The notes under the pieces: generated by a model
Database searches by the model: none
What the model was told of the DNA's origin: nothing
The model's input: the letters and a program-made list of their open reading frames with translations, nothing else
Made by a program: the position numbers and the translations under genes
Shown: one piece after another, positions 1 through 64,000 of the stretch
Layout: every line of letters starts with the position of its first letter
How positions within the stretch are numbered: position 1 is the stretch's first letter
From: Plantibacter flavus
GTDB taxonomy: Bacteria; Actinomycetota; Actinomycetes; Actinomycetales; Microbacteriaceae
NCBI RefSeq assembly: GCF_002024505.1
Contig: NZ_CP019402.1
Location: forward strand, 2,852,001-2,916,000
Direction of reading: 5' to 3'
Length of the DNA stretch: 64,000 bases

Positions 1-711
1 GAGGTGGCGGCCACGGATCTCGTCGCGGAGACTGGCCTCGAGCGTCCGGCACTCCGTGCGATCGGCCACCGACAGCCTGCCGCCGTTGGCGATGATCGTA
101 CGGAGCATCGGGGTCGCCAGTCGGCCCGTCTGGCTGAGGCGTCGTCTCCGCTCGTGCACGTGCGCGTACTGCGCAGCCTGCCAGTCCGAGGTCGCATGCT
201 CCGCCTGCGTCAGCCGCTCGGCGTCATGCTGCGCCCCGGCGATCGATCGGGTGAGCACACTCGCGAGGACGACCCAGATGAGGCTGCCCGTGACACCCAT
301 CCCGAGCGCCAGTCCCGGACCCGCCCAGAGGAGCGACTGGACCGTGAGGAAGACGATCCCGATGTAGGCGACCGCCTCCCGCTGCCGGACCACGGTGATC
401 GTCATCAGTGTCCCGATCGACGCGACGTGCCAGGTGGCGTACCCGTTGTTCCGCGTGGGGTCGAGCTGGCTGGTCACGAGCAACGGGACGACGATCGCGG
501 TCGCGAGGTTGATGCTCGCGAGCCACGACGGCATGCGCGTCGTGCCCATCGGCCAGAGACTCAGGACGCTCGCGACGGCGTAGACGAGCATCGCGATGAG
601 GACCGGGACGACGTCGCGGGGTGTCTCGAGCGTCAGCGCCGCGCGGAGCAGGTGGTACGCCGAGAACAGGGCGGCGAGGATGACGAGGGCGTACCGCGGT
701 GCCGGGGTCAC
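1..711 (-). CDS. Membrane sensor protein, 3' end cut by the window edge
   Basis: An open frame of 237 codons starts with GTG at 711 and runs off the window. The GTG overlaps the stop of the upstream histidine kinase by 4 nt (GTGA), so the two are probably translationally coupled. The first ~150 residues form several hydrophobic segments (for example YALVILAALFSAYHLL and ASINLATAIVVPLLVTSQL). A charged cytoplasmic stretch follows and ends in EASLRDEIRGRHL, a motif I associate with actinobacterial DegS/NarX-like sensors. The ATPase part, if any, lies beyond the window. I infer a second sensor or accessory membrane component of the adjacent two-component system; the exact function is unknown. 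Confidence 0.6.
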   Translation of the reverse strand, partial: MTPAPRYALVILAALFSAYHLLRAALTLETPRDVVPVLIAMLVYAVASVLSLWPMGTTRMPSWLASINLATAIVVPLLVTSQLDPTRNNGYATWHVASIGTLMTITVVRQREAVAYIGIVFLTVQSLLWAGPGLALGMGVTGSLIWVVLASVLTRSIAGAQHDAERLTQAEHATSDWQAAQYAHVHERRRRLSQTGRLATPMLRTIIANGGRLSVADRTECRTLEASLRDEIRGRHL

Positions 712-1958
712 GAGTCGTGCTCCGGTGACCACTCGATGCGGATCACGGCACCCTCACCCGGACGGGAGATCACCGTCGAGCGACCGCCGACCGCGGCGAC
801 CCGCTCGACGATCGAGACCTTCAGCCCGAGCCGCTCCTCGGCGACCTGCTCGGGGCAGAACCCGACGCCGTCGTCGCCGACGATGACGCAGACGCCGCCG
901 GAGACCGTGCCCTCGATGGACAGGCTCCGCGCCACTCCCGAACCCGCGTGCTCGACGCTGTTGACCATCGCCTGCACCGTCGCCCAGTAGACCGCGTTCG
1001 CGACCGTGACGGGCAGGACCCGGCCGGACGCCCCCTCGACCGTGACGGAGAACGGTTCACCGAGCATCGACGCGGCCGCACGCAGCCGTTCGATGAGTTC
1101 GGCGAGACCGGTGACCTCGTCCTCGTTCGTCATCGGCGCTCCGACACCCTCGAGCTGTTCGATCGCGACCCGCGCCATCATGACGGCGAGCGCCTCCGAC
1201 TTCGGGGTCAGCGCCCGATCCGCGGCGAGCAGGGAGGCGAGGACGCTGTCGTGGACGATCGAATCGACCTCGACGCGCTCCACCTCCGTGGCGTGCTGCT
1301 TGACGGCCGCGTCGTAGGTGGCGAGGGCGGCCGCCCTTGCGATGTCGACCCGACCGGCCAGCACACGGAACAGCCCGACGAGGACGACGATGAGCCCTCC
1401 GATGATCGTCGCGTACGAAGCGTCGAGCGCACCGATCTCGAAGGACGCCGGCGCGAAGTCGGCGTCGATGACGCGGTTGACGCCGTACATGACCGAGGTC
1501 ACGACGAGGTACACGATGGCCCCCCGCAACTGCAGCGGGATGCAGGCGAACGCGACGGCGATCGTGCAGAGGTACCAGATCCAGGGTTCCTGGTTGATGT
1601 CCGCCGACGCCTGCGCGTTCACCGCCGGCCAGATGAGGAGGGCCACGAAGAACACGGCAGCGAAGACGCCGGAGGCGATGCGGTGGTGCCACAGGAAGAG
1701 GCAGCAGATGATGGCGCCGAACATCGTCCCGAAGACGAGCGAGACGTAGACGACGCCGAACCAGCCGGTGATCTGGACGCCCTGTCCGAGCGTGGTGAAT
1801 GCGGTCTGCAGTCCGAAGACGAGTCCGATGATCGCGACCGATCGTCCGAGGAGGCGTTCGAAGTTCGCGGTGTTCAGCATCCGGCGCTGAACCTGGACAT
1901 CTCTCGTGGTCGCGGGGATCGCGGGATGCCTGGTCGGTGCCCGGAAGCTAGGAGACAT
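708..1958 (-). CDS. Sensor histidine kinase (LuxR-type two-component system)
   Basis: This is a 416-residue membrane kinase. Residues ~38-205 hold about six membrane segments with no large extracellular domain. A cytoplasmic helix with VDSIVHDSVLASLLAA follows, where the His is the likely phosphoacceptor. The C-terminal HATPase_c domain (~310-410) shows an N-box (QAMVNSVEHAG), a G1 box (DDGVGFC) and a G2-like stretch (GLKVSIVERVAAVGG). The ATG at 1958 overlaps the end of the response regulator gene by 11 nt; an internal ATG at 1880 gives a 390-residue protein starting just before the first membrane segment and is equally possible. Its partner is the response regulator encoded immediately upstream. 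The stimulus is unknown. Confidence 0.85.
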   Translation of the reverse strand: MSPSFRAPTRHPAIPATTRDVQVQRRMLNTANFERLLGRSVAIIGLVFGLQTAFTTLGQGVQITGWFGVVYVSLVFGTMFGAIICCLFLWHHRIASGVFAAVFFVALLIWPAVNAQASADINQEPWIWYLCTIAVAFACIPLQLRGAIVYLVVTSVMYGVNRVIDADFAPASFEIGALDASYATIIGGLIVVLVGLFRVLAGRVDIARAAALATYDAAVKQHATEVERVEVDSIVHDSVLASLLAADRALTPKSEALAVMMARVAIEQLEGVGAPMTNEDEVTGLAELIERLRAAASMLGEPFSVTVEGASGRVLPVTVANAVYWATVQAMVNSVEHAGSGVARSLSIEGTVSGGVCVIVGDDGVGFCPEQVAEERLGLKVSIVERVAAVGGRSTVISRPGEGAVIRIEWSPEHDS

Positions 1959-2601
1959 CCGTCCCGCCTTGATCGAGGCCGGGGAGGATCCCGTCCTCGA
2001 CCGCTCGGCGGAGCAGGTCGACCTTCGTCGGTGCCGGACGCCCCACCTCGACGTACTTCACCCGGATGCGGTCGATGTGCTCTCGGGCCGTGGAGTAGGC
2101 GATGCCGAGCTGCATGGCGACGGTCTTCAGCGGCAGGCCGGACGCGTAGAGGTGCAGAACGTCGCGCTCGCGACGACCAAGCTGCGCTCGCGCGAAATCG
2201 CTGTCGGCGTCGATCGCACTCGCCCACTCGATGTTGTTCAGGGCCTCGCCACGGGCCACCGTGCCGATGGCGGCGATGACCGTGTCCGTCGGCGACGACT
2301 TGGGGATGACCCCGGACGCTCCGGCGGCAAGCGCCTCGCGCACCAGAGCGACACGATCGGCGATCGAGTGGATGAGGACGTGTGCCCCCACAGCCTGCAC
2401 CGCGTGGATGTTCGAGGTCGGCGTGCTGCCGTCGGAGAGCGAGAGGTCGAGCACGACCACGTCGGGCACCACACCGTTCAACGCGGCGATGCACTCGACG
2501 GCGGTCGGGGCACTCGCCACGACCTGATACCCGGCGTGCGCACACACCGCTTCGATCCCGAGCCGCACGGACTCGTGATCATCAATGATTGCGACGGTCA
2601 C
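1948..2601 (-). CDS. LuxR/NarL-family response regulator
   Basis: A 217-residue protein with an N-terminal receiver domain: acidic pair in IIDDHE, phosphoacceptor Asp52 in VVVLDLSLSDG, Lys in VIPKSSP. The C-terminal LuxR HTH (~150-205) contains LGRRERDVLHLYASGLPLKTVA and a recognition helix around IAYSTAREHIDRI. It is the first gene of the operon with the kinase and second sensor. The start is one of two adjacent GTG codons (2604 or 2601). No Shine-Dalgarno sequence precedes them, but TACGAT lies at 2613-2618 on this strand, so a leaderless transcript is likely. Confidence 0.88.
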   Translation of the reverse strand: MTVAIIDDHESVRLGIEAVCAHAGYQVVASAPTAVECIAALNGVVPDVVVLDLSLSDGSTPTSNIHAVQAVGAHVLIHSIADRVALVREALAAGASGVIPKSSPTDTVIAAIGTVARGEALNNIEWASAIDADSDFARAQLGRRERDVLHLYASGLPLKTVAMQLGIAYSTAREHIDRIRVKYVEVGRPAPTKVDLLRRAVEDGILPGLDQGGTDVS

Positions 2602-2681
2602 CACGGCACCATCGTAGCGAGTGACGGACCCGCCGGGCGCGACGGCCGGATCGCGAGTCGCCTCCGTCGGCTCGGGCCCGC

Positions 2682-3986
2682 TCAAGCCGTCCGTGAGAAG
2701 CCCGCGACGGCCTCGAGGTGGTGCGTGTTGGGGAAGAGGTCGTAGGCCGCGAGATGGTCGAGCTCGTAGCCCTGCTCCGCCAGGAGGGCGACGTCGCGGG
2801 ACAGCGCGATGGGGTCGCAGGCGACGTAGACGATCGACGCGGGCCGCAGCTCGCCGAGCATGGCGACGATCTCCGCGCCCGCGCCCGAGCGGGGCGGGTC
2901 GAGCACGACGGTCGCGGTGGCGTACCGGGACCGCTCGATCCGACTGCCCGTCGCGATCTCCGACCGCAGGAAGGCGTCGACCTTCGCGGTGACGGCCTGT
3001 GCGCCCACCCACTCGGACAGGTTCTCGCCCGCGTACTCGGTGGCCCGTTCGTCACTCTCCACGGTCGTGATGCGGGTGGTCGCGCCGAAGCGGTCCCCCA
3101 CGCCCGCGGCCAGGAGGCCGACGCCGCCGTAGAGGTCGAGGTTCGCGGCGCGCGGGTCGAAGCTCGCGTCGTCGATGGCCGCGGACACGGCCTGCTGGAG
3201 GGTCGTCGCAGCCTGACGGTGGACCTGCCAGAACCCGTTCGCGTCGACGATGAACTCGCGCTCGCCGACGAGCTCACGGATCGGGTCTGCCGCCGGTCGG
3301 GCCGGCTTCGGTCCCCTGCGTCGACCGCGCCCACCACCGCGTCGGCGGTCGCCGCCTCCGACCTCGTCCGTACGAGTCAGGACGCGGACCGCCCCGGTCG
3401 AGGAGGCGACGATGTCGATGGACGTGGTGCCGTCCGGCAACTCCTCGAGCTTGGCCGCTCCAGCGACCGCTTCGATCGCGAGCGGCAGGTCGTCGACGGG
3501 GACGACGTGGTGGGACCGCGAGGCATAGGGACCGATGTTGCCGTGCTGGTCGACGTGCAGGGAGACCCGCGTCCGCCACCGGGTGCCGTCGGGCGTCTCG
3601 CCGTCGACCGCGGCGACCGTGAACTCGGGAGCGACTCCGGCGAACCGCTCGAGCCCCTCAGCGAGGACCTGGTGCTTCAACGCACGCTGGTGGGCGAGCT
3701 CGATGTGTCCGAACTCCGCTCCTCCCGCCCGCTCGCTCGGCTCGCGGTCAACGGAGGCCTCGGTCCAGACGTGCGGACGGCGGTGCTCGGACGGCGTGAG
3801 GACCTCCAGGGTCTCAGCCCGCCAGAAGCGCTTCTCGTTCTCGTCGACGATGCGTGCCCGCACGCGCTCGCCGGGGAGCGTGTCGGGGACGAAGACCACC
3901 CGGCCCTCGTGCCGGGCGACGAAGACACCCCCGTGGGCTACGTTGGTGATGTCCAGTTCCACGGTGCGTGCAGTCGTCGTGCTCAT
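2682..3986 (-). CDS. TRAM-domain class I SAM-dependent RNA (uracil-5)-methyltransferase, TrmA/RlmD family
   Basis: A 434-residue protein. Residues 1-62 form a TRAM RNA-binding domain (HGGVFVARHEGRVVFVPDTLPGERV). A middle domain with an Arg/Gly-rich insert (~215-235) comes before the Rossmann methyltransferase domain. The domain has SAM motif I (DLYGGVGLLAAG), motif IV (VVLDPPRSGAG), the nucleophile motif as ACDP instead of the usual SCNP, and a likely general base Glu in HHLEAVAGFSR. The N-terminal cysteines that bind [4Fe-4S] in RlmD are absent; the equivalent stretch around 70-95 has none. The target is therefore U54 of tRNA or a 23S uridine, which sequence alone cannot decide. The ATG at 3986 has no clear RBS but CATGCT sits 6 nt upstream, again suggesting a leaderless mRNA. 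Confidence 0.85.
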   Translation of the reverse strand: MSTTTARTVELDITNVAHGGVFVARHEGRVVFVPDTLPGERVRARIVDENEKRFWRAETLEVLTPSEHRRPHVWTEASVDREPSERAGGAEFGHIELAHQRALKHQVLAEGLERFAGVAPEFTVAAVDGETPDGTRWRTRVSLHVDQHGNIGPYASRSHHVVPVDDLPLAIEAVAGAAKLEELPDGTTSIDIVASSTGAVRVLTRTDEVGGGDRRRGGGRGRRRGPKPARPAADPIRELVGEREFIVDANGFWQVHRQAATTLQQAVSAAIDDASFDPRAANLDLYGGVGLLAAGVGDRFGATTRITTVESDERATEYAGENLSEWVGAQAVTAKVDAFLRSEIATGSRIERSRYATATVVLDPPRSGAGAEIVAMLGELRPASIVYVACDPIALSRDVALLAEQGYELDHLAAYDLFPNTHHLEAVAGFSRTA

Positions 3987-4048
3987 GCGTCGAGCATGTC
4001 ACACGGGCGGCTGCGGGGAGTCCACCGTCCACTGCAGAAGGAACCGTC

Positions 4049-4699
4049 ATGCGCCTCACGCTCGCCTCCACGTCACCGGCCAGACTCGCCCTGCTGCGGT
4101 CGAGTGGCATCGAGCCGATCGTCGTCCCGTCGTCGGTCGACGAGGAACAGGCCGTCGACGATGCGACCCGCGCCGCGGGTGCCCCCCTCGCCCCGGACGA
4201 GGTCGTGGCCCTCCTCGCCCGCGCGAAGGCGGAGGCCGCTCTGGCCGTCGTGCGCGAACGTGGCGACGCGGCCGACCTCATCCTCGGCGGCGACTCGGTG
4301 TTCGTCCTCGACGGCGTCGTCCACGGCAAGCCCCACACCCCCGAGCGCGCCCGCGAACGCTGGCACGCCCAGCGCGGCCGGACGGGGACCCTGTACTCCG
4401 GTCACTGGCTCATCGACTGCACCGGTGCCTCGCCGGTCGGGATCGGTGCGGTCGCGAGCGCCGAGGTGTCCTTCGCCGACGACCTCGACGACGCCGAGAT
4501 CGACGCCTACATCGCATCGGGCGAGCCCCTGGCGGTGGCGGGGGCGTTCACGATCGACAGTCTGGGTGCCGCCTTCATCACCCGCATCGAGGGCGATCCG
4601 TCGACCGTCGTCGGCCTCTCACTCCCGACCCTGCGGCGTCTCGTCCGCACGCTGGGACACGACTGGCACGAGCTCCGCAACCGGCGCGGCGCCCTCTGA
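4049..4699 (+). CDS. maf: Maf-family nucleotide pyrophosphatase
   Basis: A 216-residue protein, the usual size for Maf. It opens with LTLASTSPARLALLRSSGI, the Maf signature (S-x-SPAR), followed by SVDEEQ, GGDSVFVLDGVVHGKP and the C-terminal DSLGAAFITRIEGDPSTVVGLSLP block, all typical of the fold. Family members hydrolyse dTTP/UTP or modified nucleotides to monophosphates, which cleans the nucleotide pool. The ATG at 4049 is preceded by AGAAGGA at a good distance, which fixes the start over upstream in-frame ATGs. In actinobacteria maf commonly sits beside the acyl-CoA carboxylase alpha gene, as here. Confidence 0.9.
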   Translation: MRLTLASTSPARLALLRSSGIEPIVVPSSVDEEQAVDDATRAAGAPLAPDEVVALLARAKAEAALAVVRERGDAADLILGGDSVFVLDGVVHGKPHTPERARERWHAQRGRTGTLYSGHWLIDCTGASPVGIGAVASAEVSFADDLDDAEIDAYIASGEPLAVAGAFTIDSLGAAFITRIEGDPSTVVGLSLPTLRRLVRTLGHDWHELRNRRGAL

Positions 4700-4751
4700 C
4701 ACCTCAGCCCTTGTAGAGGCGACACGTCGTTCCTGCGGCTTTTTTGTGCGT

Positions 4752-4768
4752 GTGAGCCAAAGGCTCAC
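4752..4768. promoter_or_regulatory. Inverted repeat in the -35 region of the acyl-CoA carboxylase gene
   Basis: GTGAGCC-AAA-GGCTCAC is a perfect 7-bp inverted repeat. A -10-like TAGGCT lies at 4782-4787, 8 nt before the GTG start at 4796, so the repeat covers the expected -35 position. It follows the T-run at 4740-4745 and could instead be a terminator stem for maf, but the T-run is on the wrong side for that. I favour an operator for a dimeric regulator (FasR-like control of acyl-CoA carboxylase genes is known in corynebacteria). That assignment is inference. Confidence 0.4.
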
Positions 4769-4795
4769 CCGGGCCTCCCGGTAGGCTCGTGGACT

Positions 4796-6559
4796 GTGCC
4801 ACGTATAACCAAGGTCCTCATCGCCAACCGTGGCGAGATCGCCGTCCGCGTCATCCGAGCCGCGAAGGACAGCGGGATCGCCTCCGTCGCCGTCTACGCC
4901 GACCAGGATCGCGACGCCATGCACGCCCGTCTCGCTGACGAGGCCTACGCCCTCGACGGGACGACGAGCGCGGAGACGTACCTCGTCATCGACAAGCTCC
5001 TGTCCATCGCCCGACGGTCCGGCGCCGACGCCGTCCACCCGGGCTACGGCTTCCTCGCCGAGAACGCGGACTTCGCACGTGCCGTCATGGCCGCAGGGCT
5101 GATCTGGATCGGTCCGTCGCCCGAGGCCATCGAACGGCTCGGCGACAAGGTCTCCGCCCGCCACGTGGCCGAGAGGGTGGGCGCTCCGCTCGCCCCCGGC
5201 ACGCTCAACCCCGTATCGGGTGCCGAGGAGGTGCTCGACTTCGTCGACGTCCACGGCCTGCCCGTCGCCATCAAGGCGGCGTTCGGCGGCGGCGGTCGCG
5301 GCCTGAAGGTCGCCCGTGAGCGCGAGGAGGTCGCCGAGCTCTTCGAGTCGGCCACCCGCGAGGCCATCGCAGCGTTCGGCCGGGGCGAGTGCTTCGTCGA
5401 GAAGTACCTCGACCAGCCACGCCATGTCGAGACGCAGTGCCTCGCCGATGCGCACGGCAACGTGGTCGTCGTCTCCACCCGAGACTGCTCGCTGCAGCGT
5501 CGCCACCAGAAACTCGTCGAAGAGGCACCGGCACCCTTCCTCTCGGACGAACAGGTGGCGGAGCTCTACCGCGCGTCGAAGGCGATCCTCAAGGAGGTCG
5601 GCTACCTCGGTGCCGGCACCTGCGAGTTCCTCATCGGCAAGGACGGCACCGTCTCCTTCCTCGAGGTCAACACCCGCCTGCAGGTCGAGCACCCGGTCTC
5701 CGAGGAGGTCACCGGCATCGACCTCGTCCGTGAGCAGTTCCGTCTCGCCGAGGGCGGCGTCCTCGACTACGACGACCCGCAGCCGAGCGGCCACTCCTTC
5801 GAGTTCCGCATCAACGGCGAGGACCCGGGACGCGGCTTCCTCCCGCAGCCGGGCCCGATCCACGTGTTCAAGACCTTCGGCGGCCCCGGTGTCCGGCTCG
5901 ACTCCGGTGTCACGGCCGGCGACACGATCTCAGGCGCGTTCGACTCGCTCCTCGGCAAGATCATCGTCACGGGACGTACCCGCGAAGAGGCGCTCGAACG
6001 GAGCCGTCGCGCACTCGACGAGTTCGAGGTAGCAGGCCTCCCCACCGTCATCCCCTTCCACCGCAAGATCGTCCGCGACCCCGCGTTCACCGCGGAGGAC
6101 GGCACCTTCGGCGTCTACACCCGATGGATCGAGACGGAGTTCGTCAACGACATCGAGGCTTGGGACGGATCCATCGATGCGCAGCAGGCACCCGCTGCCC
6201 GCTCGACGGTGGTCGTCGAGGTCGGCGGCAAGCGTCTCGAGGTCAGCCTTCCGGGCGGACAGCTGGGACTGAACGTCGGTGCGCCGGTCGCCGCTCCCGC
6301 TCCGCACCGCCGCGGTGGTGGTGCAGCGGTGGTCTCGGGTGCGACGGGTGACTCCGTCTCGGCGCCCATGCAGGCGACCATCGTGAAGCTCGCGGTCGCC
6401 GAGGGCGATGTCGTCGTGAAGGGCGACCTCGTCGTCGTCCTCGAGGCGATGAAGATGGAACAGCCCATCACAGCGCACAAGGACGGCACGGTCGGCGCGA
6501 TCGACGCGACGGTCGGTGCCACGGTCTCCTCGGGTCACCAGCTCCTCACCATCAGCTGA
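4796..6559 (+). CDS. accA: Acetyl/propionyl-CoA carboxylase alpha chain (biotin carboxylase + BCCP)
   Basis: A 587-residue fused subunit. The biotin carboxylase part opens with [20 protein letters not shown]; the ATP-grasp region carries [14 protein letters not shown] and the active-site region [20 protein letters not shown]. After a ~70-residue linker comes a biotinyl domain with EAMKM, where Lys553 carries biotin. It carboxylates biotin with bicarbonate and ATP and hands the carboxyl to a separate beta subunit not in this window, making malonyl- or methylmalonyl-CoA for lipid synthesis. The GTG start at 4796 lies 8 nt after TAGGCT with no RBS, so the mRNA is probably leaderless. Confidence 0.93.
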
Positions 6560-6564
6560 CCCGG

Positions 6565-6584
6565 ACGGCGCCTTCGGGCGTCGT
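6565..6584 (+). terminator. Hairpin with TTCG tetraloop after accA
   Basis: ACGGCGCC-TTCG-GGCGTCGT forms an 8-bp stem with one G-U pair and a UUCG loop, 5 nt after the carboxylase stop codon. There is no T-tract. It separates the carboxylase from the leaderless regulator that starts at 6614. Confidence 0.6.
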
Positions 6585-6613
6585 ATCGGACCCGGCGACG
6601 ATACGCTGAGCAG

Positions 6614-8251
6614 GTGTCAGCAGCCGACCTCCTCGAAGATGCGTTGGATCGTGTGGCGGACTTCGACGCCGCCGGTGCGATCGCACTGCTCGAGGCGGAG
6701 CCCGGCGCTGCGTCCGATCCCCGCGTCCTCGCCCTCCTGTCCTACGCCCGGTTCACCACCGCCGACTTCGCGGGTTGTCGCCAAGACGCGGTGGACGCGC
6801 TCGCCGCCTCGACGGACTCCGACCGGACGACCCGCCTGCTCGTGCTCGGGGCCGCCGGGCTGGCCCTCGGGTCGGACCGCTCGTCCGGCTCGGAGCTGGA
6901 GGGGTGCTTCGCGGAGGCGGACGCCCTCGTCGACGACGGCGGGGACCTCGAACCGACCCTGGCCTGGCTCGTCGGGTACCTGCTCGTCGAGGGTGCCGTC
7001 GTCAACGTCCTGATCCACGCCGCCCGGCGCTTCGCCGACGCGTTCGCCGACGACATCGCCGCCACCCCGGGGCGCTTGTACCGGACACTCGTCGACGGGG
7101 TCCTCGCCCGCCTCCTGCTCAACGAGGGACGCGTCGCCGAGGCCGAGGCCGCCGCGCTCGCGATGTTCGAGCGGGCCGGGAGCGGACCGACCGCGCTGTA
7201 CGCGGAGGCCGTGCAGTGCCTCGTCGCCGGGAACCGTGCCGAGCAGGGGGCGACCAGGACGCTCGCCCGCCGCGTCCGTCAGACCATCCCCGAGCCCACG
7301 GGCGCCTTCCAGACGACGTGCTACCTCCTCGTCGGCTACGGTCTCGCAGCACTCGCGGACGACCACGGCGCCGCGGCCCTCGCCCGCAGCGCTTCGGGGA
7401 ACGACTTCAGCGGCCTGTCCGTCCAGGACCGGGCCCTCGCGATCGAACTGCTGGTCTCGAGCGCGTTCCTCGACCGCGACATCGTCGAATCGGAACGCCT
7501 CATCGGCTTCATCGCCGCCGACGTCGACCGCAGGGTCCCCGGGCCGGCCATCCTCCGGATGCAGTGCAAGCTCGAACTCCTCCGTGGGCGCCCCGCCGAG
7601 GCGCTGGCGCTCGCGCGCACGGCGACCACCCGCGCGTTGGCCGACGGCCGCATGCTGGAAGCCGGGATCGGCGAGATCCTCGCGACGCGCGCCCTGATCG
7701 CCATGTCCGACCGGACGCAGGCCGTCCGCGAGTTGGCCGCGCTCGCCGAGCAGGCGGTCCGCGGCGGACACACCGCCGCGACCCGCTCCGCCGCCCGGGA
7801 GCTGAAGGCGATCGGTCGACGTCTCGCGCCGGTCGCGGGATCCGGTTGGGACGGACTGTCGCCGCGCGAACGCGAGGTCGCCCTGCTCTCCGCGGAGGGC
7901 AACTCGACGGCGGAGATCGCGTCCGTCCTCCAGCTCTCCTCGCGCACGGTCGACGCGCACGTCACCCGGGTGCTCGCCGCGTTCGGGATCGTGTCCCGCC
8001 GCCAGCTCCCCTCACGGCTCCCGGCCACACTGCCGTTGACCGCCGTCCCCGTCCCGACCGCACCGCTCACGCCCCGACAGCGGGACCTCACCGAGCTCGT
8101 CGCGGACGGCCTGTCCAACGACGAGATCGCGACAGCCCTCGGCATCTCCCGCAAGACCGTCGAGAAGCATCTCAGCGCCGTCTTCCACGCCTGGGGCGTG
8201 CGCTCGCGGGTCGCCGTCGCGCGCATCGTGCTCGCGAACCGCGATCGGTGA
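6614..8251 (+). CDS. Transcriptional regulator with two tandem C-terminal LuxR HTH domains
   Basis: A 545-residue protein. Residues 1-400 are Ala/Leu-rich helical pairs like a TPR/MalT-type sensor region, with no Walker A motif, so it is not a full LAL/MalT ATPase. Two complete LuxR-type HTH domains then follow: residues 415-465 (LSPREREVALLSAEGNSTAE, then SSRTVDAHVTRVL) and 485-540 (LTPRQRDLTELVADGLSNDE, then SRKTVEKHLSAVF), joined by a ~20-residue Pro-rich linker. Both recognition helices look intact. The GTG start at 6614 follows TACGCT (6603-6608), again a leaderless arrangement. Targets and ligand are unknown. Confidence 0.8.
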   Translation: MSAADLLEDALDRVADFDAAGAIALLEAEPGAASDPRVLALLSYARFTTADFAGCRQDAVDALAASTDSDRTTRLLVLGAAGLALGSDRSSGSELEGCFAEADALVDDGGDLEPTLAWLVGYLLVEGAVVNVLIHAARRFADAFADDIAATPGRLYRTLVDGVLARLLLNEGRVAEAEAAALAMFERAGSGPTALYAEAVQCLVAGNRAEQGATRTLARRVRQTIPEPTGAFQTTCYLLVGYGLAALADDHGAAALARSASGNDFSGLSVQDRALAIELLVSSAFLDRDIVESERLIGFIAADVDRRVPGPAILRMQCKLELLRGRPAEALALARTATTRALADGRMLEAGIGEILATRALIAMSDRTQAVRELAALAEQAVRGGHTAATRSAARELKAIGRRLAPVAGSGWDGLSPREREVALLSAEGNSTAEIASVLQLSSRTVDAHVTRVLAAFGIVSRRQLPSRLPATLPLTAVPVPTAPLTPRQRDLTELVADGLSNDEIATALGISRKTVEKHLSAVFHAWGVRSRVAVARIVLANRDR

Positions 8252-8289
8252 CGTCCAGCTCCTCGGCGACGGTTCGACGAGGACGACGT

Positions 8290-9726
8290 CTATTCGACGA
8301 TGTGCATGGCGCGCGCCGCGTCGGTGATCGACCCGGTGAGTGACGGGTAGACCGTGAAGGCACGCGCGACCTGGTCGACGTTCAGCCGCTGCTCGACCGC
8401 GAGGGCGAGCGGGAAGATGAGCTCGCTGGCCTTCGGGGCGACGATGACCCCGCCGATGACCGTCCCGCTGCCGGTCCGCGCGAACAGCTTGACGAAGCCG
8501 TCCTTGATGCCCATCATCTTCGCGCGCGGGTTCTGGGCGAGCGGCAGCTTGTAGATCTCACCCTGGGCGATGCCGTCCTCGATCTGCTTCTGGGTCCAGC
8601 CCACGGTCGCGATCTCGGGCTGCGTGAAGATGTTCGCGGCGACGTTGCGGATCTCGGTCGGGTTCACCGCGTCGCCCATCGCGTGCAGCATCGAGGTGCG
8701 ACCCTGCATCGACGCGACGGACGCGAGCGGCAGGAAGGTCGTGCAGTCACCGGCTGCGTAGATGTTGGGGACGCTCGTGCGCGCCACCCGGTTGACGCGG
8801 ATGTGTCCGGAATCGGTCAGCTGCACGCCGGCCTCCTCGAGACCGATCCCGGCGGTGTTGGGCACCGAACCGACCGCCATGAGACAGTGCGACCCCTCGA
8901 CCGTGCGGCCGTCGGAGAGCGTGGCGACGACGCCGGTCTCGGTCCGGGTGACGGAGTCGGCCCGCGACTTCGACAGGACCGTCATGCCGTTGCGCTTGAA
9001 GACGTTCTCGATGACCGCCGCCGCATCGGCGTCCTCACCGGGCAGCACCTGGTCGCGGCTCGAGATGAGCGTGACCTTGGAGCCGAGCGCCGTGTAGGCG
9101 GAGGCGAACTCGGCGCCGGTGACGCCCGAGCCGACGACGATGAGGTGCTCGGGGACGGAGGTGAGGTTGTAGAGCTGCGTCCAGGTGAGGATGCGCTCGC
9201 CGTCCGGCAGGGCGGAGGGCAACTGGCGCGGGCTCGCGCCGACGGAGACGACGACGGTGTCGGCCTCGATGCGGTCGAAGTCGGTGCCGGCGGACAGATC
9301 GGTCGAGACGATGACCTCGTTCGGTCCGTCGAGCCGCCCCTGACCGTTGACGATGCGGACACCGGCACGGATGAGACTCGCCCGCATGTCCTCGGACTGC
9401 TGGCGGGCCAGTCCGAGCAGTCGCTTGTTGACGGCGGCGAGGTTCACCGCGACCTCGGGACGGCTGGGCTTGCCGGTGGTCTCCGAGCGGACGAAGAACT
9501 GCACACCGAGGTCGGCGGCCTCGCCGATGGCCCCGACCGCGTCGGCCGTGGCGATGAGGCTCTTGGACGGGACGACGTCGGTGATGACGGCCGCTCCGCC
9601 GACGCCCGAACGCTCCACGAGCGTGACGTCGGCCCCGAGCTGCGCCCCGGCGAGGGCAGCCTCGTACCCGCCGGGTCCGCCTCCGATGATCGCCACTCGC
9701 TGCTTGCGTTCGAACTCGTAGGCCAT
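8290..9726 (-). CDS. lpdA: NAD(P)H-quinone dehydrogenase, LpdA type
   Basis: A 478-residue flavoprotein of the pyridine nucleotide-disulfide reductase fold. It has an FAD motif (VAIIGGGPGGYEAALAGAQLG), an NAD(P) motif (LIVVGSGVTGAEFASAYTALG) and a second FAD contact (NIYAAGDCT). The segment that carries the redox disulfide in lipoamide dehydrogenase reads GGAAVITDVVPSKS here, with both cysteines gone, and the C-terminal His-Glu dyad is also absent. That matches mycobacterial LpdA (Rv3303c), a quinone reductase, and argues against a pyruvate dehydrogenase E3. The ATG at 9726 is closely preceded by GGAGG. The gene is divergent from the purine nucleoside phosphorylase gene. Confidence 0.87.
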   Translation of the reverse strand: MAYEFERKQRVAIIGGGPGGYEAALAGAQLGADVTLVERSGVGGAAVITDVVPSKSLIATADAVGAIGEAADLGVQFFVRSETTGKPSRPEVAVNLAAVNKRLLGLARQQSEDMRASLIRAGVRIVNGQGRLDGPNEVIVSTDLSAGTDFDRIEADTVVVSVGASPRQLPSALPDGERILTWTQLYNLTSVPEHLIVVGSGVTGAEFASAYTALGSKVTLISSRDQVLPGEDADAAAVIENVFKRNGMTVLSKSRADSVTRTETGVVATLSDGRTVEGSHCLMAVGSVPNTAGIGLEEAGVQLTDSGHIRVNRVARTSVPNIYAAGDCTTFLPLASVASMQGRTSMLHAMGDAVNPTEIRNVAANIFTQPEIATVGWTQKQIEDGIAQGEIYKLPLAQNPRAKMMGIKDGFVKLFARTGSGTVIGGVIVAPKASELIFPLALAVEQRLNVDQVARAFTVYPSLTGSITDAARAMHIVE

Positions 9727-9854
9727 GCCTCCATTCTCGCGCGCCACCAGGGGCGGGACCAAACCCGTTCGGGCCTGCAGCGGCCGGGATCGTGCGCGGA
9801 TGAGCGGGGTCGCCACGGTTGGGCGGCGGCCCCGCCCCTGTCTAGAGTGAGAGG

Positions 9855-10688
9855 ATGTCCGAAACCTCTGCGAACCCACTCGATCTGTCCGATGTCGATC
9901 CCTTCGAGATCGCCCGCGAAGCCGCCGGCCAGATCGCCGAGAAGACCGGCGTCGAACACCACGACATCGCGCTCACCCTCGGCAGCGGCTGGGGCAAGGC
10001 GGCCGATCTGATCGGCGAGACGACGGCGACGATCCCGGCATCGGAGATCGTCGGCTTCTCGAAGCCGGCGCTCGAGGGCCACGTGGGCACCCTGCGCTCG
10101 ATCCTGCTCCCGAGCGGCAAGCGTGCGCTCGTCATCGGCGCCCGGACGCACTACTACGAGAACCACGGTGTCCGCCGCGTCGTGCACAGCGTCCGGACGG
10201 CTGCGGCTGCCGGTGCCCGCATCATGGTGCTGACGAACGGCGCCGGCGGCATCAAGGACCACTGGACGCCGGGGACGCCCGTGCTGATCAGCGACCACAT
10301 CAACCTCACCGCCGACTCGCCGCTCGAAGGTGCGACCTTCATCGACCTCACCGACCTCTACGCCAAGCGGCTGCGGGACATCGCGCACAGCGTCGCTCCG
10401 GAGCTCGACGAAGGCGTCTACACGCAGTTCCGCGGTCCGCACTACGAGACCCCGGCCGAGGTCCAGATGGCGAAGGCGATCGGTGGTCACATCGTCGGCA
10501 TGTCGACCGCGCTCGAGGCGATCGCCGCACGTCAGGCCGGCATGGAGGTCCTCGGGATGTCGCTCATCACGAACCTCGCCGCCGGCATCCAGCAGACACC
10601 GCTCAGCCATGCCGAGGTCATCGAGGCCGGCCAGGCGGCCGAGCCGGTGATCAGCAAGCTCCTCGCGCAGATCGTCGCGGCCCTGTGA
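9855..10688 (+). CDS. punA: Purine-nucleoside phosphorylase
   Basis: A 277-residue protein of the trimeric PNP (class I) family: phosphate-binding start LTLGSGWG, then GARTHYYENHG, MVLTNGAGGIKDHWTPGTPVLISDH, and the purine site QFRGPHYETPAEVQM with GMSTALEAIAARQAGMEVLGMSLITNLAAG. It splits (deoxy)inosine and (deoxy)guanosine with phosphate to give the base and pentose-1-phosphate. TAGAGT at 9843-9848 lies 6 nt before the ATG, so the transcript is likely leaderless. The stop overlaps the start of the mutase gene (GTGA), which supports joint use of the pentose-1-phosphate product. Confidence 0.93.
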   Translation: MSETSANPLDLSDVDPFEIAREAAGQIAEKTGVEHHDIALTLGSGWGKAADLIGETTATIPASEIVGFSKPALEGHVGTLRSILLPSGKRALVIGARTHYYENHGVRRVVHSVRTAAAAGARIMVLTNGAGGIKDHWTPGTPVLISDHINLTADSPLEGATFIDLTDLYAKRLRDIAHSVAPELDEGVYTQFRGPHYETPAEVQMAKAIGGHIVGMSTALEAIAARQAGMEVLGMSLITNLAAGIQQTPLSHAEVIEAGQAAEPVISKLLAQIVAAL

Positions 10689-12388
10689 GCGAGGCGACGA
10701 GCCTGCTCGCGACCGCCGAGGCCTGGCTCGCCCAGGATCCCGACGACGAGACCCGGGCCGAACTGGCAGGCCTCGTCGAACGCGCGCGCGTGTCCGACGA
10801 CGTGGCCGTCGCAGAACTGCACGACCGCTTCGACACCCGTCTGCAGTTCGGCACGGCCGGGCTCCGCGGACGCATCGAGGCCGGTTCCAACCGGATGAAC
10901 CGGGTCCTCGTGTCGCAGGCCGCGGCCGGACTCGCCGCCTACCTGCTCGAGCAGGCACCGGAAGGCGTGACGCCGAGCGTCGTCATCGGCTACGACGGCC
11001 GGAAGAACTCCGCCGTGTTCGCCGGCGACACCGCCGAGCTGATGGCCGGTGCCGGCGTCCGCGCCATCCTGCTGCCACGGCTCCTGCCGACGCCCGTCCT
11101 CGCGTTCGCCGTGCGGTTCTTCGACGCCTCGGCCGGCGTCATGGTGACCGCGAGTCACAATCCGCCCGCCGACAACGGCTACAAGGTGTACCTGGGCGGC
11201 GAGCACCACGGGTCCCAGATCGTCTCCCCCGCCGACGCGGCCATCGCCGCCCACATCGGGCGCATCGCCGAGACGGCGCTCGTCCAGGACCTCCCGCGCA
11301 GCGACGGGTTCGAGATCGCGGGCGAGGACGTCGTCGACGCCTATGTCGCCGAGACCGCAGCCGTCGCTCCCGCCCCGGCGGGCGGCCAGCTGCGCGTCGT
11401 CTACACGGCCATGCACGGCGTGGGTTGGGAGACGACCCGACGCGTCCTCGAGACCGCCGGGTATCCGGCACCGGAACTCGTCGCCGAGCAGATCGATCCC
11501 GATCCCACCTTCCGGACCGTCAGCTTCCCGAACCCGGAGGAGCCGGGCGCACTCGACCTGTCCTTCGCGACGGCGCGAGCAGTCGGCGCCGACCTCATCA
11601 TCGCCAACGACCCCGACGCCGACCGCCTGGCGATCGCGATCCCCGACGACGCGGCACCATCGGGGTTCCGTCGACTCACCGGCAACGAGGTCGGTCTCCT
11701 CCTCGGCTGGCGGGCCGCCCAGGCCGCCAGTGCCGCACTCGACGGCGATGCGGCTCCCGAGGGCACGCTCGCGTGCTCGATCGTCTCCTCCCCCGCCCTG
11801 CGCCTCGTCGCCGAGGCGCACGGCCTCGAGTTCCGCGAGACGCTCACCGGGTTCAAGTGGATCTCCCGGACGCCGGGCATGCTCTTCGGCTTCGAGGAGG
11901 CCCTCGGTTACCTGGTGAACCCCGGGACCGTGCGCGACAAGGACGGCATCTCGGCGGCCATCGCGTTCCTCGGTCTCGCGACGGCGTCGGCGCAGGCGGG
12001 CGAGAGCGTCGCGGGGCTCCTCGACCGGTTCGCGGACACCTTCGGTTCCTTCGGCAGCGACCAGATCTCCATCCGCTACACCGAACTCAGCCGCATCGGC
12101 GAGGTCATGGCCGGGCTGCGGGCGCTCCCGCCGACGGAGCTCGCGGGAGCTCGGGTGACCCGGATCGACGACCTCGCCGACGGGTTCGAGGCGCTCCCGC
12201 CGAGCGACGTCCTGCGCGTCTGGCTCGACGACGGCACCAGGGTCATGATCCGGCCGAGCGGCACGGAGCCGAAGCTCAAGGTGTACGTCGACGTCCAGTC
12301 CGCCGACGGCGACGCCGCCGAGCGGGCGGCCACGGTCACCGCGCGGCTCGCCGCTCTGCGGACGGACCTGACGGCGCTCGTCTCCTAG
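10685..12388 (+). CDS. Phospho-sugar mutase (phosphoglucomutase/phosphopentomutase family)
   Basis: A 567-residue alpha-D-phosphohexomutase-superfamily enzyme with the four expected motifs: phosphoserine loop VTASHNPPADNGYK (Ser157), metal loop NDPDADRLA, sugar loop GFEEALGY, and phosphate loop IRPSGTEPKLKVY. The length and early QFGTAGLRGRIEAG block fit the PGM2-like branch, which includes phosphopentomutases. Translational coupling to purine nucleoside phosphorylase suggests that it converts (deoxy)ribose-1-phosphate to the 5-phosphate; phosphoglucomutase or phosphomannomutase activity remains possible. The GTG start overlaps the previous stop. Confidence 0.88.
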   Translation: MSEATSLLATAEAWLAQDPDDETRAELAGLVERARVSDDVAVAELHDRFDTRLQFGTAGLRGRIEAGSNRMNRVLVSQAAAGLAAYLLEQAPEGVTPSVVIGYDGRKNSAVFAGDTAELMAGAGVRAILLPRLLPTPVLAFAVRFFDASAGVMVTASHNPPADNGYKVYLGGEHHGSQIVSPADAAIAAHIGRIAETALVQDLPRSDGFEIAGEDVVDAYVAETAAVAPAPAGGQLRVVYTAMHGVGWETTRRVLETAGYPAPELVAEQIDPDPTFRTVSFPNPEEPGALDLSFATARAVGADLIIANDPDADRLAIAIPDDAAPSGFRRLTGNEVGLLLGWRAAQAASAALDGDAAPEGTLACSIVSSPALRLVAEAHGLEFRETLTGFKWISRTPGMLFGFEEALGYLVNPGTVRDKDGISAAIAFLGLATASAQAGESVAGLLDRFADTFGSFGSDQISIRYTELSRIGEVMAGLRALPPTELAGARVTRIDDLADGFEALPPSDVLRVWLDDGTRVMIRPSGTEPKLKVYVDVQSADGDAAERAATVTARLAALRTDLTALVS

Positions 12389-12411
12389 CCCCTCGACGGG
12401 CTCGGCGCCCG

Positions 12412-12446
12412 GTGGTGTGCGGCCCGGAGACCGGGGCGCACACCAC
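12412..12446. terminator. Bidirectional terminator between convergent genes
   Basis: GTGGTGTGCG (12412-12421) pairs with CGCACACCAC (12437-12446), and CCCGG/CCGGG continue inside around an AGA loop with one G-G mismatch. The 15-bp stem lies between the mutase (+) and the PTS IIB gene (-), directly against the IIB stop codon, and can serve both. Confidence 0.75.
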
Positions 12447-12719
12447 TCAGCCGATGGCGCGTTCGAGCTTCTCGGTGAGTTCGGCGAGGTCGAAGTAGTT
12501 GTCGATGACGACGATGTCGGCGAAGGTCTTGCCGATGCGCTCGACGAGCTCCGGCGAGGTCAGGATCACCTGGGCGTCGGCCGCGGTGGTGCCGAGGCTC
12601 TCGATGTCGCCGGCGACGACGTCGGCCTCGAGGTCGAGGCGTTCGAGCGCGCGTTCGGCGTTGAGCTTGAGGATGGCCGAGGAGCCGACTCCCGAACCGC
12701 AGACGGCGACGATCTTCAT
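12447..12719 (-). CDS. PTS sugar transporter subunit IIB (ascorbate/galactitol-type)
   Basis: A 90-residue protein that starts MKIVAVCGSGVGSSA. Cys7 in the P-loop-like CGSGVGSS is the phosphorylated residue of SgaB/GatB-type IIB proteins. It would take the phosphate from the IIA encoded just upstream (genes overlap by 4 nt, ATGA). No IIC membrane subunit lies in the window, so the pair is either completed elsewhere or acts in phosphorelay signalling. It is the last gene of the nucleoside salvage run. Confidence 0.85.
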   Translation of the reverse strand: MKIVAVCGSGVGSSAILKLNAERALERLDLEADVVAGDIESLGTTAADAQVILTSPELVERIGKTFADIVVIDNYFDLAELTEKLERAIG

Positions 12720-13183
12720 GCCTGGCCTCCGCCGGACAGCGGCGACGCACCGAACACGGCTCGCACCTCGTCGAGCGTCGTGGCCGCAGCGAGCCGCGGG
12801 ATGGCGGTCTCGTCGTTGAAGACGTTGGCGATCTCCGCCACCCAGCCCACGTGTGACTCAGCGGTGGTGACCGCGAGGCCGAGGACCACCGAGACGGGGT
12901 CGTTGTGGGGGTGGCCGAACCGGACCGGAGCAGCGAGGGTCGCGACGACGAGGGCGTCCTCGTGGACGTCGGCGCCCGGTCGGGCGTGCGCGAGCGCCAG
13001 GCCCGGCGCGATCACGACGTACGCGCCGAACTCCTCGACGACGTCGATCATCCGTTGCGTGTACGCGACGTCGGTCGCGCGGGTGTCGGACAGCAGCGCT
13101 CCGGCTACGCGGATCGCCTCGCGCCAGTCGTCGGCATCGACGTGGAGCGCGACGCTGGCTTCGGACAGTTCTGGGAGTGGCAT
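12716..13183 (-). CDS. PTS sugar transporter subunit IIA (mannitol/fructose/ascorbate type)
   Basis: A 155-residue EIIA-2 domain. His66 in GLALAHARPG is the expected phosphorylation site, followed by the conserved PVRFGHPHNDPVSVVLGLA block. The ATG at 13183 gives the normal family length; an upstream in-frame start would add a basic tail unlike the family. It lies 120 nt after adenosine deaminase on the same strand and overlaps the IIB gene by 4 nt. Enzyme I, its ultimate phosphate donor with HPr, is encoded at 31491-33149. Confidence 0.85.
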   Translation of the reverse strand: MPLPELSEASVALHVDADDWREAIRVAGALLSDTRATDVAYTQRMIDVVEEFGAYVVIAPGLALAHARPGADVHEDALVVATLAAPVRFGHPHNDPVSVVLGLAVTTAESHVGWVAEIANVFNDETAIPRLAAATTLDEVRAVFGASPLSGGGQA

Positions 13184-13303
13184 CGCTTCAATCAGAGGAT
13201 CGGTCGACCCGAGTGGATCGGAACCATCGTAACGCTCCGAGGCTGGAAGCCTGCCGCGCAGGTGCCGCCCAGGCGGTCGCCGGAACAGCACCTGCCGGCA
13301 TCG

Positions 13304-14461
13304 TCAGTCCTCGTCGTCGTCGAGGAACTCGTCGAACGCCTCGCTGATGCGGTCCGCCAGAGCCTCACGGATCTCCAGCGGCTGGAACGTCGCGGCGGCG
13401 GCGTTCAGCTGGAAGGTCTCCAGGTCGGTGAGGTCGTAGTCGAACGCCTCGGAGAGGAGCGCGAGCTCCTTCGTCAGGCTCGTGTCGCTCATCGTGCGGT
13501 TGTCGACGTTCACCGTGACGGCGAAGTCGAGCTGGTAGAGGAGGTCGAACGGGTGGTCCTCGAGCTCCTCGCCCCAGGCCGCGATGGCTCCGGTCTGCAG
13601 GTTCGACTGCGGGCTGAGCTCCAACGGGATCTTGCGGTCGCGGACCCACTCCGCGACGGGACCGAGCGTGGCGTAGAGGGACTCGGCGTCGTCGCGCTCG
13701 ATGAAGATGTCCTCCGCGATGCGGACACCGTGGCCGAGTCGCAGCGCACGGCCGTCGAGCATGGCGCTCCGGATCGACTCGATGCCGTCGGCCTCCCCCG
13801 CGTGGACGGTGACCGGGAACAGCTCGGCCGCGAGGTAGTCGAACGCCAGCCGGTGCTTGCTGGCGGGGAAGCCCGCCTCAGCGCCGGCGATGTCGAACCC
13901 GACCACGCCGCGCTCGCGATGGCGCACGGCGAGCTCAGCGATCTCGAGCGCGCGGTCGGCATGCCGCATGGCCGTGACGAGCTGGCCGATCTGGATGTCG
14001 GAGCCGGAGTGGGCCGCGTCCTTGATGCCGAGCTCGATGCCCTCCTGAACGGCCTCGACGACCGCGTCGAGGCTGAGACCCCGGGTGAGGTGCTGTTCGG
14101 GAGCCCAGCGCACCTCACCGTAGATGACGCCGTCCGCAGCGAGGTCCTGGACGAACTCGCGCGCGATGCGGACGAGCCCCTCCTCGGTCTGCATGACCGC
14201 GGTGCTGAGGTCGAAGGTCTTCAGGTACTCGACGAGCGAGCCGGCGTTGCACTGCGTGTAGAACCAGTCGGCCAGGCCGTCGGGGTCCGACACGGGGACG
14301 TCGACACCGTTCGCTTCGCCCAGCTCGATGATCGTGGCGGGCCGCACACCGCCGTCGAGGTGGTCGTGGAGCGAGATCTTCGGGAGCGCGCGGAGGTCGA
14401 CGCCGGAGAGGGGGGATTCGTCTGCAGAGGTCACGGGGTTCACTGTACCGCTCACGCGCAT
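13304..14461 (-). CDS. add: Adenosine deaminase
   Basis: A 385-residue amidohydrolase. The zinc ligands start with HDH (His32, His34 in SLHDHLDGG), then HAGE, LGHGV, and the Asp in NVDNRTMSDTSLTKE. It converts (deoxy)adenosine to (deoxy)inosine, the substrate of the purine nucleoside phosphorylase encoded at 9855. The C-terminus is very acidic (DEFLDDDED). A strong hairpin at 14474-14511 separates it from the thymidine phosphorylase gene, so it may have its own promoter. Several start codons are possible near the N-terminus; the first conserved block begins at residue ~25. Confidence 0.93.
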   Translation of the reverse strand: MRVSGTVNPVTSADESPLSGVDLRALPKISLHDHLDGGVRPATIIELGEANGVDVPVSDPDGLADWFYTQCNAGSLVEYLKTFDLSTAVMQTEEGLVRIAREFVQDLAADGVIYGEVRWAPEQHLTRGLSLDAVVEAVQEGIELGIKDAAHSGSDIQIGQLVTAMRHADRALEIAELAVRHRERGVVGFDIAGAEAGFPASKHRLAFDYLAAELFPVTVHAGEADGIESIRSAMLDGRALRLGHGVRIAEDIFIERDDAESLYATLGPVAEWVRDRKIPLELSPQSNLQTGAIAAWGEELEDHPFDLLYQLDFAVTVNVDNRTMSDTSLTKELALLSEAFDYDLTDLETFQLNAAAATFQPLEIREALADRISEAFDEFLDDDED

Positions 14462-14473
14462 CCTGCGACATGG

Positions 14474-14511
14474 CTCAGTCCGTCGCCTCGAGGACCGGGC
14501 GACGGACTGAG
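14474..14511 (-). terminator. 14-bp hairpin between thymidine phosphorylase and adenosine deaminase genes
   Basis: CTCAGTCCGTCGCC (14474-14487) is perfectly complementary to GGCGACGGACTGAG (14498-14511) around a 10-nt loop. It starts ~13 nt after the thymidine phosphorylase stop on the minus strand. There is no T-tract; it could terminate or attenuate transcription into add. Confidence 0.65.
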
Positions 14512-14523
14512 CGTCTGCGGCCG

Positions 14524-15816
14524 TCAGGCCTCGATGCGGGCCCGGACGATGGGGCCGCGCGGCGGTGCGGTGTCCTCGATCGTGTAGGCACCCTCGAGAG
14601 CCTCGAGCGCCCGCGGGAAGCGGGCGGCGTCGTCGGCGCTCAGCGTGAAGAGCGGCTGTCCGGCCCGGACCTCGTCACCCGGCTTCGCGTGCAGGTCGAT
14701 GCCCGCCGCGTGGATGACCGGGTCCTGCTGCCTGGCCCGACCGGCACCGAGGCGCCAGGCCGCGATGCCGAACGGCAGTGCCTCCTGCGTCGCCAGCACG
14801 CCGTCGCGCGATGCCGTGACGACGTGCGTCTCCTTGGCGACCGGCAGCGGTGCGTCCGGGTCGCCGTCCTGTGCGCGGATCATGCGCTTCCAGACGTCCA
14901 TGGCCCGACCGTCCGCGAGGGCGCCCTCGACGTCCGCGTCCGGCTGCCCGGCGAGGGTCAGCATCTCCCGCGCGAGGGCGAGGGTCAACTCGACGACGTC
15001 CGCCGGACCACCGCCCGCCAGGACTTCGACGGACTCGCGGACCTCGTTCGCGTTGCCGATCGCGAGGCCGAGCGGGACGTTCATGTCCGTCAACAGCGCG
15101 GTCGTCGCCACACCGGCGTCCGTCCCGAGCGCGACCATCGTGCGCGCCAGTTCCTCGGCGCGCTCGTAGTCCTGCATGAAGGCGCCGGAGCCGAACTTGA
15201 CGTCGAGGACGAGCGCCCCGGTGCCTTCGGCGATCTTCTTCGACATGATGCTCGACGCGATGAGCGGGATCGCCTCGACCGTGCCCGTCGTGTCGCGCAG
15301 GGCGTACAGGCGCTTGTCCGCCGGGGCGAGACCGGAACCGGCGGCGCAGATGACCGCGCCGACGTCCGCCAGCTGCGCCATCATCTCGTCGTTCGTCAGC
15401 GCCGCGCGCCATCCCGGGATGCTCTCGAGCTTGTCGAGCGTCCCACCCGTGTGCCCGAGCCCGCGGCCCGACAGCTGCGGCACCGCGACGCCGAACACGG
15501 CGACGAGCGGGGCGAGCGGCAGGGTGATCTTGTCGCCCACGCCGCCGGTCGAGTGCTTGTCCGAGGTCGGCTTGTCGAGCGACGCGAAGCTCATCCGCTC
15601 ACCGCTCGCGATCATCGCCATCGTGAGGTCGCGGATCTCGCGCCGCTCCATGCCGTTCAGCAGGATCGCCATCGCCAGCGCCGACATCTGCTCGTCGGCG
15701 ACGTAGCCCCGGGTGAAGGCGTCGATCAGCCAGTCGATCTGCGGCGTCGACAGCTCACCGCGATCGCGCTTCGTGCGGATGAGGTCGACGACGTCGAATG
15801 CTTCTACGGAACTCAT
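14524..15816 (-). CDS. deoA: Thymidine (pyrimidine-nucleoside) phosphorylase
   Basis: A 430-residue enzyme of the glycosyltransferase 3/pyrimidine phosphorylase family. It has the phosphate-binding DKHSTGGVGDKITLPLAPL, then SGRGLGHTGGTLDKLESIPGW, SSIMSKKIAEG and DVKFGSGAFM, and a C-terminal PYNP domain (HAAGIDLHAKPGDEVRAGQPLF). It splits thymidine and deoxyuridine (and uridine in some family members) to base and pentose-1-phosphate. The ATG at 15816 has GAGGAG 8 nt upstream and overlaps the cytidine deaminase stop by 4 nt. Confidence 0.93.
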   Translation of the reverse strand: MSSVEAFDVVDLIRTKRDRGELSTPQIDWLIDAFTRGYVADEQMSALAMAILLNGMERREIRDLTMAMIASGERMSFASLDKPTSDKHSTGGVGDKITLPLAPLVAVFGVAVPQLSGRGLGHTGGTLDKLESIPGWRAALTNDEMMAQLADVGAVICAAGSGLAPADKRLYALRDTTGTVEAIPLIASSIMSKKIAEGTGALVLDVKFGSGAFMQDYERAEELARTMVALGTDAGVATTALLTDMNVPLGLAIGNANEVRESVEVLAGGGPADVVELTLALAREMLTLAGQPDADVEGALADGRAMDVWKRMIRAQDGDPDAPLPVAKETHVVTASRDGVLATQEALPFGIAAWRLGAGRARQQDPVIHAAGIDLHAKPGDEVRAGQPLFTLSADDAARFPRALEALEGAYTIEDTAPPRGPIVRARIEA

Positions 15817-16232
15817 GCGTGGTACTCCTCGAGTTGACGCGGTCCGAAAGCGTCCGGCAGGACCTCGTCGATGGTGCGGATGCCGGAGACGGTGTCGAGC
15901 AGCATGCCCGCCGTCGAGTGTTCGTACAGCAGCTGTCGGCAACGGCCGCACGGCATGAGGCGTTCGCCCTTGCCGTCGACGCAGGCGAACGCCACGAGGC
16001 GTCCTCCGCCCGACATGTGGAGCGCGGAGACGAGCGCGCACTCGGCGCACAGCGTCAGGCCGTAGCTGGCGTTCTCGACGTTGCAGCCGGAGATGATCCG
16101 GCCGTCGTCCACGAGGGCAGCCGCGCCGACCGGGAAACGGCTGTAGGGCACGTAGGCGTGACCCATCGCCTCCCGGGCCGCGGTGTGCAGCGCCTCCCAG
16201 TCGACGGGTGGCGTGATCGTCGTGTCGCTCAC
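15813..16232 (-). CDS. cdd: Cytidine deaminase
   Basis: A 139-residue homotetrameric-type deaminase. Zinc and catalytic motifs are visible: GCNVENASYG, CAEC (catalytic Glu flanked by a Cys ligand) and PCGRC. It deaminates (deoxy)cytidine to (deoxy)uridine, which feeds thymidine phosphorylase downstream. The GTG at 16232 begins 2 nt after the permease stop and has AAGGG at a normal distance, which fixes the start. Confidence 0.93.
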   Translation of the reverse strand: MSDTTITPPVDWEALHTAAREAMGHAYVPYSRFPVGAAALVDDGRIISGCNVENASYGLTLCAECALVSALHMSGGGRLVAFACVDGKGERLMPCGRCRQLLYEHSTAGMLLDTVSGIRTIDEVLPDAFGPRQLEEYHA

Positions 16233-16234
16233 GG

Positions 16235-17536
16235 TCAGCCCTTCACGTAGGGCTTGCCGGCGGCCGCCGGTCCGCGGGAGATGCCGACGAGTCCGGCGAC
16301 CGCGAAGATCGTCACGACGTACGGCAGCATGAGCATGAACGCGCTCGGCACCGGGGAGCCGATGGCGCTCAGCGCGAACTGGAGGTTCTGCGTGAAGCCG
16401 AACAGCAGCGCGGCGAGGGTCGCCTTGAGCGGGTCCCAACGTCCGAAGATGACCGCCGCGAGTGCGATGTAGCCGGCACCCGCCGTCATCTCCTTGTTGA
16501 ACGCACCGACCGAGCCCAGGGTGAAGTAGGCCCCACCGAGGCCGACGATCGCGCCCGCGAGCGCGACGTTCCAGAAGCGCGTCCGGTTCACGTTGATGCC
16601 CACGGTGTCGGCCGCCTGCGGGTGCTCACCCACGGCGCGGAGGCGGAGGCCCCAGCGCGTGTAGAACAGGCAGAAGAACACCACGGCCACGGCGATGTAC
16701 ATCAGGTAGATGATGATCGTCTGGCGGAACAGCACGGGTCCGATGAGCGGGATCTCGCTGAGGATCGGGATGTTGATCCGGGGGAACTTCGGCGGGCTGT
16801 TGAAGAGCGCCTCGTTCTTCGTGAGCACCTGCGAGTACAGGAAGCTCGTCAAGCCGACGACGAGGACGTTGAGCACGACACCGACGATGACCTGGTCGAC
16901 GAGGTACTTGATCGAGAACGCCGCGAGCAGGAAGCTCACGAGCGTCCCGGCGATCATCGCCGCGACGAGCCCGAGGAAGGCGTTCCCCGTCACCGAGGCG
17001 ACGAAGGCGGACGAGAACGCGCCGGCGAGCAGCTGTCCCTCGATCGCGATGTTCACGACGCCGACCCGCTCGGAGATGACGCCGCCGAGCGCGCCGAAGA
17101 TGAGCGGGACGCTCAGCGCGACCGTGCCGAGCAGGAGCCCGGTGATCGGGATCGCCTTGCCCGCGGCGGCCCACGACAGGAACCCGACCATGAACAGCAC
17201 CCCGAACACGGTGATGAGCCAGAGCGGGATCTTCTTGCCCGTGGTGACGAGGTACGCGCTCAGCGCCGCGATGGCGGCCAGGAGGATCGTGACGACGATG
17301 CCGGTGACCGTGGACGGGAGCACGACCGTCGGCAGTTGGATGACGTCGCCGTCACTGGAGAGCCGGAACGTGCTGTTGCCGTCGCGGTGCCAGATGACGA
17401 ACAACAGGAACGCGATGACGGTGAAGATCCCGAACGCGATCGGAGCCTTCCAGCTGCGGACGACGACCGTCTCGAGGACGATCGGGGCGTCGGGAGCCGG
17501 CTGCGGCGTCTGCTTGTCGAGCGTGAATCCACTCAT
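16235..17536 (-). CDS. Nucleoside ABC transporter permease (NupQ/YufQ-like)
   Basis: A 433-residue membrane protein of the BPD_transp_2 family with about ten hydrophobic segments, including the conserved SERVGVVNIAIEGQLLAGAF and the AVGEHPQAADTVGINVNRTRFWNVALAGAIVGLGGAYFTLG region (quoted in part). The N-terminus has an extra ~100-residue part with three membrane segments before the family domain. It forms the channel with the permease encoded just upstream (4-nt ATGA overlap). Confidence 0.88.
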   Translation of the reverse strand: MSGFTLDKQTPQPAPDAPIVLETVVVRSWKAPIAFGIFTVIAFLLFVIWHRDGNSTFRLSSDGDVIQLPTVVLPSTVTGIVVTILLAAIAALSAYLVTTGKKIPLWLITVFGVLFMVGFLSWAAAGKAIPITGLLLGTVALSVPLIFGALGGVISERVGVVNIAIEGQLLAGAFSSAFVASVTGNAFLGLVAAMIAGTLVSFLLAAFSIKYLVDQVIVGVVLNVLVVGLTSFLYSQVLTKNEALFNSPPKFPRINIPILSEIPLIGPVLFRQTIIIYLMYIAVAVVFFCLFYTRWGLRLRAVGEHPQAADTVGINVNRTRFWNVALAGAIVGLGGAYFTLGSVGAFNKEMTAGAGYIALAAVIFGRWDPLKATLAALLFGFTQNLQFALSAIGSPVPSAFMLMLPYVVTIFAVAGLVGISRGPAAAGKPYVKG

Positions 17537-18819
17537 GCGGACACCTCCTTCTTGGCGGAGCGACGCGTTCGGCGCGTCGAACCGTCGGGCTTCGGCAGGA
17601 AGAAGATCGCCCGCACGAGCGGCGGAGCCGCGATGAACAGCACGATGAGCGCCTGGAGGACGAGCACGATGTCGATCGGCACGTTCACACCCTGGGTGGC
17701 CTGCATGGAGTACCCGCCGGCCTTGAGTGCACCGAACAGGATGCCGGCGATGAGGATGCCGCCCGGCCGGCTGCGTCCGAGCAGCGCGACGGTGATGGCG
17801 TCGAAGCCGATGCCGGCGTCGATGCCGTTGTCGAACCCGGAGGTCACCGTTCCGAGCACCTGCGAGACGCCGGCGAGACCGATCAGTCCGCCGGAGAGCA
17901 GCATGGCGTACACGTAGGTGTTCTTCACGTCGATACCCGCGACGCGCGCGGCGTTCGGGTTCTCACCGACCGCTCGGAAGCGGAACCCGATCGACGACCG
18001 GCTGAACAACCACCACACGAACACGACCGCGAGGATCGCGATGAGGAAGCCGGCGTGCAGGTTGTAGCGGTCACCGAGGAGCTTCGGCAGCACCGCGTTC
18101 GGTGCCATCGCAGCGCTCTTCGGCACGTTCGAGCCGGGAGCCTGCAACAGCCCCTGCGTGGAGAGCATGAAGGTGATGAGGTAGAACGCGACGTAGTTGA
18201 GCATGATCGTGATGATCACCTCGTGCGCACCGGTGCGGGCCTTCAGGACACCGACGATGCCGCCCCAGAACGCGCCACCGATGATGCCGGCGGCGATCGC
18301 GACGAGCAGGTGCACCACGGGCGGGAGGTCGAGCGTGAAGCCGACCCATCCGGCGCAGGCGGCGGCGATGAGCATCTGACCACGCCCACCGATGTTGAAC
18401 ATGCCGACCCGGAACGCCAGGCCGACACCGAGTCCGGCGAGGATCAGCGGGGTCGCGAAGGTCAGCGTCTCCGTCAGCGGGCGGATGCCGTTCAGGAAGT
18501 CCGGGCGCTTGAAGTTGTAGATCGACCCCTGGAAGAGCGCGCCGTACGCACCGGTCGCCGACTGCCAGACCGCCGCGATGGTGTCACCCGGGCGCGCGAA
18601 GAAGTACCCGGCGGCGGTGTGGACCTTCGGATCGGTCAGCGCGATGAGGATCGCACCGACGACCATCGCCAGGACGACGGCGAGGATCGAGATGACGATG
18701 CTCGAGTTGAGGATCTCGGCGAGCACCTTGTTCGAGCGCGGCTGGGTCGTGTCGGGCTTCGCCTCACCCGGTGCCACCGGCTGGACCGTTCCGGGCGGGG
18801 TGTGGGACGTCTCGCTCAT
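17533..18819 (-). CDS. Nucleoside ABC transporter permease (NupP/YufP-like)
   Basis: A 428-residue membrane protein of the same family as its neighbour. Family blocks include FRVGMFNIGGRGQMLIAAACAG, an AVGENPNAARVAGIDVKNTY loop and GFDAITVALLGRSRPGG. A single hydrophobic segment near residue 40 precedes a ~50-residue extracytoplasmic loop before the core. The C-terminus is basic and cytoplasmic (TRRTRRSAKKEVSA). It overlaps both the ATPase gene before it and the second permease after it by 4 nt. Confidence 0.88.
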   Translation of the reverse strand: MSETSHTPPGTVQPVAPGEAKPDTTQPRSNKVLAEILNSSIVISILAVVLAMVVGAILIALTDPKVHTAAGYFFARPGDTIAAVWQSATGAYGALFQGSIYNFKRPDFLNGIRPLTETLTFATPLILAGLGVGLAFRVGMFNIGGRGQMLIAAACAGWVGFTLDLPPVVHLLVAIAAGIIGGAFWGGIVGVLKARTGAHEVIITIMLNYVAFYLITFMLSTQGLLQAPGSNVPKSAAMAPNAVLPKLLGDRYNLHAGFLIAILAVVFVWWLFSRSSIGFRFRAVGENPNAARVAGIDVKNTYVYAMLLSGGLIGLAGVSQVLGTVTSGFDNGIDAGIGFDAITVALLGRSRPGGILIAGILFGALKAGGYSMQATQGVNVPIDIVLVLQALIVLFIAAPPLVRAIFFLPKPDGSTRRTRRSAKKEVSA

Positions 18820-20330
18820 GCTGCTGCTCCTGCCGGGAGTTCGCCGGCCATCATGAGGCCGAGGACCTCTCTGGGGGTCGATGCCGGGACGATCCCGACG
18901 ATGCCGCCGCGGTACATGACGGCGATGCGGTCGGCGAGCGCGACGACCTCGTCGAGCTCGGTCGACACGACGATGACGGGGATGCCCGCGTCGCGCGTGG
19001 CGACGATGCGCTTGTGCACGAACTCGATCGAGCCGACGTCGATGCCGCGGGTCGGCTGTGCGGCGACGAACAGCCGCAGCTCACGGCTGAGCTCACGGGC
19101 GAGGACGACCTTCTGCTGGTTGCCACCGGACAGGGAGCCCGCCGGCGATTCGATGCCCTGCGACCGGACGTCGAACTCCTGCGACTTCTCGCGGGCGAAC
19201 TCGTCGCGGAACCCGCGCTGGACGTTGCCGCCCTTCACGAAGGGCGCACCGGTCGATCGGTCCAGCATGAGGTTCTCGGCGATGGTGAACTGTTTGACGA
19301 GCCCGTCCTCGGACCGGTCCTCGGGCACGAACCCGACGCCGGCGTCGAGCACCTTCCGTGGGGTGGACCCGACGAGTTCGACGCCGTCGAGCTTGATGCT
19401 GCCCTTGGTGTGCGGCTGCAGCCCGAGAATCGCCTCGGTGAGCTCGGTCTGCCCGTTGCCCTGCACACCGGCGATGGCGAGCACCTCGCCCTCGCGCACC
19501 TCGAAGCTGACGCCGTTGACGACGAGCTGGCCGAGGTGGTCGACGACGGACAGGTCCTGCACGGTGAAGGTGGTGTCGCCGAGGTTCGGCGCCTCCTTGT
19601 GGACCGTGAGTTCGACGGGACGCCCGACCATGAGGGACGCCAGCTCGGCGTTCGTCGCGGTGGGCGAGGCCTCGCCGACGACCTTGCCGAGGCGGATGAC
19701 GGTGATGCGGTCGGCGACTTCGCGGACCTCGCGCAGCTTGTGGGTGATGAAGACGATGGACGTCCCCTCCTCCTTGAGCTGCTTCATGATCGCCATGAGC
19801 TCGTCCGTCTCCTGCGGCGTGAGTACGGCGGTGGGCTCGTCGAAGACGAGGACGTTGGCGTTGCGGGACAGCGCCTTGACGATCTCGACGCGCTGCTGCA
19901 CCCCGACCGGGAGGTCGCCGACGATGGCGTCCGGATCGAGGCTGAAGCCGAACCGCTCGGAGATGTCGATGACGAGCTTGCGGGCCGCGGCGACGTCGAG
20001 GCGGCCACCGCCCTTGGTCTGCTCGTGGCCGAGCATGACGTTCTCGGCGACGGTGAAGACGGGGATGAGCATGAAGTGCTGGTGCACCATGCCGATGCCT
20101 GCGCCCATGGCGTCGCCAGGGCCCTGGAAGTGCTGGACGACGTCGTCCAGGAGGATCTCGCCCTCGTCGGCCTGATACAGGCCGTACAGGACGTTCATGA
20201 GGGTGGACTTGCCGGCACCGTTCTCGCCGAGGAGACAGTGGATCTCCCCCGGTTCGACGGTGAGGTCGATGTGGTCGTTGGCGGTGAGTGCGCCGAACCG
20301 TTTGGTGATGCCGCGGAGCTCGAGCTTCAT
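18816..20330 (-). CDS. Nucleoside ABC transporter ATP-binding protein (two ABC domains)
   Basis: A 504-residue protein with duplicated ABC domains, as in RbsA/NupO-type importers. Domain 1 has Walker A GENGAGKST and Walker B VLVFDEPTAVLTP, with a degenerate signature LPVGVQQRVEIVKAL. Domain 2 has a degenerate Walker A (GVQGNGQTE) but a good signature SGGNQQKVVLAREL. It energises the two permeases that follow. A perfect 14-bp hairpin at 20407-20437 separates it from the binding-protein gene. Confidence 0.92.
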   Translation of the reverse strand: MKLELRGITKRFGALTANDHIDLTVEPGEIHCLLGENGAGKSTLMNVLYGLYQADEGEILLDDVVQHFQGPGDAMGAGIGMVHQHFMLIPVFTVAENVMLGHEQTKGGGRLDVAAARKLVIDISERFGFSLDPDAIVGDLPVGVQQRVEIVKALSRNANVLVFDEPTAVLTPQETDELMAIMKQLKEEGTSIVFITHKLREVREVADRITVIRLGKVVGEASPTATNAELASLMVGRPVELTVHKEAPNLGDTTFTVQDLSVVDHLGQLVVNGVSFEVREGEVLAIAGVQGNGQTELTEAILGLQPHTKGSIKLDGVELVGSTPRKVLDAGVGFVPEDRSEDGLVKQFTIAENLMLDRSTGAPFVKGGNVQRGFRDEFAREKSQEFDVRSQGIESPAGSLSGGNQQKVVLARELSRELRLFVAAQPTRGIDVGSIEFVHKRIVATRDAGIPVIVVSTELDEVVALADRIAVMYRGGIVGIVPASTPREVLGLMMAGELPAGAAA

Positions 20331-20406
20331 GGGTCCCAATCTAGTCACGTGTCGGATGTCGGCACAGGCGGTCGGGATCGCCGTCCGACCGTGCCGCGGA
20401 CAAAGC

Positions 20407-20437
20407 GGGGGGAGGTCGCGGATCGCGACCTCCCCCC
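20407..20437 (-). terminator. Strong hairpin between lipoprotein and ATPase genes, likely attenuator
   Basis: GGGGGGAGGTCGCG (20407-20420) and CGCGACCTCCCCCC (20424-20437) form a perfect 14-bp stem around GAT. It lies 33 nt after the lipoprotein stop and 77 nt before the ATPase start on the same strand, with no T-tract after it. Such partial terminators or mRNA-end stabilisers let an abundant binding protein outnumber its membrane complex. Confidence 0.7.
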
Positions 20438-20470
20438 GGAGTCCCGGGCGATGGCCCGGGTGAAGAGGGA

Positions 20471-21577
20471 CTACTTGACGGGCGAGGAGACCGAGGTCGC
20501 CTTGATGGAACCGTCGATGATCCCCTGCTTGATCGTGTCGAGTTCGTCGGCCAGGGTCGGCGAGACCTTGGACTCGAAGTCGTGGAACGGCGCGATGCCG
20601 ACGCCCTCGTTCTCGAGGGTGCCGATGTACGCGGCGGCGTCGAACTTGCCGCCACCCGCCTCGGTCACGACGTCGCCGACGCCGGCCTTCATGTCCTTCA
20701 GGACGGAGGTGAGGAAGAGGTTGCCGGTGTCCGCGTTCGTGACGAACAGGTCGGCGTCGACACCGACCATCGCGATGTCCTTGCCGGTCTCCTGGATCTC
20801 GGCGATCGCGCTCAGGAAGATCGGGCCACCGACGGGCATGAGCACATCGGCGTTCTGGTCGATGAGCGTGCGGGCGAGCTGCTTCGCGGTGTCGTTGGCC
20901 TCGAAGCCACCGGTGAACGAACCGGTCTGAGCGGCGACGTCCCAACCGACGACCTGGACGCTCTTGCCCTTCTGCTCGTTGTAGTACGCGACGCCCTCGG
21001 CGAAGCCGTCCATGAAGATCTGGACGGACGGGAAGGGCTGGCCGCCGAAGGTGCCGACGACGCCGGTCTTCGAGTAGTCGGCCGCTGCGTAGCCGGCGAG
21101 GAAGGCGGCCTGGACGGTGTCGAACAGGATCGGCTTGATGTTCGGGGCGTCGACCTTGCCGTCGAAGTCGTTGTCGGCGGCGTCGTCGATGATCGCGTAG
21201 TCGATGTCGGGGTTCGCGAGTGCGGCCGTGACGGTGTCGGCGGAGAGGGCGAAGCCGACGCTGACGATGAGCGAGCAGCCCTGGTCGGCCAGGCTCTGCA
21301 GGTTCGGCTTGTAGTCGTCGGCCTTGTCGGACTGGACGGTGATGGGCTCGACGCCGAGCTCCTTCGCCGCCTCGGTCAGACCCTCGTAGCCGAGCTGGTT
21401 GAACGACTTGTCGGTGAAGCCACCGGCGTCGGAGACCATGCACGGGAGGAAGTCGGATGCGGCACCGGTCGAGTCGCCGTCGCCGGTGCTGGGAGCCGAT
21501 GCGCAGCCGGCGAGCAGTGCCATGAGACCGACGCCGGCGATTGCGCCCGCAGCGGCCTTCCGAGTTGAGATTGCCAA
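20471..21577 (-). CDS. BMP-family nucleoside-binding lipoprotein
   Basis: A 368-residue substrate-binding lipoprotein. The basic N-terminus and hydrophobic stretch lead to the lipobox LLAGC (Cys25, lipid-anchored), followed by a Ser/Gly/Asp-rich linker and a Bmp domain (MVSDAGGFTDKSFNQLGYEG, YAIIDDAADND, VVGTFGGQPFPSVQIFMDGF). It delivers nucleosides to the downstream ABC importer. I chose the TTG at 21577 because GGAGG sits 5 nt upstream; a TTG 12 nt earlier lies within that Shine-Dalgarno sequence and has none of its own. Confidence 0.9.
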   Translation of the reverse strand: MAISTRKAAAGAIAGVGLMALLAGCASAPSTGDGDSTGAASDFLPCMVSDAGGFTDKSFNQLGYEGLTEAAKELGVEPITVQSDKADDYKPNLQSLADQGCSLIVSVGFALSADTVTAALANPDIDYAIIDDAADNDFDGKVDAPNIKPILFDTVQAAFLAGYAAADYSKTGVVGTFGGQPFPSVQIFMDGFAEGVAYYNEQKGKSVQVVGWDVAAQTGSFTGGFEANDTAKQLARTLIDQNADVLMPVGGPIFLSAIAEIQETGKDIAMVGVDADLFVTNADTGNLFLTSVLKDMKAGVGDVVTEAGGGKFDAAAYIGTLENEGVGIAPFHDFESKVSPTLADELDTIKQGIIDGSIKATSVSSPVK

Positions 21578-21619
21578 GGTAGCCTCCAAGATGCAGCCCC
21601 GCGGGTCACGGGGCGTATG

Positions 21620-21633
21620 GGGTTACGTTACCC
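21620..21633. promoter_or_regulatory. Candidate operator upstream of the nucleoside importer operon
   Basis: GGGTTACGTTACCC is symmetric at 12 of 14 positions and lies 43 nt before the lipoprotein start. It is the only clear dyad in the region 21578-21700. A repressor site is an inference; the regulator is not encoded nearby. Confidence 0.35.
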
Positions 21634-21821
21634 AATGCGACGACTGCCGGACGGACGATCCCGGCTTCGCGACCGAAGCGTTACAGAACGGTGGCACCGG
21701 CGTCATCCGCCGGAAACACGGCGATGCGCAGACGCGCATCACCGGACCGCGCTCCTGCGCAGGTGAGCGCGGAGCGACCCCGTCGACGGGCGCCTTGCGC
21801 TCCGGGTAGCTGCGGTTCCGA

Positions 21822-21852
21822 CCTGGGCACCGAGCGCGGCTCGGTGCCCAGG
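21822..21852 (-). terminator. Terminator after the ABC-F gene
   Basis: CCTGGGCACCGAGC (21822-21835) and GCTCGGTGCCCAGG (21839-21852) form a perfect 14-bp stem with a GCG loop, 22 nt after the ABC-F stop on the minus strand. The remaining ~190 bases up to the nucleoside operon hold no gene that I can support. Confidence 0.75.
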
Positions 21853-21873
21853 CAGGACCGACCGGGATCCCGG

Positions 21874-23580
21874 TCAGCGGCGGTCCAGCATCAGGGTGTC
21901 GCCGGTCCAGCGCCGACGGAGCCACCGGTCGTGGCTCGCGATGACGACCGCACCCGGGTAATCGCCCAGCGCGTCCTCGAGCTCCGTCGCGAGCGCGAGC
22001 GACAGGTGGTTCGTCGGCTCGTCCAGGAGGAACAGATGCGGAGGCCTCGCGATGATGAGCGCCAAGGCCATACGGCGCTGCTGCCCGACGGAGAGCCGAC
22101 CGATCGGACGGTCGAGATCGCGAAGCGCCAGGAGCCCGAGCCCTGCGAGCGGGGTGCGCGCTGCACGCGCCTCGCCGAGCGTCCGGTCGTAGACCTCCCG
22201 AGGTGATCGATCCGCATCCGGGAACGCGACGTCCTGCTCGAGGAGCCCCACCCGGAGCCCCTTCCGCCGGAGGAGGGTCCCCGTATCGAGACGCAGCGAA
22301 CCGGCGAGCACCGACAGGAGCGTCGACTTCCCCGAACCGTTCGCCCCGGTGACCAGCACGCGCGACCGGGGCGCCAGCTGCAGGCGTTCGAGGTGCAGCC
22401 GGCCGTCGACGCGGGCGTCGGCGAGGTCGAGCAGCTGCTCCCCCTCGACGAGGACCGTCGAGCCGCTCGGGATCCCTGCGAACGAGAGTCGGCGAGGCGG
22501 GCGCCGCACCTGCTCGCGCTCGAGGACCTCGAGTCGGAGCTGCGCGTTCCGCACCCGCCGACTGATCTGCTGCTCGACGCGGTCGCCTCGCATGCCGAAC
22601 GCCATCCGGTTGTTGTCGCGGATGCCCCGATCGTGGTTGATCCGCGGGGCCACGTCGTGCACCGCGGACGCGAGCCGTCGCAGCTCGGCCTGCTCCTCCT
22701 CGTAACGCGTCGACCACCGGTCGAGTTCTGCGGCCTTCCAGCCGAGGTACTCACTGAACGGCCCGCCGAACTCCACGACGGGTGATGCCTCGCCGACGGG
22801 GACCGGGCGGGACGGATCGATGTCGACGAGCCCCGTCGCCACCTCGTCGAGGAAGGCGCGGTCGTGGCTCGCGAAGAGCACCGGGCCCGGCCACTCCGAC
22901 AGGTGGCCGCGGAGGAAGGCGACCGCCTCGTCGTCCAGATGGTTGGTCGGCTCGTCGAGCAGCAGTGCGGTCGGTCTGGCGACGAGGAGCGCGGCGAGGG
23001 CGAAGCGGGATCGCTGTCCCCCGCTCACCTCACCCAGTCGTCGCGACCGTTCGATCCCGGTGATACCGAGGCCGTCGACGACCGCGTCCAACCGGGCGTC
23101 CGCCGTCCAGACGTCCGCGCGTTCCGCCGCATCGAGCGCGGCGGCGTACCGCTGCTCGGCGGAACCGTCACCGGCGGTACCCCGCTCACCGAGTGACGCC
23201 GCAGACGTCTCGAGCTCCCGCTCGACGGCGCGGACCTCGCCGAGCGCCTGCTCCAGCAGCTCGCCGACCGTCGTGTCCTCCGGGAGTTCGAGTTCCTGCA
23301 TGAGGATGCCGGTGCGCACCGGGCGGACGGCCTCGCCGTCGTCCGGCTCGTCGATCCCGGCGAGGATGCGCAGCAGCGTGGACTTCCCCGCGCCGTTCTC
23401 GCCGATCAGGCCGAGACGGTCCCCGGCCGACACGACGAGGTCGACGTCGCGCAACACGACGCGGTCGCCGTAGGAGCGGGTGACGCCGTCGGCGCGGAGC
23501 TGCTGGATGTCGATGGATCGCCCGAACCTCGAAGCGGTGCGGCGGTGGACTGGTGTTGCGTGGGTCACGGGTGCTCGCAT
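21874..23580 (-). CDS. ABC-F ATPase, antibiotic-resistance (ribosome protection) type
   Basis: A 568-residue soluble protein with two ABC domains and no membrane segment. Domain 1: GENGAGKST, signature EVSGGQRSR, Walker B ALLLDEPTNHLD. Domain 2: GANGSGKST, LSVGQQRRMALAL, LFLLDEPTNHL. The interdomain linker (~275-345) is charged and helical with RR-rich stretches. ABC-F proteins bind the ribosomal E site; the resistance branch displaces macrolides, lincosamides or streptogramins. The sequence resembles the actinobacterial ARE-type proteins (OleB/SrmB/TlrC-like) more than housekeeping EttA, but the substrate cannot be told. AAAGGGG 5 nt upstream supports the ATG at 23580. The long leader suggests inducible expression. 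Confidence 0.85.
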   Translation of the reverse strand: MRAPVTHATPVHRRTASRFGRSIDIQQLRADGVTRSYGDRVVLRDVDLVVSAGDRLGLIGENGAGKSTLLRILAGIDEPDDGEAVRPVRTGILMQELELPEDTTVGELLEQALGEVRAVERELETSAASLGERGTAGDGSAEQRYAAALDAAERADVWTADARLDAVVDGLGITGIERSRRLGEVSGGQRSRFALAALLVARPTALLLDEPTNHLDDEAVAFLRGHLSEWPGPVLFASHDRAFLDEVATGLVDIDPSRPVPVGEASPVVEFGGPFSEYLGWKAAELDRWSTRYEEEQAELRRLASAVHDVAPRINHDRGIRDNNRMAFGMRGDRVEQQISRRVRNAQLRLEVLEREQVRRPPRRLSFAGIPSGSTVLVEGEQLLDLADARVDGRLHLERLQLAPRSRVLVTGANGSGKSTLLSVLAGSLRLDTGTLLRRKGLRVGLLEQDVAFPDADRSPREVYDRTLGEARAARTPLAGLGLLALRDLDRPIGRLSVGQQRRMALALIIARPPHLFLLDEPTNHLSLALATELEDALGDYPGAVVIASHDRWLRRRWTGDTLMLDRR

Positions 23581-23584
23581 GGAG

Positions 23585-23783
23585 GCCCCTTTCGAGATGG
23601 GGCACGCCGCGTACGGTCGTCGTCCGACACGTCAGGAGTGAGCGCTGGGCTCGAACTCCTGGGCGGACCTGGAAGCGTCTGGCGTACCTCGATGGATTCC
23701 CGCCGGGCACATCACGTTCGTGATGGTCTGCCGCAGGCGCGGGACGTCGATTCGCTCAGTTCTTCACAGTGCCTTCAGGCTAT
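23585..23783 (-). promoter_or_regulatory. Leader of the ABC-F gene: promoter, upstream ORF, RBS-sequestering hairpin
   Basis: Read on the minus strand: TTGCGG (23802-23807), 18 nt, then TAGCCT (23778-23783) gives a promoter and a ~190-nt leader. A 16-bp palindrome CATCACGTTCGTGATG (23710-23725) overlaps the ATG of a 26-codon upstream ORF (23712-23632, MCPAGIHRG...). The main RBS AAAGGGG is partly buried in a GCCCC (23599-23603) / GGGGC (23585-23589) hairpin just before the ABC-F ATG. This is the layout expected for attenuation by a stalled ribosome, as known for other resistance ABC-F genes. The function is inferred, not shown. Confidence 0.45.
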
Positions 23784-23843
23784 CCGTCGGTTGTCGGCCG
23801 CCGCAAGCCCTGCACGTCACCGGTCCCGATTAGGCTGGTCGTC

Positions 23844-24848
23844 ATGCGTGCTCCGTCGGTCCCCTCGCCCGCGCGGCGTCGCCGTGGGCATCGATCGGCC
23901 GCGGCCTCGCTGCTCGCCGCGCTCGGTATCGGTGCGCTCGTCGCACTCGGCGCACTGCCGACCACGCCGGCGACCGCGGCGAGCTCGCAGTTGAGCCCGA
24001 CGCAGACGACGCCGACGCCCACTCCGAGTCCCTCGCCGACCACGCCCTCGACGGCGACCCCGAAACCGACGAAGCCGGCGAAGCCGGCTCCCAGCAAGCC
24101 CGCCCAGCCGACACCGCCCACGGTCCGCGGTACGGACTTCGACCCGGGCGAGATCATCAGCGACGCGAACTTCTACGACGCGAACGCCATGAGCGAGGCT
24201 GACGTCCAGGCGTTCTTCGCCTCCCAGCCCTGTACCCCGAAGGACGGCGTGCCGTGCCTGGCGGACTTCCGTGCCAGCACCGAGTCCGTCCCGGCGGCCG
24301 AGCCCGGACACTGCGAGGCCTACCGCGGCGCCGTGAACGAGTCGGCGGCGAGGATCGTCGCGAAGGTCGCCCACGCGTGTGGGATCAACCCCAAGGTGCT
24401 GCTCGTCCTCATGCAGAAGGAGCAGTCGCTCATCACCGGGCCGAGCGAATACGGCTACGCGCGCGCCATGGGCTGGGGCTGTCCCGACACCGGCCCGAAC
24501 TTCAGCGCGAGCTGCGACGCGGACTACTTCGGGTTCCAGAACCAGGTCTACCGTTCCGCATGGCAGTTCCGGCAGTACACGCTGTACCCGCTCAACGTGC
24601 CGGGTGAGTCCTACCAGCGGGCGTATCACCTGGGATCGGTCTACATCCAGTACAGCCCCGACGCGGCCTGCGGCGGCACTCAGGTCGACATCCGCAACCA
24701 GGCGACGGCCAACCTCTACCTCTACACGCCGTACCAACCGAACCCCGCAGCCCTCGCGAACGTCTCGGGCACGGGCGACGCCTGCAGCGCCTACGGCAAC
24801 CGCAACTTCTGGCGGCTCTACACGGAGTGGTTCGGCCCCGCGGTCTGA
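23844..24848 (+). CDS. Secreted protein with Pro/Thr-rich linker, possible lysozyme-like domain
   Basis: A 334-residue protein. A long signal peptide (Arg-rich start, hydrophobic core, cleavage likely after PATAA near residue 46) is followed by a ~45-residue Thr/Pro/Lys linker, typical of a wall-spanning stalk. The folded part (~92-334) contains VLLVLMQKEQSLITGPSEYG, which resembles the Glu region of lysozyme/transglycosylase-like folds, and six or more cysteines that could pair outside the cell. Similar actinobacterial proteins are often labelled hemagglutinin without evidence. TAGGCT at 23831-23836 sits 7 nt before the ATG, so the mRNA is likely leaderless. Confidence 0.7.
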   Translation: MRAPSVPSPARRRRGHRSAAASLLAALGIGALVALGALPTTPATAASSQLSPTQTTPTPTPSPSPTTPSTATPKPTKPAKPAPSKPAQPTPPTVRGTDFDPGEIISDANFYDANAMSEADVQAFFASQPCTPKDGVPCLADFRASTESVPAAEPGHCEAYRGAVNESAARIVAKVAHACGINPKVLLVLMQKEQSLITGPSEYGYARAMGWGCPDTGPNFSASCDADYFGFQNQVYRSAWQFRQYTLYPLNVPGESYQRAYHLGSVYIQYSPDAACGGTQVDIRNQATANLYLYTPYQPNPAALANVSGTGDACSAYGNRNFWRLYTEWFGPAV

Positions 24849-24853
24849 TCGCT

Positions 24854-24887
24854 CCGTCGGTCCGCCCGTTCTCGGGCGAACGGACGG
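24854..24887. terminator. Bidirectional hairpin between convergent genes; possible solo repeat
   Basis: The core CGCCCG-TTCT-CGGGCG extends outward to CCGTC/GACGG with two mismatches. It lies exactly between a plus-strand and a minus-strand stop codon and can terminate both. The core and TTCT loop match the palindrome at 50854-50877 (CGCCC-n-TTCT-n-GGGCGAA-n-GG), so it may be a dispersed copy of that repeat family. Confidence 0.6.
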
Positions 24888-24888
24888 G

Positions 24889-25377
24889 TCACTCGCCGAT
24901 GAGGAGTGAGACGCGGTCGTCGAGGTAGGCGTCGAGCGGAGTGAGCCCGAGGTCGTGCCCGGCCCAGCGGAGCATGACCGCGTCGTCGACGAGGCGCAAC
25001 GGACCCGAACCCTCCCGGAGTGACGCCTCGTCCAGCGCGAGCTCGACGACCTCGAAGTTGACGACGTCGCCTTCGGCGAACGGGCCGCGGTGCGCCGCCT
25101 GCTGCGCGATCCGACGGTGCTCGACCTCAGAGGAGCGGTGGTTGAACCACTTCGGCTCCACCGCCCGCGTGGACTCGGCCGCGGTGAAGAGGCGACCGTC
25201 GGCCGAGAGCAGGACGACCCCGAGGCGCCACGCCCGGCCGATCGGCCGCAGCGCGGGTGCCCGCTTCACGAGCGGGAGTCCGCGGGGTGTGTAGACCTCC
25301 GCCAGAGCCTCGTCACGGACACCTGCGGCCTGGAGACGCGCGCCCGCCTGCAGGAGCAGCTCGCGCAGCGCGGTCAC
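24889..25377 (-). CDS. Conserved actinobacterial hypothetical protein
   Basis: A 162-residue soluble protein without signal peptide or membrane segment. Two recognisable blocks, PIGRAWRLGVVLLSADGRLFTA and RSSEVEHRRIAQQAAHRG, are typical of a small family seen in Microbacteriaceae and relatives, sometimes labelled glutaminase. I see no glutaminase motif and do not accept that name. It begins 13 nt after the mannose-1-phosphate guanylyltransferase stop on the same strand and is probably co-transcribed. Confidence 0.7.
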   Translation of the reverse strand: MTALRELLLQAGARLQAAGVRDEALAEVYTPRGLPLVKRAPALRPIGRAWRLGVVLLSADGRLFTAAESTRAVEPKWFNHRSSEVEHRRIAQQAAHRGPFAEGDVVNFEVVELALDEASLREGSGPLRLVDDAVMLRWAGHDLGLTPLDAYLDDRVSLLIGE

Positions 25378-25390
25378 CGACGGTCGCCGA

Positions 25391-26506
25391 TCAGAGGACG
25401 TCGTCGCGACCGGACAGCTTGAGGGCGTCGACGACGCTCTTCACCCGCTGCGCGTTGGCACTCGTGGTGACGAGCAGCGCGTCCGGGGTGTCGACGACGA
25501 CGATGTCCTGCACGCCGATGAGGCTGATGACCCGACCGGTCTGGCTGACGACGATGCCGCTGGAAGCGTCCGAGAGCACGCGCGCGTTCTCGCCGAGGAT
25601 GGCGAGGTCGGACTTGCGCCCACCGGAGTTGAGCTTGGCGAGCGAGGCGAAGTCCCCCACGTCGTCCCAGTCGAAGTGCGCCGGCACGACGGCCATGCGA
25701 CCGGCGGCCGCGGCGGGCTCCGCCACGGAGTAGTCGATCGCGATCTTCTCGAGCGCCGGCCAGACGCGGTCGACGACCGGCCCGCGGGCCGCCGCGTCGT
25801 CCCAGACCTCGGCGAGTTCGAGGAGGCCGGCAAGGAGTTCGGGCTTCTGTCGGCCGATCTCCTCGAGCAGGACATCGGCCCGCGAGATGAACATCCCGGC
25901 GTTCCAGAGGTGCTCGCCGCTCGAGACGTACCGCTTGGCCGTGGCGAGGTCGGGCTTCTCGACGAAGGAGTCGACCAGCATGACCCCTTCGGCTCCGCGG
26001 ATGCCGAGGTCGCGGGCGCTCTTGATGTAGCCGAACCCGATGGCGGGCTCCGTGGGCTGGATGCCGATCGTGACGATGTAGCGCTCCTCGGCGGCCGTGA
26101 CGGCCTGGGCGACCGCGGCGCGGAACAGCCGGTCGCCGCGGATCACGTGGTCGGCGGCGAACGAGCCGACGATGACGTCGGGTTCGCGGCGGACGAGGAT
26201 CGCGGCGGCGAGCCCGATCGCGGCGGTCGAGTCGCGCGGCTCGCTCTCGAGGACCACGTTGGCGTCGGCGAGGTCGGGCAGCTGCTGTTCGACGGCCGCT
26301 CGGTGCGCACGCCCGGTGACGACCATGATGCGCTGGTCACCGGCGATCGGCGCGAGGCGGTCCCAGGTCGCGCGCAACAGCGTGCTGCCGGAGCCGGTGA
26401 GGTCGTGCAGGAACTTGGGTGCGTCGGCTCGCGAGAGCGGCCAGAGACGACTGCCGATGCCGCCGGCCGGGATCACTGCGTAGAAGCGTTCGAGGGGCGT
26501 GGTCAT
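25391..26506 (-). CDS. manC: Mannose-1-phosphate guanylyltransferase
   Basis: A 371-residue nucleotidyltransferase. The signature VIPAGGIGSRLWPLSRADAPK binds GTP, and FVEKPD plus LWNAGMFISRADVLLEEI mark the mannose-1-phosphate family. It makes GDP-mannose for cell-wall glycans and glycolipids. It lacks the C-terminal isomerase domain of bifunctional ManC/AlgA. The ATG at 26506 has TACGCT about 6 nt upstream and no RBS, so it is probably leaderless. It is divergent from corA. Confidence 0.9.
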   Translation of the reverse strand: MTTPLERFYAVIPAGGIGSRLWPLSRADAPKFLHDLTGSGSTLLRATWDRLAPIAGDQRIMVVTGRAHRAAVEQQLPDLADANVVLESEPRDSTAAIGLAAAILVRREPDVIVGSFAADHVIRGDRLFRAAVAQAVTAAEERYIVTIGIQPTEPAIGFGYIKSARDLGIRGAEGVMLVDSFVEKPDLATAKRYVSSGEHLWNAGMFISRADVLLEEIGRQKPELLAGLLELAEVWDDAAARGPVVDRVWPALEKIAIDYSVAEPAAAAGRMAVVPAHFDWDDVGDFASLAKLNSGGRKSDLAILGENARVLSDASSGIVVSQTGRVISLIGVQDIVVVDTPDALLVTTSANAQRVKSVVDALKLSGRDDVL

Positions 26507-26613
26507 CCCCCGAGCGTACCGCCAGGCTCCACCCTGAGGACGACGGCACGGAAGCGTCATCTGACGGGTTTACGATGAGCGCCAGATCGAGCATGAGAAA
26601 GAACGGTACGAGC

Positions 26614-27738
26614 ATGGCTGGACGCAACGTCCTCGGGATCCCGATCCCGTCCTTCGGCAGCAAGCAGGCTCCCCCGGTCCCCGTCGGTCCGCCGGACGCA
26701 GCGGACCTCGACGGCCGCAACAGCATCGTCAACGCCTGCATCTACCGCCACGGATCCCGCAGCTCGACGCTCACCTCGCTCGAGGACACCTTCCGCGCAC
26801 TCCATGAGACCCCGGACGGCGTCGCGTGGATCGGGCTCTACCGGCCCGACGCGGGCGAGCTCGGCGTCCTGGCGGCGGAGTTCGGTCTCCACCCGCTCGC
26901 CGTCGAGGACGCCATCACCGCGCACCAGCGGCCGAAGATCGAGCGGTACGACGACGTCCTGTTCGTCGTCCTCAGGGCCGCCAACTACGTCGACGAGACC
27001 GAGACCGTCGAGTTCGGCGAACTGCACGTCTTCGTCGGCCCGAACTTCGTCATCACGCTGCGGCACGCCGAGTCCCCCGACCTCTCGCACGTGCGGGCGC
27101 GGATGGAGCAGGAGCACGAACTCCTCGCCTACGGTCCGCAGGCCATCCTGTACGCCATCATCGACGCCGTCGTCGACGGCTACGGCCCGGTGGTCGCCGG
27201 GCTCTCGAACGACATCGACGAGATCGAAGAGCAGGTCTTCGTCGGCGAGTCCCAGGTCTCCCGCCGGATCTACCAGCTCTCCCGCGAGGTCATCGCCTTC
27301 GAGCGGGCGACGCACCCGCTCAGCGATGTGATGCTGTCGCTCGAACAGGGCAGCGCGAAGTACGGCGTCGCCGACGAACTGCAACGCGGCCTCCGCGACG
27401 TCGCCGACCACCTCACGAGCGTCAACCAGCGGATCGACGCCTACCGGGAGCTGTTGCGCGACATCCTGACCGTGAACAGCACCCTCGTCGGTCAACGCCA
27501 GAACGAGGAGATGGCGAAGATGACCGAGGCGAGCCTCAAGCAGGGCGACGAAGTGAAGAAGATCTCCTCCTGGGCCGCCATCCTGTTCGGCCCGAGTCTC
27601 ATCGCGGGGATCTACGGCATGAACTTCACCCACATGCCGGAGTTGTCATGGTGGTTCGGCTACCCGATGGCGCTCGCGCTCATGGCCACCACGAGCGTCA
27701 TCCTCTACAAGGTGTTCAAACGTCGGAACTGGTTGTGA
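26614..27738 (+). CDS. corA: CorA-family magnesium/cobalt transporter
   Basis: A 374-residue transporter with a large N-terminal cytoplasmic domain and two C-terminal membrane segments. The signature YGMNF follows the first segment (ISSWAAILFGPSLIAGIYGMN), and MPEL is in the periplasmic loop. CorA is a pentameric Mg2+ channel. Start codons at 26575 and 26593 are also in frame; TACGAT at 26571-26576 would place the transcript start downstream of 26575, and the purine-rich AGAAAGAA before 26614 favours the start given. Confidence 0.9.
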   Translation: MAGRNVLGIPIPSFGSKQAPPVPVGPPDAADLDGRNSIVNACIYRHGSRSSTLTSLEDTFRALHETPDGVAWIGLYRPDAGELGVLAAEFGLHPLAVEDAITAHQRPKIERYDDVLFVVLRAANYVDETETVEFGELHVFVGPNFVITLRHAESPDLSHVRARMEQEHELLAYGPQAILYAIIDAVVDGYGPVVAGLSNDIDEIEEQVFVGESQVSRRIYQLSREVIAFERATHPLSDVMLSLEQGSAKYGVADELQRGLRDVADHLTSVNQRIDAYRELLRDILTVNSTLVGQRQNEEMAKMTEASLKQGDEVKKISSWAAILFGPSLIAGIYGMNFTHMPELSWWFGYPMALALMATTSVILYKVFKRRNWL

Positions 27739-27791
27739 ACACCCGGTGTCACCCGGTCGTCGCGCAGATGTCCGGCCTCTCTCGACGTCGA

Positions 27792-27841
27792 GACAGTTAG
27801 GCCAGCCTTAGCGGCGGGACGGCGCATCCCCCGCCTACACT
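27792..27841 (+). promoter_or_regulatory. sdh promoter with candidate DtxR/IdeR box
   Basis: The segment 27792-27810 (GACAGTTAGGCCAGCCTTA) matches the 19-bp DtxR/IdeR consensus at about 13 positions, including the central GTTAGGC. A -10 candidate TACACT lies at 27836-27841. Control of succinate dehydrogenase by DtxR is known in corynebacteria, and the enzyme is rich in iron. The box is a motif match read by eye. Confidence 0.4.
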
Positions 27842-27932
27842 TGGTCCAGCGCGCCGATTCGACGCACGGCAGGCAACAACCCCCGCACGGCAGAACGATC
27901 TGCCGCAGATAGCGACTATCAGGGAGGACCTC

Positions 27933-28361
27933 GTGACCGCGAGTCTCACGCGAACGTCACCGTTGGAATCCACGACATCCAAACGCCCGGCCGGCACCCT
28001 GTACCGGGGCCGTGAGGGCATGTGGTCGTGGGTGCTCCACCGGATCACCGGCGTCGCCATCTTCTTCTTCCTCCTCGTGCACGTCCTCGACACCGCGCTG
28101 GTGCGGGTCTCCCCCGAGGCGTACAACGCGGTCATCGGCACGTACAAGAACCCCATCATGGGGCTCGGTGAGGTCGCACTCGTCGCCGCCATCGCCTACC
28201 ACGCGTACAACGGCATCCGCATCATCCTCATCGACTTCTGGTCGAAGGGCACCAAGTACCAGCGGCCCATGTTCTGGATCGTCATCGGTCTCTGGGTCGT
28301 GACGATGCTGGGCTTCACGCCGCGCCACCTGATCAACGTGTTCAGCGAGATGGGCCACTGA
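27933..28361 (+). CDS. sdhC: Succinate dehydrogenase cytochrome b556 subunit
   Basis: A 142-residue membrane anchor with three hydrophobic segments. SWVLHRITGVAIFFFLLVHVLDTALV contains the HRxTG signature and a haem-ligand His candidate, with a second in IAYHAYNGIRIILID. It anchors the flavoprotein and iron-sulfur subunits and binds haem and menaquinone. The GTG start has a strong GGGAGG Shine-Dalgarno sequence. It is the first gene of sdhCDAB; the stop shares one base with the start of sdhD. Confidence 0.93.
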   Translation: MTASLTRTSPLESTTSKRPAGTLYRGREGMWSWVLHRITGVAIFFFLLVHVLDTALVRVSPEAYNAVIGTYKNPIMGLGEVALVAAIAYHAYNGIRIILIDFWSKGTKYQRPMFWIVIGLWVVTMLGFTPRHLINVFSEMGH

Positions 28362-28807
28362 TGACGACGATCGCCGCTCCCCGCACCCCCGCTCGTCCCG
28401 CGCGCCGCAAGGGCGTCAACTGGGAGAAGTGGGGCTGGATCTACATGCGCGTCTCCGGCGTGATCCTGCTGGTCCTCATCTTCGGCCACCTGTTCGTCAA
28501 CCTCATGGTGGGTGACGGCATCAAGGCCATCGACTTCGCCTTCGTCGGCGGCAAGCTCTCGAACCCCTTCTGGCAGTGGTGGGACGTCGCCATGTTGTGG
28601 CTCGCGCTGATCCACGGCGGCAACGGCATGCGCACCATCGTCAACGACTACGCCACGGGTCGCACGATCCGCGGCGTCCTCAAGGTCGCGATCCTCGCCG
28701 CCGTCACCATCCTCATCATCCTCGGGACCCTGGTCGTCTTCACCTTCGACCCGTGCCCCGCCGGCGCACCTGCAGACCTGCTCGCGTCGTTCTGCCCCGC
28801 CAACTGA
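28361..28807 (+). CDS. sdhD: Succinate dehydrogenase hydrophobic membrane anchor
   Basis: A 148-residue protein with three membrane segments ([22 protein letters not shown], the middle [17 protein letters not shown] region and [19 protein letters not shown]). His in FGHLF and in LIHGGNG are haem/quinone-site candidates, as in the SdhD family. The start ATG overlaps the sdhC stop by one base. Confidence 0.92.
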
Positions 28808-28833
28808 GCAACCGAGACCGAGCAACGGAAACC

Positions 28834-30636
28834 GTGACTACAGAAACCACCGAGTCCACCGTCATCGACGGCATCCACTACCACCAGTTCGACATCGTGA
28901 TCGTCGGTGCCGGCGGTGCCGGCATGCGCGCCGCGATCGAGGCCGGCCCCGGAGCGAAGACGGCCGTCATCTCCAAGCTCTACCCGACGCGGTCCCACAC
29001 GGGAGCGGCGCAGGGCGGTATGGCCGCTGCGCTCGCGAACGTCGAGGAGGACAGCTGGGAGTGGCACACCTTCGACACCATCAAGGGCGGCGACTACCTC
29101 GTCGACCAAGATGCTGCGGAGATCCTCGCGAAGGAGGCCATCGACGCGGTCATCGACCTCGAGAACATGGGTCTGCCGTTCAACCGCACCCCCGAGGGCA
29201 AGATCGACCAGCGTCGCTTCGGCGGCCACACCCGCGACCACGGCAAGGCTCCGGTCCGCCGCGCCTGCTACGCGGCAGACCGCACCGGCCACATGATCCT
29301 GCAGACGCTGTTCCAGAACTGCGTCCGCCTCGGCATCAACTTCTTCAACGAGTACTACGCACTCGACCTGATCATGACGAACGTCGACGGCGTCGACAAG
29401 CCGTCCGGTGTGGTCGCGTACGAGCTCTCCACCGGCGAGATCCACGTCTTCCAGGCGAAGGCGGTCATCTTCGCCACCGGTGGCTTCGGCAAGATCTACA
29501 AGACGACCTCGAACGCCCACACCCTCACGGGCGACGGCGTCGGGATCATCTGGCGCAAGGGTCTCCCGCTCGAGGACATGGAGTTCTTCCAGTTCCACCC
29601 CACCGGCCTCGCCGGTCTCGGCATCCTCCTCACCGAGGGAGCCCGAGGCGAGGGTGCGATCCTCCGGAACGCGAGCGGTGAACGCTTCATGGAGCGGTAC
29701 GCGCCGACCATCAAGGACCTCGCCCCGCGAGACATCGTCGCGCGCTGCATGGTCCAGGAGGTCGCGGAAGGCCGCGGTGCCGGACCGAACAAGGACTACG
29801 TCTACCTCGACTGCACCCACCTCGGTGCCGAGGTCCTCGAGACCAAGCTGCCCGACATCACCGAGTTCGCGCGCACCTACCTCGGCGTCGACCCGGTGAC
29901 GGAGCCCGTCCCGGTCATGCCGACGGCGCACTACGCCATGGGCGGCATCCCGACGAACGTCAAGGCCGAGGTCCTGAGCGACAACAACACCGTCGTCCCC
30001 GGCCTGTACGCGGCCGGCGAGTGCGCGTGCGTGTCCGTCCACGGCTCGAACCGACTCGGCACGAACTCCCTCCTCGACATCAACGTGTTCGGCAAGCGCG
30101 CCGGCAACAACGCCGTCGAGTACGTCCAGAGCGTCGACTTCACGCCCCTGCCCGAGAACCCCGCCGGTTTCGTCTCCGGCCTCATCGAGCAGATGCGGAA
30201 CTCCAACGGCACCGAGCGGATCTCCACGATCCGCAAGGAACTCCAGGAGGAGATGGACCGCAACGCCCAGGTGTTCCGGACGGACGAGTCCCTCGCCGGA
30301 GTCACCGCCACCATCCACAACCTGCGCGAGCGGTACCAGAACATCGCCGTCCAGGACAAGGGCAAGCGTTTCAACACCGACCTCCTCGAGGCGATCGAGC
30401 TGGGCTTCCTGCTCGACCTCGCCGAGGTCGTCGTCTACTCCGCTCGCAACCGTCAGGAGAGCCGCGGCGGTCACATGCGCGACGACTACCCGAAGCGCGA
30501 CGACGAGAACTACATGAAGCACACGATGGCGTACCTGTCCGGCGACCCGCACTCGTCCGACGCGGCCGACCACATCCGGCTCGACTGGAAGCCCGTGGTC
30601 ATCACGCGGTACCAGCCGATGGAGAGGAAGTACTAG
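28834..30636 (+). CDS. sdhA: Succinate dehydrogenase flavoprotein subunit
   Basis: A 600-residue flavoprotein. It has an FAD Rossmann motif ([19 protein letters not shown]) and the covalent-FAD region [12 protein letters not shown] (His). Catalytic-site blocks include [20 protein letters not shown] and the Arg-bearing [16 protein letters not shown], then [13 protein letters not shown] and [19 protein letters not shown]. It oxidises succinate to fumarate in the TCA cycle and passes electrons to SdhB. The start is GTG at 28834, 26 nt after sdhD. Confidence 0.95.
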
Positions 30637-30638
30637 CG

Positions 30639-31406
30639 ATGAGCACTGCAACGCTCGAGAACCCGCCGGCCGCGGCACCGGAGGAGATCCAGTCCTTCAC
30701 GGTCACCCTGATCATCCGTCGGTTCGACCCGGACGTGGACGCCGAGCCGCGCTGGGAGGACTTCGACGTCGAGATGTTCCCGACGGACCGCATCCTGGAC
30801 GCGCTCCACAAGATCAAGTGGGAACAGGACGGGACCCTCACCTTCCGTCGCTCCTGCGCACACGGCATCTGCGGCTCCGACGCCATGCGGATCAACGGCC
30901 GGAACCGCCTCGCCTGCAAGACGCTGATCAAGGACCTCGACATCTCGAAGCCGATCTACGTCGAGGCGATCAAGGGTCTGCCGCTCGAGAAGGACCTCGT
31001 CGTCGACATGGACCCCTTCTTCGCGTCGTTCCGCGAGGTGCAGCCGTTCCTCATGCCCGGCAAGCCCGCGGAGAAGAACAAGGAGCGCGTGCAGTCGGTC
31101 GCCGAGCGTGCCCGCTTCGACGACACCACGAAGTGCATCCTGTGCGCCGCGTGCACCTCGTCGTGCCCCGTCTTCTGGACCGACGGCCAGTACTTCGGCC
31201 CGGCGGCGATCGTGAACGCGCACCGCTTCATCTTCGACTCCCGCGACGACGCCTCGCAGGTCCGCCTGGACATCCTCAACGACCAGGAGGGCGTGTGGCG
31301 CTGCCGCACCACCTTCAACTGCACCGAGGCGTGCCCCCGCGGCATCCAGGTCACGCAGGCGATCGCCGAGGTCAAGCAGGCCATGATCTCCGGCAAGGTC
31401 TCCTAG
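30639..31406 (+). CDS. sdhB: Succinate dehydrogenase iron-sulfur subunit
   Basis: A 255-residue protein. The N-terminal 2Fe-2S ferredoxin domain has RSCAHGICGSDAMRING and the later Cys in RLACKTL. The C-terminal domain has CILCAACTSSCPVFW and CTEACPRGI, the ligands of the 4Fe-4S and 3Fe-4S centres. GAGAGGAAG precedes the ATG. It is the last gene of the operon and is followed by a strong terminator. Confidence 0.95.
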   Translation: MSTATLENPPAAAPEEIQSFTVTLIIRRFDPDVDAEPRWEDFDVEMFPTDRILDALHKIKWEQDGTLTFRRSCAHGICGSDAMRINGRNRLACKTLIKDLDISKPIYVEAIKGLPLEKDLVVDMDPFFASFREVQPFLMPGKPAEKNKERVQSVAERARFDDTTKCILCAACTSSCPVFWTDGQYFGPAAIVNAHRFIFDSRDDASQVRLDILNDQEGVWRCRTTFNCTEACPRGIQVTQAIAEVKQAMISGKVS

Positions 31407-31424
31407 CCCACACCCGGTTCATCC

Positions 31425-31455
31425 GTCCGGCCCAGCGCACCGCGCTGGGCCGGAC
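31425..31455 (+). terminator. Terminator after sdhB
   Basis: GTCCGGCCCAGCGC (31425-31438) and GCGCTGGGCCGGAC (31442-31455) form a perfect 14-bp stem with an ACC loop, 19 nt after the sdhB stop. It also lies 3' of the convergent ptsI gene and can serve both directions. Confidence 0.8.
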
Positions 31456-31490
31456 GTGTTCGTGCGGGAGGATCCGTGCATCGAGCGACG

Positions 31491-33149
31491 TCAGGCCAGC
31501 GCGGCAGCTCTCGCTTCAGCAGGCGACGCGGCGCTCAGGGCGTCCATCGCCATGGCGCGAGCTGCCTCGAGCGTGTAGCGGCGCAGCTCGCTCCGGACGT
31601 CGCCGAGCGCGGCCGGGGTGACCGAGAGACTCGTCGCCCCGAGGCCGACGAGCACGACCGCGAGGGCCGGATCCGCTGCCGCCTCCCCACAGACGCCGAT
31701 CGAGCGCCCTGAGGCGAGACCGGCGTCACCGACGAGCTTGACGAGCCGCAGCACGGCCGGGTGCCACGGATCCTGGTACGAGCCGAGGGGCCCGAGGAGA
31801 CGGTCCGCCGCGAGCGTGTACTGCGTCAGGTCGTTGGTCCCGATGCTCACGAAGTCCGCGACCCCGAGGATCTGCGCGGCGAGCAGCGCACTCGACGGCA
31901 CCTCGATCATCGCCCCGACCGTGCGCAGCCCGAGCCGCTTGGCGAGCGTCACGAACGCCGCGGCTTCGGGAAGGTCGGCGATCATCGGGGCCATCACCCA
32001 GAGGTCCGCCTCGTGGGCGTCCTGTGCGAGCGCGAGCGCCGTGAGCTGGTCTCGGAGCACCTCGTCATGAGCGCGGAGCGCCCGGATGCCCCGCACCCCG
32101 AGCGCCGGATTGGGCTCGGCGTCGTCCGGTCGGAGGAAGGCGAGCGGCTTGTCGGCTCCGGCGTCGAACACCCGGACGACGACGCGCTTCCCCGGGAACG
32201 CCGCGAGCAACTCGCCGTAGCGGTCAGCCTGTTCGGCGACGCCAGGCGCCTCCGCGCGATCGAGGAAGAGGAGCTCGGTGCGGAACAGCCCGACCCCTTC
32301 GGCGCCGAGGGCCAGGGCACCGGGCGCGCCGGCGACGGACCCGAGGTTCGCGAGCAGGGGCACCGGGGTGCCGTCGGCGAGTTCGCCCGGCGAGCGCGGT
32401 GAGACCCGCACGCGCTCGGCCGCGGTGGACCGGGCCGACCGCACCTCGCGCTTCGTCGGCGACCCCGTGACGACCCCGGCTCCGGCGTCGACGAGGACGA
32501 TCTCACCGTCCTCGAACTGCTCGGCTCCGGCGACGCCCACGACGGCGATGAGCGACTGCTCGCGCGCGAGGATGGCCGTGTGCGAGGTCGCCGAGCCGCC
32601 ACTCGTCACGAGGGCCAGCACCCGATCGAGATCGAGGAGTGCGGCGTCCGCCGGAGCGAGGTCCGCGGCGACGAGGACGAACGGCTCCTCCGACTCGGGC
32701 GGACCGGGGACAGGCCGACCGAGCAACCGTGCGATGACCCGTTGCGAGACGTCACCGACGTCGGTCGCGCGCGCCGCCATCGGCTCCCCCAGGTTGAAGA
32801 GGACCTGCTGGACCGTCGCCAGGGCCTCGAACACGGCGCGCTCCGCGGAACGCCCCGCTGCGATGCGCGTCGCGACGTCCTCTGCCAGTGCCGGGTCGTC
32901 GGCCATGACCGCCTGCGCTTCGAGCACGTCCTGCGCATGTCCGCCGGCTCGTCGAGCCCGCTCCTCCAGGTCGACCCGCGTCGCGCTGAGCGCCGCGACG
33001 GCCCTGGCCTGTTCGAGCGTGACGTCCCCGCCGAACGGGTCGGCACTCGGTTCGGGCAACGGCTCCGGCATGCGGAGCACGGGACCGGCCACGACGCCGC
33101 GTCCGACGCCGGTGCCGGTGAACGTGCGTTGCCCCTCCGCCTCGCGCAT
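31491..33149 (-). CDS. ptsI: PTS enzyme I (phosphoenolpyruvate-protein phosphotransferase)
   Basis: A 552-residue enzyme. The active-site His190 is in TSGGSATSHTAILARE. The PEP-binding barrel shows EGVGLFRTELLFL, VRVFDAGADKP, GAMIEVPSSALLA, DFVSIGTNDLTQYTLAADR and the C-terminal active Cys in SIGVCGEAA. It moves phosphate from PEP to HPr at the start of the PTS chain. No HPr gene is next to it. It is the likely source of phosphate for the IIA-IIB pair at 12447-13183. The gene is divergent from the YihY gene. Confidence 0.93.
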   Translation of the reverse strand: MREAEGQRTFTGTGVGRGVVAGPVLRMPEPLPEPSADPFGGDVTLEQARAVAALSATRVDLEERARRAGGHAQDVLEAQAVMADDPALAEDVATRIAAGRSAERAVFEALATVQQVLFNLGEPMAARATDVGDVSQRVIARLLGRPVPGPPESEEPFVLVAADLAPADAALLDLDRVLALVTSGGSATSHTAILAREQSLIAVVGVAGAEQFEDGEIVLVDAGAGVVTGSPTKREVRSARSTAAERVRVSPRSPGELADGTPVPLLANLGSVAGAPGALALGAEGVGLFRTELLFLDRAEAPGVAEQADRYGELLAAFPGKRVVVRVFDAGADKPLAFLRPDDAEPNPALGVRGIRALRAHDEVLRDQLTALALAQDAHEADLWVMAPMIADLPEAAAFVTLAKRLGLRTVGAMIEVPSSALLAAQILGVADFVSIGTNDLTQYTLAADRLLGPLGSYQDPWHPAVLRLVKLVGDAGLASGRSIGVCGEAAADPALAVVLVGLGATSLSVTPAALGDVRSELRRYTLEAARAMAMDALSAASPAEARAAALA

Positions 33150-33206
33150 GGTTCGACCCTAGTGCACCGCCTCTCCCCCGGTCCGGCCCGCTTGTAGGCT
33201 GGTCCG

Positions 33207-34514
33207 GTGACCAATCCGCGTGCGCCGAGGAAGGACTCCGCCGACGCGCCGGACGTCAGCACCACCCCCAGGGTGCGGCTCCAGCAGACGCCACCTCCGC
33301 TGGTGTTCCAATGGATCCAGAACAGCGAGAACCCGTTCATCCGACGACTCGCGCCCCGCGCGGCGAGAGCGGAGCGCGCCACGACGTGGGTCATGCGGTT
33401 GAAGCCCTATCGCGTCATCCATCGGTATCTCGCCATGGACGGCAACCTCCTGGCCGCCGGGATCAGCTTCCAGGCCGTCTTCGCCGTGTTCGCAGCGGTC
33501 TACGTCGGATTCGCCATCACCGGCATCTGGCTCGGTAGCAACGCCGAGGTCTTCCAAGCACTGGTGGAGATCATCAACCGCGCCGTCCCCGGCCTCATCG
33601 GCACCGACGGCGAAGGCATCATCGCCGAGGAGCAGCTGTCGAGCGCCTCCCTCCTCGGGTGGACCGGGGTCATCGCCGCCGTCGGACTCATCTGGACGGC
33701 GATCGGATGGTTGTACTACACCCGGCAGGCGGTCCGGTCGATCTTCGCGCTCCCGAAGGTCGCCGCGAGCTTCTTCCTGCTGAAGGTCGTCGACCTCGTG
33801 CTCGCGCTCGCCTTCGGCGTCCTCCTCCTCGTCTCCGCGACGCTGTCGGTCGCCAGCACCCAGGCGCTCAGCTGGCTGCTGTCGCTCGTCGGACTGGAGG
33901 GCACGTTCTGGGTGACCGTCGGCAGCCGGGTCGTCGGACTGGTCGTCGCGGTCGTCGTGAACCTCGTCACCCTCGGCGCCATGTACCGCGTGCTCAGCCG
34001 GATCCGGATCCCGTGGCGCAACCTCTTCGGCGGCGCGCTCCTCGGCAGTCTGGTGCTCTCGCTCCTGAGCGTCGCGAGCAGTGCGGTGATCGCCGGGGCC
34101 TCCCGGAACCCGTTGCTCGCGACCTTCGCGGTGTTCATCGGCCTCATGCTGTGGTTCAACCTCGTGAGCCGCGTCATCCTCGCCTCCGCCGCGTGGATTG
34201 CCGTGGGTCTCGACGACCAGGGCATCAGTGTGCACACGACGACACCGGAGGAGCAGGCGGCCGAAGAGCTGGCGGCCAGGAGACTGATCGCCGAGGCGGA
34301 ACTGCGGGAGGCTCGCGAATCCCTCCGGCGCGCCAAGGGCCCGGCGGTCTGGTTCGCCCGCCGACGCGTGCGGCACGCCGAGGAGGCCTCGGCCGAGCTC
34401 ATCCGACAGCACGGCGAAGACCCCGAGTCGCCCGTGGCGGACGCGTCGGACACGCCCCATCGCCGACGCCCGGGCGGACGCCGGGGCCAGGGCGTTGTCG
34501 GCCCCCGCGACTAA
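33207..34514 (+). CDS. YihY/virulence factor BrkB family membrane protein
   Basis: A 435-residue protein with six membrane segments between ~75 and 335 (for example LLAAGISFQAVFAVFAAVYVGFAITGIWL and IFALPKVAASFFLLKVVDLVLALAFGVLL, quoted in part) and charged N- and C-terminal tails. The C-terminal ~90 residues are a helical Glu/Arg-rich cytoplasmic tail. The function of the family is not settled. The GTG start lies 6 nt after TAGGCT (33195-33200), a leaderless arrangement. Confidence 0.85.
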   Translation: MTNPRAPRKDSADAPDVSTTPRVRLQQTPPPLVFQWIQNSENPFIRRLAPRAARAERATTWVMRLKPYRVIHRYLAMDGNLLAAGISFQAVFAVFAAVYVGFAITGIWLGSNAEVFQALVEIINRAVPGLIGTDGEGIIAEEQLSSASLLGWTGVIAAVGLIWTAIGWLYYTRQAVRSIFALPKVAASFFLLKVVDLVLALAFGVLLLVSATLSVASTQALSWLLSLVGLEGTFWVTVGSRVVGLVVAVVVNLVTLGAMYRVLSRIRIPWRNLFGGALLGSLVLSLLSVASSAVIAGASRNPLLATFAVFIGLMLWFNLVSRVILASAAWIAVGLDDQGISVHTTTPEEQAAEELAARRLIAEAELREARESLRRAKGPAVWFARRRVRHAEEASAELIRQHGEDPESPVADASDTPHRRRPGGRRGQGVVGPRD

Positions 34515-34523
34515 GCTGGAGGC

Positions 34524-35369
34524 ATGTCTGCACCCCTCCGCATCGCCAGTGTCAACGTCAACGGAGTCCGCGCGGCCTTCCGCAAAGGGATGGGCGACTG
34601 GCTCGAAGACCGCGGGGTCGACATCCTCGCCCTGCAGGAGGTCCGCGCCGCGACGAGCGACCTCGAGACGCTGTTCGGACCAGAGTGGAACATCCTGCAC
34701 GATGCCGCGACCGCCAAGGGGCGCGCAGGCGTCGCGATCGTCAGCCGTCGCTCGGCGGGCATCCACCGCGTCGCCCTCGGAGCCGACGACTTCGACAGCG
34801 CGGGTCGTTGGATCGAGGCCGACTTCGACATCGACGGCACCCTCGTCACGGTCGTGAGCACCTACGTGCACTCCGGCGAGGTCGACACCCCCAAGCAGGT
34901 CGAGAAGTTCCGCTTCCTCGAGGCGATGCTCGAGCGGCTGCCCGCACTGCGCGAGCACAACCCGCTGTCCCTCGTCGTCGGCGACCTCAACGTGGGCCAC
35001 ACCGAGCTCGACATCAAGAACTGGAAGGGCAACGTCAAGCGTGCCGGCTTCCTGCCCGCCGAGCGGTCCTACTTCGACCGCTACCTCGGCCCGGCGGGCG
35101 AGCCGGTGACGGGCGTCGACGGCGTGACCGGCACCGGCCTCGGCTGGGTCGACATCGGGCGTCAGTCCGCCGGCCAGGTCCCTGGTCCCTACACCTGGTG
35201 GTCCCAGCGCGGCCAGGCCTTCGACACCGACACCGGCTGGCGCATCGACTATCAGCTCGCCACTCCCGAGCTCGCGGCCCTCGCCTCCGGGTACACCATC
35301 GACCGCGCTGCGGCATACGACCAGCGATGGTCCGATCACGCCCCCGTCGTCGTCGACTACGCCGTCTGA
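34524..35369 (+). CDS. xthA: Exodeoxyribonuclease III
   Basis: A 281-residue enzyme of the EEP nuclease family. Catalytic residues are visible: Asn in SVNVNGVRAAF, Glu in LALQEVRA, Asp-Leu-Asn in VVGDLNVGH, Asp in WRIDYQLA and the terminal His in RWSDHAPVVVDY. It is an AP endonuclease and 3'-5' exonuclease of base excision repair. TAAGCT and a GGAGG both lie just before the ATG, so it could be leaderless or leadered. Confidence 0.93.
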   Translation: MSAPLRIASVNVNGVRAAFRKGMGDWLEDRGVDILALQEVRAATSDLETLFGPEWNILHDAATAKGRAGVAIVSRRSAGIHRVALGADDFDSAGRWIEADFDIDGTLVTVVSTYVHSGEVDTPKQVEKFRFLEAMLERLPALREHNPLSLVVGDLNVGHTELDIKNWKGNVKRAGFLPAERSYFDRYLGPAGEPVTGVDGVTGTGLGWVDIGRQSAGQVPGPYTWWSQRGQAFDTDTGWRIDYQLATPELAALASGYTIDRAAAYDQRWSDHAPVVVDYAV

Positions 35370-36443
<1,074 letters not shown>

Positions 36444-36457
36444 TCCCGCCGTCCGTT

Positions 36458-36552
36458 CGCAACTCCTGCTCGTCGCTGTCCGCAAGCCCGCGCCCGCCGC
36501 ATTCAGCGCGCAGCCCGCGAAGTGCCCGCGCGGTGGGCAGGAGTTGTGCGCA
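36458..36552. repeat. Inverted-repeat element at the 3' edge of the first nuclease cassette
   Basis: CAACTCCTGC (36460-36469) and GCAGGAGTTG (36537-36546) are perfect 10-bp inverted arms about 67 nt apart; the right arm continues TGCGCA. The right half lies inside the 3' end of the nuclease gene, which ends at 36503, so the repeat encodes part of the C-terminus (VRTTPAHR). The arms match those at 37525-37603 and 37666-37768 on the other side of the gene. Confidence 0.75.
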
Positions 36553-37402
36553 CCTCCCCGATCAGACCGGTGATGGCCGCCGCAACGAGGCCGGGCTCGT
36601 ACACCACATGCTGGTAGAGCGGTCGCAACGTCGTCAGCCCGCGCGAGGCGGCTCTGAGGTCACGGGTGCGGTCTGAGACGGCGTGCGACCACCCCTCATG
36701 ATGGGCTCGACTGTCGACCTCGATCAACAACGACTCAGCCACCAGGAGATCACCGCGTCCACCCTCCGCCAGGCGGGGCTGCACCTCGTACGACAGACCG
36801 AGGCTGCGGACGATCAAGCGCAGGAGTGTCTCCGGACCTGACTCGGCGCGTCCATCGATCAACGCCATGAGCGCACGAAAGCGTCCGGGCACCAGGGCGA
36901 AGACTCGACGGAGGTCAGGTTCATCGACCAACCCGAGATGGACCGCGCTGTCGAGCGTCGCAAGTGCCATACGCGGCGCCTGGCACCGGATGGACTGGGC
37001 CAGTGCGTCGATGATCGACACGTCGCAGTCGAACGTGCCGCACGGCTGGTCAAGCGGTCTCCAGTGGAGGCTGAACTCCCGTCGATCGCTGGTAGCCAGC
37101 CGTCGGTCCTCCGCCCGCGGTCCGCGAAGTCGTGAGGCGCTGCGGTCCACATGCACATGGACCCGGGTGGCGTCGAACACGAACACACCACGGGCGGCCA
37201 GGGTGGACAGGCACGCTCGCCTCCCCCCGATGCGGACTGCGGCACGGATGTCATCGTGCACTCCGGGGAGCGCGTATCGATCGCGCCGCACGCGAACGAT
37301 CGTTCCGTCGCGCACCGCCTGGGTGATCGCACGCGGTCGCATCCCTTCCTCGAGAAGCGTCGAGCGGGCGAAGATCGTGTGACCAGAAGATGCGCTGTCC
37401 AT
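36503..37402 (-). CDS. AbiEi-like/DUF559 (Vsr-like nuclease fold) protein, cassette A
   Basis: A 299-residue protein with two parts. The N-terminal ~50 residues (TIFARSTLLEEGMRPRAITQAVRDGTIVRVRRDRYAL) resemble the winged helix of AbiEi-type antitoxins. Residues ~185-285 look like DUF559/Vsr-like PD-(D/E)XK nucleases: Glu in ESGPETLLRL, Asp in GRGDLLVAESLLIEVD with the E-x-D pair, then His and DRTRDLRAASRG. No AbiEii toxin or methylase gene is adjacent. Base and codon use is a little less GC-rich than the neighbours. It is flanked on both sides by its own inverted repeats. Function is unknown; a nuclease acting on those repeats is inference. Confidence 0.7.
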   Translation of the reverse strand: MDSASSGHTIFARSTLLEEGMRPRAITQAVRDGTIVRVRRDRYALPGVHDDIRAAVRIGGRRACLSTLAARGVFVFDATRVHVHVDRSASRLRGPRAEDRRLATSDRREFSLHWRPLDQPCGTFDCDVSIIDALAQSIRCQAPRMALATLDSAVHLGLVDEPDLRRVFALVPGRFRALMALIDGRAESGPETLLRLIVRSLGLSYEVQPRLAEGGRGDLLVAESLLIEVDSRAHHEGWSHAVSDRTRDLRAASRGLTTLRPLYQHVVYEPGLVAAAITGLIGEVRTTPAHRAGTSRAAR

Positions 37403-37524
37403 CCATCGATGGTTGGGGCACCGGTCGAGCGGGCGGTCACAAGCGATGGCTTCACCGTCGGTCGAGGACTGCCGGAACCCTGTGGAGGAGGGTCACGGCC
37501 GGGGCTTCACCGTCGCGCATGGTT

Positions 37525-37603
37525 CACAACTCCTGCTGGCCACTGGCCAACGCTCAGGATCGGCCACGGAGAGGCACCGCAGCAGCGACGAGCAGGAGTT
37601 GTG
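37525..37603. repeat. Inverted-repeat element 2 of cassette A (5' side)
   Basis: CACAACTCCTGCT (37525-37537) and AGCAGGAGTTGTG (37591-37603) are perfect 13-bp inverted arms with 53 nt between them. The right arm continues CGCAGAT, as does that of the next element. This and the next element fill most of the 450-base gap between the nuclease gene and the glpK terminator; I see no gene in that gap. Confidence 0.85.
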
Positions 37604-37612
37604 CGCAGATGG

Positions 37613-37639
37613 GACCCCCATCTCGACGAGATGGGGGTC
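37613..37639. repeat. Perfect 27-nt palindrome inside cassette A
   Basis: GACCCCCATCTCG, a single A, then CGAGATGGGGGTC: 13-bp arms with a one-base centre. It lies exactly between inverted-repeat elements 2 and 3. It could be a terminator, a cruciform or a protein site. Confidence 0.8.
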
Positions 37640-37665
37640 GGAGCGAGTCTTGCGGGAGCAGTTCG

Positions 37666-37768
37666 TCTGCGCAGAACTCCTGCGCCTGACAGGACCGGTC
37701 GGCGCGGGCAGGCGGAATGGCGCGGTTGTTCCCGTGCCGGTCCTCAAGCTGCAGGAGTTCTGCGCAGA
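37666..37768. repeat. Inverted-repeat element 3 of cassette A (outer 5' edge)
   Basis: TCTGCGCAGAACTCCTGC (37666-37683) and GCAGGAGTTCTGCGCAGA (37751-37768) are perfect 18-bp inverted arms with 67 nt between them. Inside, AGGACCGG and CCGGTCCT add a second stem. The arms share the core AACTCCTGC with elements 1 and 2 but the interiors differ, so the ends are what is conserved. Confidence 0.85.
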
Positions 37769-37803
37769 TTCACCCTTCAGGAGCCGAGCGAGGACGGACG
37801 ACA

Positions 37804-37839
37804 GAACGGCCCGCCCTCCGCGAGGAGGACGGGCCGTTC
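37804..37839 (-). terminator. Terminator after glpK
   Basis: GAACGGCCCG (37804-37813) pairs with CGGGCCGTTC (37830-37839), and CCTCC/GGAGG continue inside around a GCGA loop. It starts 14 nt after the glpK stop codon on the minus strand and marks the outer limit of cassette A. Confidence 0.75.
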
Positions 37840-37852
37840 CGGTCGGTCGGGA

Positions 37853-39367
37853 CTACTGCACGTCGTCGTCGACCCAGTCGAAGGTCTTCGTGACGGCCTT
37901 CTTCCAGTTGCGGTAGAGGCGGTCGCGCTCTGCGGAGTCCATGTTGGGCTCCCAGCGCTTGTCCTCCTGCCAGTTCTTCGCGAGGTCGTCGAGGTCGGAC
38001 CAGAAGCCGACGGCGAGACCGGCCGCGTAGGCCGCGCCGAGCGCCGTGGTCTCCGCGACGACCGGTCGGATGACCGGGACACCGAGGATGTCGGCCTGGA
38101 ACTGCATGAGCGTGTCGTTGGCGGTCATGCCGCCGTCGACCTTGAGCTCCGTCAGCGGGACACCGGAGTCGGCGTTGACGGCGTCGATGACCTCGGCCGT
38201 CTGGAACGCGGTCGACTCGAGGGCGGCCCGGGCGATGTGGCCCTTGTTGACGTACCGGGTGAGCCCGACGAGCGCACCGCGGGCGTCCGGACGCCAGTAC
38301 GGCGCGAACAGCCCGGAGAACGCCGGCACGAAGTACGCGCCACCGTTGTCCTCGACGGTCTTGGCGAGCGCCTCGACCTCGGGAGCGGAGGAGAACATGC
38401 CGAGGTTGTCGCGCAGCCACTGGACGAGCGAACCGGTCACGGCGATCGAACCCTCGAGCGCGTAGTGCGGCTTCGCGTCACCGAGCTTGTAGCCGAGCGT
38501 CGTCAGCAGACCGTTCTCGGAGTGGACGATCTCCTCACCGGTGTTGAAGATGATGAAGTTACCGGTGCCGTAGGTGTTCTTGGCCTCGCCCTGCTGGAAC
38601 GCGGCCTGACCGAAGGTCGCCGCCTGCTGGTCGCCGAGGATGCCGGCGATCGGCGTCTCGCGGAGGAGGCTGTCGTCGGACGCGTGGCCGTAGACCTCGG
38701 AGGAGCTCTTGATCTCCGGGAGCATCGACTTCGGGACACCGAACGCCTTGAGGATCTCGTCGTCCCACTGCAGGGTCTCGAGGTCCATGAAGAGCGTGCG
38801 CGAGGCGTTGGTGACGTCCGTGACGTGCACGCCGCCGTTGACACCACCGGTGAGGTTCCAGATGACCCAGCTGTCGGTCGTGCCGAACAGGAGGTCGCCC
38901 GCCTCGGCCTTCTCGCGAGCACCCTCGACGTTCTCGAGGATCCAGACGATCTTGGTGCCGGAGAAGTAGGTCGCCAGCGGCAGGCCGACGGTCTTCTTGA
39001 AGCGCTCGACGCCACCGTCCGCAGCGAGGCGGTTCACGATGTCCTGCGTGCGCGTGTCCTGCCAGACGATCGCGTTGTAGACGGGCTGACCGGTGGTCTT
39101 GTCCCAGACGACGGCGGTCTCGCGCTGGTTCGTGATGCCGATGGCCGCGATGGCGTGCCTGGTGATGTTGGCCTTGCTGAGCGCCTGGCCGATGACCTCG
39201 CGGGTGTTGTTCCAGATCTGGTTCGGGTTGTGCTCGACCCAGCCGGCCTTCGGGAAGATCTGCTCGTGCTCGAGCTGGCCCGTCGAGACGATCGATCCGC
39301 TCTTGTCGAAGACGATGGCCCGGGAACTCGTCGTCCCCTGGTCGATTGCGATGACGTAGTCCGCCAT
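37853..39367 (-). CDS. glpK: Glycerol kinase
   Basis: A 504-residue FGGY kinase. The start is [21 protein letters not shown]. Substrate and ATP blocks are [43 protein letters not shown] and the FGGY signature [20 protein letters not shown] (partial). It phosphorylates glycerol to glycerol-3-phosphate, which GlpD oxidises. GAAGGAGT precedes the ATG at 39367, which fixes the start. It is downstream of the glycerol facilitator gene, with two hairpins between. Confidence 0.95.
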
Positions 39368-39401
39368 TGGATACTCCTTCGTTGCGTGCGTTGCGAGGTG
39401 A

Positions 39402-39459
39402 GGCACCGGAACCGGTGCCCCGGGGTGCCGCGGCGGTGATCGTGTCCGGTCACCGCCGC
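39402..39459 (-). terminator. Two hairpins between glpF and glpK
   Basis: GGCACCGG-AA-CCGGTGCC (39402-39419) and GCGGCGGTGA (39430-39439) with TCACCGCCGC (39450-39459) are perfect 8-bp and 10-bp stems in the 101-nt gap between glpF and glpK. They may reduce read-through from the glpF promoter, so that the channel and the kinase are made in different amounts. Confidence 0.6.
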
Positions 39460-39468
39460 AGCGTCAGG

Positions 39469-40221
39469 TCAGACGGCCGGGAGCAGCACCATCGAGGCGA
39501 GGGCCGCGAGGACACCACCGAGCAGAGGACCGACGACCGGCACCCAGGCGTAGGACCAGTCGCTCTTGCCCTTGCCCTTGATGGGGAGGAGGGCGTGGGC
39601 GATGCGCGGACCGAGGTCACGTGCCGGGTTGATCGCGTAGCCGGTCGGGCCACCGAGGGAGGCTCCGATACCGACGACGAGCAGGGCGACGGGCAGGGCG
39701 CCCAGGGCTGCGAGTCCTCCGGGCACGCCCTCGATGACCACCGCGTCGGGGCCGGTCTTGCCGAAGGACATCACGACGAAGACGAGGACGAAGGTCGCGA
39801 TGACCTCGGTGACGAGGTTCCAGCCGTAGCTGCGGATCTCCGGACCGGTCGAGAAGACACCGAGCTTCTTGCCCGGGTCCTCCTCCTGGTCGAAGTGCTG
39901 CTTGAAGGCGAAGTACGTCAGCACGGCACCGATGAAGGCACCGACCATCTGCGCCGCCCAGTAGACGAGCGCCGTACCGAAGTCGATCGACCCCGTGGTG
40001 AGGAAGCCGATCGTGACGGCGGGGTTCAGGTGTCCGCCGGAGGCGTAGGACACCGTGACGCCGGCGAAGACCGCGAGGCCCCAACCGAAGTTGATGAGCA
40101 GCCAGCCGCCACCGAGGCCCTTGGATTTCGTGAGGATCGCCGTGGCGACCACACCGGTACCGAGCAGGACGAGCATCGCCGTCCCCACGGTCTCGGAGAG
40201 GAAGATGGTTCCGAGGTTCAT
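39469..40221 (-). CDS. glpF: Glycerol uptake facilitator (aquaglyceroporin)
   Basis: A 250-residue MIP-family channel with six membrane segments and both half-helix motifs: HLNPAVTIG and INPARDLGPR. The Asp after the second NPA (NPARD) is typical of glycerol-conducting members. It lets glycerol enter for phosphorylation by GlpK. The ATG at 40221 is preceded by AAAGGTCAATGA. Confidence 0.93.
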   Translation of the reverse strand: MNLGTIFLSETVGTAMLVLLGTGVVATAILTKSKGLGGGWLLINFGWGLAVFAGVTVSYASGGHLNPAVTIGFLTTGSIDFGTALVYWAAQMVGAFIGAVLTYFAFKQHFDQEEDPGKKLGVFSTGPEIRSYGWNLVTEVIATFVLVFVVMSFGKTGPDAVVIEGVPGGLAALGALPVALLVVGIGASLGGPTGYAINPARDLGPRIAHALLPIKGKGKSDWSYAWVPVVGPLLGGVLAALASMVLLPAV

Positions 40222-40314
40222 GTCTTCATTGACCTTTCATAGGTGTGGCCGTGTGGGGGCCGACGCCGAGGCGCGAGCCCCCGCTGGGCGAGGTTGCACT
40301 GACCAGTTGCTTGT

Positions 40315-40369
40315 AAGGTAGCCAGCTCCTGTTGCACAGGACAAGGGCCTTGCCTGCACATTCGTGCAT
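40315..40369 (-). promoter_or_regulatory. glpF promoter and candidate SorC-regulator operator
   Basis: On the minus strand TTGTCC (40340-40345), a 19-nt spacer and TACCTT (40315-40320) form a promoter. The dyad TGCACATTCGTGCA (40356-40369) lies 10 nt upstream of the -35 and touches the glpD stop codon. A further TGCACA (40334-40339) is in the spacer. The dyad matches a site before the divergent regulator gene (42216-42229) at 11 of 14 positions, so both are probably bound by that regulator. Confidence 0.5.
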
Positions 40370-42105
40370 TATGAGAACGCCGGGGCCTCCTTGGCGGCGT
40401 CCACCCGGAGGTCGACCTGGTGGGCGTCGCGCAGGCGGTCGAGCGCTGCGGAGATCTGCGCGGTCCGTTCGGCGTCGTCCCACCCGAGGACACCGCCGAC
40501 GACGCGGGCGATCTCGTCGACGAGGCCGGCGGTCAGCGATCCGGTGAACGCGAGGCTCGTGCGGCGGTGCAGCACGTCGGAGAGGTGCACGACCTGCTCC
40601 TGCTCGACGAGGTACTCCAGCTCCTGCACGCTGTAGTCGGCAGCGCCCTGCAAGCGGTCATCGCCGTGCTCGGACAGGTGCTCGAGGAGTGCGGCGGCCT
40701 TCGTGCCGTACCGGCCCAGCAGCTGCTCGGCGCGCTTGGCGCCGGTGCCGTCCTCGTGCGCGGCGACCCAGGTGCGCGTCGCGGCGTCGGTGCGCGGGAA
40801 GCCTGCGCCGCCACCGATCGCGAGTCCGAGGGTCTCCACGGGGCGCGGGGCTCCGATGGTGTTGAGCACGTCCGTGCTGAGGTGCTCGGCGAGGGCCCGG
40901 AAGGTGGTCCACTTGCCACCGACGAGGCTGAACACGGTGGTGGACGGACGTGCAGCGGCGGCCCGGCGCTCGATCCGGTAGTCGCGCGACACGAAGCCGG
41001 GGGCCTCGTCGTCGTGCTTCGGCAGCGGGCGGATGCCGGAGAACCGGTAGACGATCTGCTCACGCGAGGTCGCGATGGTCGGGAAGACGTGCTTCACGAG
41101 GTCGAAGAAGTAGTCGACCTCCTCCTCGGTGCAGACGCTCGGGGTGCTCGGGTCGGCGTCGATGTCGGTCGTGCCGACCATGACCTTGCCCTTGAGCGGG
41201 TAGATGAGGACGATGCGGCCGTCCTCGTGCTCGAAGAAGATCTCGCGTCCCTTGGTGGCCGCGTAGAGCTCCGGGTTGTCGAGGACGATGTGCGAGCCCT
41301 TCGTGCCGCCCATGTAGGTCGTCGGCTCGCCGAGGCCGGCGTTCGTGAGGTCGGTCCAGGGGCCGGAGGTGTTGACCACGACGTCGCTGGTCACGGTGAA
41401 GGTCTGGCCGGTGGCCGTGTCGCGGAGCTCGACGCCGTCGGCACCCATGCCGACCGCCTCGACGTAGTTGACGGCGCGGGCGTGCGGGCCAGCGGCGAGG
41501 CCGTCCATGAGGACGTCGAGCGCGAGGCGCTCCGGGTCGTGCATGGAGGCGTCGTAGTAGGTCGCCGTGTACTTGAGGCCCGGGTTCATCTTCGGCAGGT
41601 CGGCGAGGGACTTCTTGCGGCCGTGGAAGCGGTGACGCGGCACGCTGCCACCGTCACGGGAGAAGGAGTCGTACGCGGTGAGGCCGACCTTGATGAGCAG
41701 CGCGCCACGCTCCTGCGGCTTGCCCTGCTTGTGGGTGAGGAAGCGCAGCGGTGCGGAGAGGATGCCGGAGAAGGTCGAGAAGATCGGGACCGTGGTCTCG
41801 AGCGGCTTCACGTAGTGCGGGGCGATCTTGATGAGCCCGTTGCGCTCCTGCACCGACTCCTGGACGAGGCGGAACTCACCGTTCTCGAGGTACCGGATGC
41901 CGCCGTGGATCATGTGGCTCGACGCGGCGGAGGCGCCGGAGGCCCAGTCGTTGCGTTCCACGAGCGTGACGTCGACGCCCTGGAGCGCCAGGTCGCGGAA
42001 GGTCGCGATGCCGTTGATGCCGCCGCCGATGATGAGCACCGACGCCTGCGGGCGGTCGATGACGGACTGGACGGTGGAACGGGGAGCTGACGACTTGAGG
42101 GACAT
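40369..42105 (-). CDS. glpD: Glycerol-3-phosphate dehydrogenase (aerobic, FAD)
   Basis: A 578-residue flavoprotein with FAD motif VLIIGGGINGIATFRDLALQG, the DWASGASAASSHMIHGGIRYLE block, LIYPLKGKVMVGTTDID and the C-terminal DAO_C domain. It oxidises glycerol-3-phosphate to dihydroxyacetone phosphate and reduces quinone at the membrane. The ATG at 42105 has GAGG 8 nt upstream; longer in-frame extensions upstream carry no family sequence. It lies upstream of glpF and is divergent from the SorC-type regulator. Confidence 0.94.
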   Translation of the reverse strand: MSLKSSAPRSTVQSVIDRPQASVLIIGGGINGIATFRDLALQGVDVTLVERNDWASGASAASSHMIHGGIRYLENGEFRLVQESVQERNGLIKIAPHYVKPLETTVPIFSTFSGILSAPLRFLTHKQGKPQERGALLIKVGLTAYDSFSRDGGSVPRHRFHGRKKSLADLPKMNPGLKYTATYYDASMHDPERLALDVLMDGLAAGPHARAVNYVEAVGMGADGVELRDTATGQTFTVTSDVVVNTSGPWTDLTNAGLGEPTTYMGGTKGSHIVLDNPELYAATKGREIFFEHEDGRIVLIYPLKGKVMVGTTDIDADPSTPSVCTEEEVDYFFDLVKHVFPTIATSREQIVYRFSGIRPLPKHDDEAPGFVSRDYRIERRAAAARPSTTVFSLVGGKWTTFRALAEHLSTDVLNTIGAPRPVETLGLAIGGGAGFPRTDAATRTWVAAHEDGTGAKRAEQLLGRYGTKAAALLEHLSEHGDDRLQGAADYSVQELEYLVEQEQVVHLSDVLHRRTSLAFTGSLTAGLVDEIARVVGGVLGWDDAERTAQISAALDRLRDAHQVDLRVDAAKEAPAFS

Positions 42106-42202
42106 GAGATGCCTCGCTTCTTCGCGGTTGGAACGCGACGCTGCCGGGATTGCGCGCCGCTGAATGATGTGACTGAATACATCGTGACACCCGCTGCAAC
42201 TC

Positions 42203-42229
42203 TGAACAGCCCTAGTGAACAAACGTGCA
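42203..42229. promoter_or_regulatory. Candidate operator in the glpD/regulator divergent region
   Basis: TGAACAAACGTGCA (42216-42229) matches the dyad before glpF (TGCACATTCGTGCA), and a second TGAACA is at 42203-42208. The first site ends against the AAGGAG Shine-Dalgarno sequence of the regulator gene, so binding would also block the regulator's own expression. Confidence 0.5.
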
Positions 42230-42239
42230 AGGAGACCCG

Positions 42240-43226
42240 ATGTCGCTCGCAGACGCGCTCAGTCAGCCGGACCGGACGGCCGAGGCGCTCCGTGCCGCAC
42301 AGCTGTATTACGTGCAGGACCTCACCATGGAGGCCATCGCCCAGGAGCTCCACACCTCCCGGTCGTCGGTGTCCCGCCTGCTCGGATATGCGCGGGAAAG
42401 CGGGCTCGTCGACATCCAGGTGCGCTCCCCGCACGACATGCCGTCGCGGCTCGAAGCGGAGTTCCGCGACCGGTTCGGCGTGACCGCCCACATCGTCCCG
42501 GTCCCCGACCACACGAGCGACATCGACCGCCTGGAGCGGGTCGCCCTCTCGGCTGCACGTTTTCTCGGCTCCGTGTTCGACTCGAACATGACGCTCGGCC
42601 TGGCCTGGGGCTCGACCGTGAGTGCGGTGGCGAGGCACCTCACCCCCAAGCGGACCCACAACTCGCAGATCGTCCAGCTGAACGGTGCGGCCAACACGCG
42701 CACCTCGGGCATCCTCTACGCGAGTGAGATCCTGCATCGGTACGCGGACGCCTACGGGGCCTACGCGCAGCAGTTCGCGGTTCCGGCCTTCTTCGACGAC
42801 CCGTCGACCAAGCTCGCCCTGTGGCGGGAGCGCAGCATCCGACGCGTGCTCGAGATCCAACGGCGCATGGACGTCGCGCTGTTCGGTCTCGGTTCGCAGC
42901 TCTCGGGCGTACCCAGCCACGTGTACGTCGGCGGCTACCTCGACGACAGCGACTTCGAGGCGCTCGCGAGCGCCGGGGCGGTCGGGGACGTCGCGACCGT
43001 CTTCTTCCGCGCCGACGGTTCGTGGCGGGACATCCCCTTCAACAACCGCGCATCCGGACCCGACCTCGACGTGCTGCGCGGGGTCTCCCGTCGGATCTGC
43101 GTGGTCGCCGGTGCCGCCAAGGTGCCGCCGCTCCTCGGGGCGTTGGCGGGAGGGCTCATCTCCGACCTCGTGGTCGACGAGGGAACCGCCCGCGCGGCGA
43201 TCGATCAGCATGACGCCCAGCGCTGA
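42240..43226 (+). CDS. SorC-family (sugar-binding) transcriptional regulator of glycerol genes
   Basis: A 328-residue regulator. The N-terminal HTH (AAQLYYVQDLTMEAIAQELH, then SRSSVSRLLGYARESGLVDI) is followed by the SorC sugar-phosphate domain (LGLAWGSTVSAVARHL, SQIVQLNGA, VALFGLGSQ, GLISDLVVDE). SorC proteins are tetramers that respond to phosphosugars. Position next to glpD and shared operator-like sites suggest control of glpD and glpF by a glycerol metabolite. The ATG at 42240 has AAGGAG 7 nt upstream, which selects it over an in-frame ATG at 42225. Confidence 0.87.
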   Translation: MSLADALSQPDRTAEALRAAQLYYVQDLTMEAIAQELHTSRSSVSRLLGYARESGLVDIQVRSPHDMPSRLEAEFRDRFGVTAHIVPVPDHTSDIDRLERVALSAARFLGSVFDSNMTLGLAWGSTVSAVARHLTPKRTHNSQIVQLNGAANTRTSGILYASEILHRYADAYGAYAQQFAVPAFFDDPSTKLALWRERSIRRVLEIQRRMDVALFGLGSQLSGVPSHVYVGGYLDDSDFEALASAGAVGDVATVFFRADGSWRDIPFNNRASGPDLDVLRGVSRRICVVAGAAKVPPLLGALAGGLISDLVVDEGTARAAIDQHDAQR

Positions 43227-43299
43227 CCCCGGCCGCTTCAGGCGCTGCAACCGGGCGTCATCCGAACCGGGAATAGGGCACCCACTCAGCCCGTTGACC

Positions 43300-43476
43300 T
43301 AGAATCGACAACACGTAACGTGCTCCGGGGTCGGTGAGAGTCCGAACCGGCGGTGATAGTCCGCGACCCGTGTCTCGCGCAAGCGAGGCCCGGTTGACCT
43401 GGTGGAACTCCAGGACCGACGGTTATGAACGCGTCTGCTCGCAGACGGCGTTCGAGTCCGGATGGAAGGAAGCACG
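43300..43476 (+). ncRNA. FMN riboswitch (RFN element) with its -10 element
   Basis: TAGAAT at 43300-43305 is the -10. The aptamer runs 43319-43476: P1 pairs CGTGCT with AGCACG, and the conserved RFN blocks are all present (CTCCGGGGTCGGTGAGAGTC, GAACCGGCGGTGATAGTCCG, CGGTTGACCTGGTGGAACTC, then CAGGACCGACGGTTATG and GTCCGGATGGAAGGAAG). It binds FMN and turns the riboflavin operon down. About 80 nt separate it from ribD, room for an expression platform that hides the ribD start region. With the 3' end of this segment it accounts for the 332-base gap before ribD. Confidence 0.95.
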
Positions 43477-43558
43477 GGCGTCGGCCGATGGTCGACGCCG
43501 GCGAGCACCTGCCCGCGACCCCGGAACTCGTGTCAGTACCGACCGAGATGACGGACAG

Positions 43559-44635
43559 ATGAGCGCAGGAACCGAGGCACCGCAGGCGAGTGTCCGCGAG
43601 GAGCAGGCCATGCTGCGCGCGCTCGAACTCGCCGCCAACGGCCCCGCCCGCGGCGTCAACCCCCGCGTCGGCTGCGTCATCCTCGACGACGACGGCACCG
43701 TGCTCGCCGAGGGCTGGCACCGCGGAGCCGGCACCCCGCACGCGGAGGTCGACGCCCTGTCCCACCTCGCGCCCGGGGCGGCCCGTGGCGCGACCGCCGT
43801 CGTCACCCTGGAACCGTGCAACCACACGGGCCGGACCGGTCCGTGTGCCGTCGCCCTCCTCGAGGCCGGCGTCGAGCGCGTCGTGTTCGCCGTGGACGAC
43901 CCCGGCCACCACTCCGGGGGTGGAGCGGAACGGCTCCGCGACGGCGGCGTGACCGTCATCGGCGGCGTGCTCGCCGGACCGGCGGAGGACCTCCTCGGTG
44001 ACTGGCTCACCACCGCCCGCCTCGGGCGTCCGCTCGTCACCGTGAAGTGGGCCTCGAGTCTCGACGGGCGGATCGCCGCGAGCGACGGCACGAGCCGCTG
44101 GATCACCGGCGATGCCGCACGCGACGACGTCCACCGTCGGCGGGCCGCCCACGACGCGATCCTCGTCGGCACGGGGACGGTCCTCGCCGACGACCCGAGC
44201 CTCACCGCTCGCGACGACCGCGGCGACCTCCTGCCCGAGCAGCCCCTGCCCGTCGTCATGGGCGATCGCCCGATCCCCCGGGACGCCGCCGTCCACCGCC
44301 ACCCCCGGCCGGTCGTCCTCCACCACGGGCATGATCCGGCCGCGCTGCTCGCCGAGCTCCGCGCCGCGGGCGTCCGGAGCGTGTTCATCGAGGGCGGCCC
44401 GACCATCGCCACGGCGTTCCTCCGCGCAGGACTCGCCGACACGGTCCTCACCTATCTCGCCCCCGTGCTCCTCGGCGGCCCTCGCCTCGCGATCGGCGAC
44501 CTCGGTGTCGACACCATCGGCGAAGCGATCCGACTCACCACCGTCGGCGTCGAACCACTCGGCGACGACCTCCTCGTCATCACGACACCCGACCGCAGCG
44601 CCTCCGCCTCGGCCGCCCACCACCTCACCGCCTGA
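43559..44635 (+). CDS. ribD: Bifunctional diaminohydroxyphosphoribosylaminopyrimidine deaminase/reductase
   Basis: A 358-residue fusion. The deaminase (~1-150) has zinc motifs HAEVDAL and PCNHTGRTGPC. The reductase (~155-345) has VKWASSLDGRIA, SRWITGDAARDDVHRRRA, IEGGPTIATAF and LAPVLLGG. It catalyses the second and third steps of riboflavin synthesis. The ATG at 43559 is the first that keeps the family start (EEQAMLRALELAANG); an ATG at 43548 is out of frame and closes at once. It is first in ribD-ribE-ribBA-ribH under the FMN riboswitch. Confidence 0.93.
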   Translation: MSAGTEAPQASVREEQAMLRALELAANGPARGVNPRVGCVILDDDGTVLAEGWHRGAGTPHAEVDALSHLAPGAARGATAVVTLEPCNHTGRTGPCAVALLEAGVERVVFAVDDPGHHSGGGAERLRDGGVTVIGGVLAGPAEDLLGDWLTTARLGRPLVTVKWASSLDGRIAASDGTSRWITGDAARDDVHRRRAAHDAILVGTGTVLADDPSLTARDDRGDLLPEQPLPVVMGDRPIPRDAAVHRHPRPVVLHHGHDPAALLAELRAAGVRSVFIEGGPTIATAFLRAGLADTVLTYLAPVLLGGPRLAIGDLGVDTIGEAIRLTTVGVEPLGDDLLVITTPDRSASASAAHHLTA

Positions 44636-44656
44636 CCCCCAGAGAACGGACCACCC

Positions 44657-45352
44657 ATGTTCACGGGCATCATCGAAGAACTCGGCACCATCGTCGCCAT
44701 CGACCACGGCGACGACTCGGCACGTTTCACCGTCCGTGGCCCGCTCGCCCTCGAGGGCACCCGGCACGGGGACTCCATCGCCGTGAGCGGTGTCTGCCTC
44801 ACCGTCGTCGAGCAGACCGGTGAGACGTTCACGGCCGACGTCATGGCCCAGACCCTCGCGATGAGCTCGCTCGACGGCGTCACGGTCGGATCTCCGGTCA
44901 ACCTCGAACGTGCGGCCCGCGTCGGTGACCGTCTCGGTGGACACATCGTCCAAGGGCACGTCGACGGCACCGGCACCGTCCTGGCCACGGTGCCCGGCGA
45001 GGCCTGGCGCATCGTGCGTGTCTCGCTCCCCGCGGCACTCGCGCCGCTCGTCGTCGACAAGGGGTCGATCACCGTCGACGGCGTCTCGCTCACCGTCAGC
45101 GCCATCAGCGCTCCGGATGCACCGGAGGCCTGGTTCGAGGTGTCCCTCATCCCCGAGACGCTGGCCGCGACGACGCTCGGCGATCGGGTCCCCGGCGACC
45201 GTGTGAACCTCGAGACCGACATCCTCGCCAGGCACGTCGAGCGCATGCTCGCCTTCAGCCGTCTCGAGTCGGCACTCCCCAGCAGCATCGGCCAGGATCC
45301 GCAGTCCGCGGACCCGGTCGGCACCACCGCCACCGGAAGGGGCAACGTATGA
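44657..45352 (+). CDS. ribE: Riboflavin synthase alpha chain
   Basis: A 231-residue enzyme with the family start MFTGIIEELGTI and two lumazine-binding barrels. The repeats show VSGVCLTVVE / VDGVSLTVSA and GGHIVQGHVDGTG. It joins two lumazine molecules to make riboflavin. The C-terminal ~30 residues after FSRLESALP are an extra Ser/Pro-rich tail. Its stop overlaps the ribBA start by 4 nt. Confidence 0.94.
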   Translation: MFTGIIEELGTIVAIDHGDDSARFTVRGPLALEGTRHGDSIAVSGVCLTVVEQTGETFTADVMAQTLAMSSLDGVTVGSPVNLERAARVGDRLGGHIVQGHVDGTGTVLATVPGEAWRIVRVSLPAALAPLVVDKGSITVDGVSLTVSAISAPDAPEAWFEVSLIPETLAATTLGDRVPGDRVNLETDILARHVERMLAFSRLESALPSSIGQDPQSADPVGTTATGRGNV

Positions 45353-46632
45353 GCATCGCCAGCATCCCGGAGGCCCTCGAGGCACTCCGCCAGGGCCGTC
45401 CCGTCATCGTGGCCGACGACGAAGGCCGAGAGAACGAGGGCGACGTGATCCTCGCTGCGGAGTCCGCCACCCAGGAGTGGATCGCATGGACGGTCCGGCA
45501 CTCCTCCGGATTCATCTGCGCACCGATGACGAACGAGATCGCCGACCGCTTGGCCCTCCCGCCGATGGTCGCGCTCAACGAGGACCCCAGAGGCACCGCG
45601 TACACCGTCACGGTCGACGCGGCCGACCGACTCAGCACCGGCATCAGCGCCGCCGACCGCGCTCACACCCTGCGCGTGCTCGCCGACCCGGCGTCCGTGC
45701 CTGCCAGTCTCTCGCGCCCCGGACACATCGTCCCGTTGCGCGCCGTCGACGGCGGGGTGCGCGAGCGCGACGGGCACACGGAGGCGGCCGTCGACCTCAT
45801 GAAGCTCGCGGGGCTCGTCCCGGTCGGAGCGATCTCCGAGATCGTCGCCGACGACGGCGAGATGATGCGTCTGCCCGGCCTCATCGCGCTCGGCGAGCGG
45901 GAGGGCGTGCTCGTCACGACGATCGCCGCGCTCGTCGCGTTCCTCGAGGAGAACCCCGACGCGGCCGCGGTCTGCGCCGAGGAACGCACCGCCCAGGCGG
46001 CCATCCCCGAGTCGTCGAACGTGTCCTTCGAGGTGGAGACGACCGTCCCGACAACGCACGGCTCGTTCCGGTTGCGCGCCTACCGCGACCGCAGGACCGG
46101 TGCCGACCACGTCGCCATCATCGCCGGCGACCCGCAGGCCACCGGTGCGCTCGTGCGCGTCCACTCGGAGTGCCTGACCGGCGAGGCGTTCGGCTCGCTC
46201 AAGTGCGAGTGCGGTCCGCAGCTCGACAGCGCCCTCGACACCATCCAGCGCCACGGCGGTGTCGTCGTCTACCTGCGTGGGCACGAGGGGCGCGGCATCG
46301 GTCTCGTCAACAAGCTGCGTGCGTACCGGTTGCAGGAGGACGGTCTCGACACCCTCGACGCCAACCTCGCGCTCGGGCTGCCGGCCGACGCCCGCGACTA
46401 CACGGCGGCGAGCGCGATCCTGACGGACCTCGGCATCACCTCCGTGCGCCTGCTCTCGAACAACCCGGAGAAGGAGCGACAGCTCACGAACCACGGCATC
46501 GCCGTGAGCGAGCGCGTCCCGTTGGTGGTCGGCGTCGGCCTGTTCAACGAGGGCTACCTCGAGACGAAGCGCGACCGCATGGGCCACAGCATCGGCTTCG
46601 AGCTCGCACCGGAACCGCACCCGCACCAGTAG
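45349..46632 (+). CDS. ribBA: Bifunctional DHBP synthase/GTP cyclohydrolase II
   Basis: A 427-residue fusion. The DHBP synthase part (~1-205) has [20 protein letters not shown] and [14 protein letters not shown]. The cyclohydrolase II part (~210-427) has the zinc cluster [17 protein letters not shown] and [19 protein letters not shown]. It supplies both precursors: 3,4-dihydroxy-2-butanone-4-phosphate from ribulose-5-phosphate and the pyrimidine from GTP. The start overlaps the ribE stop. Confidence 0.95.
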
Positions 46633-46641
46633 TCCACCATC

Positions 46642-46664
46642 GCTCCTCGATTCCTTCGAGGAGC
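46642..46664 (+). terminator. Hairpin between ribBA and ribH
   Basis: GCTCCTCGA (46642-46650) pairs with TCGAGGAGC (46656-46664) around TTCCT, 10 nt after the ribBA stop. There is no T-tract and ribH follows on the same strand, so it is likelier an mRNA-processing or attenuation hairpin than a full terminator. Confidence 0.55.
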
Positions 46665-46714
46665 GGGAACACCACCAACCCCCGATGCGCTCGGGGACGA
46701 AGACAGGAGACCGC

Positions 46715-47185
46715 ATGAGCGGCGAAGGATCCCCCACCATCAGCGTCGACGGCACCGGCCTCGACATCGTCGTCATCGCCGGCACCTGGCACGAGACCAT
46801 CACCGACGGTCTCATCGCCGGAGCCGTCAAGGCCCTCGATGCGAGCGGTGCCAACCATCGCCTCGTGCGGGTCCCCGGGAGCTTCGAGCTCCCGGTCGTC
46901 GCCAAAGCCGCCCTCGAGGCCGGGGCCGATGCGGTCGTCGCCCTCGGGGTCATCATCCGCGGCGGCACGCCGCACTTCGAGTACGTCTCCGACGCCGCGA
47001 CGAGCGGCCTCACCCAGGTCAGCATCCAGACGGGCAAGCCCGTCGGCTTCGGCGTCCTCACCCTCGACGACGAGAAGCAGGGGCTCGACCGCGCGGGGCT
47101 TCCCGGGTCGAAGGAGGACAAGGGGGCGGAGGCCGCCGATGCCGCCGTGGCCACCGCGGTCGTCCTCCGCGAGCTGCGCGGCTGA
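46715..47185 (+). CDS. ribH: 6,7-dimethyl-8-ribityllumazine synthase
   Basis: A 156-residue enzyme with [19 protein letters not shown], the substrate blocks [29 protein letters not shown] (active His) and [16 protein letters not shown]. It condenses the two precursors into lumazine for riboflavin synthase. ACAGGAGA precedes the ATG. It is the last gene of the riboflavin operon. Confidence 0.95.
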
Positions 47186-47204
47186 CTCGAGCGCGTCGCA
47201 TCAC

Positions 47205-47260
47205 GCGGCATTCCGGTATCGGCATCCGCCCTGCTGGGCAACCGAATACCGGAATGCCGC
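47205..47260. repeat. 56-nt element with 15-bp inverted ends
   Basis: GCGGCATTCCGGTAT (47205-47219) and ATACCGGAATGCCGC (47246-47260) are perfect inverted arms around 26 nt; allowing one gap, CGG/CCG extends them inward. It lies 19 nt after ribH. The right arm covers the expected -35 of the next promoter (TACAGT at 47270-47275). It can be the ribH terminator, an operator or a REP-like repeat of a third kind. Confidence 0.7.
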
Positions 47261-47387
47261 ACTTCGGCGTACAGTGTCATGGTCCTGCCACAAGCGGGCG
47301 AACCTCTGATCCTGCCGTCGTCGGCGGGCGTGCGCGACCGGTGCTGATGCTTCGACGGCGTCCATTCCCGAACCGAAACGCGCACGC

Positions 47388-48734
47388 ATGTCTCTCGAAG
47401 CAACCCCAGTCACCAAGGCCCCGGTCAATCCGCGCTCTCGTGTCGTCCTCGCCAGCCTCATCGGCACGACGATCGAGTTCTACGACTTCTACGTCTACGC
47501 GACGGCCGCCGTCCTCGTCTTCCCGCACCTCTTCTTCCCGAGTGAGGACCCGACCGCGGGTCTCCTCGCCTCCTTCGCCGTGTTCGGCGCCGCGATGGTG
47601 GCACGCCCCGTCGGTGCCGTCATCTTCGGGCACCTCGGCGACAAGCGCGGTCGGAAGGCGACGCTCGTCGGTGCCCTCCTCACCATGGGGATCGCGACCT
47701 TCCTCATCGGCCTCCTGCCCACCTACCAGCTCGTCGGCTGGGTCGCCCCGCTGCTGCTCGTGATCCTCCGCATCGGTCAGGGCTTCGCGCTCGGCGGCGA
47801 ATGGTCGGGTGCCGCCCTCGTGGCGACCGAGAACGCGCCGACCGGCAAGCGTGCCCTGTTCGGCACGTTCCCGCAGCTCGGTGCGCCGATCGGCTTCATC
47901 ATCGCCAACGGACTCTTCCTGATCATCGCGGCTATCCTGCCGAGCGACGACCCGTCCATGCCGTCCGAGGCGTTCCTCGAGTGGGGTTGGCGCATCCCGT
48001 TCCTGTTCTCCGTCGTCATGGTGATCGTCGGCCTCTGGGTCCGACTCCGCCTCGTCGAGAGCAACGCGTTCACGAACGCGAAGGAGCAGGGCAAGGTGCA
48101 GCGGTCGCCGCTCGCGAGCGTCGTCAAGCTGCACTGGCGCAAGCTGCTCCTCGGCACCTTCTTCATGCTCGCCACGTACGTCCTCTTCTACCTGATGACG
48201 ACGTTCTCGCTGAGCTACGGCCGTGCGCCGCTCGACGCGCCGGTCGCCGGCCTCGGCTACAGCTACACGACCTTCGTCCTCATGCTCATCGCCGGCGTGG
48301 TCTTCTTCGGGATCTTCACGCTCGTGTCCGGCCCCTTCGCCGACAAGTACGGACGCCGGAGGACGCTCATCGTCGTGACGAGCGCGATCCTCGTGTTCGG
48401 GCTCGTCTGGGTCCCGCTGCTCGGCGCCGGGTTCACGGGGGTCATGATCTGGCTCATCATCGGGTTCAGCCTCATGGGGTTCACCTTCGGACCGATGGGC
48501 GCCCTGCTGCCCGAGCTGTTCCCGACGAACGTGCGGTACACCGGGTCGGGGATCTCGTACAACGTGTCGTCGATCCTCGGCGCAGCGGTCGCACCGTTCA
48601 TCGCCGTCGCACTGTGGAGTGCCGGCGGCGGCAGCCCGTTCTGGGTCGGCGTCTACCTCTCGGTGATGGCCCTGATCACGCTCGTCGCCCTCATCGTCTC
48701 CAAGGAGACCAAGGACGTCGACATCGACGCCTGA
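47388..48734 (+). CDS. MHS-family (metabolite:proton symporter) MFS transporter
   Basis: A 448-residue transporter with 12 predicted membrane segments. MHS signatures are ASLIGTTIEFYDFYVYATAA, FGHLGDKRGRKATLV and RIGQGFALGGEWSGAALVATE, with PELFPTNVRYTGSGISYNVS in the second half. Relatives carry shikimate, proline/betaine, citrate or ketoglutarate; the substrate is not clear here. The promoter is likely TACAGT (47270-47275), giving a ~105-nt leader. There is no strong RBS. Confidence 0.85.
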   Translation: MSLEATPVTKAPVNPRSRVVLASLIGTTIEFYDFYVYATAAVLVFPHLFFPSEDPTAGLLASFAVFGAAMVARPVGAVIFGHLGDKRGRKATLVGALLTMGIATFLIGLLPTYQLVGWVAPLLLVILRIGQGFALGGEWSGAALVATENAPTGKRALFGTFPQLGAPIGFIIANGLFLIIAAILPSDDPSMPSEAFLEWGWRIPFLFSVVMVIVGLWVRLRLVESNAFTNAKEQGKVQRSPLASVVKLHWRKLLLGTFFMLATYVLFYLMTTFSLSYGRAPLDAPVAGLGYSYTTFVLMLIAGVVFFGIFTLVSGPFADKYGRRRTLIVVTSAILVFGLVWVPLLGAGFTGVMIWLIIGFSLMGFTFGPMGALLPELFPTNVRYTGSGISYNVSSILGAAVAPFIAVALWSAGGGSPFWVGVYLSVMALITLVALIVSKETKDVDIDA

Positions 48735-48750
48735 TCGAGGCGATCACCGA

Positions 48751-48787
48751 GGGCCGGTGCGTGGAGGACACCTCCGCGCACCGGCCC
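48751..48787 (+). terminator. Terminator after the MHS transporter
   Basis: GGGCCGGTGCG (48751-48761) pairs with CGCACCGGCCC (48777-48787); GGAGG/CCTCC continue inside around an ACA loop with one mismatch. It is 17 nt after the stop codon and is followed by TTGCTGCG. Confidence 0.75.
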
Positions 48788-48916
48788 TTGCTGCGTCGGC
48801 GCTCGGCGCGTCGGCTTCGGGCTCGGCGCGTGCGACCGTCGCCTAGAGTTGAACCACGGTGCGCCGTCGCCATGGACGTCTCGGAGCCGCGCACCGCACC
48901 TCGGAGGAAGAGCACC

Positions 48917-50845
48917 ATGAGCACCCCAGCGCGCCCGGCACGCAGCCGCAACCCGTTCAGCCGACCGAAGGACGACGGTCCCCGCGCGAGCCTCAAGCAG
49001 CTCATGCCGTACATCTTCGAGCACCGCTCGATCCTCATCGTCGTCATCATCCTGAGCGTCATCGGAGCGGCCGCGTCACTCGCCCAGCCGCTCATCGTCA
49101 GCCAGGTGATCGGGGTCGTCGAGGCGGGCCGGTCGCTCGGCAACCTGGCGTGGCTCCTCGTCGGGCTCGTCGTGGTCTCCGGCGTCATCAGCGGATACCA
49201 GCACTACCTGCTGCAGCGCGCAGGCACCGGGGTCGTGTACTCCTCCCGGCGCCAGCTGATCGCGCGCATCTTCCGGCTGCCGATCAGCCAGTTCGACACG
49301 CGCCGCACCGGCGACCTCGTCTCGCGGGTCGGCAGCGACACGACCATGCTCTATGCCGTCCTGACGCAGGGCTTCGTGGACGCCGTCGGCGGTGCCATCA
49401 CCTTCCTCGGCGCACTCATCGCCATGGCGATCATCGACCCCGTCCTGCTGGGTCTCACCCTCCTCGTCGTCATCGTCTCGGTCGTCGTGGTCGTCGCGCT
49501 GAGCGGACGCATCCGCGTCGCCAGCCGCGAGCAGCAGACCAAGGTGGGTGAGCTCGCCGCGGCGGTCGAGCGGGCCATCAGCTCCATCCGCACCATCCGC
49601 GCGTCCAACGCGACCGACCGCGAGATCGACGCGGTGGACGGCGTGGCCAAGGAGGTCTACGGCGTGGGCGTGCGGATCGCGAAGATCTCCTCGCTGGTCG
49701 TCCCGGTCGCCGGCATCGCCATGCAGACCTCGTTCCTGGTCGTCCTCGGCGTCGGTGGGTTCCGCGTCGCGTCCGGGGCCATCACGATCGCGAGTCTCGT
49801 CGCGTTCATCCTCTTCCTGTTCATGATGATCATGCCGCTCGGTCAGGCCTTCGGTGCGATCACGAGCGTCAACCAGGCGCTCGGAGCGCTCGGCCGGATC
49901 CAGGAGATCCTCGACCTGCCCGACGAGGGCGACGACGACGCGGCCATCGCCGCGCGGGTCGGACGTCCCGGGGCCGCCTCAGCGTCCGCTCCGGCGATCG
50001 AGTTCGACGGGGTCGAGTTCGCCTACCCGGACGCGGCGGTCATCGAGCGCGAACGGGCCGCAGCGGAGGCGCTCGCGACCGATGCGCTGAGCGAGGGCAC
50101 CAGCGCACCGCAGGTCGTCGCCGCCGACGCCGCCCGGCTCACCGAGGCACAGTCGGCGCTCGGTCGTCAGGTGCTCCGTGGGGTGTCCTTCGCCGCGATG
50201 CAGGGCAGACGCACGGCGCTCGTCGGACCGTCCGGCGCCGGCAAGAGCACCATCCTCGGGCTCATCGAACGGTTCTACGACCCGACGGCCGGTGCCATCC
50301 GGCTGGGCGGCGTCGACATCCGCACGATCCCCCGCGCCGACCTCCGGGACCAGATCGGGTACGTGGAACAGGACGCCCCGGTCCTCGCCGGCACGCTGCG
50401 TGACAACCTGCTGTTGTCGTCACCGGATGCGAGCGACGCCGACTGCGAGCGCGTCCTGCACGCGGTCAACCTCGGCGGGGTCCTCGACCGCAACCCACTC
50501 GGTCTCGCCGCTCCGGTCGGCGAGGACGGCATCATGCTGTCGGGTGGCGAGCGGCAACGCCTCGCCATCGCTCGCGCCATCCTCGCGGCTCCCCCGATCC
50601 TGTTGTTGGACGAGTCGACCTCGAGCCTCGACGGTGTCAACGAGCAGATGATGCGGGAAGCCATCGACGCGGTCGCGACGGGACGCACGCTCATCGTCAT
50701 CGCGCACCGGCTCTCGACCGTCGTCGACAGCGATCAGATCGTCGTCCTCGAGGAGGGTCGGGTGGTCGGCGTCGGCACCCACAGCGACCTCGTGACCGAG
50801 GTCCCGCTCTACCGCGAACTCGCCAAGCACCAGCTCCTCGTGTGA
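48917..50845 (+). CDS. ABC exporter, fused membrane and ATPase domains
   Basis: A 642-residue half-transporter of the MsbA/MDR type. Six membrane segments (~35-325) include the coupling region ISQFDTRRTGDLVSRVGSDT. The ATPase has Walker A VGPSGAGKST, Q-loop VEQDAPVLAGTLRDNLL, signature LSGGERQRLAIARAIL, Walker B ILLLDESTSSLD and the switch His in VIAHRLSTV. An unusual ~45-residue insert rich in Ala/Glu (YPDAAVIERERAAAEALATD onward) splits the first ATPase strand from the Walker A. GGAGGAAG precedes the ATG at 48917. It acts as a dimer; the substrate is unknown. Confidence 0.88.
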   Translation: MSTPARPARSRNPFSRPKDDGPRASLKQLMPYIFEHRSILIVVIILSVIGAAASLAQPLIVSQVIGVVEAGRSLGNLAWLLVGLVVVSGVISGYQHYLLQRAGTGVVYSSRRQLIARIFRLPISQFDTRRTGDLVSRVGSDTTMLYAVLTQGFVDAVGGAITFLGALIAMAIIDPVLLGLTLLVVIVSVVVVVALSGRIRVASREQQTKVGELAAAVERAISSIRTIRASNATDREIDAVDGVAKEVYGVGVRIAKISSLVVPVAGIAMQTSFLVVLGVGGFRVASGAITIASLVAFILFLFMMIMPLGQAFGAITSVNQALGALGRIQEILDLPDEGDDDAAIAARVGRPGAASASAPAIEFDGVEFAYPDAAVIERERAAAEALATDALSEGTSAPQVVAADAARLTEAQSALGRQVLRGVSFAAMQGRRTALVGPSGAGKSTILGLIERFYDPTAGAIRLGGVDIRTIPRADLRDQIGYVEQDAPVLAGTLRDNLLLSSPDASDADCERVLHAVNLGGVLDRNPLGLAAPVGEDGIMLSGGERQRLAIARAILAAPPILLLDESTSSLDGVNEQMMREAIDAVATGRTLIVIAHRLSTVVDSDQIVVLEEGRVVGVGTHSDLVTEVPLYRELAKHQLLV

Positions 50846-50917
50846 CCCCGGTTCATTCGCCCATTCTTGGGCGAATGGGTGCTCCGTCGCCCAAAAAAGG
50901 GCGAATGAACGGTGTCA
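50841..50917. repeat. Double-hairpin inverted-repeat element at the 3' edge of cassette B
   Basis: Outer arms GTTCATTCGCCC (50851-50862) and GGGCGAATGAAC (50899-50910) are perfect, and GTGAC/GTCAC continue outward with small gaps. Inside, CATTCGCCCA-TTCT-TGGGCGAATG (50854-50877) is a perfect 10-bp hairpin, and TCGCCC-A6-GGGCGA (50887-50904) a second. The right end covers the stop codon of the nuclease gene; the left end covers the stop of the ABC exporter. It can also terminate both genes. Confidence 0.85.
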
Positions 50918-51877
50918 CGGGCGCCATCCTGCCGCAATGAGGCGCTCGCGTGCTCGGTCGATCGCGACCGCGGCACCCGCTTGCAGGTGGTGTGCGAGGA
51001 AGCGGTCGTGGGACCAGCCGAGTCTGGTGACGGCATGGATCCGGTCGACGTCCTTCGCGAACTGCCCCGGGTCGGTGGCGTGCTGGCGCCCGTCGTACTC
51101 GAACGCTGCGCGATACGCCGGGTAGGCGAGGTCGAGACGTGCGATGAATCGCCCCCAGCGATCGCGGAGTTCGTGGTTGAGCACCGGCTCCGGGAGGCCG
51201 GCACGAACGAAGGCGAGTCGGAGTTCCGTTTCCTTCGGCGATTCGGAACCAGCGCGGATCTGCGAGAGCGCGGCACGGAGTGCCCCCGCGCCGAGACGCC
51301 GGGATCCGCTGAGCGCCGCTCCGAGGTCGTCGAGCGAGCAGAGCGCTGGAAGGCGCTGGTTGAGCCACCGGCCGGACGCACCACGCTCACGGATCAGATG
51401 ATCGCCGACCGCGATCAGCTCATCGATGTCGAGAATCGGTCCGGGCCGACACCACATGTCGGCGGGACTCACGACCGCGAGCCTCTCGACGAGGATCGGA
51501 TCGCCGAAGAGGCCCGCCAAGCGATGGCCGACGACCCCGGCAACCCTGGGCGCTCGGTCCGGCGGCCGGACGCCGACATGCACCTCGTCCCAGCGCAGCC
51601 GCGCCGGGAGCGGAGCCTCCAGGAGATGCGCGGCCGACAGGTGCGAGAAGAACTGCGCCGGTGCCATTCGCAAGGCGTACGCACGACACAGCTCCAGGTG
51701 CGCGAGATGACGCTGTTCGGGAGGCAGGTCCGCGCCCCTGCGCGGTGCAGCGAGGCTCCGAACCCCCGGGAACGGTGCCGGGACGCGCGTCGTGCGGAGG
51801 CGCTCCGGCGAGACGCCCTGCTCCAGCGCCGAGCGGACGGAGAAGGCGTGGTGATCGGGTAGATCGGTCGGCGTCAT
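50915..51877 (-). CDS. AbiEi-like/DUF559 (Vsr-like nuclease fold) protein, cassette B
   Basis: A 320-residue protein with the same plan as the one at 36503-37402 but distant in sequence. The N-terminus has a winged-helix-like AFSVRSALEQGVSPERL and PGVRSL. The C-terminal nuclease-like part has Glu in ESPKETELRLAF, Asp in FIARLDLAYP, FEYDGRQHATDPGQF (E-x-D and His) and DVDRIHAVTRLGW, which fits DUF559/Vsr-like PD-(D/E)XK folds. No toxin, methylase or helicase partner is adjacent. It is bracketed by TTCGCCC/GGGCGAA repeats on both sides. The function is unknown. Confidence 0.7.
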   Translation of the reverse strand: MTPTDLPDHHAFSVRSALEQGVSPERLRTTRVPAPFPGVRSLAAPRRGADLPPEQRHLAHLELCRAYALRMAPAQFFSHLSAAHLLEAPLPARLRWDEVHVGVRPPDRAPRVAGVVGHRLAGLFGDPILVERLAVVSPADMWCRPGPILDIDELIAVGDHLIRERGASGRWLNQRLPALCSLDDLGAALSGSRRLGAGALRAALSQIRAGSESPKETELRLAFVRAGLPEPVLNHELRDRWGRFIARLDLAYPAYRAAFEYDGRQHATDPGQFAKDVDRIHAVTRLGWSHDRFLAHHLQAGAAVAIDRARERLIAAGWRP

Positions 51878-51965
51878 GCTTCGATCGTCGCGCGATCGGT
51901 CGGTCCGCGAACGGCGTATCCTCCTCGTATCGACAAGCCGCCGCGGTCTCCAGCCTGTGGAGCGC

Positions 51966-52043
51966 CCTCGTCACCGGTTCGTTCGCCCATCTTTGGGCAC
52001 CCGAACCTCCATTCGCCCAAAATTGGGCGAATGGAGGACGAGG
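51966..52043. repeat. Double-hairpin inverted-repeat element at the 5' edge of cassette B
   Basis: CCTCCATTCGCCCAA (52006-52020) and TTGGGCGAATGGAGG (52023-52037) form a perfect 15-bp palindrome around AA. A second hairpin is built from GGTTCG...CGCCCA (51976-51990) and TGGGC...CGAACC (51994-52006). CCTCGTC (51966-51972) and GACGAGG (52037-52043) close the element. Core and layout match the element at 50841-50917. It ends against the pckG stop and can serve as its terminator. Confidence 0.85.
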
Positions 52044-52044
52044 A

Positions 52045-53910
52045 TCAGGATCGGAGGCGGTAGCGCAGGGCGGCGAGTTCCGCACGGAGGGCGGCCGGGA
52101 CGCGGCTGCCGAAGGTGTCGAAGAAGGACTCGGTGAGGTCGCACTCGACGAGCCAGGACTCGCGGTCGACGGCGAACAGGGCGTCGAGGTCGGCCTCGGG
52201 CACGTCGATGCCGTCGAGGTTCAGCTCGTCGAGGAGCGGCAACCGGCCGATCGCCGACTCCCGTGCGTCGGCCTCGTGCTCGAGCCGCCGCACGATCCAC
52301 TCGACGACCCGGGAATTCTCGCCGAAGCCAGGCCACAGGAAGGAGCCGTCGGCGTCCTTCCGGAACCAGTTGACCTGGAAGATCCGCGGCGCCTTGCCGT
52401 GCTCGAGTGCACCGCCCACTCGGAGCCAGTGACTCCAGTAATCCGCCATGTTGTAGCCGCAGAACGGGAGCATCGCGAAGGGGTCGCGACGGAGCTCGCC
52501 GACCGTGCCCTCTGCGGCGGCGGTCTGCTCGGAGGAGATCGTCGCCCCCATGAACACGCCGTGCTCCCAGCTGCTGGCCTCGACCACGAGCGGGACGTTC
52601 GTGGCGCGACGCCCGCCGAAGAGGATCGCGTCGAGCGGGACGCCGTCGGCCGCGTCCCAGTCGTCGGCGATCGACGGGCACTGCGCCGCCGCGACGGTGA
52701 ACCGCGAGTTCGGGTGGGCCGCCGGGCGCCCCGACTCGGGCGTCCAGTCCTGGCCCTGCCAGTCGACGAGGTGGGCGGGCGGCTCGGGGGTCAGTCCCTC
52801 CCACCAGACGTCTCCGTCGTCGCGGAGCGCGACGTTCGTGAAGATCGTGTTGCCCCACAGGGTGTCGACGGCCGTCGCGTTCGTGCCGGCGCCCGTGCCG
52901 GGTGCGACCCCGAAGAAGCCGGCCTCCGGGTTGATGGCGTACAGACGGCCGTCGTCGCCGGGTCGGATCCACGCGATGTCGTCGCCGAGGGTCTCGACCG
53001 TCCACCCGGGGATCGTCGGACGCAGCATCGCCAGGTTGGTCTTGCCACAGGCCGAGGGGAACGCGGCGGCGATGTGGAACGCCCGGCCCTCCGGCGAGAC
53101 GACCCGGACCAGCAGCATGTGCTCGGCCAACCAACCCTCGTCGCGTCCGATGACCGAGGCGATCCGCAGTGCGAAGCACTTCTTCGCGAGGAGTGCGTTA
53201 CCGCCGTAGCCGGAGCCGAAGGACCACACTTCGCGCGTCTCCGGGAACTGGACGATGTACTTGGTGTCGTTGCACGGCCAGACCACGTCGGCCTGCCCCG
53301 CGTCGAGCGGGGCGCCGACCGAGTGGACGGTCCTGACCCACGGTTGTCCGTCGGCGATGAGCTCCAGCACGCGGTCACCCATCCGCGTCATGATCCCCAT
53401 GCTGAGCACCGCGTACGCCGAGTCGGTGATCTGCACGCCGAGCTGCGAGAGCGGCCCGCCGACCGCGCCCATCGAGAACGGCACGACGTACATGGTGCGA
53501 CCGCGCATGCTGCCGGCGAAGACCCCGTGCAGTTCGTCACGCATCACTGCGGGATCCCGCCAGTTGTTGGTCGGGCCGGCGTCCTCCTCCTGCTCGGAGC
53601 AGATGAAGGTGCGGTCCTCGACGCGCGCGACGTCGCGCGGATCGCTGCGGGCGAGGAAACTGTTCGGCCGCCACTCGGGGTTGAGCTTGATCAGCTTCCC
53701 CTCCTCGACGAGCTGGTGGGTGAGCCGGTGCGACTCGCTCGCGGAGCCGTCGACCCAGTGGATCGCGGACGGCTCCAGGAGGGCCGCGAGGTCGTCGACC
53801 CAGGCGTGCAGCTCGGCGAGGCCGGTCCGCTTCGGGCGCGGCACCGCTCGGAGCTCCGCGCGGGCGGCGAGGGCGGGTGCGGTATCGGGAATCAGTTCGG
53901 CGATGGACAT
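52045..53910 (-). CDS. pckG: Phosphoenolpyruvate carboxykinase (GTP)
   Basis: A 621-residue GTP-type PEPCK. The P-loop is in [15 protein letters not shown], the metal/substrate block is WEGLTPEPP after [11 protein letters not shown], and the family stretch [22 protein letters not shown] is present (quoted in part). It turns oxaloacetate into PEP for gluconeogenesis, which suits growth on glycerol, nucleosides or acids handled by neighbouring genes. GGAGGAA just before the ATG at 53910 fixes the start and rules out longer upstream frames. It is divergent from a RamB-like regulator. Confidence 0.95.
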
Positions 53911-54033
53911 GCGTTCCTCCGGCGTTGGTGGGACGGTCAAGAAGTGGTCGTAGAGCCACCATGCGCCTGATTCTGACGATCTTCGCGGGCGTTCACCCTT
54001 CAAGAATCTCGGTTCTTTCGATACGGTGAAGGA
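53911..54033. promoter_or_regulatory. Divergent promoter region of pckG and the RamB-like gene
   Basis: This 123-base gap has TACGGT (54022-54027) 6 nt before the regulator ATG, an inverted repeat AAGAA-n6-TTCTT (54002-54017), and a direct repeat TCAAGAA (53938-53944 and 54000-54006). The repeats may be sites for the adjacent regulator. No gene is seen. Confidence 0.4.
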
Positions 54034-55491
54034 ATGACGCCGACTCCCACATCGACCGCCGCTGCCGAACTCCTCACACTCGGCCATCGGATCCGGCACT
54101 TCCGGACCCGGCGAGGCCTCACCCTCGACGACCTCGGCGAACGGGTCGGGCTGGCGGCGAGCCAGCTCTCCCTCATCGAGAACGGGAAACGCGAGCCGAA
54201 GCTGTCGGTCCTGCAGGAGCTGACGACCGCGCTCGGGGTCGACCTGACCGACCTGCTGTCGAAGGAGGCACCGAACCCCCGCGCAGCACTGGAGATCGAG
54301 CTGGACCGCCTCCAGCGCAGTGCCCTCTACGGCGAGTTGACCCTGCCGATCGTCAAGCCGTCGAAAGGCATCCCCGACGAGGCCCTCCGCGCACTCGTGG
54401 GCCTGCACCGCGAACTGCAGCGGCACGCGAGCGAGGCGATCGCGACCCCGGAGGAGGCGCGGCGTGCCAACACCGAGTTGCGGGAGTGGATGCGGGAGCG
54501 CGACAACCACCTGCCCGAGATCGAGGAACTCGCGGAGTCGCGCGTGCTGCGCGCCGGGCACAGCACCGGCGCACTCACCCACCGCACGGTGAGCATCATG
54601 GCGGAACAGCTCGGCTTCGACCTCATCTACGTCAACGACCTGCCGCACTCCGCCCGCAGCGTCACCGATCTCGAGAACGGGCGCATCTACCTGCCACCGG
54701 CCTCGATCCCCGGCGGACACGGCCTGCGGTCCATGGCCCTGCAGGCGATGGCGCACCGCCTGCTCGGGCACCAGCGTCCGACGAGTTACGCCGAGTTCCT
54801 CCGGCAACGGCTCGAGATCAACTACTTCGCGGCGGCGGCGCTCATGCCGCAGACGGCCGCGGTGTCGTTCCTGCAACAGGCCAAGCGCGACCGCAACCTG
54901 GCCGTCGAGGACTTCCGCGACGCCTTCGGGGTCACCCATGAGGCCGCGGCGCTGCGCCTGACGAACCTGGCGACCGCCCGGCTCGACATGCGCCTGCACT
55001 TCTTGCGGGTCTCCGAGGACGGGGCGATCTCGAAGGCCTATGAGAACGATGCGCTGCCGCTGCCCGTCGACGTGACTGGCGCGGTGGAGGGCCAGATCGT
55101 GTGCCGGAAATGGAGCGCACGGAACGCCTTCGCGCGGACGAACCGCACCACGGAGCTCTACCAGTACACCGACACCCCGGCCGGTACCTTCTGGTGCGCG
55201 ACGCAGACCGGCACGACCGAGGCCGGGGAGTTCTCGATCTCGGTCGGCGTGCCCTGGGGCGAGGCGAAGTGGTTCCGCGGACGGGAGACCACGACGCGTG
55301 CGGTCTCCACCTGCCCGGACCCGACCTGCTGCCGTCGACCGCCGTCGGACCTCGCCGACAAGTGGCGGGAGCAGGCCTGGCCGAGCGCCCGGTTGCACAC
55401 CCATATCCTCTCCCCGCTGCCGAGCGGCACCTTCCCGGGCGTCGACGACTCCGAGGTCTACGACTTCCTGGAGCGTCACGCTGCGGGCTGA
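54034..55491 (+). CDS. XRE-family regulator, RamB-like, with degenerate IrrE-type domain
   Basis: A 485-residue regulator. An N-terminal HTH_3 domain (~15-75: [40 protein letters not shown]) is followed by an IrrE/ImmA-like middle ([20 protein letters not shown]) whose HExxH reads AHRLLGH, so it is probably not a protease. The C-terminal ScfR/DUF2083-type part has a Cys cluster in [13 protein letters not shown]. RamB of corynebacteria and mycobacteria controls acetate and glyoxylate genes; here the divergent neighbour is pckG, which makes it a likely target. TACGGT sits 6 nt before the ATG. Confidence 0.83.
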
Positions 55492-56663
55492 TCGCTGGGG
55501 GCGGTTACGCCGTCGCGTGTTCCCGGGGTGCTGCAGAACGCCCAGGCCGGGAGGTGCCCCTGGCGGATCAGCGACCCGACGGTCGCCGCCAGCGGGTGGT
55601 CCAGCTCCTCGTCGACCAGCTCGGCGAGGAAGGCGGTCGCGCGCGTGCTCTGGCCGAGCGCCCACGACAGCCAGGCGAGCATGGCGAGCGGCGCGACGCG
55701 TGCGGACTCCGACGCTCGCGCCGCGACGCCGAGGAGCAGGCTGCTCGCTGCACGGATGCGTTGGACGTCGGGATGCGGTCCGTCGCCGACCAGCAGGTGG
55801 GCGACCCGGTGGAACACCTCCGGGTCGTCCGTCCCGACCGGCAGATGCCCGTACGCGCGTTCGGCGTCGTCGAGTTCCTCGCCCAGCTCGCGCCCGAACG
55901 CCCACTGCATGAGTGCGAGATCGCTCGCCCAAGGGCGTGAGAGGCTCAGCAACAGGAAGGCCACTTCCCGGGCGGTCATCCCCTCGACGCCGCGGGCGAG
56001 CGCGTCCTCGAAGACCGCAGGAAGGCCGTCGAGTCGTTCCACGGCGTCTCCGACGTCGATCCGGCAGGTCATGCGGGCGCGATCGGCGGCCTTCTCGAGC
56101 ATGGAGGCCAGTCGAGCGCAGAGCACCCGGTACTCGAGGTCGACGGCTGCGAACGTCGCCACGTCCACCGACGGGACCTCGGTCGTGACGAGCTCCCAGG
56201 GGAGCGGTGGGACCGGCGGGACCGCCGCCGAGGCCACGATCGCCGGCGGACGCCCTCCGGCGGGGAGTCCGGGGTCGAGGTAGGAGCCCCAGCCGTCAGC
56301 GGCCGAGCAGAGGGCGTCTTTGACCGTGAACCCCTGCGCGGTCGCCAGCTCGAGGACGGCGTCGGCGATCGTCCTTCCCGGCGGCTCCGCCCCGGCTCCG
56401 AATGCGTCGTCCGTGTAGACCACGGGCACGATGGCGTCGACACCCGGGGCCCGGCAGGCGAACCCGAGTGCTCGCTCCGCGGCGGCGTCCGCCACCTGCC
56501 GGTCGACGTCCGTTCCGGCAGGCAGGTGCACCTGGAGTGCGCCGCGGCTGTGACGGCCCGCGAACAGGACGACGACGAGACTCGATCTCGGAGTGCTTCC
56601 GACGAGTCCGGGGATGAGGGCGAGGAGGTCTTCGGCCGCGTTGGCCTGCACGATGTGGTTCAT
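55476..56663 (-). CDS. DUF4192 domain-containing protein
   Basis: A 395-residue cytoplasmic protein of a family confined mainly to actinobacteria; no function is known. The N-terminal half has [23 protein letters not shown], the usual DUF4192 start, and the C-terminal half is all-helical ([19 protein letters not shown]). The ATG at 56663 has GGAGGC upstream, which rejects longer frames. The 3' ends of this gene and the RamB-like gene overlap by 16 nt in convergent orientation. Confidence 0.85.
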
Positions 56664-56886
56664 GGAGCCAGCCTCCGTCGAACCCGGGTCCGACTGTCCG
56701 GCAGGCGTCACGGATGTGGAGCGGATGCTGTCGCTGCCGCACTGTGCAGCGCGGTCGCCGCGGAGTAGAGTGTGCTCGTCAGACTCCGCAGCACGGGGGT
56801 CGTTGCTCGAAAAAAGGGCGATAGCGCGGCCAGCACCGGCGAGACACACACGGAATCCCATCCGTCCACGTTCTCGAAGGTCTCCC

Positions 56887-58611
56887 ATGTCCGAACACGC
56901 TTCGTCGACCGTTCCCACGTCGACCCGCTCCTCCACCGTCTCCGCCCGGGTGGCACAGGCACTCAGCCGCCATGTCTCCGAGGTGTTCGGCGTCATGGGC
57001 AACGGCAACGCGCACCTCCTCGACGCACTCGCCACGACCAGGACCCGCTTCACCGCCATGCGTCACGAGGCCGGGGGCGTCGCCGCAGCCGACGCCTACG
57101 CCCGTGCCGGCGGCGGTCTCGCTGCCGCGACCGCGACCTACGGAGCCGGATTCACCAACACCCTGACGCCCCTCGCGGAGGCGGTGATGGCCCAGATCCC
57201 GCTGATCCTCGTCGTCGGTGACGCCCCGACCACCGGGGCCCGCCCCTGGGACGTCGACCAGTTCCAGATCGCCGCCGGGCTCGGTGCACCGACCTTCACC
57301 GTCGGTCGTGACGACGCCACCGCGACCACGCTCCGCGCCATCGAGCACGCCGTCCACCGCCGGACCGCGGTCGTGCTCGCGATCCCCTACGACCTCGCCG
57401 CCGTGGCGTCCGACGAGCCGCTGCGGGCGGACGGCACACCGCACCACCCGGCGCTCGTCCGGCCGTCCCGCGTGGAGCCCGTCGCGCGGCGCCTGGACAC
57501 CGCCGCCGCCGCTCTGCGCGGCGCACATCGTCCGCTCATCCTGGCCGGGCGTGGAGCCTGGCTGGCCGACGCCGGCCCCGTCCTCGGTGAGCTCGCGGAG
57601 CTGCTCGACGCCCACACCGCGACCACGGCGCTCGGACGCGGGCTCTTCGGTTCCAGCCCCCGTGATCTCGGGGTGGCCGGCGGCTTCGCGACGGAGCACG
57701 CCGCGAGTCGCATCGCCGAGGCGGACGTCGTGCTCGTCGTCGGCGCCGGCCTCAACCAGTTCACGATGCGGTTCGGCGAGGCCTTCTCCCCCGCTGCCCA
57801 CGTCATCCAGGTCGACCTCGCCGACGCCCCGACGAACGCCAGGGTCGACGAGCTCGTCCACGGTGACGCGGCCCTCGCAGCCGCAGGTCTCCTGGAACGG
57901 CTCTCCGACGGCGCGGGGTCCGGATGGGTCGCGTCGGCCGGTCACGCCCGCCCAGCACCGCACCTCGACCGCGACCTGGGTGACGGCTCCTCCGGCGACG
58001 GACTGTGCGCCGACGGGCGCCTCGACCCCCGGAACCTCGCGCACCGACTCAATGAGCTGCTCCCGGCCGACCGCACGGTCGTGCAGGACGGCGGCCACTT
58101 CATCGGCTGGGCGCCGATGTACTTCGACATCCCCTCCCCCGACCGCCTCGTCATGGTCGGGACGGCCTACCAGTCGATCGGGCTCGGGTTCCCGAGCGCG
58201 GTCGGTGCCGCGGCGGCCGGGCACACGGGCACCACCGTCCTCTGCACCGGCGACGGCGGCGGCCTCATGGCGCTCCCCGACCTCGACACCGTCATCCGCA
58301 CGGTGCCGAGCGGCGTGATCGTGGTCTTCAACGACGCCGCCTACGGAGCCGAGGTCCACCAGTACGGCTCACGTGGACTCGACCAGACCCCGATGCTCAT
58401 CGACGAGGTCGACTTCGCCGCCCTCGCGCGGGCGTTGGGTGGCCAGGGCGTGACGATCGACACGCTCGCGGACCTCGACGGACTCACCGACTGGGTCCAC
58501 GCCGGGGCGCAGGGCGTCCTGCTGCTCGACTGCCGCATCTCCACGAGCGTCGTCGCCCCGTACCTCTCCGAGATGATGCACCAGGGACCACGACCGGTGG
58601 CCGTCGACTGA
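56887..58611 (+). CDS. Thiamine pyrophosphate-dependent enzyme, acetolactate synthase-like
   Basis: A 574-residue enzyme with the three-domain pyruvate-decarboxylase/ALS fold. Catalytic Glu61 is in MRHEAGGVAAADAYAR; the TPP motif is TGDGGGLMALPDLDTVIR with FNDAAYGAE. It differs from IlvB in the substrate loops, and no IlvN regulatory subunit is nearby, so biosynthetic acetolactate synthase is unlikely; the reaction is unknown. A -10 TAGAGT (56766-56771) gives a ~110-nt leader, inside which CGGAGT/ACTCCG form an inverted repeat. Confidence 0.8.
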   Translation: MSEHASSTVPTSTRSSTVSARVAQALSRHVSEVFGVMGNGNAHLLDALATTRTRFTAMRHEAGGVAAADAYARAGGGLAAATATYGAGFTNTLTPLAEAVMAQIPLILVVGDAPTTGARPWDVDQFQIAAGLGAPTFTVGRDDATATTLRAIEHAVHRRTAVVLAIPYDLAAVASDEPLRADGTPHHPALVRPSRVEPVARRLDTAAAALRGAHRPLILAGRGAWLADAGPVLGELAELLDAHTATTALGRGLFGSSPRDLGVAGGFATEHAASRIAEADVVLVVGAGLNQFTMRFGEAFSPAAHVIQVDLADAPTNARVDELVHGDAALAAAGLLERLSDGAGSGWVASAGHARPAPHLDRDLGDGSSGDGLCADGRLDPRNLAHRLNELLPADRTVVQDGGHFIGWAPMYFDIPSPDRLVMVGTAYQSIGLGFPSAVGAAAAGHTGTTVLCTGDGGGLMALPDLDTVIRTVPSGVIVVFNDAAYGAEVHQYGSRGLDQTPMLIDEVDFAALARALGGQGVTIDTLADLDGLTDWVHAGAQGVLLLDCRISTSVVAPYLSEMMHQGPRPVAVD

Positions 58612-58645
58612 GCCTACGCCGCGCCACCGCGGGTATCGTTGACGG

Positions 58646-59440
58646 GTGCTTCCTCAGCCTGCCCCGACCAAACCCACCTACGTCATGTCGACGGACGGCA
58701 TCCGGATCGCGACGTACCTCCACGAACCGGCTCCCGGCACAGGCGACCTCGGCACGATCGTCGCGGTGCACGGCTTCGCCTCGAGCGCCGGCCTCAACTG
58801 GGACCTCGCCGGGTGGACGCGCACACTGACGCGTGCCGGGTACCGCCTGCTGAGCCTCGACCAACGCGGTCACGAAGCCTCCGACAAACCGACGGATCCG
58901 GCCGCATACCGACTCGACATCCTCGTCGACGACGTCCTGTCCGTCCTCGACGGCTACGGCCTCGACGAGCCGCACTACCTCGGGTACTCGCTGGGCTCCC
59001 GGGTGGGTTGGCGGCTGGGTGTCCGACACCCGGACCGTGTGCGTTCCCTCAGCCTCGGCGGTCTCCCCGAGGGCGACTCGCTCCGCGACTTCGACCTGGA
59101 GTCTGCCCGTCACCATGTCAGGACCGGGACGACGATCGCGCACGCCCTGACCGACACCTACGTCACGATGGCAGAGGGCGTCCCGGGCAACGACGTGGAG
59201 GCGCTCATCGCCCTGGTGGAAGGCCTCCGCGGAGGACCCCAACCGAGCACGGCCGAGGTGCCGCCGCTGCCGATGCTGCTCGTGACCGGAGACGACGACG
59301 CGGTCGCCGCCGGCAGTCGGCGGCTCGCCGAAGCCGCCGGTGCCCGCTACGTGGGGCTGCCCGGCCGCGAGCACTTCAACGCGGTCTCGTCGCGGGCGTT
59401 CAAGGACGCCGTGCTGGCGTTCCTCACTGAGCAGGGGTAG
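58646..59440 (+). CDS. Alpha/beta hydrolase
   Basis: A 264-residue hydrolase. The oxyanion region HGFASSAGLNW, nucleophile Ser115 in GYSLGS, acid in VTGDDDAVA and catalytic His in PGREHFNAV are all in place. There is no signal peptide, so it is cytoplasmic. Lipolactonase, esterase or dehalogenase-like roles are all possible; substrate unknown. The GTG start lies 6 nt after TATCGT (58634-58639), a leaderless layout. Confidence 0.85.
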   Translation: MLPQPAPTKPTYVMSTDGIRIATYLHEPAPGTGDLGTIVAVHGFASSAGLNWDLAGWTRTLTRAGYRLLSLDQRGHEASDKPTDPAAYRLDILVDDVLSVLDGYGLDEPHYLGYSLGSRVGWRLGVRHPDRVRSLSLGGLPEGDSLRDFDLESARHHVRTGTTIAHALTDTYVTMAEGVPGNDVEALIALVEGLRGGPQPSTAEVPPLPMLLVTGDDDAVAAGSRRLAEAAGARYVGLPGREHFNAVSSRAFKDAVLAFLTEQG

Positions 59441-59459
59441 TCGGTCGCGACCGCCTCGG

Positions 59460-61730
59460 TCAGGCCGCGTGCCGGTGCTCGACCCGATCCTTCGCGAGCT
59501 TCGACGGCCACCAGATGGCGCTCCCGATGTCGTGGCTGAGGGCCGGGACGAGCAGCGTCCGGACGATGATCGTGTCGAGGAGGACCCCGAACGCCACGAT
59601 GAACGCGATCTGCGCGAGGAAGAGGATCGGGATGACGCCCAGCGCCGCGAACGTGGCCGCGAGCACGAGTCCGGCCGAGGTGATCACGCCACCCGTGATC
59701 GCCAGCCCCCGCAGCACGCCGGCCCTCGTCCCGACCCGCAGCGACTCCTCGCGGACCCTCGTCATGAGGAAGATGTTGTAGTCGATCCCGAGCGCCACGA
59801 GGAAGACGAAGCCGTAGAGCGGCACACTCGGGTCCGCGCCCGGGAACCCGAGCACGTGGTCGAACACGAGCGCGGAGACCCCGAGGGCCGCACCGAAGGA
59901 CACCACCACGCTGAGGATCAGCAGGACCGGGGCGAGCACCGAGCGGAGCAGCAGCATGAGGATGAGGAGGATGACGGCGAGCACCACGGGGATGATGAGG
60001 TTCCGGTCGTGGATGGACGCGTCGTTCGAGTCGATGGCGGTCGCCGTGACGCCGCCGACCGGCGTGTGGGTGCCGACCTCGGCGTCGAGGGTCGAGCGCA
60101 GCTGTCGCACGCTCTCCTCCGCCGTCACGGAGTCCGGTGCCGCGTCGAGCGTCGCCTGGAGGAGGATGCGGCCGTCGTCGACCGTCGGTTCGGCGGACGC
60201 CACCGGGGTCCCCGGCGGCCCCGCGGCGGGAGCCGTGAAGACCGCCTCCCCGTCGCTCACCGTCGCATCCGCGGTGCCCGTCGCGGCGTCGCTCGACAGC
60301 ACCTGGACGCTGTCGAGACCGTCAGCATCCTCGAGGATCCCGATGACCTGCGCGGCATCGCCCTCCTGCGTGAGGACGTACACGGGGCTCGCCGAGCCGG
60401 CCGGGAAGTGCTCACCGAGGGCGGCCTGACCGTCACGGGCCTCGGACGTGCCGAGGATGAGGTCGCTCTGGGCGACACCGTCCGCCTTGAGCTGGAAGAC
60501 CCCGAGGCTCGCGACCAGGAGGAGCAGGGTGCTCCCGATCCAGACGACGCGGGCGTGGCGGGAGATCAGACGGGCGATCCCACCCCACAGACCGGTGGTC
60601 GGCACGGCGGTGTCGTCGGTCGATGAGGCGCGCACCCGGTGCTCGCTCCCGACCTTCGGGCGCAGCGGCCAGAACGAGGTGCGACCGCAGGCCAGCAGGA
60701 GCGCGGGGAGGAAGGTGAGCGCCGCGAGGACCGAGAAGACGATCCCGATCGAGGCGACCGGCCCGAGCGCCTTGTTCGAGTTCAGGTCGCTGAGCAGCAG
60801 GCAGAGCAGTCCGGCGATGACGGTGCCGCCCGACGCGACGATCGGCTCGAACGATCCACGGAGCGCAGCCCATGTCGCATCCCACCGCCGCTCATGGTCG
60901 CGGAGCGCCTCCCGGTACCGCGAGACGTACAGCAGCGAGTAATCGGTCGCCGCGCCGATCACGAGGATGAAGAGGATGCCCTGCACCTGGCCGTTCAGCA
61001 GGACGACGCCGGCCTTCGCGAGCCACCACACGGTGAGGAGTGCGGTGCAGAGGGCGAACAGCGAGGTGCCGAGCACGAGGAACGGGAGGACCGGCGAGCG
61101 GTACACGACGATGAGGATGAGGAAGACGGCGCCGAGCGCGGTCAGGAGGAGGATGCCGTCGATGCCGGCGAAGGCGTCGGTGAGGTCGGCGGTGAACCCC
61201 GCCGGTCCGGTGACGAAGACGTCGAGGCCGGCCGGGGCCGCTTCGGCGAGTTGTGCACGGAGGGCCTCGACGACGTCGCCGACCTCCGCGTCACCGCTGA
61301 TCGGGACGAAGACCTCGACCGCGTCGCCGTCCTCGGAGGGGATGGCCGGCGAGATGCCGTCGGCGACGCCCTCCGTCGAGGACAGCGCTGACAGCTCGTC
61401 GTCGATTGCGCCCCGGTCCTCGTCGGTGATCCCGCCGTCGCGGACGAACAACACGAGGGCAGGGATGTCGTCACCCTCCCGGAACCCGTCGAGTGCCGTC
61501 TGGACCTCGGTCGCGTCCGCGCTCGCCGGGAGGAAGCTCGTCTGGTCGTTGGTCGCGACCTCGCTCACCTTCCCGAAGTACGGACCGCCGACGCCGGCGG
61601 CCGTGAGCCAGAGCAGGATGAGGACCGCGGGGAGCGCGACCCGCAGCCACCGCGGCGCACCCGCACGGTCCCGCTGCTGCGTCCGGGGTTCCGCGTCCGT
61701 CCGCGTTCCGCCGTGTCGTCCGTGCGTCAT
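59460..61730 (-). CDS. MMPL/RND-family transporter
   Basis: A 756-residue exporter with 12 predicted membrane segments in two halves (1 + 5 and 1 + 5), each half preceded by a large extracytoplasmic domain (~45-185 and ~400-560). MMPL blocks include GAATDYSLLYVSRYREALRD and ALGIDYNIFLMTRVREESLR, whose Asp-Tyr pairs are the proton relay of the family. In mycobacteria such proteins export lipids; others efflux drugs. The basic N-terminus suits a cytoplasmic start. A 24-bp operator-like dyad lies 35 nt upstream. Confidence 0.87.
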   Translation of the reverse strand: MTHGRHGGTRTDAEPRTQQRDRAGAPRWLRVALPAVLILLWLTAAGVGGPYFGKVSEVATNDQTSFLPASADATEVQTALDGFREGDDIPALVLFVRDGGITDEDRGAIDDELSALSSTEGVADGISPAIPSEDGDAVEVFVPISGDAEVGDVVEALRAQLAEAAPAGLDVFVTGPAGFTADLTDAFAGIDGILLLTALGAVFLILIVVYRSPVLPFLVLGTSLFALCTALLTVWWLAKAGVVLLNGQVQGILFILVIGAATDYSLLYVSRYREALRDHERRWDATWAALRGSFEPIVASGGTVIAGLLCLLLSDLNSNKALGPVASIGIVFSVLAALTFLPALLLACGRTSFWPLRPKVGSEHRVRASSTDDTAVPTTGLWGGIARLISRHARVVWIGSTLLLLVASLGVFQLKADGVAQSDLILGTSEARDGQAALGEHFPAGSASPVYVLTQEGDAAQVIGILEDADGLDSVQVLSSDAATGTADATVSDGEAVFTAPAAGPPGTPVASAEPTVDDGRILLQATLDAAPDSVTAEESVRQLRSTLDAEVGTHTPVGGVTATAIDSNDASIHDRNLIIPVVLAVILLILMLLLRSVLAPVLLILSVVVSFGAALGVSALVFDHVLGFPGADPSVPLYGFVFLVALGIDYNIFLMTRVREESLRVGTRAGVLRGLAITGGVITSAGLVLAATFAALGVIPILFLAQIAFIVAFGVLLDTIIVRTLLVPALSHDIGSAIWWPSKLAKDRVEHRHAA

Positions 61731-61764
61731 GCGCGCGCCCCGTTCTCGCCCTGCTCCGAAGAAT

Positions 61765-61788
61765 ACGCAGCTAGCTTACTATCTGCGT
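61765..61788. promoter_or_regulatory. Operator-like dyad upstream of the MMPL gene
   Basis: ACGCAG-n12-CTGCGT with inner TAG/CTA is symmetric at 18 of 24 positions. It sits in the 78-base gap between the nicotinamidase and MMPL genes, where the MMPL promoter must be. MMPL exporters are commonly controlled by MarR or TetR repressors, but no such gene is in the window. Confidence 0.5.
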
Positions 61789-61808
61789 GGGGCACCCGGG
61801 GACGGAGG

Positions 61809-62384
61809 TCACACGGGGACGACCACACCCCCGGCCTCGGCGATCTCGGCGAGCGCCGCATCCCCGGCGGCCTGGTCGACGGGCGCGACGAGACCGGCGA
61901 GGACGCGGACCTGCAGGCCATGCTCGATGGCGTCGAGGGCGCTGACCCGGACGCAGTAGTCCGTCGCGAGGCCGACGACGTCGACGTCGGTGATGCCCTC
62001 CTCGGCGAGGACCTCCCCGAGGGCCCGTCCCTCCGGCGTCACGCCCTCGAAGATCGAGTACCCGTGGGCACCCTGGCCCTTGCGGATGTGGGTGTCGACG
62101 CTCTTGGTGTCGAGCGCGTGGTGGTACTCGGCGCCGGCACTCCCCGCGACGCAGTGCACCGGCCAGTTCGTCTCGTAGTCGGGCTCACCCGTCGCGAAGT
62201 GACCGTCGTTGTCGCCCGCGGCGTCGTGCCAGTCGCGTGAGGCGAACACGTGCGCGTATTCGTCCCCGTGCTCGGCCAGCAGCCGCGTGACCCCCGCGGC
62301 GACGGCCTCGCCGCCGTCCACACCGAGCGCACCGCCCTCGGTGAAGTCGTTCTGTACGTCGATGATGAAGAGCGCGCGCGCCAC
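61809..62384 (-). CDS. pncA: Nicotinamidase (isochorismatase family)
   Basis: A 191-residue enzyme. The catalytic triad is visible as Asp9 (IIDVQNDF), Lys102 (HIRKGQG) and Cys144 (ATDYCVRV); metal ligands are Asp51, His53 and His62 in SRDWHDAAGDNDGHF. It hydrolyses nicotinamide to nicotinate for NAD recycling. The GTG at 62384 has GGAGGC 5 nt upstream. Confidence 0.92.
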   Translation of the reverse strand: MARALFIIDVQNDFTEGGALGVDGGEAVAAGVTRLLAEHGDEYAHVFASRDWHDAAGDNDGHFATGEPDYETNWPVHCVAGSAGAEYHHALDTKSVDTHIRKGQGAHGYSIFEGVTPEGRALGEVLAEEGITDVDVVGLATDYCVRVSALDAIEHGLQVRVLAGLVAPVDQAAGDAALAEIAEAGGVVVPV

Positions 62385-62483
62385 GATGCCTCCGGGTTGT
62401 CGTCGTCCCGCCTCGGCGGAAGTGGGTTCCATCGAGGGTAACGCCGGGGAACCGACCGGGTGAGGTGGTTGCGCCGTCGTGGT

Positions 62484-62678
62484 TCAGAGCCGACGTGCGC
62501 GCTCCTTGCGGCGATCGAAGAATTGCAGACCGATGTTGACACCCATCAGGACGGTGCCGAGCAGCATGGACACGAGCCCGGCGATGCGGAACCCGACGGG
62601 CAGCTCCAGGAGCAGCGCGAAGACGATCCCGAGCACGATGAGCGCGGCACCCGCGGAGAACAACACCAGATACTTCAT
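62484..62678 (-). CDS. Small membrane protein, two membrane segments
   Basis: A 64-residue protein made almost entirely of two hydrophobic helices (YLVLFSAGAALIVLGIVFAL and AGLVSMLLGTVLMGVNIGL) and a basic tail (FFDRRKERARRL) that should face the cytoplasm. Codon use is GC-rich in the third position. I do not recognise a family. It is divergent from the GH114 lipoprotein gene. Confidence 0.6.
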   Translation of the reverse strand: MKYLVLFSAGAALIVLGIVFALLLELPVGFRIAGLVSMLLGTVLMGVNIGLQFFDRRKERARRL

Positions 62679-62738
62679 GCCCCAACGGTACCGGCTGAGC
62701 GACGACCCCCGGACGGGACCGCGACCTAGGGTGGAGAC

Positions 62739-63602
62739 ATGAACCGTCTCCGTCGTCGCGCGCAGCTGCTCATCGCGGCGGGCGCCGCCGTCCTGCTCGC
62801 GGTCACCGCCGCCGGCTGCTCCACCTTCCCGAGTGGTGCGAGCTCCGACACCGGGCCGACCCATTCAGCGGGCGGGTTCCCCACGGACATCGTCTTCGAC
62901 TACCAGCTCGGTGGCGGCTACGAACCGGCGGCAGGGGTGGGCGGCGTCGCGCGCGACAGCACCGACTCCCCCGACCCCGACCGGTACTCCATCTGCTACG
63001 TCAACGGGTTCCAGAGCCAGCCGGCCGATCGCGAGGCCTGGCTGGCCGAGCCCGACCTGGTCCTCACCGACGACACCGGTGAACCGATCATCGACGAGAA
63101 CTGGCCCGACGAACTCATCTTCGACCTCTCCACCGACGACCGTCGCGCGCGGATCGCCGAGCGGGTCGGTGCGAGCATCACCCGCTGCGCTGAGGCAGGC
63201 TTCGACGCCGTCGAGATCGACAACCTCGACTCGTACACCCGGTCCGACGGTCGACTCACCGTGGAGGACGCGATCGCCCTCGCCACCCGGTACGCCGACC
63301 TCGCCCACGATGCCGGCCTCCTCATCGGGCAGAAGAACGCCGCCGAGCTCGGCACACGTGGTCGGGACGACGTCGGGTTCGACTTCGCCGTCACGGAGGA
63401 GTGCCACCGCTTCGACGAGTGCGCCACCTACACCGAGGTGTACGGAGGCGCCGTGCTGGACATCGAGTACACCGACGACCTGCGCGGCACCTTCGACGAG
63501 GTGTGCGCCGATCCGCAGGTCCCGTTCTCGACGATCCTGCGGGACCGCGACCTCACGCCGTCGGACGACCCCGACCACGTGTTCGAGGCCTGCGCACCGT
63601 AG
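62739..63602 (+). CDS. GH114-type (endo alpha-1,4-polygalactosaminidase-like) lipoprotein
   Basis: A 287-residue lipoprotein. The basic start and hydrophobic stretch end in the lipobox VTAAGC. The mature domain matches the TIM-barrel GH114 family: FDYQLGGGYEP, CYVNGFQSQP, FDAVEIDNLDSYTR (likely catalytic acids), LLIGQKNAAEL and FDFAVTEECHRFDEC. Family members cleave galactosaminogalactan-type polymers; the substrate here is a guess. TAGGGT and GGAG precede the ATG. Confidence 0.82.
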   Translation: MNRLRRRAQLLIAAGAAVLLAVTAAGCSTFPSGASSDTGPTHSAGGFPTDIVFDYQLGGGYEPAAGVGGVARDSTDSPDPDRYSICYVNGFQSQPADREAWLAEPDLVLTDDTGEPIIDENWPDELIFDLSTDDRRARIAERVGASITRCAEAGFDAVEIDNLDSYTRSDGRLTVEDAIALATRYADLAHDAGLLIGQKNAAELGTRGRDDVGFDFAVTEECHRFDECATYTEVYGGAVLDIEYTDDLRGTFDEVCADPQVPFSTILRDRDLTPSDDPDHVFEACAP

Positions 63603-63628
63603 GCACCGACCGGGCATCCGCTCCGGGG

Positions 63629-63657
63629 CAGGAGCCCCCGCAGCGGGGCATCCTGCT
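63629..63657 (+). terminator. Terminator after the GH114 gene
   Basis: GCAGGA-GCCCC pairs with GGGGC-TCCTGC (one bulged A) around a 6-nt loop, 27 nt after the stop codon. Confidence 0.65.
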
Positions 63658-63730
63658 GTGGGGATCCTCGGCGCTCAGGCATATCCAGCAGGTGTCGGTA
63701 CCGTGGAGGCATGATCCGGATCCACGACGC

Positions 63731-64000
63731 ATGAACCTGGAGCAGCTGGAGGCGGTCGTCGCCGTCGTCGACTACGGCTCGTACGCCGCAGCGGCCGACG
63801 TCCTCCGCATCTCGCAGCCGTCGCTCACCAGACGCATCCAACGCTGCGAGACGGACCTCGGGCTCGCGCTCTTCACCCGGGTGGGTCGGCGCATGCAGGT
63901 CACCGATGCCGGCCGGTCCGTGCTCGGTCCGGCGAGACGGATGCTCCAGGAGGCGAAAGGGCTCCGCGCGCTCGCCGACGCGCAGCAGGCGCTCACCGCC
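63731..64000 (+). CDS. LysR-family transcriptional regulator, cut by the window end
   Basis: The first 90 codons are present and the frame is open at the edge. MNLEQLEAVVAVVDYGSYAAAADVLRISQPSLTRRIQRCE is a clear LysR winged HTH, followed by the linker helix (LFTRVGRRMQVTDAGRSVL; quoted in part). The effector domain is missing from the window, so no target can be proposed. A 10-bp palindrome GATCCGGATC lies just upstream (63714-63723). Confidence 0.87.
   Translation, partial: MNLEQLEAVVAVVDYGSYAAAADVLRISQPSLTRRIQRCETDLGLALFTRVGRRMQVTDAGRSVLGPARRMLQEAKGLRALADAQQALTA

Follow-up and report, generated by a model that had tools for sequence, protein, structure and literature searches.

In a family of predicted chromosomal endonucleases found in Plantibacter flavus and its relatives, each gene seems to identify the DNA site that belongs to it: an inverted pair of about 60 bp flanks the gene to the left and right and, for the types examined, recurs elsewhere. 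We consider it probable (roughly 0.6) that each such pair is the binding site of a dimer of the nuclease encoded beside it, which would bind and cut the pair and maintain it or, by mobilisation, spread it. Two genes of this family, here called A and B, lie in the window, the stretch of 64,000 nucleotides that was analysed, and the Plantibacter (Microbacteriaceae) genome to which the window belongs (G000; 4.21 Mb, single contig) contains seven.

Two cassettes in the window

Cassettes A and B (Table 1) share one design, a nuclease gene with repeats on both sides that are private to that gene. This had been proposed in the first-pass annotation, and inspection of both cassettes confirmed it. Both had also been placed between convergent genes, and Pfam assignments of the neighbours agree: gene A is located between a class I W/Y tRNA synthetase gene in the plus strand (trpS) and an FGGY kinase gene in the minus strand (glpK), and gene B between an ABC exporter gene (plus) and the PEPCK gene pckG (minus). 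As further noted there, neither gene has a methylase, toxin or transposase partner, none being present among the four immediate neighbours.

The repeat core in cassette A is GCAGGAGTTNTGCGCA, arranged as one pair downstream and two pairs upstream of the gene. These repeats are clear by eye, but they are short and widely spaced. The repeat of cassette B is the palindrome TTCGCCCANNNTTGGGCGAA, paired at 30 bp start to start, with pairs on both sides of gene B; the blocks at positions 50854-50910 and 51977-52033 around the gene are 81% complementary. The 3′ repeat had been described as overlapping the gene end in both cassettes. This is correct for A, where one arm lies within the ORF, but not for B, where the repeat ends 4 bp before the stop codon. 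No Rfam family was detected at cassette A or cassette B, and protein searches revealed no second copy of gene A or gene B in G000. Relatives of protein A were found in 2 of 72,556 plasmid records (approximately 29% identity), and a single relative of protein B was found among 50,697 phages.

Table 1. Positions of the cassettes, genes and repeat elements in the window.
Feature	Position	Strand	Description or basis
Gene A	36503-37402	-	299 aa; predicted AbiEi-like N-terminus and Vsr/EDxHD nuclease C-terminus
A-type pair, downstream of gene A	36449-36552		Arms 36460-36476 and 36530-36552, the latter within the ORF at its 3′ end
A-type pair 1, upstream of gene A	37522-37612		Arms 37525-37545 and 37583-37603; inverted-repeat detection
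A-type pair 2, upstream of gene A	37666-37768		Arms 37666-37683 and 37751-37768, 100% complementary
Cassette A, extent	36461-37797		Comparison with four Plantibacter species without cassette A
Gene B	50915-51877	-	320 aa; predicted AbiEi-like N-terminus and Vsr/EDxHD nuclease C-terminus
B-type pair, downstream of gene B	50851-50910		Two palindromes whose starts are 30 bp apart
B-type pair, upstream of gene B	51977-52037		Inverted-repeat detection and pattern search
Cassette B, extent	50847-52043		Comparison with G060, without cassette B; 37 nt with one 30-nt palindrome there instead
Decayed solo B-type element	24861-24880	+	One palindrome, 3 mismatches; full pair at the same place in G046

Predicted fold and active site

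The proteins had been described as having a nuclease fold. Models and conserved residues support this and point to the Vsr/EDxHD branch. According to the models, both A and B match an arrangement in which the N-terminal two-thirds adopts the AbiEi fold with a winged helix and the C-terminus is a Vsr/EDxHD nuclease domain, the predicted fold of the catalytic domain being closest to that of the homing endonuclease I-Bth0305I. The AF2 model of protein A (pLDDT 90.9) matched 6y8q with a Foldseek E-value of 5.1e-5 and 3r3p with a TMt of 0.78. For protein B there was no Foldseek match with E <0.001 and its fold calls rest on VIA-align; a search of PDB sequences with this protein returned nothing relevant.

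Residues E191, E228, D230 and H235 of protein A are invariant in 62 sequences, and D218 is conserved in at least 90% of them. We take these conserved E/D/ExD/H residues to be the EDxHD motif. The putative active site is mostly conserved in the alignments; the exceptions among the seven G000 genes are a Q at the position of E260 of protein B (L007) and an E at the D262 position (L003 and L004). None of the seven proteins gave a Pfam transposase match up to E 1, and PADLOC produced only weak matches, mostly of AbiEi type.

Flanking repeats are general in the family

Two protein searches identified the seven nuclease genes of G000: in addition to A and B there are three genes related to B (36-40% identity) and two related to A (28-31%). 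All seven are flanked on both sides by their own inverted repeats when examined by eye, and five of seven by an automatic score. This score was the best local match, in either orientation, between the 350-bp left and right flanks, with a value of at least 24 taken as a pass; it counts direct as well as inverted matches of any repeat. The two genes below the cut were L003 (22.5) and gene A, which scored 20 against 18 in the control (p 0.18); two Plantibacter orthologs of gene A scored 18.

A survey of Microbacteriaceae showed that at least 43 of 60 genomes (59 genera) match protein B, with up to 14 matches each among those listed. Loci were taken from part of the listed family matches, as 29 loci (L025-L053) and 60 regions, with L037, at a contig end, excluded from the flank test. 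It had been anticipated that most such genes would be flanked by repeats, and matching left and right repeats were found at 73 of 95 loci of the family (including L094, which has N in its flank and is to be set aside), compared with 2/95 when the windows were moved outward by 1 kb and with 2.0% when mismatched left and right flanks were combined in 2,500 draws; the remaining 22 loci failed. Outside Plantibacter the figures were 63/82 versus 2 in the control. Under a stricter rule, which demanded hairpin arms on both sides matching each other, 70 of 137 loci passed (52/94 B-type and 18/43 A-type). The A-type genes passed the flank score at 14/19 loci from the same family versus 0/19 in the control (11 of the 19 are from Plantibacter), and at 9/21 loci from other families of the order versus 2/21; A-type arms tend to be shorter, with wider spacing. 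The typical layout of a flank is arm, spacer and inverted arm, and the medians for 85 hairpins from passing loci were 23 nt for the arm (21-25), 15 for the spacer (12-19) and 61 bp in total (58-66). Two-sided flanking by repeats of their own type is seen for most of these nuclease genes in the family.

Repeat sequence follows the protein

For the comparison of arms, the 18/43 A-type and 52/94 B-type loci were reduced to one per 80% identity group, with L052 and L094 excluded, giving 64 loci. Arm similarity was correlated with protein identity over these loci (Mantel r 0.289, p 0.0002), as had been expected if the repeat type follows the protein. The correlation was seen within B alone (n=49, r 0.081, p 0.034), within A alone (n=15, r 0.215, p 0.020) and with orthologs included (63 loci, r 0.13, p 0.002). 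Arms were shared (score at least 9) in 10 of 21 protein pairs at 50-80% identity and in 0.5-6% of the pairs below 50%. These comparisons indicate that repeat specificity is preserved among close relatives and quickly lost beyond them. Loci L026 and L190, whose proteins are 69% identical, have kept the arm ends and differ in the middles, and the four arms of L190 share the altered middle, apart from one or two minor differences. In relatives of A from other genera, at 42-50% identity, the AACTCCT core is kept in two of four (L195 and L196).

Dispersed pairs without the gene

Searching G000 for the B palindrome with up to 3 mismatches gave 45+41 matches, compared with 1+1 for the reversed pattern, and the B repeats are therefore not a product of chance. 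Nineteen solo B places were read in this genome, with 17 pairs, every one at 30 bp. Allowing up to 1 mismatch, the palindrome had 14 to 60 matches in each of seven Plantibacter genomes and the control had 0 in each. The exact B-arm pattern was present in 18 stretches among 84,980 species genomes, and 18/18 were from Plantibacter, records near G000 having possibly been omitted.

Similar populations were observed in two other genera. In G007 the arm of its own nuclease had 51+52 matches against 0+1 in the control, forming about 50 pairs, of which 40 of the 43 read were spaced at 37 bp and 3 at 38. In G044 there were 17+16 matches against 0+0, and 16 pairs, all at 38 bp. Three of the four repeat types tested are thus clearly dispersed without the gene. 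The first-pass annotation had suggested a search for solo repeats matching each gene; these were found for B and in both other genera, type A being the exception with few solo copies. With up to 1 mismatch, type A has 9 matches in G000, 4 inside the cassette and 5 outside, and with 2 mismatches there were 20 versus 14 in the control.

The spacing within a pair is fixed for each dispersed type, although much of the spacer sequence varies. In the consensus of 39 G007 copies conservation extends to the outer ends of the arms and no further, the middle of the spacer varies freely, and no T run is conserved behind the element. That elements insert into the tips of pre-existing hairpins was considered and dropped, because the complementarity between the flanks of G007 elements did not clearly exceed that of swapped flanks (p 0.07). 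No link was found to the CTTCGACAAGCTCAGG repeat, which was present at 13 of 263 loci, none of them a nuclease locus.

Comparison among Plantibacter genomes

Three of the seven Plantibacter genomes compared carry cassette A. In four species its flanks are contiguous and a B-type element is found there, as a full pair in G046 and G064 and as a half in G062 and G063, which suggests that cassette A took over the place of such an element. Of the seven genomes five have an intact gene B; in G063 the gene is broken, giving two matches that lie in different frames, and G060 lacks it, the B site there being occupied by a single palindrome forming a perfect hairpin. G060 also carries a solo A-type pair, adjacent to the remaining right-hand part of a B element whose G000 counterpart is intact.

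Differences between genomes were also seen at solo B places: two B pairs of G046 are missing from both G000 and G060, and at one place a single palindrome in G000 corresponds to a pair in G060. The single clean indel showed no clear duplication of a target site. Most of the B pairs compared occupy the same place in several species, which argues for slow turnover or movement. B palindromes are scarcest in the two genomes without an intact gene B, which have 14 and 22 compared with 30, 35, 37, 38 and 60 in the others (the counts include cassette copies, 4 of the G000 matches being in the cassette itself). For seven related genomes the chance of this is 1/21, and the observation is suggestive only.

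Proposed role of the pairs

AbiEi is described as binding one pair of inverted 23-bp repeats and Rv2827c as binding two, both proteins autoregulating through them (PMC7319586), and I-Bth0305I as dimerising on nearly 60 bp (PMC3943268). We propose a dimer on the pair because the size of the pair agrees with the 23-bp sites of AbiEi and the target of I-Bth0305I, and because the two most variable arm positions of G007 do not covary (57% + 60% complementary versus 49% + 55% expected), which suits two duplex half-sites rather than a hairpin. Some covariation exists, as a hairpin model would predict: B-type loop positions covary at five columns (p 0.003-0.034, related copies being counted), and in G007 a p of 0.03 is reached by two column pairs. 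The arm length of 20-25 nt was already on record before the comparison with the published AbiEi and I-Bth0305I sizes; the medians were computed after it.

In the proposed mechanism the AbiEi-like domain of each protomer would bind one arm of about 23 bp, a protein dimer would occupy the pair, and the Vsr/EDxHD domains would cut or nick within the spacer. As with AbiEi, the upstream pair would double as the operator for autoregulation. Repair of a cut pair from another copy would keep the pairs of one genome uniform and might occasionally seed a new one. The repeat population would depend on the enzyme, as REPINs depend on RAYT, and the sites would lie at the 3′ ends of genes, where insertion does least harm. 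We also put forward, tentatively and as a possibility rather than a probability, a broader proposal: that these repeat populations belong to a second enzyme-dependent class of separate evolutionary origin, in which AbiEi-guided EDxHD nuclease dimers recognise, homogenise and slowly multiply their own pairs of about 60 bp, and specificity diversifies fast among co-resident paralogs.

Genomic placement and alternative explanations

It is unlikely that the proteins are AbiEi-type transcriptional regulators with a nuclease tail, the upstream pair being the operator, the dispersed pairs the regulon, and nothing being mobile. The published autoregulation of AbiEi and Rv2827c would be in keeping with this, as would the right-hand B pair, which begins 100 bp upstream of the start codon of gene B, but a second full pair lies behind the gene and the catalytic residues are conserved in the alignments. 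Moreover, on the sides of the G007 elements a coding-like ORF ends at the element in 56 of 76 cases and starts there, reading away, in 11 of 76.

Next in order, and doubtful, is a homing-type selfish gene whose nuclease would cut solo pairs and be copied into them, the solo pairs representing empty or vacated sites. Such a gene would fit the likeness of the predicted catalytic domain to I-Bth0305I, and gene loss between flanking pairs could leave a solo pair. However, one gene was found per repeat type versus tens of solo pairs, B occupies the same site in the five other Plantibacter genomes with B or its remains, and complete pairs, the putative recognition sites, are kept on both sides of the cassette, whereas a homing endonuclease destroys its own site.

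Among the 73 repeat-bearing nuclease loci 55 were callable, 35 of them convergent, 15 tandem and 5 divergent; random points in G000 (n=619, not a matched control) gave 69, 496 and 54, respectively. At 21 of 38 G007 loci coding-like ORFs end at the element on both sides. This placement, together with the perfect hairpin retained at the empty B site in G060, could speak for bidirectional terminators or mRNA-stabilising hairpins between convergent genes, among which the nuclease genes just sit, but we consider this very improbable: each nuclease has repeat sequences of its own, which track the protein among close relatives, the spacing is fixed while the spacer is partly free, the G007 consensus lacks a conserved T run and G007 shows little compensatory change, and the 19 solo B places were, by coding-strand calls, 4 convergent, 7 tandem and 8 uncallable, so convergent placement is not claimed for them.

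Relation to known systems

Many actinobacterial genes are labelled DUF559, AbiEi-like antitoxin or very-short-patch-repair endonuclease, and we know of no role for them. Searches of open-licence PubMed Central listed no paper linking DUF559, AbiEi or MTES_1575 proteins to repeats of this kind.

The analogy with RAYT transposases drawn in the first-pass annotation proved to be a good one, as flanking repeats, a repeat type linked to the protein and solo repeats are all present. REP/REPIN-RAYT systems are described as a single-copy enzyme gene flanked by its own inverted repeats, with extragenic doublets, singlets that are remnants, and repeat and enzyme changing together (PMC2817692, PMC3116915). 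The nuclease cassettes resemble them in the gene flanked by its own repeat type, in the dispersed inverted doublets and in the change of repeat with enzyme. They differ in that the predicted protein is an AbiEi-like and Vsr/EDxHD nuclease with no Y1/HUH transposase domain, and in copy number, which is in the tens here and ranges from 37 to 427 per genome in the Stenotrophomonas genomes reported in PMC2817692. The GT(A/G)G head of REPs was not seen: the B arms start with GTTCRTTCG, the G007 arms are TCGAGTGG and the G044 arms GTGAGGGG, the remaining arms of the family having been inspected by eye only.

The resemblance to AbiEi and Rv2827c lies in the modelled fold of the N-terminal two-thirds (6y8q) and in the inverted pair of 23-bp sites reported to be bound by AbiEi (PMC7319586). 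Unlike in AbiE type IV toxin-antitoxin systems, no AbiEii nucleotidyltransferase toxin gene adjoins A or B; a nuclease domain appears to be fused here, and the pair is present in many copies. With I-Bth0305I and Vsr the proteins would share the fold of the catalytic domain and the conserved E/D/ExD/H residues, and the dimer site of about 60 bp given for I-Bth0305I (PMC3943268) matches the size of the pair, but here the gene is free-standing and intergenic, complete putative sites are present on both sides of it, and solo sites persist. CGTC-tagged REPs and TIRtrons are comparable as palindromic families without an assigned enzyme and as terminal inverted repeats around a gene, respectively (PMC3733652); TIRtrons, however, carry tyrosine transposases, and the available text of that paper has no nuclease of AbiEi/Vsr type with them. 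Insertion sequences and MITEs differ from these cassettes, for which no gene was seen at several sites, A and B being single in G000 and B at one locus in the Plantibacter genomes that carry it. Restriction-modification systems differ as well: none of the genes directly adjoining A or B encodes a methyltransferase.

In this way the nucleases of a large family, putatively sequence-specific and with predicted targets of about 60 bp, can be tested directly; together with their sites they form a natural collection of matched protein and DNA specificities. What makes bacteria maintain repeat populations is an open question from REPIN-RAYT, for which these genes provide a second case. Enzyme and site are both unrelated to RAYT and REP, and as a genomic lifestyle we rate the combination as a convergent second case.

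Repeats around the nuclease genes and at other loci

Comparison of Plantibacter genomes revealed a difference in B-type elements, the inverted-pair repeats private to gene B, at L016 (own genome G000, about 42.8 kb). A single B-type element is present there in G000, whereas the counterparts in G060 (L136) and G046 (L170) each have two, which enclose a short gene in G060 and are spaced about 1 kb apart in G046. The G000 locus looks as if the intervening DNA had been lost through recombination between two B-type elements.

Two nuclease loci related to gene A, L121 in G064 and L122 in G046, belong to different species and carry one in-frame TGA each; both are still bracketed by long matching repeats. 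The nuclease L052 (genome G045) has tandem arrays in place of single pairs, about ten units of ~21 bp on the left and the same unit, inverted, on the right, within ~300 bp either side of the gene. Upstream of gene A in the window, a 13-bp perfect palindrome lies between the two A-type pairs on that side and differs from them in sequence.

Dispersed CTTCGACAAGCTCAGG repeats were observed at L225 and L155, and also at L151, L157 and L162, and G060 contains a tandem array whose unit includes CCCTGAGC. The CTTCGACAAGCTCAGG/CCCTGAGC repeats are an additional repeat family, which was not found at the nuclease loci examined.

Other features

The only Rfam match in the window was an FMN riboswitch.

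Features located in the window
Feature	Position	Strand	Evidence
13-bp perfect palindrome	37613-37639		
FMN riboswitch, RF00050	43317-43478	+	Rfam, 77.2 bits

A partial relative of protein B is encoded in phage record MT837503.1 (6.7 kb, from human faecal samples), with 37% identity over query residues 135-320.
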